Origin: Bactericera cockerelli
Taxonomy: Eukaryota; Arthropoda; Insecta; Hemiptera; Triozidae
Direction of reading: 5' to 3'
NCBI GenBank assembly: GCA_024516035.1
Contig: CM044959.1
Location: forward strand, 14,719,298 to 14,783,297
Length of the DNA: 64,000 nucleotides
Position numbers and translations under genes: made by a program. Positions 1 to 64,000 of this stretch are shown piece after piece; within the stretch, counting starts at the first letter, position 1; each line of letters opens with the position of its first letter. The notes beneath the pieces were generated by a model. The model was not told the DNA's origin, did no database searches, and saw nothing but the letters and a program-made list of their open reading frames with translations.

Positions 1-89
1 GGAAACGAGCTTCAGTAATCCGGGGGGAGCGGGGGGAGAGAGATTTAATATAGGTTCTAGACCTGTTTGAGTTTGCTTCTTCAGGAGCT

Positions 90-949
90 TTACTTACTCT
101 CAACCATTGTTGCACTTGATGGTACTGGGTACACCCTGAGGGAGTGCACACGGTGGTAACGCAGCAATGTTGAAGTTGATTCTAAAGGCTGCCTTGGTAT
201 AGCATATGTATCGCAGATGGTTAAGTGAAGACGGACTTTTTTCACTGGACGCCTACAATGTATTAAGAAGCGTTCTCCTGCTGCGGCTACAGAGTCTTTG
301 GACGCTTCAGAGTCTTTGAAGACGTCTATAAATTTTCCAAGACTAGGACTTTTTACAAGGGTTTTTAAAAATTTCCTTTTTCCTTGTTTAAAGAGAGCCG
401 ACGTCGTATCCCACCCGCTTATTGCATGTAGAAAGAGGGTGTGTTCTTTCACGCATAAGGAAGTTGCAGCTACAAGGGGTGAATACAAAGCTGAACAAAT
501 GGTCTACTTTCCAGTTTTTAAATAGAAGACATTCAACTTCACAGAGCCCAATCAAGATTACTAATATTCCCCTACTATAGTAACAGTCTCATTTGAGTGC
601 GGTCGTAACAATCTTCTTCTGCCTGCTTATTTTGCAAACCTGCTTCTGATATTTTGGTAGCAAGTAAGTCAATGAGACGACTCTTATTTCTTAGATTTGC
701 TAGAAAATTATCTTTTGATATTGTTGGTGTCATGGTCTCATCAAAAAGCATGTCTGCAGATGAGAGAGTCCTAGTTCTCCTCATATGCTCAGCTGTCTTT
801 GTTCCTCTTTGAATATCTTCAGAATAGCAATCGAAGACAACTACTGCCCCAGAATATTTGGAGATGACACATGCTGAATGGATGTCATCCCCATTGTCCA
901 TCTTATGAGAACGCTTTCTCCAACACCACGACCAAGAGTAAGGCCTCAA
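90..949 (-). pseudogene. Degraded copy of a repeat-associated invertebrate protein
   Basis: Two open stretches on the minus strand, 949-575 and then 488-90, look like consecutive parts of one protein. The first has a VVVFDCY motif followed by a block ending in LANLRNKSRLIDLLATKI. The second contains HAISGWDTTSALF, close to the HAxSGCDTTS motif of a large family of uncharacterised proteins that is multicopy in invertebrate genomes. The two parts are in different frames and separated by about 86 bases, so the copy is broken. No terminal repeats were seen. It could lie in an intron of the GALK2-like gene, whose earlier exons are to the left of the window. Family recognition is from memory of motif patterns; function is unknown. 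Confidence 0.4.
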
Positions 950-1140
950 CCATTAGAAACATCAAAACTTTAAAATCAGGTGCCCAATATATAAATTGAA
1001 AATGAACTGCTCAGAATGTAGAAATATACTACAGTGGAATAGATAGGCTTTGCCATCACAAACTAATCTCACATCGAACTCACCCAGCCTGATTGTAACC
1101 AGCATAATTTAGCAATACTCACTTAGGATGACATTTGAAA

Positions 1141-2230
1141 GAATAGTAGGAAATAGTTTGTTGGCCGGCAACTTATTGTTTTGCAAACACAATATTCGGG
1201 ACTCTGCAGTCCAAATACTCTAGTGTACCAAAAATTAAAAAAACTCTTTGTTTAAAAACAAGGAAGGGTCCTAGATTGATGCAAGTGATCCTGATCTAGA
1301 TCCAGGTATTACAAAAAAGCTGCAAAGGTCACGAAATTTAGCATCTAAAGTTTAGACCTAAACTAAACAATATCATTCACACTGCCAAAAAGGTTATGTC
1401 GAGGTAAAACTTCAAAAAGTCCAAATTTTGCCTTTTCTCATTTTTTGCCTGAGCTTTAAGGGCGCCCTCAAAGCTCAAAGGTTGGTTACACAAAAAAAAT
1501 ATTGGGAACATAATAAATATGTAGAAAATTCAGTTATGTTGAACTTAGTATTCAGCTAACGTTGCTTTGAAATGCACAGTTTCGGAGATATTGTTAAAAA
1601 CTGAAAAAAGCTCCATTCAGGCCGTTTTTGCCTGTTAAAAAAAATGACGGCAATTTTTTTGTTGGCAAACGTCAAATTCATACTTTGCAGCTATAAATAC
1701 ACTATATTACCAAAAATCACAAGTATTTACAGTAAAACTTTTTGTTTTAAAACCATGGTTCTAGATAGACACAGGTGACTGTGATCTCTATGTCACTCCA
1801 AAAGGCTGCAAAGGTCCTTCTAAAAGGCTGAAAAAGTCTCAAACTTTAGCCTATGAGCCATCAATGACGTCTTGAACTGCCAAAAATATTGTCAGGAGCG
1901 TTATTTTGAAGTAAAATTTCAAAAAATCGCAAATTTGGCCACTTTTGATTTTTTGCCTGCATTTTGAGGGCGCCCTCAAAGCTCAAAGGTTGGTCGCACA
2001 ATTTTTTTTGTAGAATATAAAATGTAGGGAATTTAGTTGTGAACAACTTTGTATAGAGTTAGTGTTGGCGTTAATTAAATCACTTGAGAGATATTTCAGA
2101 AAAACTAAAAATAGTCCAATTTTTTGCCTGTAAAAAAATTTGCCGGTAAAATTTTTGTTGGCAAACCTCAGATTCGTGTTCAGCAGCTCAAAATACACTA
2201 TGGTACAAAAAATCAAAACTACACCAAAAC
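1141..2230. repeat. Direct repeat, about 2.1 units of roughly 508 bp
   Basis: The motif GGGCGCCCTCAAAGCTCAAA occurs near 1460 and again near 1968. Surrounding blocks (a TTGGCAAAC block near 1193, 1665 and 2160; an ACCAAAAAT block near 1228, 1708 and 2203; a GCTGCAAAGGTC block near 1320 and 1807) recur in the same order with the same spacing. Divergence between units is high. No coding potential was seen. It could be an old satellite fragment or the body of a non-autonomous element. Confidence 0.6.
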
Positions 2231-2270
2231 TTGCATTTATTTCGCTATTTTTGGGCCTGCGGTACTAGAC

Positions 2271-2718
2271 TATACAGGGTGGTCCAGAAAGTTTGCACCA
2301 AAATGATAGGGGTAATAAAAGAGACCATTTCCAACAAAAATATTCCCGGACATTTTCCTTTATTTTTTGTCGTTTTCAAAATGGCGGCCAAAACGTGTGT
2401 TTTCAAATATTCCGACTTTGGTTTGGCTTTTGATTTTTTAATTTTTTCTGTACCACCTAGAAAAAAACGGATTGCATTTTTGAATTGAAAATAAAATTTT
2501 AATTAAAATAAGTTAAATTAACCCGTTCAATGTTTTAATGATCATGCTCATTTAGGCTGTCAAGGTTCTGAACGCACATATTTGAAAAACATAGGTTTTG
2601 GCCGCCATTTTGAAAATGACGAAAAATAAAGGAAAATATCCGGGAATATTTTTGTTGGAAATGGCCTCTTTTCTTACCCCTATCATTTTGGTGCAAACTT
2701 TTTGGACCACCCTGTATA
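2271..2718. mobile_element. MITE with about 150-bp terminal inverted repeats (mariner-like ends)
   Basis: The left end TATACAGGGTGGTCC and the right end GGACCACCCTGTATA are inverse complements. The inverted match continues inward for about 150 bases on each side (2271-2420 and 2570-2718) with few mismatches. The centre is AT-rich and short. TA at the ends fits a Tc1/mariner-type TA target duplication. Short open frames across the arms are by-products of the repeat. It lies in the intron before the penultimate GALK2-like exon. Confidence 0.85.
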
Positions 2719-2870
2719 ATATTAGTTATCATAATTGGAACTGTATTTTATAGTATCTTAATTTAGATACTAGATTTTAATATCTGTGTAATATAAAAAA
2801 AAATATCTTAATTGTATTATTACACTGGAATCAAAAAATGAAAATGAATAATTTTTCCCTCTAATTCCAG

Positions 2871-4360
2871 AGGCATACCGGGTGGACCAGTTCTTGTCCG
2901 TCTGCCGGAGAGAGAACATGCAGGAAGATGAGAAGCTGCGGCAACTGGGATCCCTCATGAACGAGAGTCACGAGAGTCTGGCCACCCTGTATGAGTGCAG
3001 TCACGAGGCGCTGGATAGGCTGGTGGCGTGTTGTAGACAGGCTGGCGCGCATGGGGCTAGACTCACGGGCGCAGGGTGAGTAGTGTAAAAGATCGGATAT
3101 TGATCTACTTTTTAATTAGGGAGGTAACTTTTGGTTATAAAATGATACCTAATGCGTTTGTTTTTATTTTGCTCTTATTTTTATTTATGTTTTTTTTTAA
3201 ATATTTGTTTCTTTTTTGTAATAAATGGTGTCAACCCCCGTAGATTCATTAAAAAAAAAAGTAGTGGGGCGCTTTGTATGAGAGTAGTGATGAGGCGCTT
3301 TCAACTGCTTGGTCATATCATGACGGTGGTTTCACCCTCCATTTGCTGGAAAATCACAAACCAGCTACTTAAAGTAACCTCACCCAGCCTGAGTGAGGCT
3401 GGGAATAGCCAACATCAGGAGGGTTCGAATTTGATTGGTCGCCCATCCAAGACCTAGACTTTGCCTAACTTCAGTGACTGAATGAAAACTGGTGTGTTCA
3501 ACGTGCTATTGACGCTGGCTTACTGAATAGATTGGTTGATATCAATATTAAGTGCGTTTATAAAAATCCATCACAGCCAATAAAATTAAACATACACATG
3601 AATGATTGCTTGATTATCAGGACAATTGATAGTTTGATAAAGGTATGGACAAAGTATAAATATATGATGATTTCTTAATAATAATAACACTGTTTAGTAG
3701 AATGTAACCACGAGGCGAGGTTAATTAGCAAAGCATTATCTACCACCTAACCCTCAGAGTCTTATTATTATGTGATCACAAACTCAAATTAATGAGGAAA
3801 AATTCATGCACTGGGGGGGATTCGAACCAACGGTTCCCTACGCTACCTTGACGACAAGTGCACAGTATTATTATTGAACACAATATCATTCTTAAATAGT
3901 ATAATAATAACAAAGCTGGGTTGGGTGGAAGAGATTGCCAAAGGCAATAACCCCGCCCTTAATTTAGGACATATATTATGTATATATTTATTTATTTTTT
4001 CTTTATTTTTTTCTTCTCTCATATTGTATATTAATTTGTAATTATTTGTGTTGTATATAATTATGTCCAATTAATAAAAGTGTAAATAAATAAATAAAAA
4101 TAAATAAATAAACAAAGCTTTCTTTACAATTTTTCAGATGGGGTGGCTGTGTCGTAGCGCTCGCAGACAAAGACTCGTGCGAAGTACTGCTGAAGCGAGT
4201 GCGGGGCAGTTTCTATTCGGATCAGCACCAGAAGAAAAGCAGCAGCAGCAGCAGTGGTGCGAATCCTGACGATCTCGTGTTCCAGACTCAGCCACAGTGT
4301 GGGGCCATGCTGTTCCGCTGTGATGAGAACGGGGACTGTCAGATCGTTCAGTACGAGTGA
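2871..4360 (+). CDS. GALK2: GALK2-like N-acetylgalactosamine kinase, last two exons
   Basis: Exon 2871-3075 (after CTAATTCCAG, before GTGAG) joins in phase to exon 4138-4360 (after TTTTTCAG), ending in TGA at 4358-4360. The join gives GARLTGAGWGGCVVAL, the C-terminal glycine-rich motif of GHMP-type sugar kinases. The W after GAG and the ending with FQTQP-GAMLF match GALK2 (GalNAc kinase) better than GALK1. The enzyme phosphorylates GalNAc (and galactose weakly) at C1 in the cytosol. About 142 codons are in the window; the N-terminal two thirds must lie left of position 1. A six-serine run (from AGC codons) sits in the last exon. The intron between these exons holds three repeats (a 5S-derived SINE, a tRNA-derived SINE and a LINE tail). 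A possible AATAAA lies at 4919-4924. Confidence 0.85.
3283..3525 (-). mobile_element. 5S-rRNA-derived SINE copy
   Basis: Read on the minus strand, the head carries ACACCAGTTTTCATT, CACTGAAGTTAGGCAAAGTC and CTTGGATGGGCGACC, which follow the order and spacing of the 5S rRNA internal promoter (A box, intermediate element, C box). The body has CAGCCTCACTCAGGCTGGG, shared with the copies near 24740, 37190, 49775 and 58360. Confidence 0.75.
3685..3873 (-). mobile_element. tRNA-derived SINE, 'CACCCAGTGCATG' family
   Basis: The minus-strand head has a B-box-like GGTTCGAATCCC, followed by the family body (GCATGAATTTTTCCTC, ATTAATTTGAGTTTGTGA, TTAGGTGGTAGATAATGC) and a TTATTATT tail. Full copies at 36920 and 52978 show the tRNA-like 5' part. 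Confidence 0.75.
3908..4112 (+). mobile_element. 3' fragment of a LINE or LINE-tail SINE, 'GGGTGGAAGAG' family
   Basis: Begins GGTTGGGTGGAAGAGATTGC, has a small stem (TTGCCAAAGGCAA), a CCCCGCCCTT block, a pyrimidine stretch and ends AATAAAAGTGTAAATAAATAAA. The start resembles the 3' end of the LINE at 17148-22894, GGTTGGGTGGAAGAGCTC. It ends about 25 bp upstream of the last GALK2-like acceptor. Confidence 0.7.
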
Positions 4361-4442
4361 AGGGACCAAGTCAGAATGGGATTGAGAGAAACAAATCCGA
4401 ATTGACGCCCAGGCTGTGTGAGGTTCTGCGAAAATCACATCT

Positions 4443-4650
4443 GTCCCGGTAGCTCAGTGGTAAAGGCGGCACTCTGTGAATCCAAAGTCTCCAGAGGTCG
4501 TGGGTTCGAAACCCAGCCGGGACATGACAAGTTATCCTCCCATTTGGGATTTTTACAACATAATAATATGTCTTGGGCTTACTGCTGGAATAATGGGACT
4601 TTAATAGTCTTAATCGGGCAGTATAAATAAGGCGATATTATTATCGCCAA
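4443..4650 (+). mobile_element. tRNA-derived SINE, 'GTCCCGGTAGCTCAG' family, copy 1
   Basis: The tRNA-like head begins GTCCCGGTAGCTCAGTGGTA (A box) and has GGTTCGAAACCC (B box); the ends GTCCCGG and CCGGGAC pair like an acceptor stem. The body (GACAAGTTATCCTCCCATTT, TGGGCTTACTGCTGGAATAA, GGGCAGTATAAATAAGGCGA) ends in a TATTATT tail. About ten more copies occur in the window. Confidence 0.9.
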
Positions 4651-4660
4651 GTATATATTA

Positions 4661-5323
4661 TTAATATCCTGCATTGGTAATGAAGAAATCTAAATGTATG
4701 TCTGGTTATCAGAGGTTCATGGGTTCGAATGATCAAGGATTGATCGCATTTTTTTTTTTTTTTTTTAATTTAGCACAAAATAATTGAACTTAAAATAAAT
4801 GCTAGATTGAATGACTGAAATTTGGTCACAAATAAGGTCACTATTACTATGTATGTGAAGTTTGCACAATTATTCTATCTGTTCTTCCTTCTAGTAAGCT
4901 TGTCTGTGCCCTAGTTTCAATAAAGGACTAACGGGCGGTGAATTAGTTTTATTCTAAATATTTTTTTTTTTTATATATACGGAAATTAAGTTTAACCAGA
5001 GGCACACACAGTAAAATTACCTTTTCTTCTTCTTTGTACTTAAGGAATTAAAAATTCTTTTACTAGAAAGCAGGACACTTACTTTTTCAATGGTCTGTTC
5101 TCTAGTTCCGGAGTTCAGCTACGTATGCTTACTTTGACCGGAGAGATTGATTGGCGCTAGTTTTAAAGTTCTCGGACTTACAGTTCAAAAGATACGAGAT
5201 CGAAACCCGCCAGAGGAAACAAAAATCCGTTTTTTTTCTTTGAATTACAGAAGATTTTAATTATGAAAATATTGAAGCCATCAAAATTTTGCGACATTAG
5301 ATTTTGACAATAGTGCCATTGTT

Positions 5324-5355
<32 letters not shown>

Positions 5356-6960
5356 GAATTCGGTCAAAAGATGAAAAAATTACCAAGTCTGGAATCTAAG
5401 TAGGTACTTGACCGTTTGATAGTGGTTAGGAAATAAGAGCCCTGGATTTAATTTAAAACCCAAGAAAAACGAGTATTTCATTTTGAAAGAAAAGTAGTTC
5501 AGTTGATTTACGTCATTCAATGACACAATTGCATTTTATTCTCATGTAAATAATATATTTATCATTATTTCGTATTTTTCTAAACCAAATATTTTAAAAG
5601 CCGAATGGTACCATCCAATTTTTTCTAAAAACTTTTATTCCATCCTTATTTCTACTTTATGCTAGGGAGTTACTTCAAGACGGACAATTTTATACTTCCA
5701 ATTGTGTTCGTTTTTTTTCCTCCAAATTTAAAGTCTTTCTTTTCGTAATGACTGGTGAGTGAGATACATCGGTTGTTACTACTATAACCATTGATGTGCC
5801 GACCTCCGTGCTTTTTATATGAAGGTTGTTGTTCAACCGATGCAAATTTTTCAGGCAGCACATTTCCGCTAGCGAAAATAATTATCTTTAGTTCTCGAGT
5901 CACTCTCTTCATTACTCAATTTATTTTCATAAGCCTCATTCTAAATTAAATAACTTCTTCCCGGTTTTTTATATGTTTTTTAAAAAATGAAAAAACTTTT
6001 TGCCATTTTGTGAACCTTCAAAGGTATTTTTTATCCCATTTTATACTATATTGGATAAAATAAAACGCTGTATATAAGTATAAAAAGCTTAAACACTAGG
6101 TAATATGTATTTACATATATTATTATACATGATTTAATTTATTTATTATTTATTTGTTGACTAAAAAAAGTGAAGTATCAAGACTCTTAAGGTACAGAGT
6201 ATTCAATTGCCTTTTCTATTAGAACTTTCAAAAATTAACACTAACCTTTTTGGAAAACTATATTTTATTGTAATTCTAGATGTTTATCCTGTTCAAAAGA
6301 AGGCACATTTTCAACTGCGAATAGAAACTCTCCTGTAAGATGCAACATTTATTAATTCATATAAACTTATTAATTCAGTGTATTTGATGCAATATTTAAA
6401 ATGGAAATATTTGATAGAACTTTTTTCTTCTTGCGAAAATAACAACAAAAAATACCCCAAGTCAAATTAATTAAGTACCTTTCATTTTTCATCATACTAA
6501 ATATAATATATGTACCTCCAAGAGAGTCTTTGTATTTTATTATCACTAATTTGTTTATTTATTTTCTATGGGTCCTAACAAGGAAAGTTATTACCCGTCA
6601 AGGATACAAATTAAACAAGATAATTTTTATGCAGCAAACTCTGGCTTATTTAAATATCTGGCAGTTTTTAAGTGGGTCTAATCATTTATATAATTTCGCG
6701 AAAGAAGGGGAGATTCCACGTTGAATACCTGGATTAGTAGACTTGAAAAATGCTAGCGCGGCGCGTTGATCTAAAGATTGAGCCCCTAGCAATTGATAGC
6801 TTTATCCTTTGAATACCTACGACCTATGTTACCACATAAGAGCACTCTGCTGAGGGTCTAGTGGTAAAAAATTATGTAGACGTTAACATTGTGCCTAGTG
6901 GTCAACTTGCACTTAAGAGTATTATATTTATATTTTTGCAGGAGGGATACTTTGTCAAGT
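4661..6960. other. Intergenic spacer, no gene seen
   Basis: AT-rich spacer 3' of the GALK2-like gene and 3' of CDK9. It holds poly-T runs (near 4750, 4965), a short TA microsatellite (5325-5343) and small open frames without recognisable domains. Degenerate SINE-like text at 6820-6935 is listed separately. Confidence 0.5.
6820..6935 (+). mobile_element. Degraded SINE tail, 'CACCCAGTGCATG' family
   Basis: Contains the family's 3' order: ACCACATAAGAG, a TGAGGGTCTAGTGGTA block, GCCTAGTGGTCAAC and AAGAGTATTAT. The head is missing and divergence is high. Confidence 0.45.
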
Positions 6961-6968
6961 AACGTCAT

Positions 6969-7150
6969 AATTGAGAAAAAGATAAACACTTGTCTTCACT
7001 GGACAGAAATTTGAAATATGAACAGTTATAATTATTAAGGAAATAAGTATAAAAGTTCACAGAGTCGACATGTTTCGCCTACAAATGCCTACTCGTAGGG
7101 ATATTTCAAATTTCAGTCGAGTGAAGACAAGTGTTTATCTTTTTCTGAAT
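6969..7150. mobile_element. Foldback element with about 50-bp inverted arms
   Basis: The left arm (about 6971-7020, with AAAAAGATAAACACTTGTCT) is the inverse of the right arm (about 7100-7148, with AGACAAGTGTTTATCTTTTT). The arms are separated by about 80 bases. No open frame. Likely a small MITE. Confidence 0.7.
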
Positions 7151-7594
7151 TAGTATTTTGTTGCTTAAAAAAAAAAAAAATCCCAACAGTTGGAAGTTTG
7201 TAGATTATAGAGAGAACATGACGTATTGCATTTATGACCAGACCACTGTGGAACAAATCTATTGTTTTTTTTTCACTTTGGAAAAAACTCTATTGATGGG
7301 TGTCAGAAATGTTTCTGACAAATAAAAATGGTAAGGAACATTTTCACTGCCAACCTAGGACAGATTAGGAAGACAATGTCTTGAGCATCAGTTGCAATGC
7401 TTTCATTGGCTACAATTCCGCTTCGGTGTAACAGGATACCCCGCGCCCACTAGAGAGTCAAGCAAGCTGCCTTGTCAAAATAAACTTGTGGCATAGCGTC
7501 ACGCAGTCTGGCATTGCCGAGTGTGCGTTCTCCCATTACACGAAATAATATTGGCTAGTCAAGTGTGTGATCTCTCATTACAAGAAATATTTAT

Positions 7595-7798
7595 GGCCGG
7601 GTCGAGATACGCCTGCTGGGCTCTGCTGCTGTATATATATATATATTTTTTTAATTTAATTTATTTATTTATTTAGTAACAGGAACATGTACAAAGGTAT
7701 TTTTCCTAAGCTAAAGCTTCTAAGAAATTCCTAAGCTAAAGCTTCTATTAACTGTACATTAGCAGGGACCTAGCAGACACATCTCGACCCGGCCACAA
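7595..7798. mobile_element. Foldback element with GGCCGGGTCGAGAT ends
   Basis: GGCCGGGTCGAGATACGCCT near 7600 is answered by ATCTCGACCCGGCC near 7784. A TA microsatellite and TTTA repeats sit between the arms. A related half copy occurs near 41690-41745. It ends about 80 bases beyond the CDK9 stop codon. Confidence 0.6.
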
Positions 7799-7877
7799 AT
7801 AATAACTAGTCAAGAGTGCAGCCTGACTACCTAGTGGGCGTGGAGCCACACACCTGTTCCGCCTATCAGTGTCGGAT

Positions 7878-10800
7878 TTAGAAGACGCGATCATGGTAGC
7901 CCGTCTCAGTGGGGGCCCGTGAGGTGCCTGGGCCGGCAGCCCCGGGGGCCGCATGGTGGTGATGATGATGGGCCCTCATGTGGCCAGGCCGGCGAGGAGG
8001 GGCCAGATATTCGAACATCGACTGGGTGTGCTGGGCCAGCATTTTGGACAGGTCGCTGGAATGTGAAGTGAATACAGGTAATGGTGTTATTATTTTTACG
8101 GGTTCATTGAATTTTAATTGTGATAGTTGGTTGTAAAAATGATTATTAAGATCCTTGTTCAATAATCTATATATATGTATAAATCTCAAATCTGTGCGTG
8201 TCTGACTGGCTGACTATGTCCTCTTAACTGGCTGACTATGATGTGGGTGGGTATGTTTGTGTATGGGTGTGTGTGTGTCTTTGATGTGCTGACGAAGCGG
8301 CGGGTGTAACCCGCTAGTTAATTATACAAATGGGTTTTTTACATCCAACTGTTAGAAATCACACCAGCTATTCACTAACTGGGTTGCACTAGTATATTAT
8401 AAGCAAAGGAAATCGATGAGTCTGAACAAAATCAGCATTATTTATTAATGTATTATATCACTCCGTTTGTCATTTTACCTGGGCATCGGGTCAGTCCAGA
8501 AGAAGTCATGATTGAGAGCAGCGTCAGAATCAAATCGCTTGGACGGGTCCAGGAGAAGGAGTTTGTCTAGGAGATCACAGCCGTATTGGTCTTTCACGTA
8601 GGGTTTCAGGCGTTCTTTCACCTGAAGGACACAATTAGATTTATTATACTTGTGTTTCTCACGAACCGACCTCAGTAGCGTGATCGATAAGGCGGTGGAC
8701 TTGTAACCTGGAGGTCGGTAGTTCTAGTCACGGTTTCAGCGCAGATTTAATAGTAAAGTGAGTTTGAGTAGCTGTGATATCATGATAGTGGTTAACACAA
8801 ATATGATAACTTACTTGTGTTCCTCACAAGAGTGATGTACGATTAATCAACCCAAACTTATTAATAAACTCGGATGTTATTTTCTGTCCCGGTAGCTCAG
8901 TGGTAAAGGCGGCACTCTGTGAATCCAGAGATTCCAGAAGTCGTGGGTTCGAAACCCAGCCGGGACATAACAAGTTACCCTCCCACTTGGGATTTTTACC
9001 ACATCATAATGTGTCTTGAGCTTACTGCTGGAATAATGGCACTTTAACTGTCCTATTCGGGCAGTATAAATAAGGCATTATTATTATTATTTTGGCCTGG
9101 CTAGACGTTCTTTTTTTCGAGGAGCTCTTGCCAGAAGTGTGGAACTCAGGCATGGACTGCCTGGTGTCCATGAATGCCTACCCTAACCCACGCTCCTCAT
9201 CAATGTAAAACCATAGGGTGGAAGAGATTGATAAAGGCAATTACCCCGCCCTTTGGTTAGAACATATATTTTTTTTCCCTCTTTTTACTTCTCTTATATT
9301 GTATATTAATTTGTAATTATCTGTGTTGTATAATATAATATGCCCAATTAATAAAGTGTAAATCAATAAATAAACCATACTGTTGTGGGACTGTTAAACA
9401 GTAGGCCTTCTACTTTACCTTTCTCTTCTGAGCTTTGGGAAGTTCCATTTTGTTGAACAGGTCTAGGTTTTCCACTCCGGGCCACACCTCTGGAGTGATT
9501 GAGCCACAGAGTTGAGATATGAGCGTTATCTGCTGCTGCTCTGTGTTGCCCTGGAATATTGAGGAAGAAAAACAATGAAAATATAACACAAGTTCCTGTT
9601 ACCACCCAGTTTTTAAAAAAAGCAGTTCAACATTCCACATAGGAGAGTAAATTTCTTTTTCAATTTTCACCAGATAGGCAATACCGAGGCTGGGTGAAGT
9701 TAATGTGGCTAGCTGGTACGATTCGCAGCGAGTGGAAGATAAAACCCCCGTCCTAATTAGCACGTTAAATCAAATAAAATCTTTGGCGTTAGGAAGGGCA
9801 TCCAGCCATAAAACTGTGCCACAACCAACCAACCCTAACATTGAGATTGAACAATGCCGAACCAAAGTAGTTTTGGCAAAGGCTAAGTTAAAAAAGAAGA
9901 GGAATAATAATAATATCGCCTTATTTATACTGCCCGATTAGGACTATACAAGTCCCATTATTCCAGCACTAAGCCCAAGACATATTATTATGTGGTAAAA
10001 ATCCTAATTGGGAGGATAACTTATCATGTCCCAGCTGGGTTTCGAACCCACGACCTCTGGAGTCTTTGGATTCACAGAGTGCCGCCTTTACCACTGAGCT
10101 ACCGGGACAGACAAAAGGAATGGCACAGTTGTTATTTTTGTCTGAAAAGCATAGGTCCCCTCTCAAAAAAAAAAAATATATATATTACAGTTAGCCCTAC
10201 AAATGTTGAGAGGTTACCTGCATAATAGGGGACCGGGTCCACATCTCGGCCATGATGCATCCAGCGCCCCATAAGTCAACAGGGGGCCCATAGTTCCTGT
10301 CTCCTAGAAGCAGCTCGGGTGGCCTATACCAGAGGGTCACTACCCGATTCGTATACCTGGAAAAATTGGGAGAGGAAAGCAGATTGATATGAATGCTTAC
10401 TTGCCTGGGGGAAGTTTTTTTTTTCTTTTGGGCATTGGTTGCCAAGGCCATTCCATACAGCCATAAAATTTTATTTTATTATTTTACTGGAGGAAGTTAA
10501 ACAGGCAGAAGAGCAGTGTCTCGCTGGAGCTATAAACATAGAATATAATAGCCACCCCTAATAGCCAGGCTACCTTGCATTTTTCAAGGGTTTCATGGAA
10601 TATGAAAATATTAATAAGCTTGGAAGGTCTCACTATGGTTGATTGCACATCACATCAGGACAAACCAATTACAGTTGGATTGAGACTATCTACTTTTCTC
10701 GAACAATATTAATTTGAAGTACTTCACATTGGGTTAGAGTTTATTTCTGTAAAGATAGTTCTTGTGATTGTTGGTTTTTTTTTTTTTTTGAAAGATACAG

Positions 10801-13349
10801 CTACCTATCAAACTCAAATTGAATTTATCTGTTCACTGATTATTAATTTTTTCAATCAGAATTATGAATAATTTCATTTTAAATATGTACATTACCTATT
10901 TACTTGTCCATTTTTTGTTTGACTAAAGGCACGTGCTAAACCAAAGTCAGCTAGTTTTAAAATTCCCGTCTTTGTTATCAGTACGTTGGCAGCTTTCATA
11001 TCCCTGTGTAGAATCTGAAATGTGAGAAAAGAAAGGAACAATAATTGCTGCTGGAGATTTTATACTGAAAGATCAATTCTCTAGGTATCACTGAAGGGAG
11101 CATAGATAGGACACCAGCCTATCTTTGAAACTTTTCTTAAAACTTATAGCATAAACCATTTTTTTTTTTTCATATTACATTTATTTTTTGTAATAAACAA
11201 ATTGATTTGATCATCCAATGCTTTCAAAGGTATAGAGAAGATTTTTTTTTACTTGGGTCACCTGTGCAAAATAAGTGTGCCATGTTTAAAGTAGTTGATA
11301 TTGTTTCAAGGTTAAGAAACAGAATCTGATATTCATCTTAATGTTCTTCTCTTGTACAGTTTCAAAGCATAACCTACCTTATTGCTATGGATATAGTACA
11401 GGCCATTGAGCAACTGCTGAATGACTTTCTTAATTTCTCCTAGACTGAATTTGACGTGAATATTTGATAAGAGTCCGGCAAGATCGTGTTCACAGAAGTC
11501 AAACACAAGGTAGAATGTGGATCTAAATCGATTGTAGTGGTTTGCTGAAAAAAAGAGGATGTTTAACATAGAATAAGAATCATAGGGTTGTGTCATTTTG
11601 CATGATGGTAGATCCAGAGAGAAGAAATTCCTTAGAACTTCCAGCACAGTCTTACATTAATAATACATAAAGGCTCATGAGTTGCAATGGTTCCAAGAAA
11701 TATGTGAAGTCTCTTGTTCTCATCTATTATAATTTTTCCACAATATTTTTACCAAGGAACACTGGTAAGTACAAATGTTTATACATGTACAGACTTGGTG
11801 TTTTTTTAAAAACTCTCAGGTGGAGTAGTTGTAATGACAGTGTGCATAAGTTTAAAATATCATATTCTCTACCACTGATGTAAATACAACAACATGTTTC
11901 ATGTACATTATCCTGGAATCCTCTTTTTTGTTTAACCAGGCACTATTTTCATGCACAGTCCTATTGTTGACAAAAACATCACATAGTATCAATGTTGATA
12001 CTAACCTTTGGTCCTGCATATTTCTATCAGGTTAACAACATTTTCATGCTTCAGTAGTTGCAGAATCTTGATCTCTCTCAATGCAGTGATTGGAAACTGG
12101 AATACAAATTGATATATTAGTGACTAGCAAATTTTGTCATATAATAATAAAATATGATAATATATATACTGTATTTTTCTTTTTCTTGTTCTTCTTCCTC
12201 CTAATTCGTCCATTTAAGTTGAAGTTTTACTACTGTACAAAACATGCTATTTTGGAATGCTATCTTAGCATTAAATAAGACCTGACCTCATGCTGAAAAA
12301 ATATACAAGTGAAATTAAAGCAACTTAAATTTTTTGCTTACCCCTTCTTTTTCATTGTCCATCAGAACTTTTTTCATTGCTACAAATTTTTTGGAGTTTC
12401 TCTTATCTTTGGCTTTGAACACCTCTCTGAAAAAGAACACAATTTTTCAAATTTAATAAAATCCTTGAAAGTACCCATTTCATCAATTTAGGAGCACAAT
12501 TTATGAACAATGGATAAATTAACCATGATTAGTGAATTTCACTTTATTGTGAGCAGAGATATGAGTATTTTGGTGATACAGTTTGAAACAAGTTTTTTTT
12601 TTGTATTTTTATAAAAGGTATTTTAAATACTTCTTTTTGTATTGTGTATTTGAAATACCTTTTGCAAGTATTTTTAACATCTCTGTTAATGAGTGTAGAT
12701 TATTCACAAGATGTTCTTTCAAGTACCTACTCTTGAATTCAACCTGAGATTATGAATTCACTTGTTCACTTCACAAGACCTTGTTTCACAAAAACAACCT
12801 TCAAAATTTAACAATAGAAAAATCCTTGATCTCTGATAAACCTAACAGATATAAGTACCTTTTGAAAAATCTACTAATTGAAAATACCTTAAATTTACTC
12901 TCCAATACAAAGCACTATTAACAGAGCTTTTCTCTCTTCAGCTACAAAATAATTCACCATTTCTATGAACAATGTACATTCCACAGTAACTTTCATTTTT
13001 TGAAGGTGATGAAATTAGATACTATGTGAAATCTCCAAAAAGTAGGTATATTCCCCAAATCCCCACCCATTACTTGAAAAATTCAGTCTCCTAATAAAAT
13101 TCTTGTCTGGTTAGTTTTTTCAGTCCATCTAACTCACCCAAAAGTTCCTTGTCCTATTTTTGCAACCTTCTCATATTTGGTTGCCTCATCACAGAAGGGA
13201 AAGTCATAGTCCTCAATGTACTTTTCTTTTTCTTTGGCATTGAAGATGGAGGAAGCACTTGAAGGTCCAGGCATTGGGCCTGGACCCCCCATGGACATGT
13301 CAGGGCGAGCTCCAGGATATTGGCCTTTGGCCATCATCATGTTGTTCAT
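7878..13349 (-). CDS. CDK9: CDK9, cyclin-dependent kinase of P-TEFb
   Basis: Nine exons join in phase: 13349-13138, 12426-12342, 12096-12006, 11544-11378, 11014-10896, 10356-10218, 9550-9419, 8621-8479, 8055-7878 (1266 nt, 421 aa). With cyclin T the kinase phosphorylates the RNA polymerase II tail and pause factors in the nucleus to release paused polymerase. Visible signatures: GQGTFGEVFKA (glycine loop), VAMKKV (VAIK-type lysine), [22 protein letters not shown] (catalytic loop), ADFGLARAF (DFG), [20 protein letters not shown] with the T-loop threonine, and [17 protein letters not shown]. The C-terminus [11 protein letters not shown] ends in RVF as in CDK9 rather than CDK12/13. It is longer than human CDK9 (372 aa) through an M/G/P-rich N-terminal extension of about 35 residues and a tail with six consecutive histidines. 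The start is the first ATG of the cluster at 13349. It lies head-to-head with RFT1. Confidence 0.95.
8166..8317 (+). mobile_element. Short non-autonomous Helitron
   Basis: Starts TCTATATATATGTATAAATC and ends GCGGGTGTAACCCGCTAG before T, that is a 5' TC end and a 3' hairpin followed by CTAG, the Helitron end pattern. It lies in the last intron of CDK9 and has no open frame. Confidence 0.7.
8664..8815 (+). mobile_element. tRNA-derived SINE, 'GACCTCAGTAGC' family, copy 1
   Basis: A tRNA-like head (CTCAGTAGCGTGATCGATAA, then a B-box-like GGTAGTTCTAGTC) is followed by a short body ending GGTTAACACAAATATGATAA. A second copy lies at 16382-16520 in the same order. Confidence 0.6.
8886..9092 (+). 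mobile_element. tRNA-derived SINE, 'GTCCCGGTAGCTCAG' family, copy 2
   Basis: Complete head with GGTTCGAAACCC and acceptor-like ends, full body and a TTATTATT tail. In the CDK9 intron between exons 8 and 7. Confidence 0.9.
9095..9376 (+). mobile_element. LINE 3' fragment, 'GGGTGGAAGAG' family
   Basis: A longer fragment than most: the upstream part has a run TGAATGCCTACCCTAACC, then GGGTGGAAGAGATTG, a CCCCGCCCTTT block and a tail of AATAAAGTGTAAATC plus AATAAATAAA. It ends about 40 bp from the CDK9 exon 7 donor. Confidence 0.65.
9675..9916 (+). mobile_element. SINE-like repeat fragment, 'GGCTGGGTGAAGTTAATGTG' type
   Basis: Shares GGCTGGGTGAAGTTAATGTG and a GATTCGCAGCGAGTGGA block with the 5S-derived SINE bodies, followed by a GGAAGGGCATCCAGCC block seen inverted near 42200. 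The tail is an AATAATAAT microsatellite abutting the next SINE. Confidence 0.55.
9905..10110 (-). mobile_element. tRNA-derived SINE, 'GTCCCGGTAGCTCAG' family, copy 3
   Basis: Complete inverted copy with head, B box and an ATT-rich tail, in the CDK9 intron between exons 7 and 6. It ends about 110 bp from the exon 6 donor. Confidence 0.9.
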
Positions 13350-14039
13350 GATGGAACAGTCCTCTGACTTCTAGGGATGGTAGTTTAAAAGCATGTAATT
13401 GAACAGGGATTGTCGACGCTGATGTACCTAATTAGTTTTTTTTATTAAATAAAGGGCAAGATCAAGACATGGCTAGAATTCACTCAAATTACTAAAATAG
13501 TTTTTCCAAGTATCACTGGAATGTAGGCGATTTTCAAATTTCCGCGAATCTTTATTTTTTCGAAATTTCGCGCTGTTCAATCTGTGAGTTTAGCATTTTT
13601 GTTTTTCAGTGTTGCCATGTTTCTTTTCATTTTTGTTCTGTGCTTTAGGGGACTGTTTGGGGATGACACAGAAATATTTGTTCTGTGACTATAGATAAGG
13701 AAACACTGCTTTGTTTACTTTTCTTATCAAAATTATTTCCGTTGAGTTTGCTAAAAAGTTATATCAAGACACACAATACAAATTTAAATACAATTAATCT
13801 ATTTTCTAAATTCTGATGTATTAACTTAAATCTTCGTGATAAGATATACGTTGTGTAGGTTAGAATGAATTGTAACACATACAATTTCACGGGTATACCA
13901 TTAGAATCACTACTGTTTCAAATGATATAACAATACCATATACTCACTCACCTTAAAAACTAATACCCACATTACCTGTACTCTCTGTGAGTACCTTCTA
14001 TTGATCAAGTAAAAAGTGTTTTGAATATAATCCTTTGAT
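13350..14039. promoter_or_regulatory. Presumed bidirectional promoter of CDK9 and RFT1
   Basis: 690 bp separate the CDK9 ATG (13349, minus) and the RFT1 ATG (14040, plus). A perfect E2F-type site TTTCGCGC lies at 13566-13573. The 15-mer ATTTTTGTTCTGTGC (13629-13643) is found inverted in the other divergent promoter of the window (60685-60699), and a second TTTGTTCTGTGAC copy lies near 13677. No TATA box at a convincing distance was seen. Its promoter role is inferred from layout. Confidence 0.55.
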
Positions 14040-17000
14040 ATGAAGAAAAGAAATTTTCTCAAAGGGAGCTTGCAGGATGCTTCCTACAACATACTTCTTC
14101 AGGTAAGTTTTATCTGCACAGGGTATTTTTTGTTGTTGTAAGTTTCATTCTTGCAAAATAAACTTGTGAAATCTATGTGGTCATAACATGGCGAAAAAAT
14201 GAAGGTAATTGTCAGGTTTCATTGGCAAGCTTAATTTTGAAATTTATGGCCTATATGAATCAGGTGCGCAAAATGTAAAAAAAAAGAAAAGTTCAATTTT
14301 TAGGTATTTCTTTGTTTTCTCAGTATCTGCAATGTCAAGTATCTTTGAAACTGCAACAGATAGTGGTGTTAGTGGTAAAGTTCTCAGAGCTACCCCCCCA
14401 AGCTTATGTTTGTTTTCAATCAAGAGCTTTCTGGAACTCATTGTTTAATTTAGAAGAACATGAGGAGTAGACCCTCCAAAATAGGATCCAATAGAAGAGT
14501 CAAAATCATTGTTGAAAGCTCCATTTCAAAGAAACCAAATTTTTTTTTTAAATTTAATGGGGAAACTGCAAGTTTTAACCAAGATGAGGTATTATTTCAC
14601 TTATAATGTGCTCAAGAGGACTGATTCAATTTTGTAAAATATAAAAAAAATACACAAAAGCTAAATTTTAGGTTTCTTTGTTTTTGTTGCTTAACATCTA
14701 CAGGTCATCTGAGATTAGGACCCTACCCTTCATATACTGGAAATTCACAAAAAAAAATATTTCAGCTTGGTATAAGATCCATTACGCAGAATCAACCTTT
14801 GAATAAGAATTAATTTTAAATTATTTTATATGAACAATGTGTTGACTAGGAACTTTAAATTTAAAGTTTCATTTGGGGGGAGATTGAATGATCTCAGTGT
14901 GAAGGAATACTACAACCTATGTCTCTTCCATGATTATCTGAATCCTGAATCATAAACCTGCTTTTGAATTAGTCCTAAGATATTATTTCATCTCATTGTT
15001 TGTCATTTGAATTCTTGTTCCAGATGATCTTTTTTTTCTCCAAAATATTTGATTCTAGATTGACAGTAATGTTTCAACCTATCTTTTTTCTTCCTTTCAT
15101 TTTGTAATAATGTACTTAGTATCTCCACTTGAGAGATTTCTTTCCAAAATTTGTTTTACATTAAAGATATTATGTATGTATTGGACACATCATATTACCA
15201 ATACCAGGAGTGATATCATTTCTATTAGTCATACATAAAGAGAAAAAAATCATCTAATTTAGAGAGAGTGGTGTGAAAATTGTATGTGCAAATATAAAGC
15301 AGGAACACATGTGTTACCATAGTACCTATAATAATAATATATTCACACAACTGTCACTTATGTGCCAAAACCATGGGAGTTTTATTTCCCTACTTTCTCT
15401 CAATTCTGAGTAGGTACCTATTCTGAATGTACCCACCTACTGGATGGCATTATTAATTTATTTGTTAGTTCAGACAGAGAAAAATATAGAAAAAATCTAA
15501 GATTTTCTATCTTTGAAAAAAAAACACCATCTTGTATATAATATACAAAGAATAAAAATAATGTACTATGCAAAATTGAAAAGAGATAAGTATAAGTATA
15601 TACGAGTAGATAAGGTTTAATATAATAGAATTGAGTCCAAACACAGAAAATTTATTTTTTATCTTAGTTATTTACTTTGAGTTCGTGCCAAATAATGAAG
15701 ACTCAAGACAGTTGCAATATAGGTAATGCCTCTTCTGTACGTTATTTCAATCTCAATCACCTATTTGTTATATGTTAAGAAAAAGGCAATGCATTTTACA
15801 AAATTGTAAAATAATAATAATGCTACCAGAGTGTCTCCTTTATAATGATTTTTATTATTTAATATTTAAACTGTAAATTTCACAGGAGTTAATATTTCAA
15901 AATGCCATCAGAAAGTTTTAAGTTTTTGATATTTCTTATCATATAGCATCATCCAGAGGTCATGGGAGATAACAAGTCATCCTTTCATTTTGGGATTTAG
16001 ACCACATAATAATATGTATTTGGCTTACTGCTGGAATGATAGGACCCATTAGTCCTAATTGGGAACTATAAATAAAAGAAGGCTATATTATTATTAGTTG
16101 AAATTGTCAGACGGCATTTAAAAAAATCCACTGGTGATTTTGCCATATTATGACCATAATAGTACTTTAAAACATGTCTCTGAGATGCGATTTATTTAAG
16201 AAAAAAAAAGAGTTTGAAAGTCCATGTTTTATAAGAGGTCAACTCAAATATAAATTATTTTTGATAGATAACAAGATAACCCTAACATAGTTAATTAGAA
16301 AAACAAGAAAATTCTCTGATTTGTTCATTTTCATTAAGCAGTCAAGATACTTTTACTTCCCACCTATGTACATCATTTTACCAACCTCAGTAGCTTTATC
16401 AATAAAGTGGCAGCTTGTAACCTAGAGGTCGGTGGTTTAAGTCCCGGTTTCAGCATAAATTTATTTAAGCAACTTTGAGTGGTTGTGTATCGCGAAAGTG
16501 ACTAACACAATTATGATAACTTTTTTAAACTTTTTTTACATCATTTTAAAAATGTACTACATACATAATATTGAACAGCGGTGTACTGTGTTCTAGCAAC
16601 CTTGTGGAAGGGCAGTATCATTTGTTTGTTTTTAATAAATAAATTGTTCTCTCCAATATCTATAGATTTACTTGAAAATAATACATTTCTAATATCAAAT
16701 TTATATGATACTGAAGAGGTTGTGTAATGACAAGAACAAGAAATGTGTTAAATTACTTCTAGGTAGAGTGAGATTGGCAAGTAATATATCCAAGACTTAA
16801 CTAGCATACTGGGTGCCTTGTAACTAGATTATTGATTTAGGATAATATAGGGTGATAAACATAATTAGGCCTTAATATTACTACATTGAATCGGTCACCT
16901 TCCATACTGATGCCAGCAATTCAAATTATCCTCACGAAGCCCAAGCCTTAAATTTTACTAAACTAAAGAATATCTGGTACAGAAGTCACCAATCCATGTT

Positions 17001-20000
17001 TTCTTCATGTTTCATGTGCCTTAAAATCAATTGCAAACTGTATTAGATTAGCAATCTTTATTACAGTTAAATTTGAAATTCAAATTAAGGGCGGAATTAA
17101 TAGACGTTTTTGTAAAACCTCTGTGGCGATAAGTCACGGATTGCGTATTTTTTTTTTTTTTTTTTTTTTTGGCTTTCCTATTGTGGCAGGGTTCTCATGA
17201 ATGAGCTCTTCCACCCAACCGACGGAGAAGCGGCTCTTTACTCAAGCTTCAAGTAACGAACCACTTCAGATTTGAATAAACTTAGGTTTTGTAAGTTTCT
17301 AATTTCAGATGGCAACGAGTTCCAAAGTCGGACTGTGCATATCTGGAAAGATTTTTCAAAAGATGTTGTATGATGTAGAGGCACAGTTAAAAGTTTTGTT
17401 GCAACTGATCTTGTGCTGTAATTATTTGAGTCCGCTAAGAATTGAAATGATTGAACAATATAACTTGGTCTTTGAATGTTTATGATTTTATAAAAGAGCA
17501 GCAGATTATGTAGTTGTCTTCTTTGTTTTAGGTTCATCCAATCTAAATCCTTATAACACTGAGAGACATGATCATGTTTTCTCAGGTTTAGCACATAGCG
17601 GATGCATGCATTTTGTGCAACCTGCAACGATTGAGCTGATTCCACACTTAAGCCATTGTACACAACATCACAGTAGTCAAAAATGGGGAAAATCAACGAT
17701 TCCACCAATTTCTTCTTGAGATGTGTAGGAAATGTTCTTCGGAATTTGCTTAAGGTGTGAAGAGAATAAAACACTCTCTTTCGAACCTGAGCAACATGTT
17801 TATCCCAGCACAACGTATTGTCAAAGTAGACGCCGAGATTTTTAGCATTTTCAACGAATAAAATTTGTTGGCTATCTAAAATAATTTGAGGAAGATGTTG
17901 CAAAGAGACAGAAGATATAAAATGATTTGACCCAATTATCATTGCTTTTGTTTTTGAGGGATTTGGCTTTAAAAACAAAGATTTCGCCCATGCAGTGAAT
18001 CTATCTAGATCTTCATTAAGAAATCGTACTGCCGTTGGAATTTCATCAGGTGAACAATGTATATAGACCTGCATGTCATCCGCGTACACATGGTAATTAC
18101 AGTGCCGGAAAACACCTTGTATTGTCGATATGTACAAAGCAAATAGCAATGGACCAGCGACAGATCCCTGCGGCACTCCTGACAGAAGAGGCCTCCATTC
18201 TGACATGCTACCACCACAAAAGACACGTTGTTTTCGGCCACGCAGGTATGACTCTACCCAAGAAAGTGTATTTTCTGAAAACTGGAGATTTCGAAGACGT
18301 TGAAGAAGGATATCAAAATCTACGCTATCAAATGCCTTGCTCATATCAAGAAATACGACCATTGTGACCTTGCGTTCATCCAGAGCAGCATGTATATCCT
18401 GGGTAACCTTGACAAGGGCAGTAGTCGTACTATGGTGCCGCCTGAAACCCGATTGAAACGGGTCAACAATGTTGAAATGCTCAACGAACGCCAATATCTG
18501 CTCAACCGCAAGTTTTTCTAAGCCCTTGGATAGAAGAGGAAGCAAAGAAATCGGTCGATAATCTGCACATGAGGAAGGATTAGCAACTTTGCTCAAGGGA
18601 ACAACATTGGAAAATTTCCAAAAGTCCGGAAATCTTCCACTTGAGAAAGATTCATTGAAGATACACGAAATCCTTGGAAGCACGGAAGACAAAGACATCT
18701 TCAGCATATCAAGATCAACATTATCATACCCAGATGTACTAGATTTGAGAGACATGATGGCCTTCTTTACACTCTCATCTGAGACAGGCTCAAAGTCAAA
18801 TTTGACATCAGAGGGTAAGGATGAAGGACTCGGATCATTCTTCAACTGTTGCAGTACCGAGGCTTTAAGTACACTACATGGGACAGGTACAACTGTAGTG
18901 AAGTAATCATTCAACTGATTAAGATCAATAGAGACAGGCCTAGGAGCTTTAATGTTTCCAAGGCCCACGCTATTCAACTTTCTCCAAGTGGACTTAGGAC
19001 CCCCATGTAGTATGCCTCGTGCGAAATTTCGCTGAGCATTTCGCACTGCGTAATTTGTTCGATTTTTCAAGTCCCTATACTTTTGTAATGACTCCAGTGT
19101 ACGTGTATGTCGGTAACGTATACATGCCTTGTCACGTTTACGCATGCAGGATTTTATTGTAGGAGTCATCCAGGGTATAGGTGGCTTGGTAGCTCGAGCC
19201 TCTATCACGGGAGCCAACTCATTGAAAACCCCCATCATGTTTTCATTGAGTTCGGCAACCTTTAACTCAAGGTCACCAGAAGCCTCAAAAGCTGACCAGT
19301 CTGCGCCATCTAGACGCTCATAAAACTCATCACTGTTGATGCTCTTAATCTTACGATAAGAGATGAATTGTGGAGGATATTTGGGCACTTTTACTGAATA
19401 TGCGAGAAGCATCAAATCATGCTGTGATATACCTGGAGCAGGTATCAGTTCATGGTGCACCACTTTATCACTCTTCGCAACTATGGTCAGATCTATAAGG
19501 GTAGATTGACAGTTAGGTTTGTGATGAGTAGGACCCGAGGGCAGAATAGTGAGATTAAATGACAGCATTGTCTCCGTAAATCGAGAATTTGATGGGATGT
19601 CAAGCCTTAATTGGTTTAAGTTGAAATCTCCCATGATGATAATGTGTTCATATTGAGGGATAGCCTCAGCTATGAAATCATAAAATTCATTTATCCCATA
19701 AACATCTGGTGCCTTGTACACAACGGTAAGTAAAAGCCTGACACATCTTACAGTGACTTCAAGTGCCATAAACTCAATATCCCTATTGTTACCATAAGAA
19801 CTTGTCATAATAACTTTATGGGTGAGGTCATCACGTATATAGATCGCAACGCCTCCCCCGGTTCTCATGCCAGGTCTATCATGCCTAACTAAAACGTATC
19901 CTGGTAGGTTCACAATATTATCGGATATAGAGGGTCTAAGCCATGATTCTGATATGAGAATTGCATGTAGATTTGCATTCTCAATGAGAGTTGTGATCTC

Positions 20001-23000
20001 GTGATGATGGAGTGGTAAGCTCTGTGCGTTTAAATGTGCACAACTAAAACATTTAGAAAAAGGCGCAACAGATGTAGATATTTTATTATTGTTTATCTTC
20101 AGCTGATTGATAGTCTTACTACCATTAGTTGTACCATCAGGTAACGGACCAAGAGGCACATCACTACCAGAATCCACTGAATGAGAAGAATCCTCAGAAC
20201 CACTACAGTTTACATCTTGACCTAATGCTGAAACTTCTTGAGTAGTAATACTATTACTACTACCATTGTAATCAGGAGTGAAGTTCTGGTCCACATGAGA
20301 TTCAGCATGTCCCTGAGAGGACGGGGTGTCAGATATTTGATAAGAATTAAGAGAAGAAGTAATATCAGTGGCTAATACCACTTCGTTCCTAGTTTCAGTA
20401 CAATAAGTACTCGTCAGCGGGTCGATAAAAAACGACCTTGTTGGCCCGCCCTATTACTTCCCGTAGCGTTCCATCCATCATCAAAGTGGACTCTTCGATT
20501 TTGAACTACATTGTACTGTCCTCTGACCTCATTTTGTGAATATGTGTTATAGAATGTTCTATTACTATGCCTATATTGAGGGTAGGAGTATAAATAACGG
20601 TTAGATATACGAGATCTTAAGTACTGAGGGTCCCTAGAATCAGTATATCTATTGATCTTGTGCATATTATATTTGTTTTGATAGTTCATATCATAGTTAT
20701 ATCTACCATAGTTACCTGTGTGCTGATTGTGTCTCATGGGCTTTGGGAATCTAGTAGGTAAGTGATGGAATTTTCTGCTATCATATTCTTTAACCCTTTG
20801 TCGTTGAGGTTGCTTTACGATGGGAGATTTTTTAATTTGTTTTGTTTTATTTTGTGTCTGAGCTTTTACAATTTTAGTGGTTTTAATTTCAGTATTCTTT
20901 ACGTAATTTTGTGTTTTGTTTGTATTATTTACCATGCAGTCGTGGATAAGTGTACCTATTTTGGACTTACCTAGTTTATTTAAATGTAGGTTGTCATTAC
21001 AATAGTCATTAGTATTTAAAACAGTGTTGGGGTCAATAAGAAGTACTTGCTTACCTTGGAAGAAACTTATACACTTAGCATTAAAATCACGGATGTGAGA
21101 GTTCATATTACAACCGTTTCTTCTAAGGGGAACAAGAACAATACCTATAGAACAATGATTATTTTTAGCAATGAATTTCATGAAAGAATCCTTAACACTT
21201 TTCATGGATGTCCTAGATATATCATTGGCTCCACTGAACAGGATGATCATGTCCTGTTCTGAGTGTGTTCTGGACTTCATTTCATTGAGCTCCTCCACTC
21301 TGGATCCCGGCTTGAAGTAACATTTCACATCATAGTGTTTGGCAAGCTTTGATTTGAGTACCTCGTCCAGATGCTTCACATGACTATCTCCCATCATAGT
21401 GATTTGAATACGGCTGGGTCCAGGTTTGGCTTCTTGGGAATGGACTGGCTGAGCTGATTTTGACTGCGCAGACTTCGGTTGATTGTGTTTGTTTGCATTG
21501 GGAGTGGGTCTCAGAGAAATTTGATCCTTAGACTTCTGTTGATATTTCATGAGCTCGTTCTTGTCAACTTCCCATCCTGCTTCAATGGTTGATATTGTTA
21601 CTTTAAGTTGATTAGTCAATGATTTCTCTTGTTCTAGTTCTGTTTTTAAATTTTGGATTTCTGCTTTTAACTGCTCGTTGATGTTATTCAACTTTAGATT
21701 TACATTTTTAATTTCGTTGTCTTGTTCCATAATTCTTCTTTCTTTTATCATTATTCTATCTATTAGACTGTCTCTTACTCTGCACATTTCTTCATATCTA
21801 ATTTTATATGTTTTTTCTTCTTCTTCATTTTGATTCAAAACTTCTTGATCATTGTCATCAGTGGGTATGTCAGGGTTAATAACAGATTTGTAAATATCAT
21901 GTATGAACGTAGGGTCACCGGCTCGGGTTGAGTGTTCATCCTTGCAGAACTTGTCGTCAAGCACAGTAACATAGCCATCGTTGTTTTTGTCCGTGTCTAC
22001 CGCGGAGCCTTTTTCTTTAGGTTTAGTGAACTTGACTTTGGATGACGACATGTCAGTGGACAATGGTGTGGACGCCACCGCTCCAGTCTGCAGAGGAGGT
22101 GGACTGTTCTGCTTGGAAGTTGGGGTTGATGGTGTAGATCTCATTTTATGCTTGTCATGCTCTCCAATTATAGCCAACACTTTGAGATTTGTTTTGTCGA
22201 CTTTAATTCTGACAGGACAGTTGACCTCATAGCACCTATACCTGAGAGAGCCATCTTTCAGCGGGTTACTGTAGATAAACTTGTGCTCTTTGAAAATAAT
22301 ATTTTGTGATCGGCGAGCTCCGTCTACCACTTGTATATCATAGGGATTTGAGATATTTTGATTTTCAGTTTCACCCATGTTCAAAGTCAATATCAATTTC
22401 CTAGACCAAGAGCCGCCGAGTTTCAAAATTTTTAACTTTGATTTGTCATGTGATTGATCTCCAACAGATGGAGCTAGTCAAACAATAACTATTCTCTTTG
22501 AATGAGAATAAATGTCATGTGCTACAATTGAGGTTATTAATATTTTGATTGTCAGCAGAAAGTGAACAAAGAAAAGTTCGTTGTGTTATTATCTTGAATC
22601 AGCTGTTGGAGATTTAAAAATATTTCGACTACGGAACTTTCTTTGTGAAAAAATCAATTGAATTAATTTAAATTGTTCATAAAATCTTTCACTTACATTT
22701 TCCGGTGTAGTTTGTATCAGTTTTCACTAAAAGACACCAAAAACTTCAAGAAAAAATTCACTTGTAAGTACTTTGATAGCCTTTGACTTTAAATTTTTGG
22801 AAAAATGTAGGAGCAATTTTAAATTGACCGTTGTTGTCTAGATCTCAGAAAGGATCTTTTGATCCTTTATGAAATTTATCTACACTCAAGATAAATTGCG
22901 TACTGTGTAAGATAGGGAAAATCGACGCTTAGCAGCGACTTAAGTTATCGATGTTGTCTATTATTTTCTCCCTAAATATCTCTCTCGTACTTTTGGTATT

Positions 23001-25040
23001 AGGAAGAAAGTTAATAAGGTAGCGAAATTAGAAGTCGATGGTTCGAGTCCCAAGTACGTCAAAAATTTAGTAAGGCAAGAGAAATTGTGACATCAGAAAT
23101 AATAGGTATGTGATGATTAATTGATAATCCTGCCTACGGCTACGGTATTCTCTTGAACATTTAATACCCCTGTGAGGGATTGCGTAACAATAATAATAAT
23201 ACTATCCTTATACTGCCCGATTAAGACTATTAAGTCCCATTATTCCAGCAGTAAGTCCAAGACGTATTATGATGTGGTAAAAATCTAAAATGGGAGGATA
23301 ACTTACTGTCATGTCCCGGCTGGGTTTCGAACCCGCGACCTCTGGTATCTCTAGATTTACAGAGTGCCGCCTTTACCACTGAGCTATCGTGACCACTGAG
23401 CGTACTGTGTAAGATATTGAAAATCGACGCTTAGAAAGGACTTGAGATAAAGAATTTGTCTATTAATTTCGACCTTTCTTCTTTTGACCCGACTTCATCT
23501 CTTAGTATAAACAGAAAAGTGAGAAGTTGTACTAGATGTACATTAATATCAGAACATACCTGGACAGCTGTTTCGAGCTTATTTGCTCTCATCAGCTGTC
23601 CAGGCGATGCTCTCATTTGCTCTCATCTTGTTCGATAATTTCAGATAATGTTCCGGATGGTCACGTTCGGACTGAACGTGTTCGTCCTCCGTCACGTGGG
23701 CCAGGACGTGATAGGCGTGATGCACGTCCGCCTTCTCCTGCTCGAGTCCAGCATCCTGTTCCTGAGCCGGGAGGCGTTCCGGCGAGCCTGTGTCACGCAG
23801 ACCACCAGCCACTGCTGGCCGCAGGTCGTCAATCTGATCTGGCTCACGTGAGTAAGGTTATCATACACGTGATTAAGGTTATTGTCTGTCACGTGAGTAA
23901 GGTTATCATACACGTGAGTAAGGTTATCATACGTGAGTAAGGTTATCATACGTGAGTAAGGTTATCATACACGTGAGTAAGGTTATCATACACGTGAGTA
24001 AGGTTATTGTCTGTCCCGGTAGCTCAACGCCGACCCCAAATAAAATTGGGAAAAGGTGAGTGAAAGAAGAAGAAGAGGTAGCTCAGTGGTAAAGGCGGCA
24101 CTCTGTAAATCCAGAGAATCCAGATGTCGTGGGTTCGAAACCCATCCGGGACATGACAAGTTATCCTCCCATTGGGAATTTTTACCACATAATAATATGT
24201 CTTGGGCTTACTGCTGGAATAATGGGACTTTAATAGTCTTAATCGGGCAGTATAAATAAGGCGATATTATTATTATTATTCTTTCCAGAATACCTATCTG
24301 CTTGGTTCTCTGTGTGGTTCTCGGCTTCGTCTGGCTGCACTTGTTGACGGTTCCCGAGCTCAGCGTGACGTCACACTACAGTATAGGCGTCTGGTCCATT
24401 GCCCTCAGCTGCCTCATGGAGATGTGTTGTGAACCGCTCTACCTGGTGGCTCAAGCTTTCCTGTTCGTCAGATTGAGAGTGAGTAATGGAAAATATATTT
24501 TTATAAAAGTTGCTAGTTCGATTTGTTTTTTTTTTTACACTTTATCTAGGACATATTATATACAACACAAATAATTACAAATTAAAATATAATATAATAG
24601 AAGAAAAAAATAAAGAAAAAATAAGTAAATACATACATAATATATGTCCTAACTAAAGGGTGGGGTTATTGCCTTTGGCAATCTCTTCCACCCAACCCTA
24701 TTTTTTCGATTCGGGAGGGGTTTAACGTTGCTTTCAACGGTTTGGTCATAACACAACAGGGGTTTTACACTCCATTCGCTGGAAACTCACAAACCAGGTA
24801 TTCAAATTAACCACCCAGCCTGAGTGGTGTCGAGAATAGTTAGCATCACGAGAGTTCAAATTTGACTGGTCACCCACCCAAGTCATAATACCTTGCTGGA
24901 AAACGTCAATATATTATACGATCATTGAAGACTGAATTTTATGATTCTCATCATAAAATCATGAAGTTCTTGTATTTTTTAAGTTATTAAATAAAAAAAA
25001 GAGATGTTATTTCAGCATATTTATATAGGTACGCCACTTT

Positions 25041-25073
<33 letters not shown>

Positions 25074-25325
25074 CAACAAATAACTTTTATTTATTTACAT
25101 TTTTTGTTATTTACAATGCATGAAAAAAATATAAATATCAAAAAATACAAAGACAAAATTTTAAATCATAAGTATCCCATAGCCTAACGTACTTATTAAG
25201 TATGTGCTAGGCCAGTGGTTCCCAAACTTTTAGCCATCGCGGCACACCTTACATGAATCTAATTTTCCCTGAATCCCCATGAATCCTCATGAATACACAG
25301 GTTGGGAATCACTGTGCTAGGCTGT

Positions 25326-25359
<34 letters not shown>

Positions 25360-28300
25360 ACATTTATTTATAGAGAGGCCTATAACAATCGAAGTCCTTG
25401 CCCTATATATATTTTTTTTTTTTTAATTATTTATTTCATTTTTATTTCAGGCGGTGTTGGAATCCGTGATCGTGGGCGTTCGCACCGTGACCTTCACCCT
25501 CCTGGTGCTACGCTGGTCCTCCCCAGGTGCCGTGCTAGCCTTCTCCATCGCCCAGCTGCTGTCTATAGGGGCGTACGCCCTCGGCTTGTACTGCTACTTC
25601 TGGTGGTACCTGAGACAGCGGAGTCTAGGGGCGGATGATCGAGGAGGCGAAAGTATTAATGGAGGTATAATAAGAAGAATAATAATAATATCGCCTTATT
25701 TAAACTGCCCGATTAGGACTTTTAAAGTCCCATTATTCCAGCAGTAAGCCCAAGACATATTATCATGTGGTAAAAATCCCAAATGGGAGGATAACTTGTC
25801 ATGTCCCGGCTGGGTTTCAAACCCACGACCTCTGGAATCTTTGGATTCACAGAGTGCCGCCTTTACCACTGAGCTACCGGGACAGAGTTAGGGGTTATTA
25901 CTCTTCTACAGGGTGTATTAATGTATTCCTAGCTGTCTATAGGGGCGTACGCCCTCGGCTTGTACTGCTACTTCTGGTGGTACCTGAGACAGCGGAGTTT
26001 AGGGGCGGATGATCGAGGAGGCGAAAGTGTTAATGGAGGTAGGGGTTACTACTGTTTTACAGGGTGTATTAATGTGTTCCTAGCTGTCTATAGGGGCGTA
26101 CGCCTACGGCTTGTACTGCTACTTCTGGTGCTATCTGAGACACAAGACTCTAGGGGTATCGAGAAGGCGAAGATATTAATAGGGGTTTACCTTGGCCAAA
26201 CTATATCAACAGAAAACAGTCCTGATTGAAATAGATAGTAAGGGTGGGGGTTTTACCCTCCATTCGCTGGGAATCGTACGACCTACCCACATTAAGCTCA
26301 CCCAGCCTGGTTAAGTCCGGAAATGCCAGCCTCACGTGTTTGGAGGGAACAGAATTTCCTTTGAAAAGTCTGTCCCAACCGGGGATCGATTCGACAGTAG
26401 TTTCAACCGTCACGCCACGGAGGCTGGCAAATTAATGCTGAAAGCATTTTCTAGCTCTTAACCCACAGAGTGCTATTATTATGTGATCATTGGTCACATA
26501 GTCAAATAACTGAGCAGAAATTCATGCATAGGGCGGGATTATAAAGAAAAGTACAAGTCTTCATGATGGTTCAGTGCACATAGAAATATGTGGTTCAGGA
26601 CGAACCAACTTTGAAATAAAGTTGGCTGGAGACCATCATTCACCCTTCCAGCTGTAGCCAAGCTGGCTACAACAACAACAACAACAGGGTTTGATTCGAA
26701 CCAATAGATCCCTATGTTATCTGGATTACTAAATTTGTTTATGTTTCAGGCAGTTACCATGGATACAAGAAGACGGATGGGGAGAGCACAAGCAGAGCTC
26801 CTCCTCCCCTGGAGAGGAAGCAAAGTCTAGAGGAGGATTTCCCGTTTCGCTCCCTCCGCGATTTTCTGCCTAAACATCTGGAAAATGAGGTGAGAATCCT
26901 ATTTCAGGTAGACGCTGAGGCTCCGAATAGGCAGAGTAGGAACGTGCCTTACTGCGTTAGGCATTGGCATTTTTTTTGGGGGGGTGCAAAAAAATGAGAA
27001 AACAAAATTGCTGTAGTTGCATCTGCATGCATCATTTATTACGCCACTGCCGAAAGAGAGGTGAAAAGACGTCCCATATTTGGAATTTTGCTTATACCTC
27101 GAACGATACTTTTTTGTAAAAATATTGTATGAAGTAAAGTTAAAGCCAATTTTTGGAGAATTTTAATTTTATTCTCACTATTACTCTTGTACATATTTCA
27201 TTATCCTTTTATTACATCTTAACTTTGTCCTTTTAACAAATAATAGAGTTAAACCTGGATATTATGAGAGAACTCAAGGGAGCGGAATTTTTTTCTCTTA
27301 TGTCCAGGTTTCTCTTAAAAAGAGGTTATTTTCCTTTCAAGAGAGGTAAATTAAAACCTGGAAAACGACTTTATTTGTCTTTATTTTTTTCCCGCAGAGT
27401 CAAATGGACGTGAAGCTGCTTCGTCTAACATGGAGTTTTATGAAGCAAGGCCTACTCAAGCAGTTGCTCACAGATGGGGAGCGCTATGTGATGACCGTGT
27501 TCCCCCTTCTCACCTTCTCAGAACAGGTAGCTTTGTATTTCTTACGTAAACTAGCTCACCTTAGGGGCCGCAATTTTTTTTTTATAAGACCAGTGTACCC
27601 ATTGGAATTTAGGAAACCAGCCTGTCTATTGCTGAGAGTGATGGTCTCCAGGCACTTAAAGTTAAAAGTTGGCTTGTTTTGAAGCACATATTATGTATAT
27701 CTATGTGGGATCAATTATCAAATGAAAAAAAGATAGAAAAAGCTTTATAAGCCAATAAACCCTTTATTTTCTTATTTCACATCAAGAGCATTCGAAAATT
27801 TAAGCTTTCTAGTTATTTTCAGAACGGAAATATACTATAGCAACTAGTATTTAAATGTTTCTGGTACTTTACTTAGCTTGTAGAAGAAGATAAAAAAATC
27901 ACTACCACCAAAAAGTGACAAAATCTCAAATATATGAGGAAAAATCCATGCATGTAAACTAAAGTCGGCATCTGTTCTAAAAGTCTGTTCCAACCGGGAA
28001 TCGAACTCAGGATCTCTGGACTTCGGGCGGTAGTCACAACCGTTACGCCACGAAAGCTGGCTTAACACTTTTTTTTCAATACTTTCAAAAGATTATTTTT
28101 TATTCAACAAATTCTTTCATCTTCGTAAAATAATTTAAATGTAAGAGAGAAAGAAAGTAAAATTTATTTACAAACAACTGACATCACTATCGATGCTTGC
28201 CATAAGACACAGTACTCTTGTTACTTGTGTTTTGAAGTAGACAATGACGATGGTTATTTTCAGGATGGTTTGTATAGGTGGTTATGATTAATAAAATAAC

Positions 28301-31300
28301 TTATCAATACAATGAAAATTAAGAACATGGCAAGTTTAAGTGGTTTGTTCAAAATAAAGTTCATTATTGTTTGTCTACAGGGTACATTCGACATCGTCAA
28401 CAGTTTGGGCTCCCTGGCTGCGAGATTCCTGTTTCGTCCTATAGAAGAGTCCTGCTACTTCTACTTCTCGCAAGTTATACAGAGGGACGTTCCTATTGTG
28501 GAGCAAAGTCAGGTGGGTTTGCAGTATATACTGTATACAGGGTCCGCCAAAGAGAAGGAGCCACTCGAAATATCAAGAGAACGGATTAAAATTTTAGAAA
28601 ATGCTATAACACGTGTACCATAATATCGAAGGGGAAACCTTTTCTACCAGGTTTTGATTTTTTTATCATTACCAGGGGCGGCCCCAGGGGGGTCAACTAT
28701 GGAATCTTAAATGGAACCACCCAATTTGTAATTCATTTCTGAAAAGTAGTTGACATTAAAAATATTTTAATACAAGTTTGAGAGTTTTAATCAAAACAGG
28801 GCAGGAGATATCGTACATTTCATTTCACAGGTGATGCTTGTGTTTGGACAGTAATATAACTTTTTTGTTGCTAACTTCTCAGACAAATATGAAGGAGGCA
28901 GCCCGGGTGTTGCAACAGGTGCTGCGCTGTGTCACTAGTCTGGGCCTGTGGTGCTTGTGTTTGGACAGTAATATAACTTTTTTGTTGCTAACTTCTCAGA
29001 CGAATATGAAGGAGGCAGCCCAGGTGCTGCGCTGTGTCACTAGTCTGGGCCTGGTGGTGCTTGTGTTTGGACAGTAATATAACTTTTTTGTTGCTAACTT
29101 CTCAGACGAATATGAAGGAGGCAGCCCGGGTGTTGCAACAGGTGCTGCGCTGTGTCACTAGTCTGGGCCTGGTGGTGCTTGTGTTTGGACAGTAATATAA
29201 CTTTTTGTTTGCTAACTTCTCAGACGAATATGAAGGAGGCAGTCCGGGTGTTGCAACAGGTGCTGCGCTGTGTTACTAGTCTGGTGGTGCTTGTGTTTGG
29301 ACAGTAATATAACTTTTTTGTTCCTAACTTCCCGACGAATATGAAGGAGGCAGCCCGGGTGTTGCAACAGGTGCTGCGCTGTGTCACTAGTCTGGTGGTG
29401 CTTGTGTTTGGACAGTAATATAACTTTTTAGTTGCTAACTTCTCAGACGAATATGAAGGAGGCAGCCCGGGTGTTGCAACAGGTGCTGCGCTGTGTCACT
29501 AGTCTGGTGGTGCTTGTGTTTGGACAGTAATATAACTTTTTTGTTGCTAACTTCTCAGACGAATATGAAGGAGGCATCCCGGGTGTTGCAACAGGTGCTG
29601 CGCTGTGTCACTAGTCTGGGAATGGTGGTAAAGTAGTCAATGGCTTGTGTTTGGACAGTAATATAACTTTTTTGTTGCTAACTTCTCAGACGAATATGAA
29701 GGAGGCAGCCCGGGTGTTGCAACAGGTGCTGCGCTGTGTCACTAGTCTGGGCCTGGTGGTGCTTGTGTTTGGACAGTAATATAACTTTTTTGTTGCTAAC
29801 TTCTCAGACGAATATGAAGGAGGCAGCCCGGGTGTTGCAACAGGTGTTGCGCTGTGTCACTAGTCTGGGCCTGGTGGTGCTTGTGTTTGGACAGTAATGT
29901 AACTTTTTTGTTGCTAACTTCTCAGACGAATATGAAGGAGGCAGCTCGGGTGTTGCAACAGGTGCTGCGCTGTGTCACTAGTCTGGGCCTGGTGGTGCTT
30001 GTGTTTGGACAGTAATATAACTTTTGTTGTTGCTAACTTCCAGACGAATATGAAGGAGGCAGCTCGGGTGTTGCAACAGGTGCTGCGCTGTGTCACTAGT
30101 CTGGGCCTGGTGGTGCTTGTGTTTGGACAGGCCTACTCTCGTCTGCTGCTCCTGCTCTACGGAGGTAAGTAACTAACTACAACTAGGTATCTGCGAACTC
30201 TCTATTTAGTTAACACTTTTTTAAATATGTTTCTTTTTGTGTAATTCTATCACAATTTTAGTGGGTAGTGAAGAATTATAGAATTTCTCCGTATCTTTAA
30301 TATCCCAATATCTTATGTTTTGCCCATAATTCCGCCACTGGGTCGCTGCTCATAAATATAAGTGCCTAGCGCGTTAACTCACTCGGCCACGTCGACTTGA
30401 GTAGTCACTTTTTGTGCCGTTAAGAGGTCCCGGTAGACCTATGTGAGCTCAAAACCTATTGGTACAATAAATTTTGGACGTATTTGACACCATAATAATA
30501 CGTCTTGGGCTTACTGCGGGAATAATAGGACTCAATATCATCATCATAGGCTCTGTCGTCAACGTGAACGATGGTAGACAGTGGAGGAATGACTCAGCAC
30601 TTCTACCACTGTCTTTACAAGGAGGCTAATAATTGACAAGGGCCCCTAGAACTAAGCCAATGTTCGTTTACTCCCTGTTTATAGTCCCCCAGCCAGAGTG
30701 ACTCATGACTCAATATGGGAAGTATAAAATAATGAGGCTCTTTTTTAAAAAAAAAAATATTTTTCGGAATGTTTTTTCCCCTACATTAAAGATTTACATA
30801 CCTGTAAAAACTGTTAGTGTAATAGGACTCCGTGTCTCGAACCAACAGTTTAACTTAAATAAAGCACTACTCTACTAAACTAGGTATACCCTAGAATCGC
30901 ATCAGAATTAATTACTTCAGGATAGGAAATCTTACAAACCAAGCCCTTCCAGTATCGGGAAATTTTGTGTCAATTATTATTGAATAAGCTTAATATGTAC
31001 CTACCTATGTATTTTTAAGATTTTTTTTTTTCAATTACATTATTAATTATAAAAATGGAGTAATTTCTCCGTGAACTAAACCAAAAAAAAAAAATTGTCC
31101 CTGTCGGAATTCGAACCCGCAACCTTGAGCTCACAAGTCCCTACCGCATTACAGGTCCTGCGCTATCTGACGGTGGTCTAGCTCCCCTGTTGCTACGCGT
31201 CCACTGTCTGGCAGTTCTGTTCCTGGCCGTGAACGGAACCACAGAGTGCTACGCGCTAGCTACCATGGATACGGCTCAGATCGATAGGTAAGTTATACGT

Positions 31301-34185
31301 GTTATTTTATCCAGGGGTCACGAGTTCAACTCCCTGTTGGGGCAGACTTTTCGACGAAAATTCTGTTTCATCCAAACACGTGAAGCTGCCATTTCCGGCC
31401 CTACCCAGGCTGGGTGAGGTTAATGTGGGTAGCTGGTTCGATTCCCAGCGAATGGAGGGTAAAAACCCCGTCCTGACTTTCCATCTCAGTCAGGACGTTA
31501 AAACCAAATAGAATCAACTAGTCACAATAGATCTAATTAGGTCGCAGTGTTAATTGTAAGGGTTTCACTGAAAACCCTGCAACTAGGTCAGATAATAATA
31601 ACGTCCTGATTTGAGTTGATCTTTGTTAACACTTGGACGACCGGTGGTACACGCATGCACTTCGCCTGTGAATAGCCTAAACATCGCCGGTTCCACGGGA
31701 GAACTTACTAAAAACATGCCGGTCGTCTATGTGTTAAATATATTTCTTATTGTTCTCAGGTACAACAAGACCATGGTGGGCCTCTCCATCGTCTTCCTGA
31801 GCACCAACTGGCTGTTCACCATGCTCCTGGGCAGTGTAGGCTTCATCCTGGCCAACTGTTGCAACAACAAGATAAGAACCAAAAGAGACATACTTATGTC
31901 TCTTTTGGTTCTTATCTTTTTGTTTTTTTTTTTCAATTTGATTTTGGCTGAAAAAATACATGGGAGTCAAATTGACGGGTATCTAGCGTTCACGTATTAA
32001 AAAGGGACGCTACCTATCTAGGGTTAAATATAAGTGCTCTTTAGCACCATTACCATTACCAAATATCCCTCCCACCGTTCTCAGGTACAACAAGACCATG
32101 TGGGCCTCTCCATCGTCTTCCTGAGCACCAACTGGCTGTTCACCATGCTCCTGGGCAGTGTAGGCTTCATCCTGGCCAACTGTTGCAACAACAAGATAAG
32201 AACCAAAAGAGACATACTTATGTCTCTTTTGGTTCTTATCTTTTTGTTTTTTTTTTCAATTTGATTTTGGCTGAAAAAATACATGGGAGTCAAATTGACG
32301 GGTATCTAGCGTTCACGTATTAAAAAGGGACGCTACCTATCTAGGGTTAAATATAAGTGCTCTTTAGCACCATTACCATTACCAAATATCCCTCCCACCG
32401 TTCTCAGGTACAACAAGACCATGGTGGCCTCTCCATCGTCTCCTGAGCACCAACTGGCTGTTCACCATGCTCCTGGGCAGCGTAGGCTTCATCCTGGCCA
32501 ACTGCTTATTATTATGTGGTCACTAACTCAAATTAATGAGGAAAAATTCATGTACTGAGTGGGATTCGAACCAACGGATCCCTACGCTACCTGGATTACC
32601 AGACTAGCGCGTTAACTACTTGACTACCAGTGCATATTGTTATTATTTGTTAAATTTCTTCAACTTACTTCATTCCTTATATTTTTTGTCGTTTTTGAAC
32701 TAATTTTTTTTTGCCTATGATCTGTGATACATTTAGATATTGGAATTTTGATAAATAATTTTATTTTGCTTTATTTTGTACTTATACTTTGAATTTGTAA
32801 TCTTGTTATATGTTTATATAGGGCTTGGCCCGTAAATATACAGCTGTTTAACAGGTATTATTATTATTAAATGTCTTTCCCGCCGTTCTCAGGTACAACA
32901 AGACCATGGTGGGTCTCTCCATCGTCTTCCTCAGCACCAACTGGCTGTTCACCATGCTCCTGGGCAGCGTAGGCTTCATCCTGGCCAACTGTTGCAACAT
33001 GGCCACGAGGATCGTGCAGAGCGTGCGGTTCATTCGCCTCAGATACCGAGGGTCGGGGTTCGATCCGCTCCAGGGAATGATTCCCGGTCGTCTGTTCTTG
33101 ATCTCATTGAGTGTGTCGTTGTGCGTCACGCTGGTCTCCGAGGTGAGTAGCTCAGTGGTTCAGGTGTCCGCCTGGTGATCTAAGGGTTGGGTGGAAGAGA
33201 TTGCCTAAGGCAATAACCCCGCCCTTTAGTTAGGACATATATTATGTATACATATATTATTATTATTTTTTTTTTTTTTCTTCTTCTATTATATTGTATT
33301 CTAATTTGTAATTATTTGTGTTGTACATAATATTATGTCTTATTAATAAAGTGTAAATAAATAAATAAAATCTAAAGGTCGCAGGTTCGACACCCAGTCG
33401 GGACAGGACAAGTTATCCTCTCATTTGGGATTTTGACCACATAGTAGTACGTCTTGTAATTTAAATATTTTTTTTCCCCCCCAAACAACTGACATCACTA
33501 TCGATGCTTGCAATAAGACACAGTACTCATGTTACTTGTTATTAATTATACGACAAGAACCGCGAATAGCTGTGGAAATTTCATGAATCATAGATTTCGG
33601 GAGATTGAATGTTTATTACTTTTGGGATAATGAGACTTTTCTCATGGGGCAGTATAAATAAGGCGATATTATTATTATTATTAATAATAATAAAAAAATG
33701 TTTTTTCTTTGTGTTATTATGACTTTACCACGTTAATTTACAATATCTTGTATTATTTTTTTGCCTATGATTCTGCCACTGGTTGCTGCTTCATATCAAA
33801 GCAGCTACTCATTTTTCCTCACGAGGTATGAGTGGACCCCGGACATCCAAGTACAGAGCAGAAAAAATCCTCCTCCGCTGGGAATCGAACCCAGGTCACC
33901 ATGTGTGCAATGCCTAGCGCGCTAACTCACTCTGCCACAGTGACTACTAATATTATTGAAAGCGACGTAAAACCAAAAAAATCCTTAGAATACCGTACTA
34001 GCAACATTGTCTAAATTTATATTATTTTGTTCTTGTATTTTCAGTACTATCTGTACGAGAGCGGCAAACTGTACCATTTCCTGGTCGGTGCTGTGTGTTT
34101 CTTCGTAGTCCTGGCATCCTGGATAAAGGAAGAGGTGGAGTTGGTGCCTCTGATAATGTCCAGGCTAAGGCCCAAAACCGAATGA
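14040..34185 (+). CDS. RFT1: RFT1, ER membrane protein of N-glycan lipid precursor assembly
   Basis: Eleven exons join in phase: 14040-14102, 23645-23847, 24289-24478, 25451-25664, 26750-26889, 27398-27526, 28381-28512, 30044-30164, 31155-31287, 32893-33142, 34045-34185 (1716 nt, 571 aa; human about 541). RFT1 is a multi-pass ER protein required for the dolichol-linked Man5GlcNAc2 step; whether it is itself the flippase is disputed. Matching blocks include SREAFRRAC, KLLRLTWSFMKQ followed by LLTDGERYVMT, FDIVNSLGSLAARFLFRPIEES, NGTTECYALATM and LLGSVGFILANCCNM. Exon 1 is a 21-codon exon (M-KKRNFLKGSL...) 9.5 kb upstream of exon 2. A LINE lies antisense in intron 1. Four junctions (exon 2 and 4 donors, exon 8 and 10 acceptors) seed tandem arrays. 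The chosen exons 8 and 10 are the only copies that continue into a full exon with a donor. A likely AATAAA with GT-rich downstream sequence is at 35856-35861. Confidence 0.94.
15948..16098 (+). mobile_element. Headless copy of the 'GTCCCGGTAGCTCAG' SINE
   Basis: Starts in the B-box area (CCAGAGGTCATGGGA) and keeps the body order: ACAAGTCATCCTTTCATTT, TTGGCTTACTGCTGGAATGA, AACTATAAATAAA and a TATTATTATTA tail. More diverged than the other copies. Confidence 0.75.
16382..16520 (+). mobile_element. tRNA-derived SINE, 'GACCTCAGTAGC' family, copy 2
   Basis: Same order as 8664-8815: CAACCTCAGTAGCTTTATCA, TAACCTAGAGGTCGGTGG, then GACTAACACAATTATGATAA at the 3' end. Confidence 0.6.
17090..17147 (+). 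mobile_element. Left half of a 'GGGCGGAATTAATAGAC' MITE, split by the LINE
   Basis: GGGCGGAATTAATAGACG starts the element and ATTGCGTA (17140-17147) is the left copy of the LINE target duplication. The right half resumes at 22895 and runs to about 22975. Confidence 0.85.
17238..20381 (-). CDS. LINE ORF2: endonuclease and reverse transcriptase
   Basis: The open frame is about 1047 codons. Residues about 112-330 form an AP-type endonuclease: N118 in HLNAQS, E145 in SESWL, GDFN at 251-254 and SQHD with H321. Residues about 590-850 form the reverse transcriptase: YRPISLLP, QSGFRRHHST, FLDMSKAFDSV, GVPQGS and YADD at 766-769. The C-terminal part has the usual LEY/FDYCDVVYNGL-type thumb region. 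The annotated first codon is GTG; the first ATG (codon 172) is already inside the endonuclease. The frame stays open upstream into the end of ORF1, in the -1 frame, so ORF2 is probably made by frameshifting or reinitiation rather than from its own AUG. It nicks target DNA and copies the element RNA in place. Confidence 0.93.
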   Translation of the reverse strand: MVLATDITSSLNSYQISDTPSSQGHAESHVDQNFTPDYNGSSNSITTQEVSALGQDVNCSGSEDSSHSVDSGSDVPLGPLPDGTTNGSKTINQLKINNNKISTSVAPFSKCFSCAHLNAQSLPLHHHEITTLIENANLHAILISESWLRPSISDNIVNLPGYVLVRHDRPGMRTGGGVAIYIRDDLTHKVIMTSSYGNNRDIEFMALEVTVRCVRLLLTVVYKAPDVYGINEFYDFIAEAIPQYEHIIIMGDFNLNQLRLDIPSNSRFTETMLSFNLTILPSGPTHHKPNCQSTLIDLTIVAKSDKVVHHELIPAPGISQHDLMLLAYSVKVPKYPPQFISYRKIKSINSDEFYERLDGADWSAFEASGDLELKVAELNENMMGVFNELAPVIEARATKPPIPWMTPTIKSCMRKRDKACIRYRHTRTLESLQKYRDLKNRTNYAVRNAQRNFARGILHGGPKSTWRKLNSVGLGNIKAPRPVSIDLNQLNDYFTTVVPVPCSVLKASVLQQLKNDPSPSSLPSDVKFDFEPVSDESVKKAIMSLKSSTSGYDNVDLDMLKMSLSSVLPRISCIFNESFSSGRFPDFWKFSNVVPLSKVANPSSCADYRPISLLPLLSKGLEKLAVEQILAFVEHFNIVDPFQSGFRRHHSTTTALVKVTQDIHAALDERKVTMVVFLDMSKAFDSVDFDILLQRLRNLQFSENTLSWVESYLRGRKQRVFCGGSMSEWRPLLSGVPQGSVAGPLLFALYISTIQGVFRHCNYHVYADDMQVYIHCSPDEIPTAVRFLNEDLDRFTAWAKSLFLKPNPSKTKAMIIGSNHFISSVSLQHLPQIILDSQQILFVENAKNLGVYFDNTLCWDKHVAQVRKRVFYSLHTLSKFRRTFPTHLKKKLVESLIFPIFDYCDVVYNGLSVESAQSLQVAQNACIRYVLNLRKHDHVSQCYKDLDWMNLKQRRQLHNLLLFYKIINIQRPSYIVQSFQFLADSNNYSTRSVATKLLTVPLHHTTSFEKSFQICTVRLWNSLPSEIRNLQNLSLFKSEVVRYLKLE
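20397..20432 (-). promoter_or_regulatory. Candidate -1 ribosomal frameshift signal between LINE ORF1 and ORF2
   Basis: In ORF1 phase the sequence reads T TTT TTA (20432-20426 on the minus strand), an X XXY YYZ slippery heptamer, four codons before the ORF1 stop at 20416-20414. A -1 slip enters the ORF2 frame exactly, with no stop in between. About 14 nt downstream, AGTAC-TTATT-GTACT (20411-20397) can fold into a 5-bp hairpin, which is weak. Function is inferred. Confidence 0.5.
20414..22378 (-). CDS. LINE ORF1: FLYWCH-like finger, coiled coil and SGNH esterase
   Basis: 654 aa from the ATG at 22378; an open frame extends further 5' but starts at TTG. Residues about 17-77 resemble a FLYWCH zinc finger (YRCYEVNC with C49 and C54, EHDKH with H74 and H77). 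Residues about 189-284 are a heptad-rich coiled coil, as expected for a trimerising ORF1. Residues about 325-480 form an SGNH/GDSL-type esterase: GDSH (S332), SGANDI (N385) and DNLHLNKLG (D462, H465). The tail is rich in Y, R, N and Q and probably binds RNA. An ORF1 esterase is known from the CR1/L2 group. A FLYWCH-like domain in this position is unusual as far as I know. The protein is expected to bind the element RNA; the esterase substrate is unknown. Confidence 0.85.
   Translation of the reverse strand: MGETENQNISNPYDIQVVDGARRSQNIIFKEHKFIYSNPLKDGSLRYRCYEVNCPVRIKVDKTNLKVLAIIGEHDKHKMRSTPSTPTSKQNSPPPLQTGAVASTPLSTDMSSSKVKFTKPKEKGSAVDTDKNNDGYVTVLDDKFCKDEHSTRAGDPTFIHDIYKSVINPDIPTDDNDQEVLNQNEEEEKTYKIRYEEMCRVRDSLIDRIMIKERRIMEQDNEIKNVNLKLNNINEQLKAEIQNLKTELEQEKSLTNQLKVTISTIEAGWEVDKNELMKYQQKSKDQISLRPTPNANKHNQPKSAQSKSAQPVHSQEAKPGPSRIQITMMGDSHVKHLDEVLKSKLAKHYDVKCYFKPGSRVEELNEMKSRTHSEQDMIILFSGANDISRTSMKSVKDSFMKFIAKNNHCSIGIVLVPLRRNGCNMNSHIRDFNAKCISFFQGKQVLLIDPNTVLNTNDYCNDNLHLNKLGKSKIGTLIHDCMVNNTNKTQNYVKNTEIKTTKIVKAQTQNKTKQIKKSPIVKQPQRQRVKEYDSRKFHHLPTRFPKPMRHNQHTGNYGRYNYDMNYQNKYNMHKINRYTDSRDPQYLRSRISNRYLYSYPQYRHSNRTFYNTYSQNEVRGQYNVVQNRRVHFDDGWNATGSNRAGQQGRFLSTR
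22895..22975 (+). mobile_element. Right half of the LINE-split 'GGGCGGAATTAATAGAC' MITE
   Basis: Continues TTGCGTACTGTGTAAGATAG, AGTTATCGATGTTGTCTATT as in intact copies at 35708 and 41552. Begins with the right copy of the LINE target duplication. Confidence 0.8.
23191..23393 (-). mobile_element. tRNA-derived SINE, 'GTCCCGGTAGCTCAG' family, copy 4
   Basis: Inverted, almost complete copy with head, GGTTTCGAACCC region (as seen on the plus strand) and an AATAATAAT tail. It sits between two partial copies of the GGGCGGAATTAATAGAC MITE. Confidence 0.88.
23398..23472 (+). mobile_element. Partial 'GGGCGGAATTAATAGAC' MITE
   Basis: Contains GCGTACTGTGTAAGATATTG and ends TTGTCTATTAATTTCG, the right half of the family. 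The left half is missing. Confidence 0.65.
23845..24013 (+). repeat. Tandem array of the RFT1 exon 2 splice donor (about 8 units of about 21 bp)
   Basis: The exon 2 boundary reads CAC|GTGAGTAAGGTTATCATA. The unit ACGTGAGTAAGGTTATCATA repeats about eight times without interruption. One unit carries GTGATTAAGG and two carry ATTGTCTGT instead of ATCATAC. Almost every unit holds a strong donor GTGAGTAAG. Confidence 0.9.
24014..24280 (+). mobile_element. tRNA-derived SINE, copy 5, interrupted by a small insertion
   Basis: The head GTCCCGGTAGCTCA is interrupted by about 55 bases (from ACGCCGACCCCAAATA to GAAGAAGAAGAG) and restarts at GGTAGCTCAGTGGTAAAG, so GGTAGCTCA is duplicated as a target site. 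The insert is the 3' end of another retroelement with a GAA tail. The SINE ends in ATTATTATT directly before the RFT1 exon 3 acceptor (CTTTCCAG at 24281-24288). Confidence 0.85.
24528..24705 (-). mobile_element. LINE 3' fragment, 'GGGTGGAAGAG' family
   Basis: Inverted copy: a TTTACACTTTAT start, ACAACACAAATAATTACAAA, then CTCTTCCACCCAACCC at the right end. In RFT1 intron 3. Confidence 0.7.
24733..24890 (-). mobile_element. Truncated 5S-derived SINE
   Basis: Read on the minus strand it starts GACTTGGGTGGGTGACCAGT (the 5S C-box end), then TTTGAACTCTCGTGATGCTA and the CAGGCTGGG-type body. The 5' half of the 5S part is missing. Confidence 0.6.
25213..25314. mobile_element. hAT-like MITE with perfect 8-bp target duplication
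   Basis: Ends CAGTGGTTCCCAAAC and GTTGGGAATCACTG are near-perfect inverted repeats. They are flanked by TGCTAGGC at 25205-25212 and 25315-25322. Length 102 bp, no open frame. In RFT1 intron 3. Confidence 0.9.
25559..26175 (+). repeat. Tandem copies of the RFT1 exon 4 end and donor (3 units of about 151 bp)
   Basis: CTGTCTATAGGGGCGTACG occurs at 25559 (real exon), 25933 and 26084. Each unit holds the last ~105 bp of exon 4, the exon/intron boundary and about 45 bp of intron (ACAGGGTGTATTAATGT). Unit 2 keeps GGAG|GTAGGG; unit 3 has decayed (the boundary reads AATAGGGG). A SINE (25668-25885) sits inside unit 1, which explains its greater length. Confidence 0.9.
25668..25885 (-). mobile_element. 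tRNA-derived SINE, copy 6, inserted at the RFT1 exon 4 donor
   Basis: Complete inverted copy. It begins three bases into intron 4: the tandem copy of this junction reads GGAG|GTAGGGGTTA, whereas the real one reads GGAG|GTATAATAAG, so the SINE tail now supplies the donor from position +4. Confidence 0.88.
26213..26430 (-). mobile_element. tRNA-derived SINE, 'GCCAGCCTCCGTGGCG' family, copy 1
   Basis: On the minus strand the head reads GCCAGCCTCCGTGGCGTGAC, with a B-box-like GAATCGATCCCCGG. The body contains GGCTGGGTGAGCTTAATGTG, the block shared with the 5S-derived SINE bodies. In RFT1 intron 4. Confidence 0.7.
26445..26745 (-). mobile_element. Split SINE of the 'CACCCAGTGCATG' family
   Basis: The tail half (26445-26540, CATGCATAGGGCGGGATTA) and head half (about 26690-26735, TTGATTCGAACCAATAGATC) are separated by about 150 bases that end in an ACAACAACA repeat. 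The element ends close to the RFT1 exon 5 acceptor at 26749. Confidence 0.6.
27240..27370. mobile_element. pogo/Tc1-like MITE remnant
   Basis: GTTAAACCTGGATATTATGA near 27246 is answered by an inverted-like AATTAAAACCTGG near 27350, with TTCTCTTATGTCCAGGTTTC between. The same blocks recur near 47445-47646 and 52500-52636, where ends read CAGTCAAATCTGG and CAGGTTCGACTG. Confidence 0.45.
27875..28065 (-). mobile_element. tRNA-derived SINE, 'GCCAGCCTCCGTGGCG' family, copy 2
   Basis: On the minus strand: AGCCAGCTTTCGTGGCGTAA, then GAGTTCGATTCCCGGTTGG (B box). A divergent copy in RFT1 intron 6. Confidence 0.65.
28831..30130 (+). repeat. Tandem array of the RFT1 exon 8 acceptor and exon start (11 units of about 118 bp)
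   Basis: AATATGAAGGAGGCA occurs 11 times with exon-like starts near 28883, 29000, 29106, 29224, 29335, 29448, 29559, 29690, 29808, 29926 and 30044. Each unit has an intron end (AACTTTTTTGTTGCTAACTT, CTCAG), then the first ~87 bp of the exon, then TAATATAAC. In the first ten units the exon frame meets TAA directly after GGACAG. Only the eleventh continues (GCCTACTCTCG) to a real donor. Units differ by substitutions and small indels; unit 5 has lost the acceptor AG (TTCCCG). Confidence 0.95.
30220..30415 (-). mobile_element. Degraded tRNA-derived SINE, 'GTGGCCGAGTGAGTTAGCGC' family
   Basis: On the minus strand: GTGGCCGAGTGAGTTAACGC at the head, then a middle with GCAGCGACCCAGTGGCGGAA and a tail ACACAAAAAGAAA, matching the order of 53828-54121. 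The B-box area is missing. Confidence 0.6.
30465..30745 (+). mobile_element. SINE body split by a second SINE
   Basis: The 'GTCCCGGTAGCTCAG' family body (ACGTCTTGGGCTTACTGC) is broken after AGGACTCAATAT; the same ACTCAATATGGG resumes near 30711. The insert (about 30540-30708) starts CATCATCATAGGCTCTGTCG and is an inverted copy of the element at 53520-53735. Confidence 0.7.
31300..31600 (+). mobile_element. SINE fragment with 'GGCTGGGTGAGGTTAATGTG' body
   Basis: Has GGGGTCACGAGTTCAACTCC (B-box-like), GGCTGGGTGAGGTTAATGTG, a GATTCCCAGCGAATGGAGGG block and TCACTGAAAACCCTGCAACT, the last also near 47520 and 52860. It begins about 15 bp after the RFT1 exon 9 donor. Confidence 0.6.
31626..31737. 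mobile_element. TTAA-flanked MITE (piggyBac-type target), copy 1
   Basis: TTAACACTTGGACGACCGG at the left and CCGGTCGTCTATGTGTTAA at the right are imperfect inverse complements and include TTAA at both ends. A related copy is at 45430-45594. Confidence 0.7.
31740..32505 (+). repeat. Tandem array of the RFT1 exon 10 acceptor and exon start (3 extra units of about 324 bp)
   Basis: TTCTCAG|GTACAACAAGACC starts units at 31760, 32085 and 32408; the genuine exon 10 starts at 32893. Units 1 and 2 keep about 108 bp of exon, then a perfect 24-bp inverted repeat with a 2-nt loop (31869-31918 and 32193-32242) and shared intron sequence. Unit 1 reads as exon but runs off into the hairpin. Unit 2 lost one G after ACCATG and unit 3 has two small deletions, so both are out of frame. 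Unit 3 is cut by a SINE. Confidence 0.93.
32506..32645 (-). mobile_element. SINE of the 'CACCCAGTGCATG' family, 5' portion
   Basis: Inverted: CACTGGTAGTCAAGTAGTTA head, GCGCTAGTCTGGTAATCCAG, GGTTCGAATCCC B box. Inserted in the third exon 10 pseudo-unit. Confidence 0.75.
33145..33685 (+). mobile_element. tRNA-derived SINE at the RFT1 exon 10 donor, with two nested insertions
   Basis: The exon ends CCGAG|GTGAGTAGCTCAGTGGTTC, so the SINE A box starts right at the donor. The head is broken after GTGATCTAA by a LINE 3' fragment (33183-33370), then resumes ATCTAAAGGTCGCAGGTTCG. The body is broken again near 33455 by a block (AACAACTGACATCACTATCG, also near 28170) and ends GGGCAGTATAAATAAGGCGA plus ATTATTATT. 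Confidence 0.75.
33183..33370 (+). mobile_element. LINE 3' fragment nested in the exon 10 donor SINE
   Basis: Starts GGGTTGGGTGGAAGAGATTG and ends AATAAAGTGTAAATAAATAA. ATCTAA flanks both sides as the target duplication. Confidence 0.75.
33690..33950 (-). mobile_element. tRNA-derived SINE, 'GTGGCCGAGTGAGTTAGCGC' family
   Basis: Minus-strand copy with head GTGGCAGAGTGAGTTAGCGC, B box GGTTCGATTCCC, body GAGGAGGATTTTTTCTGCTC and tail ending AACACAAAGAAAAA. In RFT1 intron 10. Confidence 0.8.
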
Positions 34186-34664
34186 GCTAGTTACCCTGTC
34201 CCCCTTGTGATCATTCCTCTAATTACTAGTATAACTAAGATGTATCAACTCAGAATCTATGGTACGTTTCCTATTTATTTATTTTTGATAGAGAGAGAGA
34301 ATTTGAACAGAAATTATGTCAATTTCATAGGCAGGGAAACCACACCTTCTGGAATCGTGAAATACACACATAAAAATTACGTGTTTAAGAAAACACTCGT
34401 AATAATTATAAATTAAGTAAAAGATTTTTTTATGCATCACTCTCAGCTTGTAACGTCGACTCAAAGTCTGGTTCCTAGAAAAACAAAGTCTAAAACTTGG
34501 AACATAATTACCAGTATTAATCATTCAAATTGTAGTAGTAATAGAACTTAATTATTCTGTCTCTGATGAAATGTTTTTTCTGTATATTATAATTTATTCT
34601 GCCTCTCAAATATTACCTTACATTGAAAATTTTGACGAATGCAAAAGGTTTTAAATTGAAAGTG

Positions 34665-34858
34665 TGGTGCTCTCACAATGCAGATCGTACACGGAGTGTA
34701 GGGATATGTTGGTTCGAATCCCACCCAGTGCATGAATTTTTGCCCATTAATTTGAGTTTGTAACCACATAATAATAAGACTCTTGAGGGTTAGGTGGTAA
34801 AAAATGCTTTGAGCATTAACCTCGCCTGGTGGTTACCTTCCACTAAAGAGTAGTATTA
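34665..34858 (+). mobile_element. SINE of the 'CACCCAGTGCATG' family
   Basis: GGTTCGAATCCCACCCAGTG, then AGGGTTAGGTGGTAAAAAAT and CCACTAAAGAGTAGTATTAT. The 5' part of the tRNA-like head is degraded. Directly abuts the SINE at 34860. Confidence 0.75.
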
Positions 34859-34859
34859 T

Positions 34860-35065
34860 TCCCGGTAGCTCAGTAGTAAAGGCGGCACTCTGTGAATCCA
34901 GAGATTCCAGAGGTCGTGGGTTCAAAACCCAGCCGGGACATGACAAGTTATGCTCCCATTTGGGATTTTTACCACATAATAATATGTCTTGGGCTTACTA
35001 CTGGAATAATGGGACTTTAATTGTCCTAATTGGGTAGTACAAATAAGACGATATTATTATTATTT
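34860..35065 (+). mobile_element. tRNA-derived SINE, 'GTCCCGGTAGCTCAG' family
   Basis: Complete copy with TCCCGGTAGCTCAGTAGTAA head, GGTTCAAAACCC B box and a TATTATTATT tail. Confidence 0.9.
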
Positions 35066-35248
35066 CTTTAGTATGACGTGTATTAACTTGCCCCTCACTC
35101 TCCACTCAGGACATCCGGTTAGACTCACTGAAAAGTTTATTCTGAGAATTCTGGACAATCCAATTTATTATGACTTTCTTGCTTTAGTATTACCTCTTAT
35201 TATTGATAGTGACAGTACCTTTGTTCTTATTTGACCCAAATTACAAGG

Positions 35249-35414
35249 AGCCCGTTCCACAAAACACTCTCCACTCTCATAATCTTCCTTTTAACGTTCA
35301 CACAACGCATTCTGATTGGTTGATTTAAAGCGATAACCCGTCAGAGTGCGTTGTGTGATGTTTGAGACGGAGATTCGGAGATTTTGAGAGTGGAGAGTGT
35401 TTCTGGAACGGGCT
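35249..35414. mobile_element. Hairpin MITE, 'AGCCCGTTCC' family, copy 1
   Basis: Left AGCCCGTTCCACAAAACACT is inverted at the right as GGAACGGGCT; ACTCTCCACTCTCA is answered by TGAGAGTGGAGAGTG. Interior CACACAACGCATTCTGATTG pairs with CAGAGTGCGTTGTGTGA. Almost the whole element can fold into one hairpin. Copies at 39147 and 47650. Confidence 0.8.
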
Positions 35415-35707
35415 ACAGGTATCTTTTTTTCAAAAACTTTTGGGTGTTACAAATAAATTGATAATTACTACCCAATAATGGTCAAACGTTGAAGAAAAAA
35501 AACAGCGTTAAAAAAAGCAACCTATTGTAATTTGGGTCAGGTAAAAAACTAATTATTACAGTGAATCATATCTGAGTTGTAGATAGTTTAGTTGTGAGTT
35601 CTTAGAATCGAGCTTATTAATGTTTAATTACTATAGAACGTATACAGATTTCAGGTGTAAATGTTTGTTTGTTTTGTGGACTTTTTATTTTTCTTAGCAT
35701 GAACTTG

Positions 35708-35830
35708 GGGCGAAATTAATAGACGTTTTTATAATAGTATCTCGGTGGCGCTAAGTCTCGGAGTGTCTTAGGTGGGGAAAACCGATAAGCAATGACTTTG
35801 GTCATCAATTTTGTCTATTAATTTTGCCAT
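35708..35830 (+). mobile_element. 'GGGCGGAATTAATAGAC' MITE, complete copy
   Basis: GGGCGAAATTAATAGACG at the left, GGTGGCGCTAAGTC and a GATAAGCAATGACT block inside, and TGTCTATTAATTTTGCC at the right; the ends are inverse complements of about 17 bp. Confidence 0.8.
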
Positions 35831-36919
35831 TAGTATTAAGTCTTTGGCTTGAACAAATAAAAGAATGTATTGTGGGTGTTGGCTTTCTTCTACACTTTTT
35901 TTCTATTATACACAAATTGCTCTTTACCAATATTTCTTTGTTTGAGTGATTTTTTCAATAAACAAAAAATTATTTTTTATATAATATTGAAGATCTAAAA
36001 CTCTGATTCTCAAGAGTAAAGCCCCTATGTAATAAATAATGTCAAAAAGCTAGGACTGGTACCTAAAGAAGAAGACAACACACATGCATTTGAATAGTAC
36101 TGTGTTTAATTTTAACTTGACTTTCTTTTTGTACAAATCAATGAGGTAAATCTGTTGGATTCAATTGTAAAAATTGCAAAACGTATTTCATATATAATCA
36201 AGAAAGGCAACAGCCAGCCATGTCCTATTTGATACAATAAGCTCTATCTCTAATCTTGTGAAATAGATAGTGTCTATAATCTTGCACTAAATAATAACGA
36301 AAAAGTCCAAGATTCTGGAGATTCCTCCATTTCTATGATTAACAATTCTCACCAAGCGAGTGAAAGAAACCATACAATTGTTTAAAATTTAAACCATTTT
36401 ATTTCTAGACATATTATTTTTTGTCTATTAGTCTTTCAAGTAGGTATTACTTTTATTTAATAAAATATGGTTCTACCTAAAATTTACTTTTGTTGTAAAG
36501 AAACAATTACTTTGTACATACCTACAAAATATTAAACTTTAAAGATTATGTATTCTATTTGGGTAGAATGTATTTAAAAATAAAATCATGAAGAATTTTA
36601 CTTTTCAAAAAAATTGTTTCCCTTTTTTTCCCTTAAGTTTTTTGATTGTTTTCAAATGATGTGGCCCCAGCCAGGTTCACCCAGAAAAAAGTTATTGAAG
36701 GTTCACCCAGAGAAAAGTTATTGAAGGGGGTGTTACTCAACTAACTACCTAGTTACAATTATTTATCAGTGTGAGTATAGATAGAAATGCTGTGGAAGCC
36801 TCCTTCCTGCCTAGCAGCTTGCCTAGATAACAAAGGGTACCATAAGTCTGTGTTGAAATAACAATGACAGTGAAACTGTGAACCAGGATAAAAGAAAAAT
36901 AAATTTATATACAGATTGT

Positions 36920-37142
36920 GTACTGTACTGGTAGTCGAGTGGTTAACGCGCTAGTCTGGTAATCCAGGTAGCATAGGGGCCGTTGCGTTGGTTTGAATCC
37001 CACCCAGTGCATGAATTTTTCCTCATTAATTTGAGTTTGTAACCACATAATAATAACTCTCAGGGTTAGGTGGTAGAAAATGCTTTGAGTATTAACCTCG
37101 CCTGGTGGTTACCTTCCACTAAAGAGTGTTATTATTATTATA
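36920..37142 (+). mobile_element. SINE of the 'CACCCAGTGCATG' family, full copy
   Basis: GTACTGGTAGTCGAGTGGTT head with GCGCTAGTCTGGTAATCC, B box GGTTTGAATCCC, full body and a TTATTATTATTA tail. This copy best shows the tRNA origin of the family. Confidence 0.85.
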
Positions 37143-37184
37143 GATTGCTGCTAAAAGTACAATTGTAATAGCTAAAGATTAGTC

Positions 37185-37415
37185 TGTGTTGACGGCATAC
37201 TGAATACACCAGTTCTCATATCACTGAAGTTAAGTACACCCAGCAAGGTTAAGACTTGGTTGTTGACCATTCAAATTTAAATCCTTGTGATGCTGACTAT
37301 TCCTGACCCCACCCAGGCTGGGTAAGGTTATTGTAGGTAGCTGGTTTGTTAGTTTCCAACAAATAGAGGGTATAACCCCATCTCAAATAACCTAGATGAG
37401 ACATGACAGAAAAAA
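37185..37415 (+). mobile_element. 5S-rRNA-derived SINE copy
   Basis: GAATACACCAGTTCTCATAT, CACTGAAGTTAAGTACACCC and AGACTTGG follow 5S rRNA order, then CACCCAGGCTGGGTAAGGTT of the shared body. It ends about 60 bp from the LAMTOR5 stop codon. Confidence 0.8.
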
Positions 37416-37476
37416 ATGCTTAAGAGATCTCCCTGCAAATATTTACAAACAACTGGAGCTATCTATCTATGGAGTT

Positions 37477-39562
37477 TCAACTTTCATTCTGAATCTCTGG
37501 CTTGAAGATGGCAGTCGTTACATTGGAACCTTGCTTTATGAGGATTTTTCTGTGAAAAAGAGGAAGAAATATTAGGTATGTTTCTGAAGGAAGAAAAATG
37601 ATTACTTAAAATTGTGGTTACTAAATATTTTAGCAATGATCCAAACCCTCAAACAAGTAACACCTGCAACTCAAGCCTGGCTGGGGATTTGGGGAACTTA
37701 ACACTTTAACTGTCCTGAGACTTTTTCATAATCTTGCATTCCCCATCCTAGGTGTTTTTAACACATTACTGTACACAGGACGAGGAGAATATTTTTTCAG
37801 GGCTAAGCTCAATATACAGAAATGTAACTCTTGAGTCAAGAGAATCTTATTTCCATAAGAAAAATACATAATGTGAAACAAAATTGTTACACACAAGTTT
37901 CAAACTTGGATCTGTTTGTGTAACATTATTGTCACACAAACCAAGGGCACTGTGTACATTAGTGTTACACAGGACAGTTCAAGTGTTAAGGTAAATAGAA
38001 TTAAATACTATCTAGAGAGTAGATCAACAAACTTCACCAGACTAGCTAGCTGGCTTTCTTCTTAGTATCAGGGGGAAATTTTTCTAGTAATACAGCAAAC
38101 TTTGGATCATGGTTGACTCTGATTATAACTGCCAATAATTTATAATATTGGAAACAGATGTATTATTTTTGCTTGTCTAAGGTAGGTAAATAGGTACATA
38201 CGTAATTGATGTAGCAGGTATTTTTGTTACTCACCCTTGATCACCTGATATACAGATGACAGGTGCACTCAAGCTTGGTTCTAATTTTGACAAATGTTGA
38301 GCGATTGCCGATATTATTCCACTACTCTTGGGATCTACATTGCCACCGGTAGATAAGCAGAGACCATGGTTGTCCACAAGCATAACACCTGTTCCTTCAT
38401 TAGTGTTTACCCTGAAAAGTATTCTGAATTATTAACAATATAAAGTGTATATGTTATGGTTTTATTATTTTAGATAGTTTTTCTTTCTTATTAAGTTTAT
38501 ATTAGAAATCCAAAGTAATGTTAGGTATATGTAATATTTTATGTAAAACTAATTTAAAGAATCCTAGTTTTATACAACATATTACATATACCTAGGATAG
38601 TTTTTTCTGTTTGAAACAGTGTTACACAATATATCTTGATCCAAAGACTCAAGTTTGAATTAGATCTAGTATCTAGTCATATTTATTGAGATATTTAAAT
38701 TTGCTGTAGGTATATATATTACTAGCGGGCTGTTGCCCGCTTTGCGGCCAAGGCATGGCCATGAAAGCAAAAAATCCTTTTTCGCCAATGGCATGTGTTG
38801 TAGTGGGAATTTCGAAAAATCCCATCTTATTGCACGTCTAGACTATAAGACAAAGCTACCTACCAAATTTCAGCTTCCTAGGACTTACGATTTGGGCTGT
38901 AGAGCGATGATCAGTCAGTGGTCAGTGACTTTGACATTTATATATTAAGATAGATTCTGGTATCTGGACCTTCTTTTAGAAAGTTTTCTCAATCTCACAA
39001 TCCCCAAATCTCTCTTTCAACTGCACTCTGAATGGGTAATTTGGTTTAAAAAAAAAACACTTCAAATTGGTTTCTTAAAACAAAATTTGATGGTTGAAAG
39101 GAAAATTGGGGAATATTGAGTGTGTCTTCTGGAATGATGAGGTCTTGTAGCCCATTCCAGAAACACTCCACTCTCAAAATAAAATTCAAATTGTCAAACC
39201 TTTGGTTTGCACTCTGATTGGTTATTTTGTTCAAATCAACCAATGAGAGTGTGTTGTGTGAAAGTTGAAAGGGAGAGCAGGTAGAGCGTTTTTGGAATAG
39301 GCTACTGGTGCTTTTTTATGATTTTGAAAAACATCATACTGCATATATCTCAAATAATGTGTCCTAGCTTCTAGAACTCCTAGCCTTAGTAAGGCCAAAT
39401 AGCAGACAGCTGAGGGGAGCTTGCAAATATCTCCAATGATCTGTAGGAAACTACCACCCTCAGCCTTCTCAGTCTGAAGATAAGCTTTAATCTATTACAT
39501 TACACTGTAACTGCCTTTAATACTTACACATCCTGAACAAAATTATTGATACTGGACTCCAT
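37477..39562 (-). CDS. LAMTOR5: LAMTOR5 (HBXIP-type) Ragulator subunit
   Basis: Three exons join in phase: 39562-39528, 38411-38235 and 37549-37477, giving 94 aa (human short form 91 aa). The start MESSINNFVQDV is followed by GTGVMLVDNHGLCLS, SSGIISAIAQHLSKLEP and APVICISGDQGKILIKQG, aligning along the whole length with the roadblock/LC7-like fold of LAMTOR5 (GVLCTDSQGLNLG, GVISVLAQQAAKL). The protein is one of five scaffold subunits that hold Rag GTPases on the lysosome so that amino acids can activate mTORC1. Donors are GTAAGT and GTGAG; acceptors are CTTTTCAG and TTTCACAG. Intron 1 carries a Helitron and a hairpin MITE. The gene is convergent with RFT1. Short exons made it easy to miss. 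Confidence 0.9.
38722..38950 (-). mobile_element. Non-autonomous Helitron, family 1, copy A
   Basis: Minus strand: TCTTAATATATAAATGTC at the 5' end; GCGGGCAACAGCCCGCTAG (hairpin plus CTAG) at the 3' end. Nearly the same sequence lies in the other orientation at 50212-50453. In LAMTOR5 intron 1. Confidence 0.8.
39147..39305. mobile_element. Hairpin MITE, 'AGCCCGTTCC' family, copy 2
   Basis: GTAGCCCATTCCAGAAACAC at the left is answered by TTTTGGAATAGGCTAC at the right; the interior pairs TCTGATTGGTTATTT with AATCAACCAATGAGA. In LAMTOR5 intron 1. Confidence 0.75.
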
Positions 39563-40000
39563 CAGATCTATTATCAGCTAGGAAAGATATAAAATGATAC
39601 CTAAATCTCGAATCTTTTTGGATATAAAACTCAATTTCTTATGGAGGGCTTGATATTTCTCTGGGAACAATTAGAGCAGCGTCTTGATGTTCTTGAAAAT
39701 CACGACCAAGAAGGGCTAGAGCTATTAGATGTAATTGAAAATTTCTGATAAGATAGAATTTTAAAAATTGATAAGAAATCGATTTTTATCATTTCGATAG
39801 ATTTATGAAAAATCGAATGTTCATGAAAGGCGGGAAAAGTTACCGCCAGTTTGAAACCTGCTGATTAAAAGCATGGTTCAGCCACCGGTAGGTCTGTTAC
39901 CCCTGTTGTTACGTAAAAGGTGACAAAGGAATGAAATCCTTAACTAGCCTATAGATAGCCGGACAATTTCTAAGGGTTTTAAGATACTTAAAACATTTAG

Positions 40001-40131
40001 GGCAAAATTAATAGACAACATCGATAACTTAAGTAGTTGCCAAGCGTCGGTTTTCCCTATCTTACACAGTACGCAATCCAAGACTTAGCGCTACAGAGGT
40101 ATTACAAAAACGTCACAAAAAAATTCACCCA
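40001..40131 (-). mobile_element. 'GGGCGGAATTAATAGAC' MITE, complete copy
   Basis: GGGCAAAATTAATAGACAAC start with GCGTCGGTTTTCCCTATC inside, reversed relative to the copy at 35708. First of a cluster of four copies within 1.7 kb. Confidence 0.75.
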
Positions 40132-40197
40132 AAGGTCTAAATTAATAGATAAAATTGATAAATTAAGTCATTGCTCAGCATCGGTTTCCCTATCTTA

Positions 40198-40322
40198 GGA
40201 CGAAATTATTTTTTTGTAATACCTCTCTGGCGCTAAGTCACGTGTTGCGTACCTACTGTGTAAGATAGGGAAAACCTACGCTAAGCAATGACTTTAGTTA
40301 TCGATGTTGTCTAATTTTTATC
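40198..40322 (+). mobile_element. 'GGGCGGAATTAATAGAC' MITE, further copy
   Basis: GACGAAATTATTTTTTTGTA, GGCGCTAAGTCACGTG and GTAAGATAGGGAAAACC, ending ATCGATGTTGTCTAATTTT. A reversed partial copy (40139-40197) precedes it. Confidence 0.7.
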
Positions 40323-40349
40323 ACAAGTCTTTGATAATTCTATAATTAT

Positions 40350-41204
40350 CACAAGTCTTTGCTAAGCGTCAGCTTTCCCTATCTTACACGGTACGCAATC
40401 TGTGACTTAGCGCCACAGAGACGTATTACAAAACATCTATTATTACAAAACATCTACTAAAAAAGCATTTAAAATGTTGGGATTCCTTTTTAGACAAACA
40501 AAAGACTTTACTAATCCAAATACACTCAAAATTTTATATTATGCTTATGTCCGATCACATTTAGAATATTGCTCAAGTGTGTGGTCTCCTCAGTATTCTA
40601 TACACATTTCATCTTTAGAAGCTGTTCAGCGAACTTTCCTGAGAATGCTTGCATATAAATTAAAAACTCCCATCATCAACCACAACTATGATGAAATCAT
40701 GCATTCTCAGGATTTTGTCACTCTGGAATACCGTAGAAGGATGTCAGATCTCACTTTTCTATACAAAATAGTAAATGGTCAAATATATTCCCCTGAACTA
40801 CTTAGTAACCTAAACTTCAGAGTGAGAAGTGCTAACACCAGGTTAACGACCATGTTCAAGCTCCATAAAAGAAACACCAACACCGGTGAATTTTCCCCGC
40901 TCCAGAGAATGCAGAACATTGGAAATAAAGTTAGTAGTATTGATATTTTTTTCTGCACACTCAATGATGTGGTGAGCGTGGCCCATGTAGAGCTGATGCA
41001 TTGATGATGGTTAACCACCATATCATTGCTCTAGGGTCCGTGCTCTCGACATAATTGGGGTTGCGATGAAGGTTTTCCTTTCATCACGTTTTTTTCTTTA
41101 ATTTTAAATTTAACTTTGTTAGTTTTTTTTTTGTAACAAAAATGGGCTTAACCCCGTAAGTTTGTGTAAAAAAAAAAAAAAAAAAAATTATTTCCGCCCT
41201 TATC
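40350..41204 (-). mobile_element. 'GGGCGGAATTAATAGAC' MITE split by a truncated LINE
   Basis: The reversed left part (AAGCGTCAGCTTTCCCTATC to ACGTATTACAAAACATCT) ends where the LINE begins. The expected end TTATTTCCGCCCTT follows the LINE poly-A at 41190-41204. Confidence 0.65.
40452..41189 (+). mobile_element. 5'-truncated LINE copy (jockey/CR1-like, second family)
   Basis: Only the C-terminal ~180 codons of ORF2 remain (open from about 40452 to TGA at 41002-41004): KMLGFLFRQTKDF, LYYAYVRSHLEYCSSVWSPQ and LEAVQRTFLRMLAYKL. A 3' UTR ends GTAACAAAAATGGGCTTAAC and a poly-A tail of about 20. The same region occurs in the longer copy at 54381-56990. Confidence 0.88.
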
Positions 41205-41465
41205 ACTGAAGATAGGCAACGCCGAACGATGGCAACCTTTGTGCATAGTGAGGATGAGGACATGGATTGGTGATTGGAATTTCGAATTCACCCATTGGTA
41301 TCGTTATCATGACAATGCAGTTTCTAGTGGCTATACCCGGGGCTACTTAAACTGGGAGTATTAGTTCATTCGAGCATCTGGATTATTTGCCCAGAGAATG
41401 CCCCTATCGTGATATAACTATGCAGTTAAAAGCGACGTTAATTCCAAATAATCTTGAAAATGACT
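41196..41465 (+). mobile_element. Diverged 5S-derived SINE copy
   Basis: TATCACTGAAGATAGGCAAC and CATGGATTGGTGATTGG keep the 5S order; the tail GTTAAAAGCGACGTTAATTCC is shared with the copy at 42540. Confidence 0.5.
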
Positions 41466-41551
41466 GAACGGATCTACATTTTCCTCTGCCGAATAACTGC
41501 TAGAGTAAAGGGGCGCCACCAATCAGAGAGCTCCAAAGTTATCACGTGACC

Positions 41552-41692
41552 TTAAGGGCGGAATTAATAGTCGTTTTTGTATTACCTCTGTGGCGCTAAG
41601 TCACGGATTGGGTACTGTTTAAGATAGGGAAAACCGATTCTAGCAATGACTTGGGATACAGAATTTTTTTATTGATTCCGCCCTTAATCTAC
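41552..41692 (+). mobile_element. 'GGGCGGAATTAATAGAC' MITE, best-preserved copy
   Basis: Begins AAGGGCGGAATTAATAG, has GTGGCGCTAAGTCACGGATT inside and ends TTGATTCCGCCCTT; the ends are inverse complements. Confidence 0.85.
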
Positions 41693-42124
41693 ATCAGCAG
41701 GGACCTGGCAGGCGCATCTCGACTCGGACATAAACTCATAAAATACCTCCGATGAAGTCTCCTAACAACGTAAATAATTAAGGGACATCAAGAGTTCCTG
41801 CCCGATACAAGGATTGTTTTTTATACATATTAAGGAGGGGATGTTGCAGTATCACTCTTGCATAGTAGTAGTGATTTCGGCCAACAATATAAATCTAGGT
41901 TTCTTCAAGAACTGGATACCATTTTCAGCAATCAGTCATTCAGTTACATTGTGACAGTTTTCTCCTAATAAATATTTCTTAAAGCTTATAAACTTTGTCT
42001 ATCATTTTGATCGATTTAATTCATTCTAACGTTACTTTGTGCTACTCTATTCTACATGCAGCTTCAGTGAAAAGCACACCAATACGAGACTCCTAATCTT
42101 CTTCTTTTTCTTTGCTTTTTCCCA

Positions 42125-42330
42125 AACCTACTTGGGGGTGTCATTGTTCAACCTCATGGTTGAGATTGGTTGGTTGTGGCACATTTTTATGCCTGGATGG
42201 CATTCCTAATGCCAACCATTCTATTTGATTTAACGTCCTGATTAGGACGAGGGTTTTACCCTCCATGCGCTGGGAATAGTACCAGCAACCCACATTAACC
42301 TCAGCCAGCCTGGGTAGGGCCAATACGAGA
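42125..42330 (-). mobile_element. SINE-like repeat with '5S-SINE body' block
   Basis: Inverted relative to 9675-9905: TGGTTGTGGCACATTTTTAT, GGATGGCATTCCTAATGCCA, GGACGAGGGTTTTACCCTCC, then CATTAACCTCAGCCAGCCTG. No pol III head visible. Confidence 0.5.
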
Positions 42331-42699
42331 GACTCATAATGATGTAATAAAAAAAAAAACACACCAATTCGTAATGCCGCCAACTAACTTTTCTCCATGA
42401 GATACAATAAGTGTTCTCCGTTTTATATCGTGGTAAGTAAATAGATTTTTTTAATGATATATTATGTAATTACAGAGGAGACTTAACAATCAAAGTCCTT
42501 GCTCCTCAGTAAATAGATTGATGACTGATCGAATACATCCATGGTCATTTGGTCATCATGATAATCCACGGTCTACTGGCTATTCCCAGACCCACTCTGA
42601 TGAGGTTAATTTGACTTCAGAAGTTTGGCCAGGGTTAAAAACCCTGTCATGTGATATGACCAAGTAGTTGAAAGCGACGTTAAAAACCAAATAAACAAA

Positions 42700-43518
42700 A
42701 AGTAGAGTAAAAATTTTCCACCCCGCAGAGATTCGAATCCGGGTTACTTGCTTACAAACCAAGTCTACTATCTACTCAGCTACGTTGCCAAACTAAAGCT
42801 AGTCAAATATAACCACAGACTCTTGGAATACGTAAATTGTAAATTATGTGACACAGAAGACTAAATAAGAGAAACATAGATTGGTTTCTTTGAAACATGT
42901 TGTTTATATTTGACATCCTAATGTGAATTTACTATTGAAACACTTTTATATGTCTAAGATTGGATTTTTTTACGTAGAAAAGAATTTTACGTAGATTTTT
43001 TTTACACTAAAAAAATTAGGTTCTTTTAGTAGAAAAAAAAAAATTACGTAGAATTTTTTTGCGCTAAAAAAATTACGTTTAAAAAAAAAAAAAAAAAATT
43101 GAATCCTAGACCTATGAGTTTCAATAATAAATTGGTTTCTTTTATTAAAATAAACATAATGTTGAATGTCTTATACATTGAGTCAAAATAAAGAATAATA
43201 AATTAATCAAAATAAACAAACAACAGAACAGTAATATTGGACTGAATAATAATACTGATACAATTTATGGGAGTATTCAATGTAAATTAGTGGATGGAGA
43301 AAAAAACCGATTTTATTTAACTTTAGTTACTGGAGTTACTTAGGGAATATCGTTAAAAGTAGGTGCCATAGCTAAGAAATTTTAAGAGCTAAGGTTGAGG
43401 CGGTTTGGATAAATTATAGAGAAGAAAATAATGTGAGTGAAAAAGAGGGAAAACCACAATTTTAGTAAAGATGAGGTAGAAGAGGATTAAGGAGAAAGGG
43501 AGGGAGGGAGGGAGGGAG

Positions 43519-43576
<58 letters not shown>

Positions 43577-45429
43577 GGAGAGAGAGAGAGAGAGAGAAAT
43601 TTCATGTGATAGTATTGATAATGTATGTATTAATTACAATGACTTACATCACCTATCTAATCTTGTAAAATAATTAAATTACAACGCCATAGTGTAGAAA
43701 CTATTGATGATTTTCTAGAGAATTTTAAAGAGAAAAACACATTACAATAAGGAATGTTGAGTTTTTTGTAAAAGAAAAATATGGATTTAAACTTAAAAAA
43801 TAGTGCGCCTAGCTGAATTTGTGCTGATAATGAGTTTTTTTTTTTGTAAAAAAACATGCCTATTTAGTTTTAAAGAAATCACTAAAACTCTAAACTAACC
43901 GTTATCAAGGAGTGTAAAGGATTACCGATGTATAAATTATTATTTATTAAGTTGAAAAAATAAAGCTGTTTAAATAGATTTACCTAGTAAAGAAAACTAT
44001 GAGGTAATTAATATTCTCAATTTACGCATTAGATTTCCACAAAAATGAGTTGAAAATTTGATTTTTTATATACCTACCTAAACATAGAGAACTGATTTAA
44101 TTTGAAAATTTAAAAGTTTCACAACTTTGGAATAGTTTTAATATTATGCAGGGTAGACAATATCTACCACTTGTCAAATATATTTTATCTACTCGTATGT
44201 TGTTTATCTTTTTCTTGTTTATATTTTTCTCAATTTTGTATTTTAATTTTCATCGTTATTTGTTCGTACATATGATCTATTCATAAAGAATTTAAAATTA
44301 ATAAAGAAAGTGTGATGGTGTTGAGGATACCACAAGAATACAACGTTACTCTTACAACCAAAACATAAGGTAACAGAAAAATTGCACGAATATTTATTCC
44401 AAATAAATTAAAGCTCCCTAGATACATGCTGTAACCAAACGAAATGGTAAATATATGTATGTACCAGATGTTCCTAGTCGAATTAAACAAAAATATTTTT
44501 CTCATTGCAATTAAATTAATTTGGTCCAAGACCAATAACTCTGTGCCTAGATACACATTACATTCAGAACAGTCATTTCAAATTTGAAAAAAAGCAACAT
44601 ATACAAGCAATATAACCTATAACTACAAAAGTTCTTTTTTTATATAATTTACTTTCTATCAACATGAAAAAGTACAAAACACACTTAACATTATCAAAGC
44701 ATTGGACACATTAAAGTTCATCATTTTAAAGGCATCTTTTCTTTTTAAAATTAAGTAGTTAAAATACCTAGTGTAAAAAAATAATTCCTATATCTTTAGA
44801 TTACTCGGAAAGAAACACAATCAATCTCTTCACTTAGATCAATTACATTGAAATCTTTCAGTTGAAGTAGTAAACAAAAATCTTTAAAATATTCTATTGC
44901 AAATCTTCAAATAAAACTAGTAAAATGGATTTTTTATAATTTAATTTTTTTAAATCTAAATAATAGCTAAGAAATCAGATACATAGGAAAATTTGCGAAG
45001 TTGGTGGTTGGCCTATTCCCAGTCTGTTGTAGATAACTGTAGTACATTACAATATTACATACATACATATACTGGTATGTATAATGTATTGATGTTGATT
45101 TGTAGAATCCGGTGCTTAGGAAACATAATATAAAGAAGGACAAAGAAGAGAGCAGAAAAGCGTTTATCAAGTCTCCTAACGCACAAACTAAAGTCTTTAA
45201 TTAATCATACTTTGGACGGAAAAGTCCAAACTTAATAAAGTTAGGAGCTGGATAAACGCATTTTAAAAGAAGTATAAAAACTTTAGAGGTTGTCAACCTA
45301 TAAAAATTCACATATTACACGATATTTCCATCACATCACAAGTAATGAACAAACTTCATTTTCGAACTGTTGGCTTTGATTAAGCTTTGAGTCGTCTATT
45401 TTAAATGCGCGTAATGACCTTTCAGACCC
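42700..45429. other. Intergenic stretch, low-complexity, no gene seen
   Basis: AT-rich DNA with poly-A and poly-T runs, AAAAAATT/ACGTAG simple repeats near 42960-43100 and a GA microsatellite at 43495-43600. Short open frames show no recognisable domain. Confidence 0.5.
43495..43600. repeat. GGGA/GA microsatellite
   Basis: A GGGA repeat of about 24 bases runs into about 70 bases of GA repeat with two GG interruptions. Confidence 0.95.
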
Positions 45430-45594
45430 TTAACACTTAGACGACCGGGTGTACCAGAGGTTGTACAAGCGTGTCTGTATGAAATTAAAACGGTATTCCA
45501 CAAGTGGTACACCCATGTCTGTACGGAATAATTATCGCCGGTACCATGTTTTTAGTGAGTTCTCACTAAAAACATGCCGATCGTCAACTGTTAA
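45430..45594. mobile_element. TTAA-flanked MITE (piggyBac-type target), copy 2
   Basis: TTAACACTTAGACGACCGG at the left; ATGCCGATCGTCAACTGTTAA at the right end region, ending in TTAA at 45591-45594. A short inner hairpin (TTTTTAGTGAG / CTCACTAAAAA) lies near 45550. The element ends just 3' of the PP2C-like gene. Confidence 0.7.
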
Positions 45595-45631
45595 CTAACT
45601 AGCTGGGCTGGTCTAATCACGCATAAAAAAT

Positions 45632-48600
45632 CTACTTGTGCGCTTTCGACGCGTCTTTCCGTCTGGAGGGGCCACCGTCTTTCCCTCTCCCCGAATGAGA
45701 CTTACTACCGCCGCTTCTGTCCTTAGCACTTGACCCATCGCTCCTACTAGAGCCTGTCCGAATTTTCCGATCGTCCTTTCCCCGCCTATCCTGACTGACA
45801 ACCTTAGTAGGCTCCGAGTTTTTGTCTCGCGTCCTATCTCTCACACTCTGAATGTCCATTTTAGAAGCATCCCCACCAGGGTCTCTATTTCCACTGGACT
45901 TCTGTGCAACCTGTTGTACGTTAATACGCCCGTCTGTTTCTTCAGATACTCTGGCAGTCGTATCAGACTCTTCTTCCGTTTCTTTGGTTGCTACCTTGGA
46001 GTTGCTTGTAGGTTTCTCTTCACTCACCTCTTCTTCGCTATCATCAATATTCTCGAACTCTTCCAATCCCTCATTCAATCTCACTCCCTCACTCAACACT
46101 TGATCTCCTCTCTCTTTCCCCTCAATTTCTCTCACTCTACTTCCTTCACACTCAACATTCACTCCCTCTTCCTCACTACACCTTGCGCCTCCTAACTTCT
46201 CATACCTTTTTCTTCCACCTTCTCTACCAAATTTTTCTTCCCTACTTTCAGAATTTCCCTCTCTATCACTTTCTCTCCCAGTCTTCTCATTCTCATTTTC
46301 CTCCCAAGATTCCTTGTCTTCTCCCTTCTGATTATCTTTCACTCCCTCACTACTTCCCATCTCTCGTTTATCATTCTCTTCTTCCCTATCCCGCTGCCTC
46401 TCGCCCTCTCTCTTCCTCTCCACCCACTCACTGCGATACTCTCTCGTGACTTCCTCCTCCTTCTCTTTCCTCTTTTCATCTTTCACTCCCTCACTATTTC
46501 CCATCTCTCGTTTATTACTTTCATCTTCCCTATCCTGCTGACTCTCTCCCTCTCTTTTCCCCTTCACCCTCTCTTTCCTCTTTTCATCTCTCACTCCCTC
46601 ACTACTTCTCATCTCTCGTATATCACTTTCTTCTTCCCTATCCCGCTGACTCTCGCCCTCTCTTTTCCTCTCCACCCTCTCATTGTCATCCTTGACCTCC
46701 TCCTCCTCTTTCCTCTTTTCATCCCTCACTCCCTCACTATTTCCCATCTCTCGTTTATCACTTTTCCCCTCCACCCTCTCATTCTCATCCTTCACCTCCT
46801 CGCCCTCTCTCATCCTCCCCACGACATAAGCCGCCACACTGGCGTGATCCAGTTTCCCGGGAATGGCGTGCATCCTTTTGCACAGTTCACGCCGCCGCCG
46901 ACTGATCTGCTGTCCTTGTGTCATGGCGGTGGCGGTGCCGGTGCCAGTGGCTCCCGGGGTGCCAGTGGCTCCCGGCGTGCCAGTCATGTAGAGGTCCCTG
47001 TCCTCCAGAATGCCCCGCTTGGCCCCGGTAAGGCGGGACACAAAGTCGAGGAGGAGAGAGACGACATCCTGCGCTGAGGATACGGGAGGTCCTTTGCCTG
47101 GCGACACAATAACAATGATGAGAGAAACAATTAAAATTTATTATTTTAACGGACTACTACAATATTGTAGTTGCCTTTCCGACACAGCATTACAATCAAT
47201 CAGAGGACATTGTATTCATAGATTTTTTTTTTCTTTCTTCTTTCTGGTGAGGTTCATTCTTTCTGGTAAACTTCTTTCGAGTTCAACTTTGGTTTGAATA
47301 TAGATGTTTTTGTATGATATGAAGGGTATCTTTCATAACTGTTAGACAGAGTTCTTCGAGTCTTTGCCGTTGTATATTATTGGTTAAGAAAAATTGTTTT
47401 AGGAATGGTGATGCTGTTCCTCGCACGCCAAACCACAATCCAGACAGTCAAATCTGGTTATAAGAGAAACCATAATATAGATAGATCTTACTAGGTCACA
47501 ATAGATCTTAATTGTATGGTGTTTCATCTGAAACCCTGCAACCAGGTATTATAATAATAATGATGTACAGAAAATATTCCAGGTACAATTTACCTCTTTT
47601 TAGGTGAAATTAACCTTGAGTTCTTTTATACCCAGGTTTGACTGTACCTGAAACCCATTCCAGAAACACTTTCTACTCTCCAAATCTCCCTTTCAACTGT
47701 CACACAACGACCTCTGACTGGTTAATTTGAACGCATTAACCAATCAGAGTGCGTTGTGTGACAGTTTAAAGTTCGGAGATTTAGAGAGAAGAAAGAGTTT
47801 CTGAAACGAACTACTGGTATATTATGTTACCTACGAGAAGGTGTCTTTTTTAACATTTAAAAATCCATACATATCAAATTTTAACAATACTAATAGTATA
47901 AGTAGTGCTTTTTTTAGACTGTCAGAGCAAGACACGTAGTCCTATTATGCCAACAGTTTAACAAAGCACCTCTTTATTTATTTGAGTATAAATACAATGT
48001 AGGTTTGAACAGGTTTGAAATGCGGTATATTCGGAACTGACTCGAATTTGTTTCAATTAATTTCGTGCTAAATAAATCAGGCCAATACTCACCCGACACT
48101 CCATAACGCAGAAGATCCTCAGTGCGCAGAAGCAGGAGCTTGTGTCGCTGGTGAGCCTCTACCGTGGGGAGACCTGTCGAAGTGAAATACTTTTGTTAGA
48201 CTCTAGTGGGGGTTTGTCTTGTATTGCAGAATAAAACAGTGCTAAGAATTTGAACTAAAATCTGTCTCGGTAGCTCAGTGGTAAAGGCGGCACTCTGTGA
48301 ATCCAAAGATTTCAGAGGTCGTGGGTTCGAAACCCAGCCGGGACATGACATGTTATCCTCCCATTTGGGATTTTTACCACATAATAATATGTCTTGGGGT
48401 TACTGCTGGAATAATGGGACTTTAATAGTCCTAATCGGGCAGTATAAATAAGGCGATATTATTATTATTATGTTAAAATCTCGGCCCCTATATGTAACTT
48501 GCCACAAAGTTCTAAGCAACCAAACTCTAAACTTACCACAATTTTTTTTCCAAATGTTCATAGGTGCCGACAGTGTAAACTTGCACGAAACTTCGTAAAT

Positions 48601-51600
48601 CTCGATAACTATAAAGTCGTCACAAAAGAATTGCCAAATCTCGGCACCAACTTGAGTAAACTTTCCAAAAAAATTGCCATAACTCGGCACTCACCTAAAA
48701 ACTCGTTACAAAAAATTCCCAAATCTCAATGCCCGACTATAAAGGCATAAAAAAAGCCAAATCTCGGCACCCGTCTATAAAGGAATACAAAAAAGAAGCC
48801 AAATCTCCAAATCCATCTGTAAAGTCACCACAAAAAATAGTTCCCAAATATCGGCCCTCACACATAAACTCGTCACAAAAAGTTGCCAAATCTCGGCACC
48901 CAACTAAGTAAACTCTCCAAAAAATTGCCATTACTACAAACGGCACCCACCTACAAACTCGTCAAAAAATTGGCAAATCTCGGCACCCGTCCATAAAGAA
49001 ATACAAAAAAAGAAACCAAATCTCCAAATCCGTCTGTAAAGTCACCACAAAAAAAAGTTGCCAAATCTCGGCCCTCACCGATAAACTCGTCACAGAAAGT
49101 TGCCCAATCTCGGCCCTCACTCATAAACTCGTCACAAAAATTTGCCCAATCTCGGCCCTCACACATAAACTCGTCACAAAAAGTTGCCCAATCTTGGCCC
49201 TCACACATAAACTCGTCACAAAAAGTTGCCCAATCTCGGCCCTCACCCATAAACTCGTCACAGAAAGTTGCCCAATCCCGGCCCTCACTCATAAACTCGT
49301 CACAAAAAGTTGCCCAATCTCGGCACCCACCTGTAAACTTGCCCACCACCGGGTCCAGATTGTCCGACACCCCGTCTGACGTGAGGAACACGATGTCCCC
49401 CTCTTCTACTTGCGTCAGGGACAGAGTCAGGTTGGAGAGCTCGGGGTTCTGACCATCCACAGGGCCCAGGGCTCCTAGAGCATCTCGCATGTCCCGCATC
49501 TGATGCACGTCGTGAGATCCTGACGAGATTATATAAAAAAAAAATAATGAATAGACAAATTTATTCCATAAAATATATAAGACCTGTTTGACTGCTGGAG
49601 TAAAAGGACTTTTCGGTATTACCTCGGCAGTATAAACAAGGTATATTCTATTCTAAAAAAAAAAAAAAAACATTAAACTAATGAATGAGAGTTTTAAATT
49701 CAAAACAGAATTTTTCCAATTTTCTTTAGATTTTTTTTATTATTTTTTAAAAGATGAGTGTTTTACAGCCTTTTACGTTGAATATACCAGTTCTCGTTCT
49801 ATCACTGAAGTTAAGCAACGTACAGCAAGGTTAGGATTTGGATGGGTGACCATAATGACCATTCAAATTCGAACCCTCGTGATTTTGACTTTTGCCAGCC
49901 CCACTCGCGCTGGGTGATGTTCATTTTCAATAGGAATTCTGTGAGTTTGTGAGTGATATCACGATTGTGATTAACACAAATATAATGACTAAATTAAATA
50001 TTTCACCTATTACAATCGTATTGTTATTATTGAATTCTTTCTTAAAAGGACATGTGTACAAACAAGTAATGATAAAAAATGAAAGACAAAATTGAGAACA
50101 ATATAAACCAGAAAAAAAGGACAACAACATGGATAAAATGTATACCTAATTAAATATGTCATAACTAAAGGGCGGGTTTATTGCCTATTATTATTATTAT
50201 ACAACACTTTATCTTAATATATAAATGTCAAAGTCACTGACTGACTGACCACTCACTGACTGATCATCGCTCTACAGCCCAAACCGTAAGTCCTAGGAAG
50301 CTGAAATTTGGTAGGTAGCTTTGTCTTCTAGTCTAGATGTGCAATAAGACGGGATTTTTCGAAACTCCCACTGCAACACTTGCCATTGGCGAAAAAGGAT
50401 TTTTTGCTTTCACGGCCATGCCTCGGCCCGCAATGCGGGCGACAGCCCGCTAGTTAGACATAAATGGACATTATGTACATACAAATAATTATTTTAACAA
50501 TGAAAAAAATGGAAACAATATATACAATAAAGATGAAAAAGAATAGAAAATATATAAAAACATATGTCCTAACTAAAGGGCGGGTTTATTGCCTATGGCA
50601 ATCTCTTCCACCCAACCCTTCGTATGTACAACATTATGTACATTGTACATACAATTAATTATTTTAACAATGGAAAAAATAGAAACAATATATACAATAA
50701 AAATGAAAAAGAATAGAATATATATATAAAAACATATGTCCTAACTAAAAGGCGGGTTTATTGCCTATGGCAATCTCTTCCACCCAACCCTTCGTATGTA
50801 CATTTCCTCGGCTACATGTAAATTCCCCCGGTTTTTTGAAAGGTTCGTATTCCGGTTGTAATATTTCCCCCGGTAAAATATTTGATTACCTGAGGGTTTC
50901 ATGGTAAATTCCCCCGATTCTGTACGTATAGGTATAAAATTGTATATTGTAGGTATGTAGGCAATCAAATAGATGATTTGATGAATTGCTTATCTTGACC
51001 TTAACTTTAGTTTCCGATTAGACTTTAGTAGGTATTGTGTCTAATTTCTAACTATGTCATCAATAAAGATTTTAACTAGTGAACGTGGAAAAAAAATCTT
51101 TTACTTATTGCTTCCAAAGTTGAGTCTTACAAATCAGGTGCAATCAGCAATTTCTCTACAATTCTCTACATTTTATTATCTTTACTCTCTAATGGTTGTT
51201 AATTTATTACATTGTATTTATACTCAAATAAATAAAGAGGTGCTTTGTTAAACTGTTGGCATAATGGGACTACCTGTCTTGCACTGACAGTCTAAATAAA
51301 GCACTACTTATACTTATACATACCCTGCGTGATCTCCCGCACGCCATACTTGGGACTGAACACATAGGCCAGAGAGTCGCCCACGTTGCACGTGCAGACC
51401 ACGTACTGACGAGCCTTGCTGGTGGTGCCCCGGCCAGGGTAGCACCACGGTCGCTGTGAGGGTGGTCAGCATGCCCTTCTCCTGCAGGATGAGGGAGTGG
51501 GCCGCGTGGAAGGAGCGGAGCAGAGAGGTGAATATTTCCTGGGGGGATAAATAGTAGATACTTTAGACCAGGGCTGCCCAACCAGTCGATCGCGGAGTGA

Positions 51601-54600
51601 TTTTGGATCGATCACGTCCAGAGAGGTGAGATCTCACACAAGTGAAAATCCGAGATCTCCTTCCTTAACTCATGAGAATTAAAATGAGGTATCGTTAGGG
51701 GGTCGATCGCGTTGATTATCTGAAACTTTATAGTAGATTTTCTTCTGTAAATGTTATCCCCCCAGGAATATTTCCTGGGGGAATAAATAATAGATACTTT
51801 AGAGGAAGGTAACAACAGTCAATGAGCGGAGTAGAGAGGTGAATATTTCCTGGGGGATAAATAATAGATACTTTAGAGGAAGGTAACAACAGTGAATGAG
51901 CGGAGCAGAGAGGTGAATATTTCCAGGGGGGATAAATAGTAGATACTTTAGAGGAAGGTAACCATAGTCAATGAGCGAAGCAGAGAGGTGAATATTTCCT
52001 GGGGGAATAAATAATAGATACTTTAGAGCGCGCGATTAGCTCAGTGGTTAAGCACTCGCTTGTCATGCGGAAGGTCCTGGGTTCGATCCCCCGTTCCGAC
52101 AAAAATTTGTATTCTTAATTTGTTTACAATTGTTTGTAAGGGATACCTTCCGGTGCGCTCGTGTTGACCCAGCACCTAAATGGGAAGTATTGTTTCACTT
52201 TTCGCCCATCAGAGGGGAGGCATACTACGGGAAGGGTAGGCTACAACACAGAGCACAAGCGTCTACAGTAGCTCCTGTTTCATGGCTTCGAAATAAAAAA
52301 GGCTGTGAAACACTCATCTTAAAATAAAAAAAGGTAACCACAGTTTCATGTATTTCATGTACTTTTACATTAGTCAGCGAAAAGTTTTACATGATTTTCA
52401 GAAAGTGCAATTTTTATTGCAGAAATGAACTTTACGTCGAAAAACGAATTGATTTGACTTTTTGTTTGACTTACTTGGCCAACGGGAACCCTATTTTTTG
52501 TGAATATAAGAGAAACCTCGATATTTCTATTTATAAGAGACCTTTAAAGAACGATTTCCATTTATAAGAGAAAGGTGGATATAAGAGAGAAAAATTCCGG
52601 TCCCTTTAGTTCTTTTATATCCAGGTTCGACTGTACTATATCCAAGCCACTAGCCAAAAAAACTAGTGAAGATGCATTGTGCTTCACCACAAAGACATAA
52701 TACTTAACTTATAATTTTTACTAAAATAGGGCGAAAAATTAATGCTGACAAAAACTTGTTATTTTGTCATAACTGTTATGAATAGTAAACTTGGAGAAAC
52801 CAGTTATCTTATGAATTACAACAGTCACAATAGATCTTATTATGTCACAGTGTTAATTGTATGGAATTTCTACTGAAACCCTACAACCGTCAGATCTTAT
52901 GAATCACACTTTTCAAAATTCCCTACTCATATTTACTTAAAATTATAATGTGATTAGGAATGGAAACTTGTATTAATATAATAATAACACTCTTTAGTGG
53001 ATGTTAACCACCAGGCAAGGTTGATGCTCAAAGCATTTTCTACCACCTAACCCTCTGAGTCTTATTATTATGTGGTCACAAACTCAAATTAATGAGAAAA
53101 AATTCATGCACTGGGTGGGATTCAAACCAATGGATCCCTACGCTACCTGGATTATCAAACTAGCGCGTTAACCACTTGACTACCAATGTATTACCCTCTC
53201 TAGTTTAATTGATTCATTATTAAACAAGTTTATTCTTTATTCACATAAATTAGAGGAACATGAACTATTTTTCCCCCAAATGACATATACTTCCATGCGT
53301 TTGAAACATGCTGTACCTAATGTTGTTGACAACAATTTCTGATGATTTTTATTTTGAATAAAAGAAAACCGCATATTTATGATGGATTTAGACTCAATGA
53401 AAAGTTTCTCCAGGAATAATCATCATAGATATAGGATAAAAAATTGAAACTTGGGAAACGCAGAATTTACAAGTGTTTTAAAACATGCTCAGCTTACTGT
53501 TTATTTTAATTATGGATAGATTTTCCTGGGGTCTGGCTGGGGGACTATAAGCAGGGAGTAGACCAGTAGTCTGGCTGGGGGACTATAAACAAGGAGTAGA
53601 CCAGTATTGGCTTGGTTCTGGGGGCCCTTGTCAATTATTAGCTTCCTTGTAAAGACAGTGGTAGAAGTGCTGAGTCATTCCTCCATCGGTCTGGCTACCA
53701 TCGTTCACGATGACGCCACCCTATGATGATGATAGATTTTCCTCGCTCGGTGCTATGATTCACCGAGCGGAAAAAGGAGCTCGCGAGAGACGGGTTGGAC
53801 AACTGTGCTATAAAGTTAATTTCTCAGAGTCACTGTGGCCGAGTGAGTTAGCGCGCTAAGCATTGCACGCATGGTGACCTAGGTTCGATTCCCAGCGGGG
53901 GAGGATTTTTTCTGCTCTGTACTTGGATGTTCGGGGTCCACTCATACCTCGTGAAGAAAAATGAGTAGCTGCTTTGATGTGAAGCAGCGACCACTGGCAG
54001 AATCATAGGCAAAAAATAATACAAGATATTGTAAATTAAAGTGGTAAAGTCCTAAGATTCTGCGCTACCCACTAAAATTGTGACATAATAACACAAAGAA
54101 AAAGGATTATTATTATTATTATAAGTTAATTTCTCACCGTGGTAGTAGTAGGCTTAGGCGAGGCTGAGCAAAATATGTGCTGGTTCAAGTAGTCCATACA
54201 GCCATGCACTGCTGCCTTGGCCGCCAGGCTCGCCTTCACCCCCCAGTTGACTCCATCTGCTAGGCAGAGAAGGGCAGAGTCCTCCCGCACTATCAGGCCA
54301 TAGCAGTCGGCTATGGGGTCTCCAGCCCTCAGTTGAGTCACTGGGTGTACCTGAAATAAATATAGTTTTTTTTTTTAAATATTTTTTTTTTTTTGAAAGT
54401 TTACGGAACAAGTTCCATTTGTACAAAAATCTTAAAATTAAATAAAAAATAATTTATAATAATTTCAAAATCATAAATCCTAGCTAGATTTACATACTTA
54501 AAACTACTTACCAACTAAGATTAAACAGACCAAAGTATGAAGTTAGAAATGAAACCATTTCATCCTTTGTACAGAAAAAGACATCGACTCCAGCACCGCT

Positions 54601-57600
54601 GATTATATTACCAAGATTTTGAATTCTATTCATGGGACAATGTTGGGCTTGGTTTGTGTGACATTTATTATTTTTGAATATATGATGTAATCTTGTATTA
54701 CGTGTGTTAATTCTGAAGTTTATTTTGCTTAATAAATCAGGAGCATTTATTTCATTTCTTAGTAGTTTAAATAGGAATATAGCATCTTGTAAAAATCTCC
54801 TGTGTTCAAGACTAATAATATTATTGGTTTCCATTATTTCCAAATAATTGTGATTTTCTATTTTTGAGTGAAGTTTATATGCCAGAATACGTAAAAATTT
54901 ATGTTGGACAGCCTCTAGAGATTTTTTATGAATTTGATATTGGGGAGACCATAGTACAGAGCAGTACTCAAGACCAGATCGAACGTAAGCATAATAAAGG
55001 GATTTTAAAGTATTTGTATTTCTGAAGTCTTGAGTATGTCTGTACAGGAATCCCAACATGCGAAGAGCTTTGCTCTTAATATTCATTTAGTGGGTGTTGA
55101 ATTTAAGGTTCTGGCTAAATGTCACTCCCAAGTCTTTGACTTCGTTTACTCTGCTTATGATAGTATTAGCGAGTGTGTACTGGTGTAAATACGGATTTTT
55201 ATTAGTGTGATAAGTCAATACCATGCATTTATCCAGATTTAGATTCATGATATTTTCTTGGCACCAGCAGTGCAGGCGTCGTAGTACTTCCTGTAATATC
55301 AGCGCGTCAGCAGGGCCACGCACTCTCATGGCAAACTTAAAATCATCAGCGAATAGCCAACCCGTAACCTCAGGTGGTAGTATAAGTACTATGTCGTTAA
55401 CAAAGCAAAGGAATAGGATGCTGGACAAATGCCCGCCCTGGATACAGCCTGAGGGTACGTCGATTGGTTCTGATTCGCTGGTTACATTATTATAATTAGT
55501 GCCCATGGATTTCAAATTTACTGTTTGAGTCCGATTGCTATGAAAACTGTCGAGCCAATCTAGTAGAGAGCCATGAATACCGAGACATTTAAGTTTAGAT
55601 ATCAAAAGATTATGATTGATTCGGTCGTAACACTTGCTGAAATCTGTGTAGATACAATCCACCTGGTTACCATCATCAATTGCATTTGAAACAAATTCCG
55701 TAAAGGAGACTAAATTACAGGTAGTGGATTTATGTTTGAGAAAACCATGTTGTTCATTTGATATAGTTGGAGATAATAAGGGGTATAATTTTTGTGATAC
55801 AAGGTTCTCAAAGAGTTTCGGTATGATGGATACTATACTGATTGGTCGATAATTCACAACATCGGCCCTATCTCCTGATTTAAAAACAGGTGTTACATAA
55901 GCACACTTCCATTCATTAGGAAAAATACCAGAATCAAGTGATTTCTGAAATATTAGAGTTAGCGGACCCACCAACGCGCTGGCACATGATTGAAACAGTA
56001 TAGGTGAGATCTCATCGGGGCCGCGGCAGGATTTAGCTGATAAGCCTTTCAGAAGTTTGAGTGTATCCTCTATAGATAAATGTATACTACTCACATTCAA
56101 GTTGGTGTTGGTAGAATTATTTGAATCTTTCTTAGATATAAAGGCACTTGAATAATTTTTGGAAAAATTTTGAGCGAAAAAATTTGCTACCACTTTCGTG
56201 TTACTGGATGTTTTGCCATTGAATTTCATAATTGACGGAAAGTTGGAGTCCGCTCGTTTTTCAGAGATGAAATCCCAAATACGGCAGGGATCTGAAGATA
56301 TTTTACTCTCAGCATCCTGTATGTGTGCCACGTAGTCCCTTGATGAGATCTGACTGCACTGTTTCCTAAGTTCTGAAAACTCTCTATATAGCAGAGGACA
56401 TCTAGAAGTTTTATATTTAGCATGTGCATACTTTTTTTTGAAAACTAAATCTTTCAATTCTTGACTGAACCAGCGTGGGAATTTAGAGGGTTTAATTTTT
56501 CTTTTAGGTATAAATTTCTCTATGCCGTTCTGTAATATAGAGTATAAATTTTTAACAAGAGAATTTATATTATGATTAGGATTAAAATGGTCATCGTTTA
56601 GGAATTTATCGCTAAAAAAATTATTTAGTTCGATGTAATTTCCTTTTTTGTAGTCGTAAATTTCCTGTTCATTCACCTCTGTTGATCTATTTTTTTTGCC
56701 TATATATAATTTTATTGCTAGGGGAGGGTGGAAGGAATCAACGGGCAAGATATTAAAATCTGTTTTTTCAACTAACAAAGATTGTTCCTCATTAGAAAAA
56801 ACAAGGTCAAGTATGGAATCATTTATTATGTTATGGACGTAATTTAGTTGATATAGACCATTAAAGTCTGTGGCTGAGAGAAAAGCTTCAGCTCTAAGAT
56901 CGCCGTCAGCTCTTGCATATTCTAAAGAGTCACGGTTCCATTGAACATTTGGCAAGTTGAAATCGCCTGTTAGAATTAGTAATGTATTCGTATATTTTTT
57001 TTATTACAGATAATATATTTCTGCCATTTGCAATCCAGAGGGCAAAGTACTCAGAATACTTGAGCAATTTCCTATCTGGATTACAAGTGACATTTTTTGG
57101 AATAGGTATGCTTGTGCCTTTGGTTCTCCTGTATTTTGTTTACAAATGTTGCCAACAGTATAAATAAATATACTGAATATTGATGATCATAATACCAAAT
57201 ATAGACCTCTGTGGTGTAGTCATTGAGCTCACTGCCCAGTGATAAAGCTCTTAATAAAAATAAACCTGTGATACTGTTCTCCTTGTCATACACGACGACT
57301 AACAGGAACAAATCCTTAACCAGCCTAGCTAGCTAATTTCAAGAGTTTAAAGAGGTTTGAAATAGCATCAAATCACCCAGATAAAGACTGAGGGCTATGA
57401 TGAACAGTTCTTAACAATTATCTATGACTAGCCGTTTGCCCGTGCTTTGCAACGGGACTAAATTTCAAATTTACTAAGGCATGGCCGTACTGCTGGACAG
57501 CAATGCCTTTTTGAACTTTTTATAATTTTTCTGGACAAAGCAATAATGGTTTTGGGGGGGTCAATTCTGAGACATTTTTCGCTATCTCTTACCGTTTTGG

Positions 57601-60111
57601 CTAAACAACTCCGGACAAACAAACAAACAAACAAACAAACAAACATAGGTAGGTAGGTAGGTAGGTAGTCCTTTTTTCTGTTTTATATATAGAGATACAA
57701 AATACAGTGAAATTATTATCTACTGCCCCATTTAAAGACCATCAAAACAATTTGGTATAGCTCACGCGACTACAACAACAAAGTCTTTAGAGATAAAAGA
57801 GAATGGTTTATTATTGCTAGCCCACATATTTTCTGATTGATTTGATGCTAATTTTAATCCAATAAAATTATTTGATTTCAATCTCTTTGTAATTGATGGA
57901 TATACACTGATTAATAACCTAATGATAAGTCTGCAAATATAGAGGAATAACACAAAGCCACTATGATAAAACATAATAATCCAGTTAAAAACATAACAAT
58001 TTAATGTAGTATATGATTGAACAAAAACAACTAGTACTTTTTTCAGTGAGCTAAAGTATTCACATTGATATAATTTTAAATAATAATTATATTATGTTAA
58101 TTGTTTAATTTGCATGACTGCTTGAAAGCATTGGTAAGTGTACCAGACTTGGATCATAACTTTGAAGGTAATTCCTTCTAATGCTATGTAGTAGCAAAAT
58201 TGTACCATTGTAGATACCATCTATGCAACACATTGATTTCGGTCTGAGAGGACATAATCATGGAATATGAATCTTTTCTTTGTTACTTTTTCTGGCGAAA
58301 TAAATGACATTTATTGGAAAAGGTACCGCTATACTTCCTGAGTTTTTTTTTATTTATTTGGGTTTAACATTGCTTTCAACTGCATGGTCATATCATGATG
58401 GGGGTGTTACCCTCCATTCACAGGAAACTCACAAACCTGTTACCCACATTAACCTCACCCAGCATGGGTTGGGCTGGAATGTGAGTATCACAAAGTCTTC
58501 ATTTTAAGGTACTATAGTAATTACCTCATAGAGGCTGCAAGACTTCCCATAGGCTCTGGCATGAGGATTTGCCCAGTTATCTACTCCAGCAATGATGTTG
58601 TTGGCATTCTGGTCCTCTTCTGTGGAAATAGAAAACATTTCATGGAAAAATTGTCATCTTGAAATGAAGAAGTCAAATAATTAGTTAAAGATAGAATGTT
58701 GCACATCATAGTTTTGGTTATTAATCAGTGCATATCAATCACAAAGAGATTGAAATCAAATAATTTTATTGGATTAAAAGTAGCATCAAATCAATCAGAA
58801 AATATGTGGGCTAGCAAGAATAAGCCATTCTCTTTTATCTCTAAAACTTTACATAATTAACCCAATAAGACCATTAAAAATTTCAGAGTAGATTGAGTAG
58901 CTACAACAACATTAAAAGTTTTAAATAAAAGTTAGAATGTGGGTATGACTCATCTATGTTGAAGCTCATCACATATTCACAATTTTTGTGGGTAGCACAG
59001 CATTACTGATTCTCCATCACTTTTCTAAACCAATTATAGTAGTTTCTTGTTCATTGTAAATGTCTCCACTGATCTTTACTCATTCTACTGAGATTTGAAC
59101 CAAGGCAAATGTGCAAGCAAAACCAATACACCACTCCAACACATAAATAATATAATTTTAAAGAATTAAGCAGTTTGATTATTCAGTATATTTGAAAATC
59201 AATGAAAGAAACATTACTCTTGTTCACTGTCATAAGTCCCCCATCAGGTCCGGTGTCTGCTGCTCTGATGTCTGTTGTATCAAAGTCACCGATGTCCAAT
59301 GGAGGAATTTCATATGGTTTCTTTCCATGCAATATAACAGGCTCATTCTTATTCACCTTCTCACTTCTGAAATTAAATAAATAGCACAATTTTCATCATT
59401 GGGTTTTAATATTACTTTACAAATTAGGTACTTATTTTTTCCCTTTCTGAATACCATAAGTGAACAAGCAACACTTGCTATGGGAAAATTTGTCCACCAT
59501 TCTTACCAGAGTTGGGCTGGGAAAATAGTACTGGCATTTAAAAATCAGACAAATATAAATTGGCAGTGTCATTTGACATATTGAACAATAGTATAACAGT
59601 TAAAATGTAACATACTTCCTTTTTCAATAGGTTAAAGCCCTATTATTTCTAATGGACAGAACTTAACAATTTAATACACAAAATCAAATGCCTATAGTAT
59701 AGTAGTGCTTTATTTTGACTGTCGGCTCAAGACAGGAAGTCCCATTACACCTATAATGACCATTTGATTCACTAAGGGTGAAATTAATAGACAAATTCTA
59801 TAACTCGAGTCATTGCTAAGCATTGGTTTTTCCTATCTTACACAGTACACAATCCATGACTTAGTGCCACAGAGGTTTTACAGAAGTGCCGCCCTAAATA
59901 AATCATTCCAATGCAAAAGATAGTAAGGAGACAATGCAAAAGATAGTAAGGAAAGTACATAATATATTTTCAAACAAGCTTACCCTTTCAAGTAGTTCTG
60001 GATAAAACAGTCTGATGCATTGTCAGGCACATCATTGTCTCTGGCTGTATCTGATGTGTTTGACAGCTGTCTTATGAAGCCAACAAACTTCTGACGAAAA
60101 GAGGGCATCAT
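45632..60111 (-). CDS. PP2C-like (PPM-fold) protein with charged C-terminal tail
   Basis: Eight exons: 60111-59984, 59366-59218, 58619-58525, 54350-54138, 51538-51324, 49519-49331, 48173-48093, 47097-45632; about 844 aa if one extra base in exon 5 is discounted. It starts MMPSFRQKFVGFIRQLS. The PPM fold shows as LLCLADGVNWG (the usual ADGxGG metal loop, here VNWG), CTCNVGDSLAYVF and GDIVFLTSDGVSDNLDP. This resembles the animal PP2C-like proteins typified by Drosophila CG9801, named from memory; whether it keeps phosphatase activity is unclear. Exon 8 adds about 330 residues of E/K/R/D-rich imperfect repeats, then an S/K/R-rich end. Exon 5 carries a +1 shift near 51435-51445: codons before read ATVVLP, codons after read GRGTTSKARQYVV in another phase. 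Two junctions seed tandem arrays. A LINE fills much of intron 3. Divergent from ABCB8. Confidence 0.8.
46150..46800 (-). repeat. Coding tandem repeats in the PP2C-like gene (charged tail)
   Basis: Imperfect repeats of roughly 35-40 codons with the recurrent pieces EGVRDEKRKE, VERKREGESQRDREEES and KREMGNSEGV. The DNA is strongly purine-rich on the coding strand, so the plus strand reads as a long CT-rich tract. Predicted to be disordered or single-helix. Confidence 0.8.
47445..47646. mobile_element. pogo/Tc1-like MITE with a nested SINE fragment
   Basis: CAGTCAAATCTGGTTATAAG at the left and ACCCAGGTTTGACTG then TA at the right are inverted ends. A GAAACCCTGCAACC plus TATTATAATAATAA fragment, also seen near 31570 and 52860, lies inside. 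Confidence 0.6.
47650..47818. mobile_element. Hairpin MITE, 'AGCCCGTTCC' family, copy 3
   Basis: ACCCATTCCAGAAACACTTT is answered by AAGAGTTTCTGAAACGAAC; interior TCACACAACG pairs with CGTTGTGTGA. Directly abuts the preceding MITE. Confidence 0.7.
48263..48472 (+). mobile_element. tRNA-derived SINE, 'GTCCCGGTAGCTCAG' family
   Basis: GTCTCGGTAGCTCAGTGGTA head, GGTTCGAAACCC B box, full body and TATTATTATTA tail. In the PP2C-like gene intron between exons 7 and 6. Confidence 0.9.
48490..49345 (-). repeat. Minisatellite built from the PP2C-like exon 6 donor (42-bp units)
   Basis: Units start near 49319, 49277, 49235, 49193, 49151, 49109 and 49067 at an exact 42-bp period; more degenerate units run on to about 48490. 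On the minus strand the exon boundary AAGTTTACAG|GTGGGTGCCGAG matches the unit boundary GAGTTTATGG|GTGAGGGCCGAG, so each unit repeats the end of the exon and a donor. The period is 14 codons and the frame stays open from exon 6 through the good units to a stop near 48951, reading repeats of EGRDWATFCDEFM. Confidence 0.92.
49570..49660 (+). mobile_element. Degraded SINE tail
   Basis: TGACTGCTGGAGTAAAAGGA and CGGCAGTATAAACAAGG match the 3' part of the GTCCCGGTAGCTCAG family. Confidence 0.5.
49775..49920 (+). mobile_element. 5S-rRNA-derived SINE, clearest head
   Basis: ACGTTGAATATACCAGTTCT, CACTGAAGTTAAGCAACGTA and GATTTGGATGGGTGACC match arthropod-type 5S rRNA over about 75 bases, including A box, intermediate element and C box. 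The body TGCCAGCCCCACTCGCGCTG follows. In the PP2C-like gene intron between exons 6 and 5. Confidence 0.85.
50150..50190 (-). mobile_element. Short LINE-tail fragment
   Basis: GTCATAACTAAAGGGCGGGTTTATTGCC belongs to the 'GGGTGGAAGAG' family (inverted), cut by an ATTATT repeat. Confidence 0.5.
50212..50453 (+). mobile_element. Non-autonomous Helitron, family 1, copy B
   Basis: TCTTAATATATAAATGTC start and GCGGGCGACAGCCCGCTAG end, followed by T. Contains GACTGACTGACCACTCACTG and matches 38722-38950 in reverse. Confidence 0.8.
50455..50800 (-). repeat. Tandem duplication (about 182 bp) of a LINE-tail fragment
   Basis: Two adjacent near-identical units, each with ACAAT(T)AATTATTTTAACAATG, ACATATGTCCTAACTAAA and CTTCCACCCAACCCTTCGTA. 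Both are inverted 'GGGTGGAAGAG' elements. Confidence 0.8.
51520..52028 (-). repeat. Tandem array of the PP2C-like exon 5 acceptor (5 units of about 75 bp)
   Basis: GAATATTTCCTGG on the plus strand starts at 51530 (real exon), 51766, 51841, 51915 and 51990. On the minus strand each unit has TATTTATTCCCCCAG|GAAATATTCACCTCTC, that is an intron end, acceptor and 25-30 bp of exon. Unit 4 (51915) reads CCAGGGGG, so its AG is lost. A hAT-like sequence (from CAGGGCTGCCCAACC near 51570) lies between units 1 and 2. Confidence 0.9.
52023..52335 (+). mobile_element. tRNA-Asp-like SINE
   Basis: The head CGCGATTAGCTCAGTGGTTA, CGCTTGTCATGCG (anticodon-like GTC in a 7-nt loop) and GGTTCGATCCCCC look like a tRNA-Asp. 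The acceptor ends do not pair, so it is not a normal tRNA gene. The body runs to an AAAATAAAAAAAGG end. It abuts the last unit of the exon 5 acceptor array. Confidence 0.75.
52490..52640. mobile_element. pogo/Tc1-like MITE remnant
   Basis: ATATAAGAGAAACCTCGATA and TCTTTTATATCCAGGTTCGACTG near 52636 are the ends; inner TTATAAGAGA motifs repeat. Related to 27240 and 47445. Confidence 0.5.
52978..53195 (-). mobile_element. SINE of the 'CACCCAGTGCATG' family, full copy
   Basis: Inverted full copy with CATTGGTAGTCAAGTGGTTA head, B box, body and an AATAATAAC tail. In the PP2C-like gene intron 4. Confidence 0.85.
53520..53735 (+). mobile_element. SINE with ATG-repeat tail
   Basis: Contains a GTCTGGCTGGGGGACTATAA block twice in tandem, AAAGACAGTGGTAGAAGTGC, TCATTCCTCCAT and ends CCACCCTATGATGATGAT. 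An inverted copy lies at about 30540-30708. Confidence 0.65.
53828..54121 (+). mobile_element. tRNA-derived SINE, 'GTGGCCGAGTGAGTTAGCGC' family, full copy
   Basis: GTGGCCGAGTGAGTTAGCGC (A box), GGTTCGATTCCC (B box), a body with GTCCACTCATACCTCGTG and a tail of ATTATTATTATTATA. It ends about 17 bp from the PP2C-like exon 4 donor. Confidence 0.85.
54381..56990 (-). pseudogene. 5'-truncated jockey/CR1-like LINE with one in-frame stop
   Basis: On the minus strand an ORF2 begins inside the endonuclease (TGDFNLPNVQW), continues through a reverse transcriptase (YRPISIVSIIPKLFE, GFLKHKSTT, YTDFSKCYDRINH, GCIQGGHLS, LFADDFK) and stops at TAA 55089-55087. The same frame then restarts directly (MNIKSKALRMLGFLYRHTQDF) and runs to 54508. 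So a single nonsense codon splits an otherwise open frame. The 3' end GGAACTTGTTCCGTAAACTT is followed by a poly-A (poly-T at 54381-54394). Endonuclease N-terminus and ORF1 are missing. It lies sense-oriented in intron 3 of the PP2C-like gene. Confidence 0.9.
57001..57167 (+). CDS. Possible last exon of a small single-pass membrane protein
   Basis: After an acceptor-like TTTTTTTTATTACAG (ending near 57000), an open frame encodes about 52 residues: a basic/polar segment (AIQRAKYSEYLSNFL) followed by a strong membrane segment (FFGIGMLVPLVLLYFVYKC) and TAA. The composition looks coding, but no upstream exon or ATG-led frame on the plus strand was found, and the DNA lies in intron 3 of a minus-strand gene. 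There is a faint resemblance to short cytochrome-oxidase subunits, not enough to name it. It may be a nested gene or chance. Confidence 0.3.
57428..57695 (-). mobile_element. Non-autonomous Helitron, family 2
   Basis: Minus strand: TCTCTATATATAAAACAG start; GCAAAGCACGGGCAAACGGCTAG end. An ACAAACAAACAAAC and TAGGTAGG microsatellite lie inside. In intron 3 of the PP2C-like gene. Confidence 0.8.
58355..58505 (-). mobile_element. 5S-SINE body fragment
   Basis: Minus strand: ACTTTGTGATACTCACATTC, CAACCCATGCTGGGTGAGGT and a CCATTCACAGG-type block near the middle. The 5S head is missing. Ends about 20 bp from the PP2C-like exon 3 donor. Confidence 0.55.
59772..59893 (-). mobile_element. 'GGGCGGAATTAATAGAC' MITE
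   Basis: GGGTGAAATTAATAGAC start, TTCCTATCTTACACAGTACA inside and GCCACAGAGGTTTTACAG toward GCCGCCCT at the end. In intron 1 of the PP2C-like gene, about 90 bp from the exon 1 donor. Confidence 0.75.
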
Positions 60112-60877
60112 AGGGAAAAACCTGATTTTTACAGCTTAAACCCTATCAATTCCATGTTTTTATCACTAAAACTGTTTTGGTAGGTACCTACTACCAAATA
60201 AGTAAGAAATGCATGTTTTTTCACACAAGGATGTTTTATAAACATGTTATCGTTAACCAGTTAATTAATTGCTTGACATATTGAATACAAATTCATGAAA
60301 TACTGAAACACTAGAGCCAAAAACTCTTATCACTAAAAATTTACGAGTTGATTTCAATATTGAAACTTCAAAGCCCTACATCATCATGCATTGTAATATG
60401 TGATGTGACAAAACCTGTATCATTGAACAATAAAAGTAGATCTAGATACGACAACCTGAGGCTTGAGAGTCATGAGAACTAGTTTACAGGAGACCATAAA
60501 TAATTAAGATTCTAGCCCATAAGTAATAGAAGCAAGAATTCTGCGGATTTTGCCTGAGGCAATTTTTTTCAAGGAAAAATATTTTATTTGGAAAGGTTTT
60601 TTTTTCAACATGAAAAAAAACTTCACTGATAACGATTTAACGAAAAGAACACAGACGGCACAGGACAATTGTAAACATTAGGTAGCACAGAACAAAAATT
60701 CGAATGCAGCACAGAACAAACGTGTATTTCTCCAGTGACATCGTGTGAAATCATCTTAAGTTTTAAGAGCTGTGTCAGTAGCGCGAATTTTTCAAATTTA
60801 GGAATTATTTATTGTGAGCAAGTGTTATCAGAATTTGTTGTGTTTATTTTAAAAGAGCGTTATAACTCAATCAAATA
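60112..60877. promoter_or_regulatory. Presumed bidirectional promoter of the PP2C-like gene and ABCB8
   Basis: 766 bp lie between the divergent start codons. GCACAGAACAAAAAT at 60685-60699 is the exact inverse of a 15-mer in the CDK9/RFT1 promoter, and GCACAGAACAAAC follows at 60709-60721. GCGCGAATTTTTCAAATTT at 60781-60799 resembles the E2F-like area of the other promoter. Promoter role is inferred from layout. Confidence 0.5.
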
Positions 60878-62948
60878 ATGCTAATATCACTGTTAAAATC
60901 GTCCTGCAGTCATGCACACAATCGTAGTTATAATATATTAAAACTAAACTACAAGAGATTTTTTCATTTTAACACTCTACACAAAACTGTATATGGAAAA
61001 TTAAGATTCCCAAGACTCACTGAGAAAACTGCCAAGAAGTCCCACCTAACTCTAAGAGTATTCATCACAGGCTCAAGTATATGTTTTATTAATCTTATCA
61101 ACGCAAAGCATTCAGTTTTGTGTCAAAGTGGTCCCTCCAGAGCTGTGGGTTATTCAGAACAAACTGTTTCATCTGATAAGAAGGAACCACCATTTGAGTG
61201 GAAACAATTTCTCGAGCTGCTTTGGCCAGAAATATGGAGTTTGTTGGGTGCAGTATCAGCAGCCCTAATAGTAGCAATGCTCAATATACAGCTGCCTATG
61301 CAACTAGGTAACATCATCAACATACTCACCAAGTTTACACAGGACTGCACTGCTGGTGTCTCGTTCATGTCTGAAATGAAAGATCCTGCCCTTAAACTAG
61401 TGGGACTCTATGTGGCACAGTCAGTGTTCACCTGTGCATACATATCGCTTCTGTCGGGTGTAGGAGAACGTATAGCTGCCAAGCTGAGATGTCTGCTGTT
61501 TGAGTCAATTCTAAGACAAGATATTGCTTTCTTTGATAAGACGAGAACTGGTGAACTTGTGGACAGATTAACAACAGATGTGCAGGAATTCAAGAGTTCC
61601 TTCAAACTGGTTATTTCTCAAGGTCTACGGAATGGAGCTCAAGTAATTGGGGCTGTATCTTCTCTTCTAATTATTTCACCAGGTCTTACAATGGGAATGC
61701 TTGGTATAGTTCCTGTTGTGATAGTGTCTGGTACATTCATTGGGTCTCTTCTTCGCTCTCTGTCCCGTGAGAGTCAAAGTCAAGCTGCTAAAGCTGTAAC
61801 TATTGGAGAAGAAGCTATCTCCAATATCCGCACTGTGAGAGGTTTTGCTATGGAACCCTATGAGCTGGAATTGTTCACTGAACAAGTGTCACTGTCTTGT
61901 TTGCTTCAAGAACGACTAGGCTTTGGTGTGGGACTTTTCCAGGCTGGAACCAATTTGTTTCTGAATGGGATGGTGCTAGGAACCCTCTATTTTGGGGGTC
62001 ACCTGATGGCATCTAATGTGCTCACTGCAGGAGATTTGATGTCATTTCTAGTATCAGCTCAAATGATTCAAAGGTCCCTTGCTCAAATGTCTCTTCTATT
62101 TGGTAGCTATATCAAAGGCCTCAGCTCAGGAGCTCGAATATTTGAGCTGATAAACCTCAAACCCAGCATTAGTACAGAAGGAGGACACATAGTTCCCTCA
62201 CATAGTTTAATTCCAGTGATTCAATTCAATGATGTAACTTTTTCCTATCCCACACGACCTACCCAGACAATATTGAAGAACTTCAATCTCACAATACCTG
62301 CTGGTCAAAAAGTAGCCATAGTGGGGTCTTCAGGAAATGGAAAGTCTACAATTGTAGCACTACTAGAAAGGTTTTTATGATGTCTCTAGTGGCAGCATTA
62401 CCATCAGTGGTGTAGATGTAAGGCAGCTGAATGGGTCTTGGCTGCGGGGTAATGTCATAGGCCTCATTAATCAGGAGCCTGTACTATTTGCCACTACAGT
62501 CAGAGAGAATATTCGCTATGGAAACTCCAGTCTATCTGATGAGCAAATAGAAAAAGTGGCCCGCCAAGCTAATGCTCATGAGTTCATCACTAAGTTCCCA
62601 GCAGGTTATGACACAGTGGTAGGAGAGAGGGGAGTAACAATATCTGGAGGTCAAAAGCAGAGAATAGCTATTGCCAGAGCTCTTCTCAAGAATCCTCAGA
62701 TCCTCATCCTGGATGAAGCCACAAGTGCATTAGACAATGAATCTGAAAAGCTAGTACAGGAAGCTTTGGAATCTGCATGTAAAGGCCGCACTGTCCTAAT
62801 GATAGCACATAGACTGAGTACAGTTCAAAATGCCGACCTTATAGTTGTGTTGGAGGCAGGGCAGATAGTTGAGATGGGAACACACAGATCACTTCTTTCA
62901 AAGAAAGGACATTACTGGAACCTGATGAATAAGCAAAATGAGAAATGA
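60878..62948 (+). CDS. ABCB8: ABCB8-type mitochondrial ABC half transporter
   Basis: A single uninterrupted exon of 2071 nt encodes about 689 aa if one base is discounted. Residues 1-70 are basic and S/R/K-rich with few acids, as in a mitochondrial targeting sequence. The membrane domain follows (from about residue 110, with [21 protein letters not shown] and [16 protein letters not shown]), then the nucleotide-binding domain: GSSGNGKST (Walker A, 483-491), INQEPVLF (Q loop), ISGGQKQR (signature), [12 protein letters not shown] (Walker B), IAHRLSTV (H loop). The match is to ABCB8 of the inner mitochondrial membrane, linked to mitochondrial iron and potassium-channel function. A run of five T at 62372-62376 shifts the frame: ERF is followed by an early TGA (62378-62380), whereas removing one T restores [11 protein letters not shown] and the whole domain. 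No introns are visible, unlike its neighbours. A likely AATAAA is at 63463-63468. Confidence 0.92.
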
Positions 62949-64000
62949 AATCATCATAAAATTGACACACCTTGATAAAGCTTAGAAGTTGAACTCAGGC
63001 CATCCAGTCAAGGCTAGCAAATACTTGAAAATAATTAGGTCAAATATCTCCTACAGATCAACATAAAAAATACAATACTTTCCTTATTATAAGATAAGAA
63101 AAGTAAAAAAAAGATAAGCCTTCATTCTTTGCATCCAGGCTGAGTATCATCTCTGAGTTGCACACTATTCCACATATGAAGTAAAAAAGTCTTTAAAAGT
63201 TCTTAATTTTGCCAATTATCAGAAGATTTTAGCCAAAACTTTACTTGTGGGTCAAAAACTGAAAAAAATACTGGGTGTGCAATACTGTGCATTTATATTT
63301 AATTATTAGTAACCAAACATATCCAACTGTTATCATAATAGGACTCTACTATACTATAAAATGCTTTACTAAAGAAATTTCCATTTTTACTGCTAAAGCC
63401 TATGCAGTATATCACTGCATACTTGATTTTTTTAATGCTCAAAATCAATTAATATCAAACTGAATAAAATAATTATATAGTCAGACTTTAGTCTAGAGTA
63501 GTTTTTAAAAGCAATCTTTAACTCATCATCTTGCAACAATTCTTTAATGATATTGATCAAGAGGTAAATTAATAACTATTCTTTTATTATTAAGTTACAA
63601 AAAAATATATATAAAAGAAAATATTGAAAATTGACCTAGTTCTTTTCTGATTTATTTTCATAGTTGATAACCATTAGGAAACAATTTAAAGATACAACAC
63701 TGAGCACTAAGGAGGGAAAGTTGTGATCACACCTAATTAGGTAAGCATATGTTTGATTTAAACTCAAATAATTGCACCTCTCATTGATGGTGAACCTGAA
63801 TCTTGGAAGTCATTCAGAAGATGCTCTGTTTCTACTTTAGAAACCCAATGGTGGTACCTATTGGTAACTTGGGAAATATAGGATAATCTCTTAAATACTG
63901 GAGAATCCTATGACATGACCAAGTATTCTAAGTATATAATCAAATAATAATCAGAAAAATATGAGTATGTATTTGGAGGATGTAGGTATTTGGTGAATTT
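62949..64000. other. 3' flank of ABCB8, no further gene seen
   Basis: AT-rich DNA with a TGAATAAAATAA polyadenylation-like signal near 63461. No repeat family from the window and no coding signal were recognised to the end. Confidence 0.5.

Follow-up and report, generated by a model that had tools for sequence, protein, structure and literature searches.

Tandem arrays at coding-exon edges in Bactericera cockerelli, probably founded by local duplication of splice junctions and stop codons

Tandem arrays in a 64,000-nucleotide stretch of the Bactericera cockerelli genome (the window) and in its surroundings are best read, at a probability that we put at roughly 60%, as minisatellites born from tandem duplication of coding-exon edges and tolerated because the copies are spliced out or lie in a UTR. 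The founding unit would straddle the edge of a coding exon, mostly at donors and also at acceptors and stop codons. An earlier note on this DNA had described tandem arrays on six exon/intron junctions in two genes, RFT1 and a PP2C-like gene. Arrays in the window were now sought independently of the earlier coordinates, using TRF and a self-BLAST search for direct repeats within 2 kb. All six exist, and their units do combine a real splice signal with some exon. Five of them contact the true junction. The exception is the array ascribed to the PP2C-like exon 5 acceptor, which, though built from junction copies, is separated by 228 bp from the true acceptor (51538) downstream of it and does not overlap it. 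Six of the seven window arrays with at least three copies are at or derived from splice edges, and the seventh is in the charged last exon of the PP2C-like gene, which alone in the window showed arrays in an exon interior.

The nine exons of RFT1 were spliced by hand out of the window sequence and join into a single open frame. A Pfam Rft-1 match spans residues 1-502 of the 504 in the product, which has 78% identity to RFT1 of Cacopsylla melanoneura and 72% to a Diaphorina citri model; a search against the PDB gave no match. The open frame, the Pfam match and the identity to the Cacopsylla protein show the exon edges to be real. As a side observation, the RFT1 models of two other psyllids look odd near exons 8-10. 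The RFT1 features are as follows.

23645..23847, plus strand: RFT1 exon 2 (spliced reading frame, Pfam Rft-1)
23844..24007, plus strand: RFT1 exon 2 donor array, 21-bp unit in 7.8 copies, unit TCAC/GTGAGTAAGG... with the exon edge at the slash (TRF, sequence)
25451..25664, plus strand: RFT1 exon 4 (spliced frame, exon finder)
25558..26190 (right end approximate), plus strand: RFT1 exon 4 donor array, 151-bp unit in 3 copies, with a SINE inside copy 1 (self-BLAST, sequence)
28830..30130, plus strand: RFT1 exon 8 acceptor array, 118-bp unit in about 11 copies (TRF, self-BLAST)
30044..30164, plus strand: RFT1 exon 8, the true copy at the array end (spliced frame, exon finder)
31752..32504, plus strand: RFT1 exon 10 acceptor array, unit of about 324 bp in 2.3 copies (TRF)
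32893..33142, plus strand: RFT1 exon 10, the true copy (spliced frame)

The share of exon in the unit varies, from just 3-4 bp in the exon 2 donor array to 86 bp, joined to about 32 bp of intron tail, in the 118-bp unit at exon 8, where the final copy continues into the true exon. In the exon 4 donor array a tRNA-type SINE sits in copy 1 immediately 3' of the donor GTA, and because of this interruption the array was missed by TRF and is visible in self-BLAST.

In the PP2C-like gene the following features were placed.

49331..49519, minus strand: PP2C-like exon 6 (read from sequence)
48609..49339, minus strand: PP2C-like exon 6 donor array, degenerate 42-bp unit in 17 copies (TRF, sequence)
51324..51538, minus strand: PP2C-like exon 5 (sequence, exon finder)
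51766..52028, minus strand: array derived from the PP2C-like exon 5 acceptor, 75-bp unit in 3.5 copies (TRF; self-BLAST cluster 51509-52028)
46311..46984, minus strand: in-frame repeats within the PP2C-like last exon, TRF periods 108 and 18 (TRF, self-BLAST)

The exon 6 array reaches the donor at 49331/49330. The exon finder agrees with our reading on the acceptor of this exon, and extends it through in-frame copies of the array.

TRF was then run on the whole of 264 kb, comprising the window and 100 kb on either side, and arrays with a period of 20-400 and at least 2.4 copies were kept, with overlaps removed, giving 42 arrays. The earlier note had suggested that edge arrays may be gene-specific, and this did not hold, as they also occur in genes for a glutathione synthase, an Era-like GTPase, APC2, a VPS35L-like protein, an amino-acid transporter and several kinases. 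The glutathione synthase donor array (Pfam GSH_synthase) repeats the last 46 bp of an exon with 9 bp of intron 17 times. Four donors carry arrays, with units of 23, 54, 99 and 86 bp, in a gene that we take to be VPS35L-like; two of its exons were searched against Pfam and none matched. The Era-like GTPase exon, named from an NCBIfam match below the cut-off, bears a donor array, and the transporter exon (Pfam Aa_trans) has both a donor array and an acceptor array spanning about 1.9 kb. In APC2 the true donor falls at 181858/181859 in the coordinates of the whole 264 kb, and an array of exon tail and donor is displaced about 250 bp beyond it. Stop codons are spanned in two to three further families, in APC2, in glutathione synthase and in what is probably the C-terminus of a PTP. 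The first two C-termini align with the Pfam profiles ANAPC2 and GSH_synth_ATP, respectively, through the final profile position.

Because an array grows by inserting copies and takes in no flanking DNA, an exon edge can be present in it only through the founding unit. The appropriate null model therefore scatters founders, with the unit lengths observed, at random positions. The test covered 35 array families, with units totalling 1969 bp, in the 264 kb. For an assumed 96 (the hand-curated list), 150, 200 or 300 splice edges, 0.75, 1.16, 1.55 or 2.33 families are expected to hold one. A true splice edge lies inside 11 of the 35 (three in the window and eight outside), giving P values of 5e-10 to 8e-7 for 96-200 edges and 3e-5 for 300; the eight families outside the window give 2e-7 to 3e-5 alone. 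The count rises to 13 edge-derived families with those of APC2 and PP2C-like exon 5, whose arrays are displaced. Two families contain a stop codon, or three with a weaker filter; an assumed total of 12 stops predicts 0.09-0.17 (P = 0.004 and 0.0008), and for 20 assumed stops P is 0.011 and 0.003, respectively. No tie to a splice or stop edge was seen for 20 of the 35 families. Under a looser null, in which whole arrays are placed at random, 4.5-9.4 overlaps are expected and the P value for 11 is 0.007 to 0.34. This null predicts the edge at any position in the array, whereas the edge falls within the terminal unit in all 16 arrays counted by hand (probability about 1e-10). Junctions with at least two local copies (7/43 donors, 3/44 acceptors) are not more frequent than such intron DNA (323/2357), but this coverage is no test of founding because the arrays themselves sit in introns. 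The exon list behind these counts came from a home-made finder followed by hand curation, and edges were assigned by eye with a local copy search; the finder regained all nine RFT1 exons and 17 of their 18 edges, RFT1 being also in its training set.

The 264-kb region was picked because of the finding. A sample of kinase exons was not: from 134 protein-kinase matches in the genome, 20 exons that encode part of the domain, to which eight were added afterwards, were chosen blind to arrays, on 12 contigs. Edge-derived arrays were seen in 3/20 and 3/8 of these exons, at eight edges altogether, listed here by locus.

L037: donor
L040: donor
L051: acceptor and donor
L059: donor
L063: acceptor
L064: acceptor and donor

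The two arrays in L051, and likewise those in L064, are mutually unrelated. The main donor array of L037, L059 and L064 lies about 200-270 bp inside the intron, a displacement like that of the PP2C-like exon 5 and APC2 arrays. With a filter of score 150, period 20 and 2.4 copies, ten arrays were retained in the kinase sample. With chance predicting 0.50-0.56, eight of them derive from an edge (P about 1e-7), and five overlap one (P = 2-3e-4); the two without an edge assignment are an array of 60-bp units in L062 and a 38-bp TE-like array in L050. For a pooled count, 48 exons hand-picked from 105 finder predictions (array copies and doubtful ones being dropped) were joined with 23 of the 28 kinase exons, leaving out L043, L052, L053, L062 and L066, whose edges are unsettled. 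Array-bearing edges were set by hand, counting displaced arrays; for PP2C-like exon 5 the start used is 19 bp off. Among the 71 exons counted in this way, 16 donors and 7 acceptors carry or have seeded arrays, a donor excess that is not significant (binomial P = 0.09). Fifty exons have no array, 19 have one at a single edge and two at both, so that 23 of the 142 splice edges, about one in six, have seeded arrays.

Donor signals were also sought in the arrays themselves. In the 264 kb, donor scores of at least 8 bits occur in 18/42 arrays against 4.5 in GC-matched random segments, those of at least 9 bits in 11 against 2.4, and acceptor scores of at least 4 bits in 8/42 against 5.9, one cluster of related arrays entering these counts several times. 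In a word search that used no splice model and collapsed related arrays to 36 families, GTAAG is the most over-represented 5-mer, AGGTG second and GTGAG fifth, and GGTAAG leads the 6-mers, with P values of about 0.001 to 0.008 each, uncorrected for the number of words. Donor words have no clear lead among the 7-mers, where AGGTAAG stands 17th among those listed. Genome-wide, the donor word AGGTAAGT, taken three times with gaps of 12-42 bp, has 2887 matches, and five control words of the same letters have 204, 105, 144, 523 and 462; the donor word is thus 5.5-27 times commoner in arrays as raw matches, which count copies rather than arrays. In the 264 kb the donor word has a background count of 29 and the controls have 13, 28, 16, 37 and 7, which gives 99.6 matches per background count against 15.7, 3.8, 9.0, 14.1 and 66. 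The last value, which approaches that of the donor word, belongs to ATGGATGA and is based on only seven background counts. Among the donor-word matches listed, about 105 places represent seven arrays, all within the initial 8 Mb of contig C1; among those listed for AGTAGGTA, about 100 places are spread across C1, C2 and into C3. By eye, three of the seven C1 arrays are exon/donor-like and two, which are paralogues, adjoin an apparent acceptor on the opposite strand; the remaining two fit neither pattern clearly. Peptides of two of the exon/donor-like arrays were searched against Pfam, one giving no match and the other Tropomyosin below the cut-off. In 22 arrays picked by an unrelated word, donors of at least 9 bits occur in four against 0.7 expected, and donors of at least 7 bits in four against 2.4.

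The arrays have the form of minisatellites, with head-to-tail units of tens of bp by TRF and some longer, to about 324 bp. That they do not belong to one mobile element, as the earlier note held, is supported: the 118-bp unit, the only unit searched through the 565 Mb genome, has six matches, all at the RFT1 locus, and the units of different arrays look unrelated. At two loci about 95% identical to each other (alleles or paralogues), which bear what we take to be an S6K-like exon, there are 7 and 3 acceptor units and 5.7 and 3.2 donor units, which suggests that such arrays change in copy number. A step in GC content at the exon edge was considered as a cause and is not supported, since array edges show a smaller step (0.129 vs 0.183); their exons are slightly GC-richer (0.564 vs 0.539, P = 0.047), as is the flanking intron (0.409 vs 0.348).

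The arrays might have arisen by short local tandem duplication of an exon edge with its adjoining intron or UTR, through slippage, template switching or end-joining. The copies are located 3' of the first donor, 5' of the last acceptor or past the stop. If the first donor or last acceptor keeps its place, as this anatomy suggests, the mRNA should be unaltered and the copies should leave with the intron. Array size would then change by slippage or unequal exchange. Wholly exonic arrays would persist only when in frame and tolerated, so that survivors would accumulate at edges. In two long coding frames the interior TRF periods (18 and 108 in one; 33, 33, 72 and 171 in the other) are all multiples of 3, as selection on the reading frame leaves these. 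Further arrays, located at 88.6-89.4 kb and at 191 kb in the 264-kb region, may be coding too.

These periods are what would be expected if duplications were uniform genome-wide and only exonic ones were purged. Such survivorship alone is improbable, because introns tolerate duplications and selection cannot enrich edges over introns: it predicts 0.75-1.55 splice-edge families rather than 11, and unpurged intron and intergenic founders should dominate, yet the families without an edge tie are only 20 of 35. Exon or exon-edge DNA thus appears also to be duplicated more often, with founders several times to about ten times denser than uniform. A process linked to splicing or transcription (R-loops, spliceosome-linked breaks) that duplicates junctions, donors most, would suit the 16 donors against 7 acceptors and the donor words that top the 5-mer and 6-mer lists. 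We nevertheless consider it unlikely, as the donor excess is not significant and stop codons are also spanned, so that splicing is not required. The junction-duplicating process proposed in the earlier note therefore survives in part: splice edges are over-represented as founders in the window, in the surrounding 200 kb and in the kinase sample, but the stop-codon arrays argue against a splicing-dependent cause. Duplication aimed at junctions and exon-wide duplication with purging of the interior would give the same picture, and the stop-codon arrays favour the latter. Whether a mutational process in this lineage preferentially tandem-duplicates coding-exon edges, with about one splice edge in six having seeded an array, is to us an evenly balanced question.

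Selection for decoy or back-up splice sites, also raised earlier, is very improbable. Many copies retain an intact GT or AG, but in ten arrays pooled the splice core shows no greater conservation than other unit positions, with 60/1079 mismatches against 179/5276 elsewhere, or 22/950 against 119/4713 without the degenerate PP2C-like array. Splice signals in the copies drift as other unit positions do, which indicates no upkeep as decoys, and stop-codon arrays could have no such role. We give just as little credence to an artefact of the assembly. PP2C-like exon 5 does contain a 1-bp frame shift, which is either an assembly error or a damaged exon; however, array copies diverge by substitutions and indels, one contains a SINE, and arrays recur at duplicate loci in other copy numbers.

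Ordinary minisatellites and VNTRs have units ranging from tens of bp to a few hundred. The present arrays share this range and the variation in copy number between duplicate loci, and differ in that their founders cluster at coding-exon edges. The minisatellite of human IFI6 is said to have a 12-bp unit. It yields multiple splice donor sites (IFI6, or 6-16; Turri et al. 1995, as cited in PMC4526556) and is the nearest precedent. As there described, it resembles our donor arrays, and these only, in that the tandem unit bears a donor consensus at the exon end with extra donors downstream. Unlike that one gene, the present case comprises many unrelated units, spread over many contigs and placed at acceptors and stops as well as donors, the donor copies being putative splice sites. 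Intron gain through tandem genomic duplication has also been described (PMC4974935, PMC2891723) and, from these accounts, likewise involves a local tandem duplication that includes splice signals; there the duplication creates a new intron, whereas here, in our reading, existing introns absorb the copies and the protein is unchanged. An intron of that origin would be expected to be missing from relatives and flanked by a duplicated AGGT. A genome-wide class of edge-founded arrays was not found in a literature search by title and abstract start, in which coverage of subscription papers and preprints is thin.

Whereas the known splice-donor minisatellite belongs to one human gene, arrays were founded here by about one in six of the exon edges examined. 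These arrays provide many parallel cases of copied splice junctions, in which to study how splice sites are chosen, how introns grow and how introns or exons are gained, and they may mislead gene predictors. If the reading is true, the edge-duplicating process would keep supplying extra splice sites, lengthening introns and providing raw material for new exons and introns.

Tandem arrays whose units derive from exon edges continue beyond the window. The APC2 last exon is present in three tandem copies on the reverse strand of the same contig (about 14791621-14793815, 8.3-10.5 kb past the window end), and TRF on the joined 264 kb (the window plus 100 kb on each side) places arrays of a stop-codon unit next to at least two of them. 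The ABC transporter gene lies in two overlapping open frames and is therefore intronless or nearly so; TRF found no arrays in it.

Mobile elements and further genes in and around the window.
Window 17238-20450, - strand: LINE-type element with long open frames
Window 55087-57000, - strand: LINE-type element with long open frames
Window 20414-22477 and 54508-55086: open frames adjoining the LINE-type elements
Window 60866-62948, + strand: ABC transporter gene
Joined 264 kb, 166943-167071 (partial copy) and 167445-167625 (full copy), + strand: Era-like GTPase exon

The two LINE-type elements carry reverse transcriptase and endonuclease domains. At the RFT1 exon 4 donor, a tRNA-type SINE (window about 25668-25885) follows directly 3' of the first three intron bases, GTA, and SINE sequence similar to it is found elsewhere in the window. 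PP2C-like exon 5 (window 51324-51538, - strand) contains a one-base frame shift, each half being open in a different frame, which reflects either an error or damage.

The partial duplicate of the Era-like GTPase exon stands some 500 bp upstream of the full-length exon.

Near-identical pairs are common among the 134 protein-kinase matches in the genome. The two members of a pair often share a contig and are separated by 0.1-0.5 Mb; positions 19326933 and 19626711 of contig C11 are an example. These pairs look as if they were second haplotypes retained in the assembly, or else recent segmental duplicates.

Diaphorina citri and Cyamophila willieti have RFT1 gene models in which sequence around exons 8-10 is missing or garbled, and it is around these same exons that the largest RFT1 arrays of the B. 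cockerelli genome are found.
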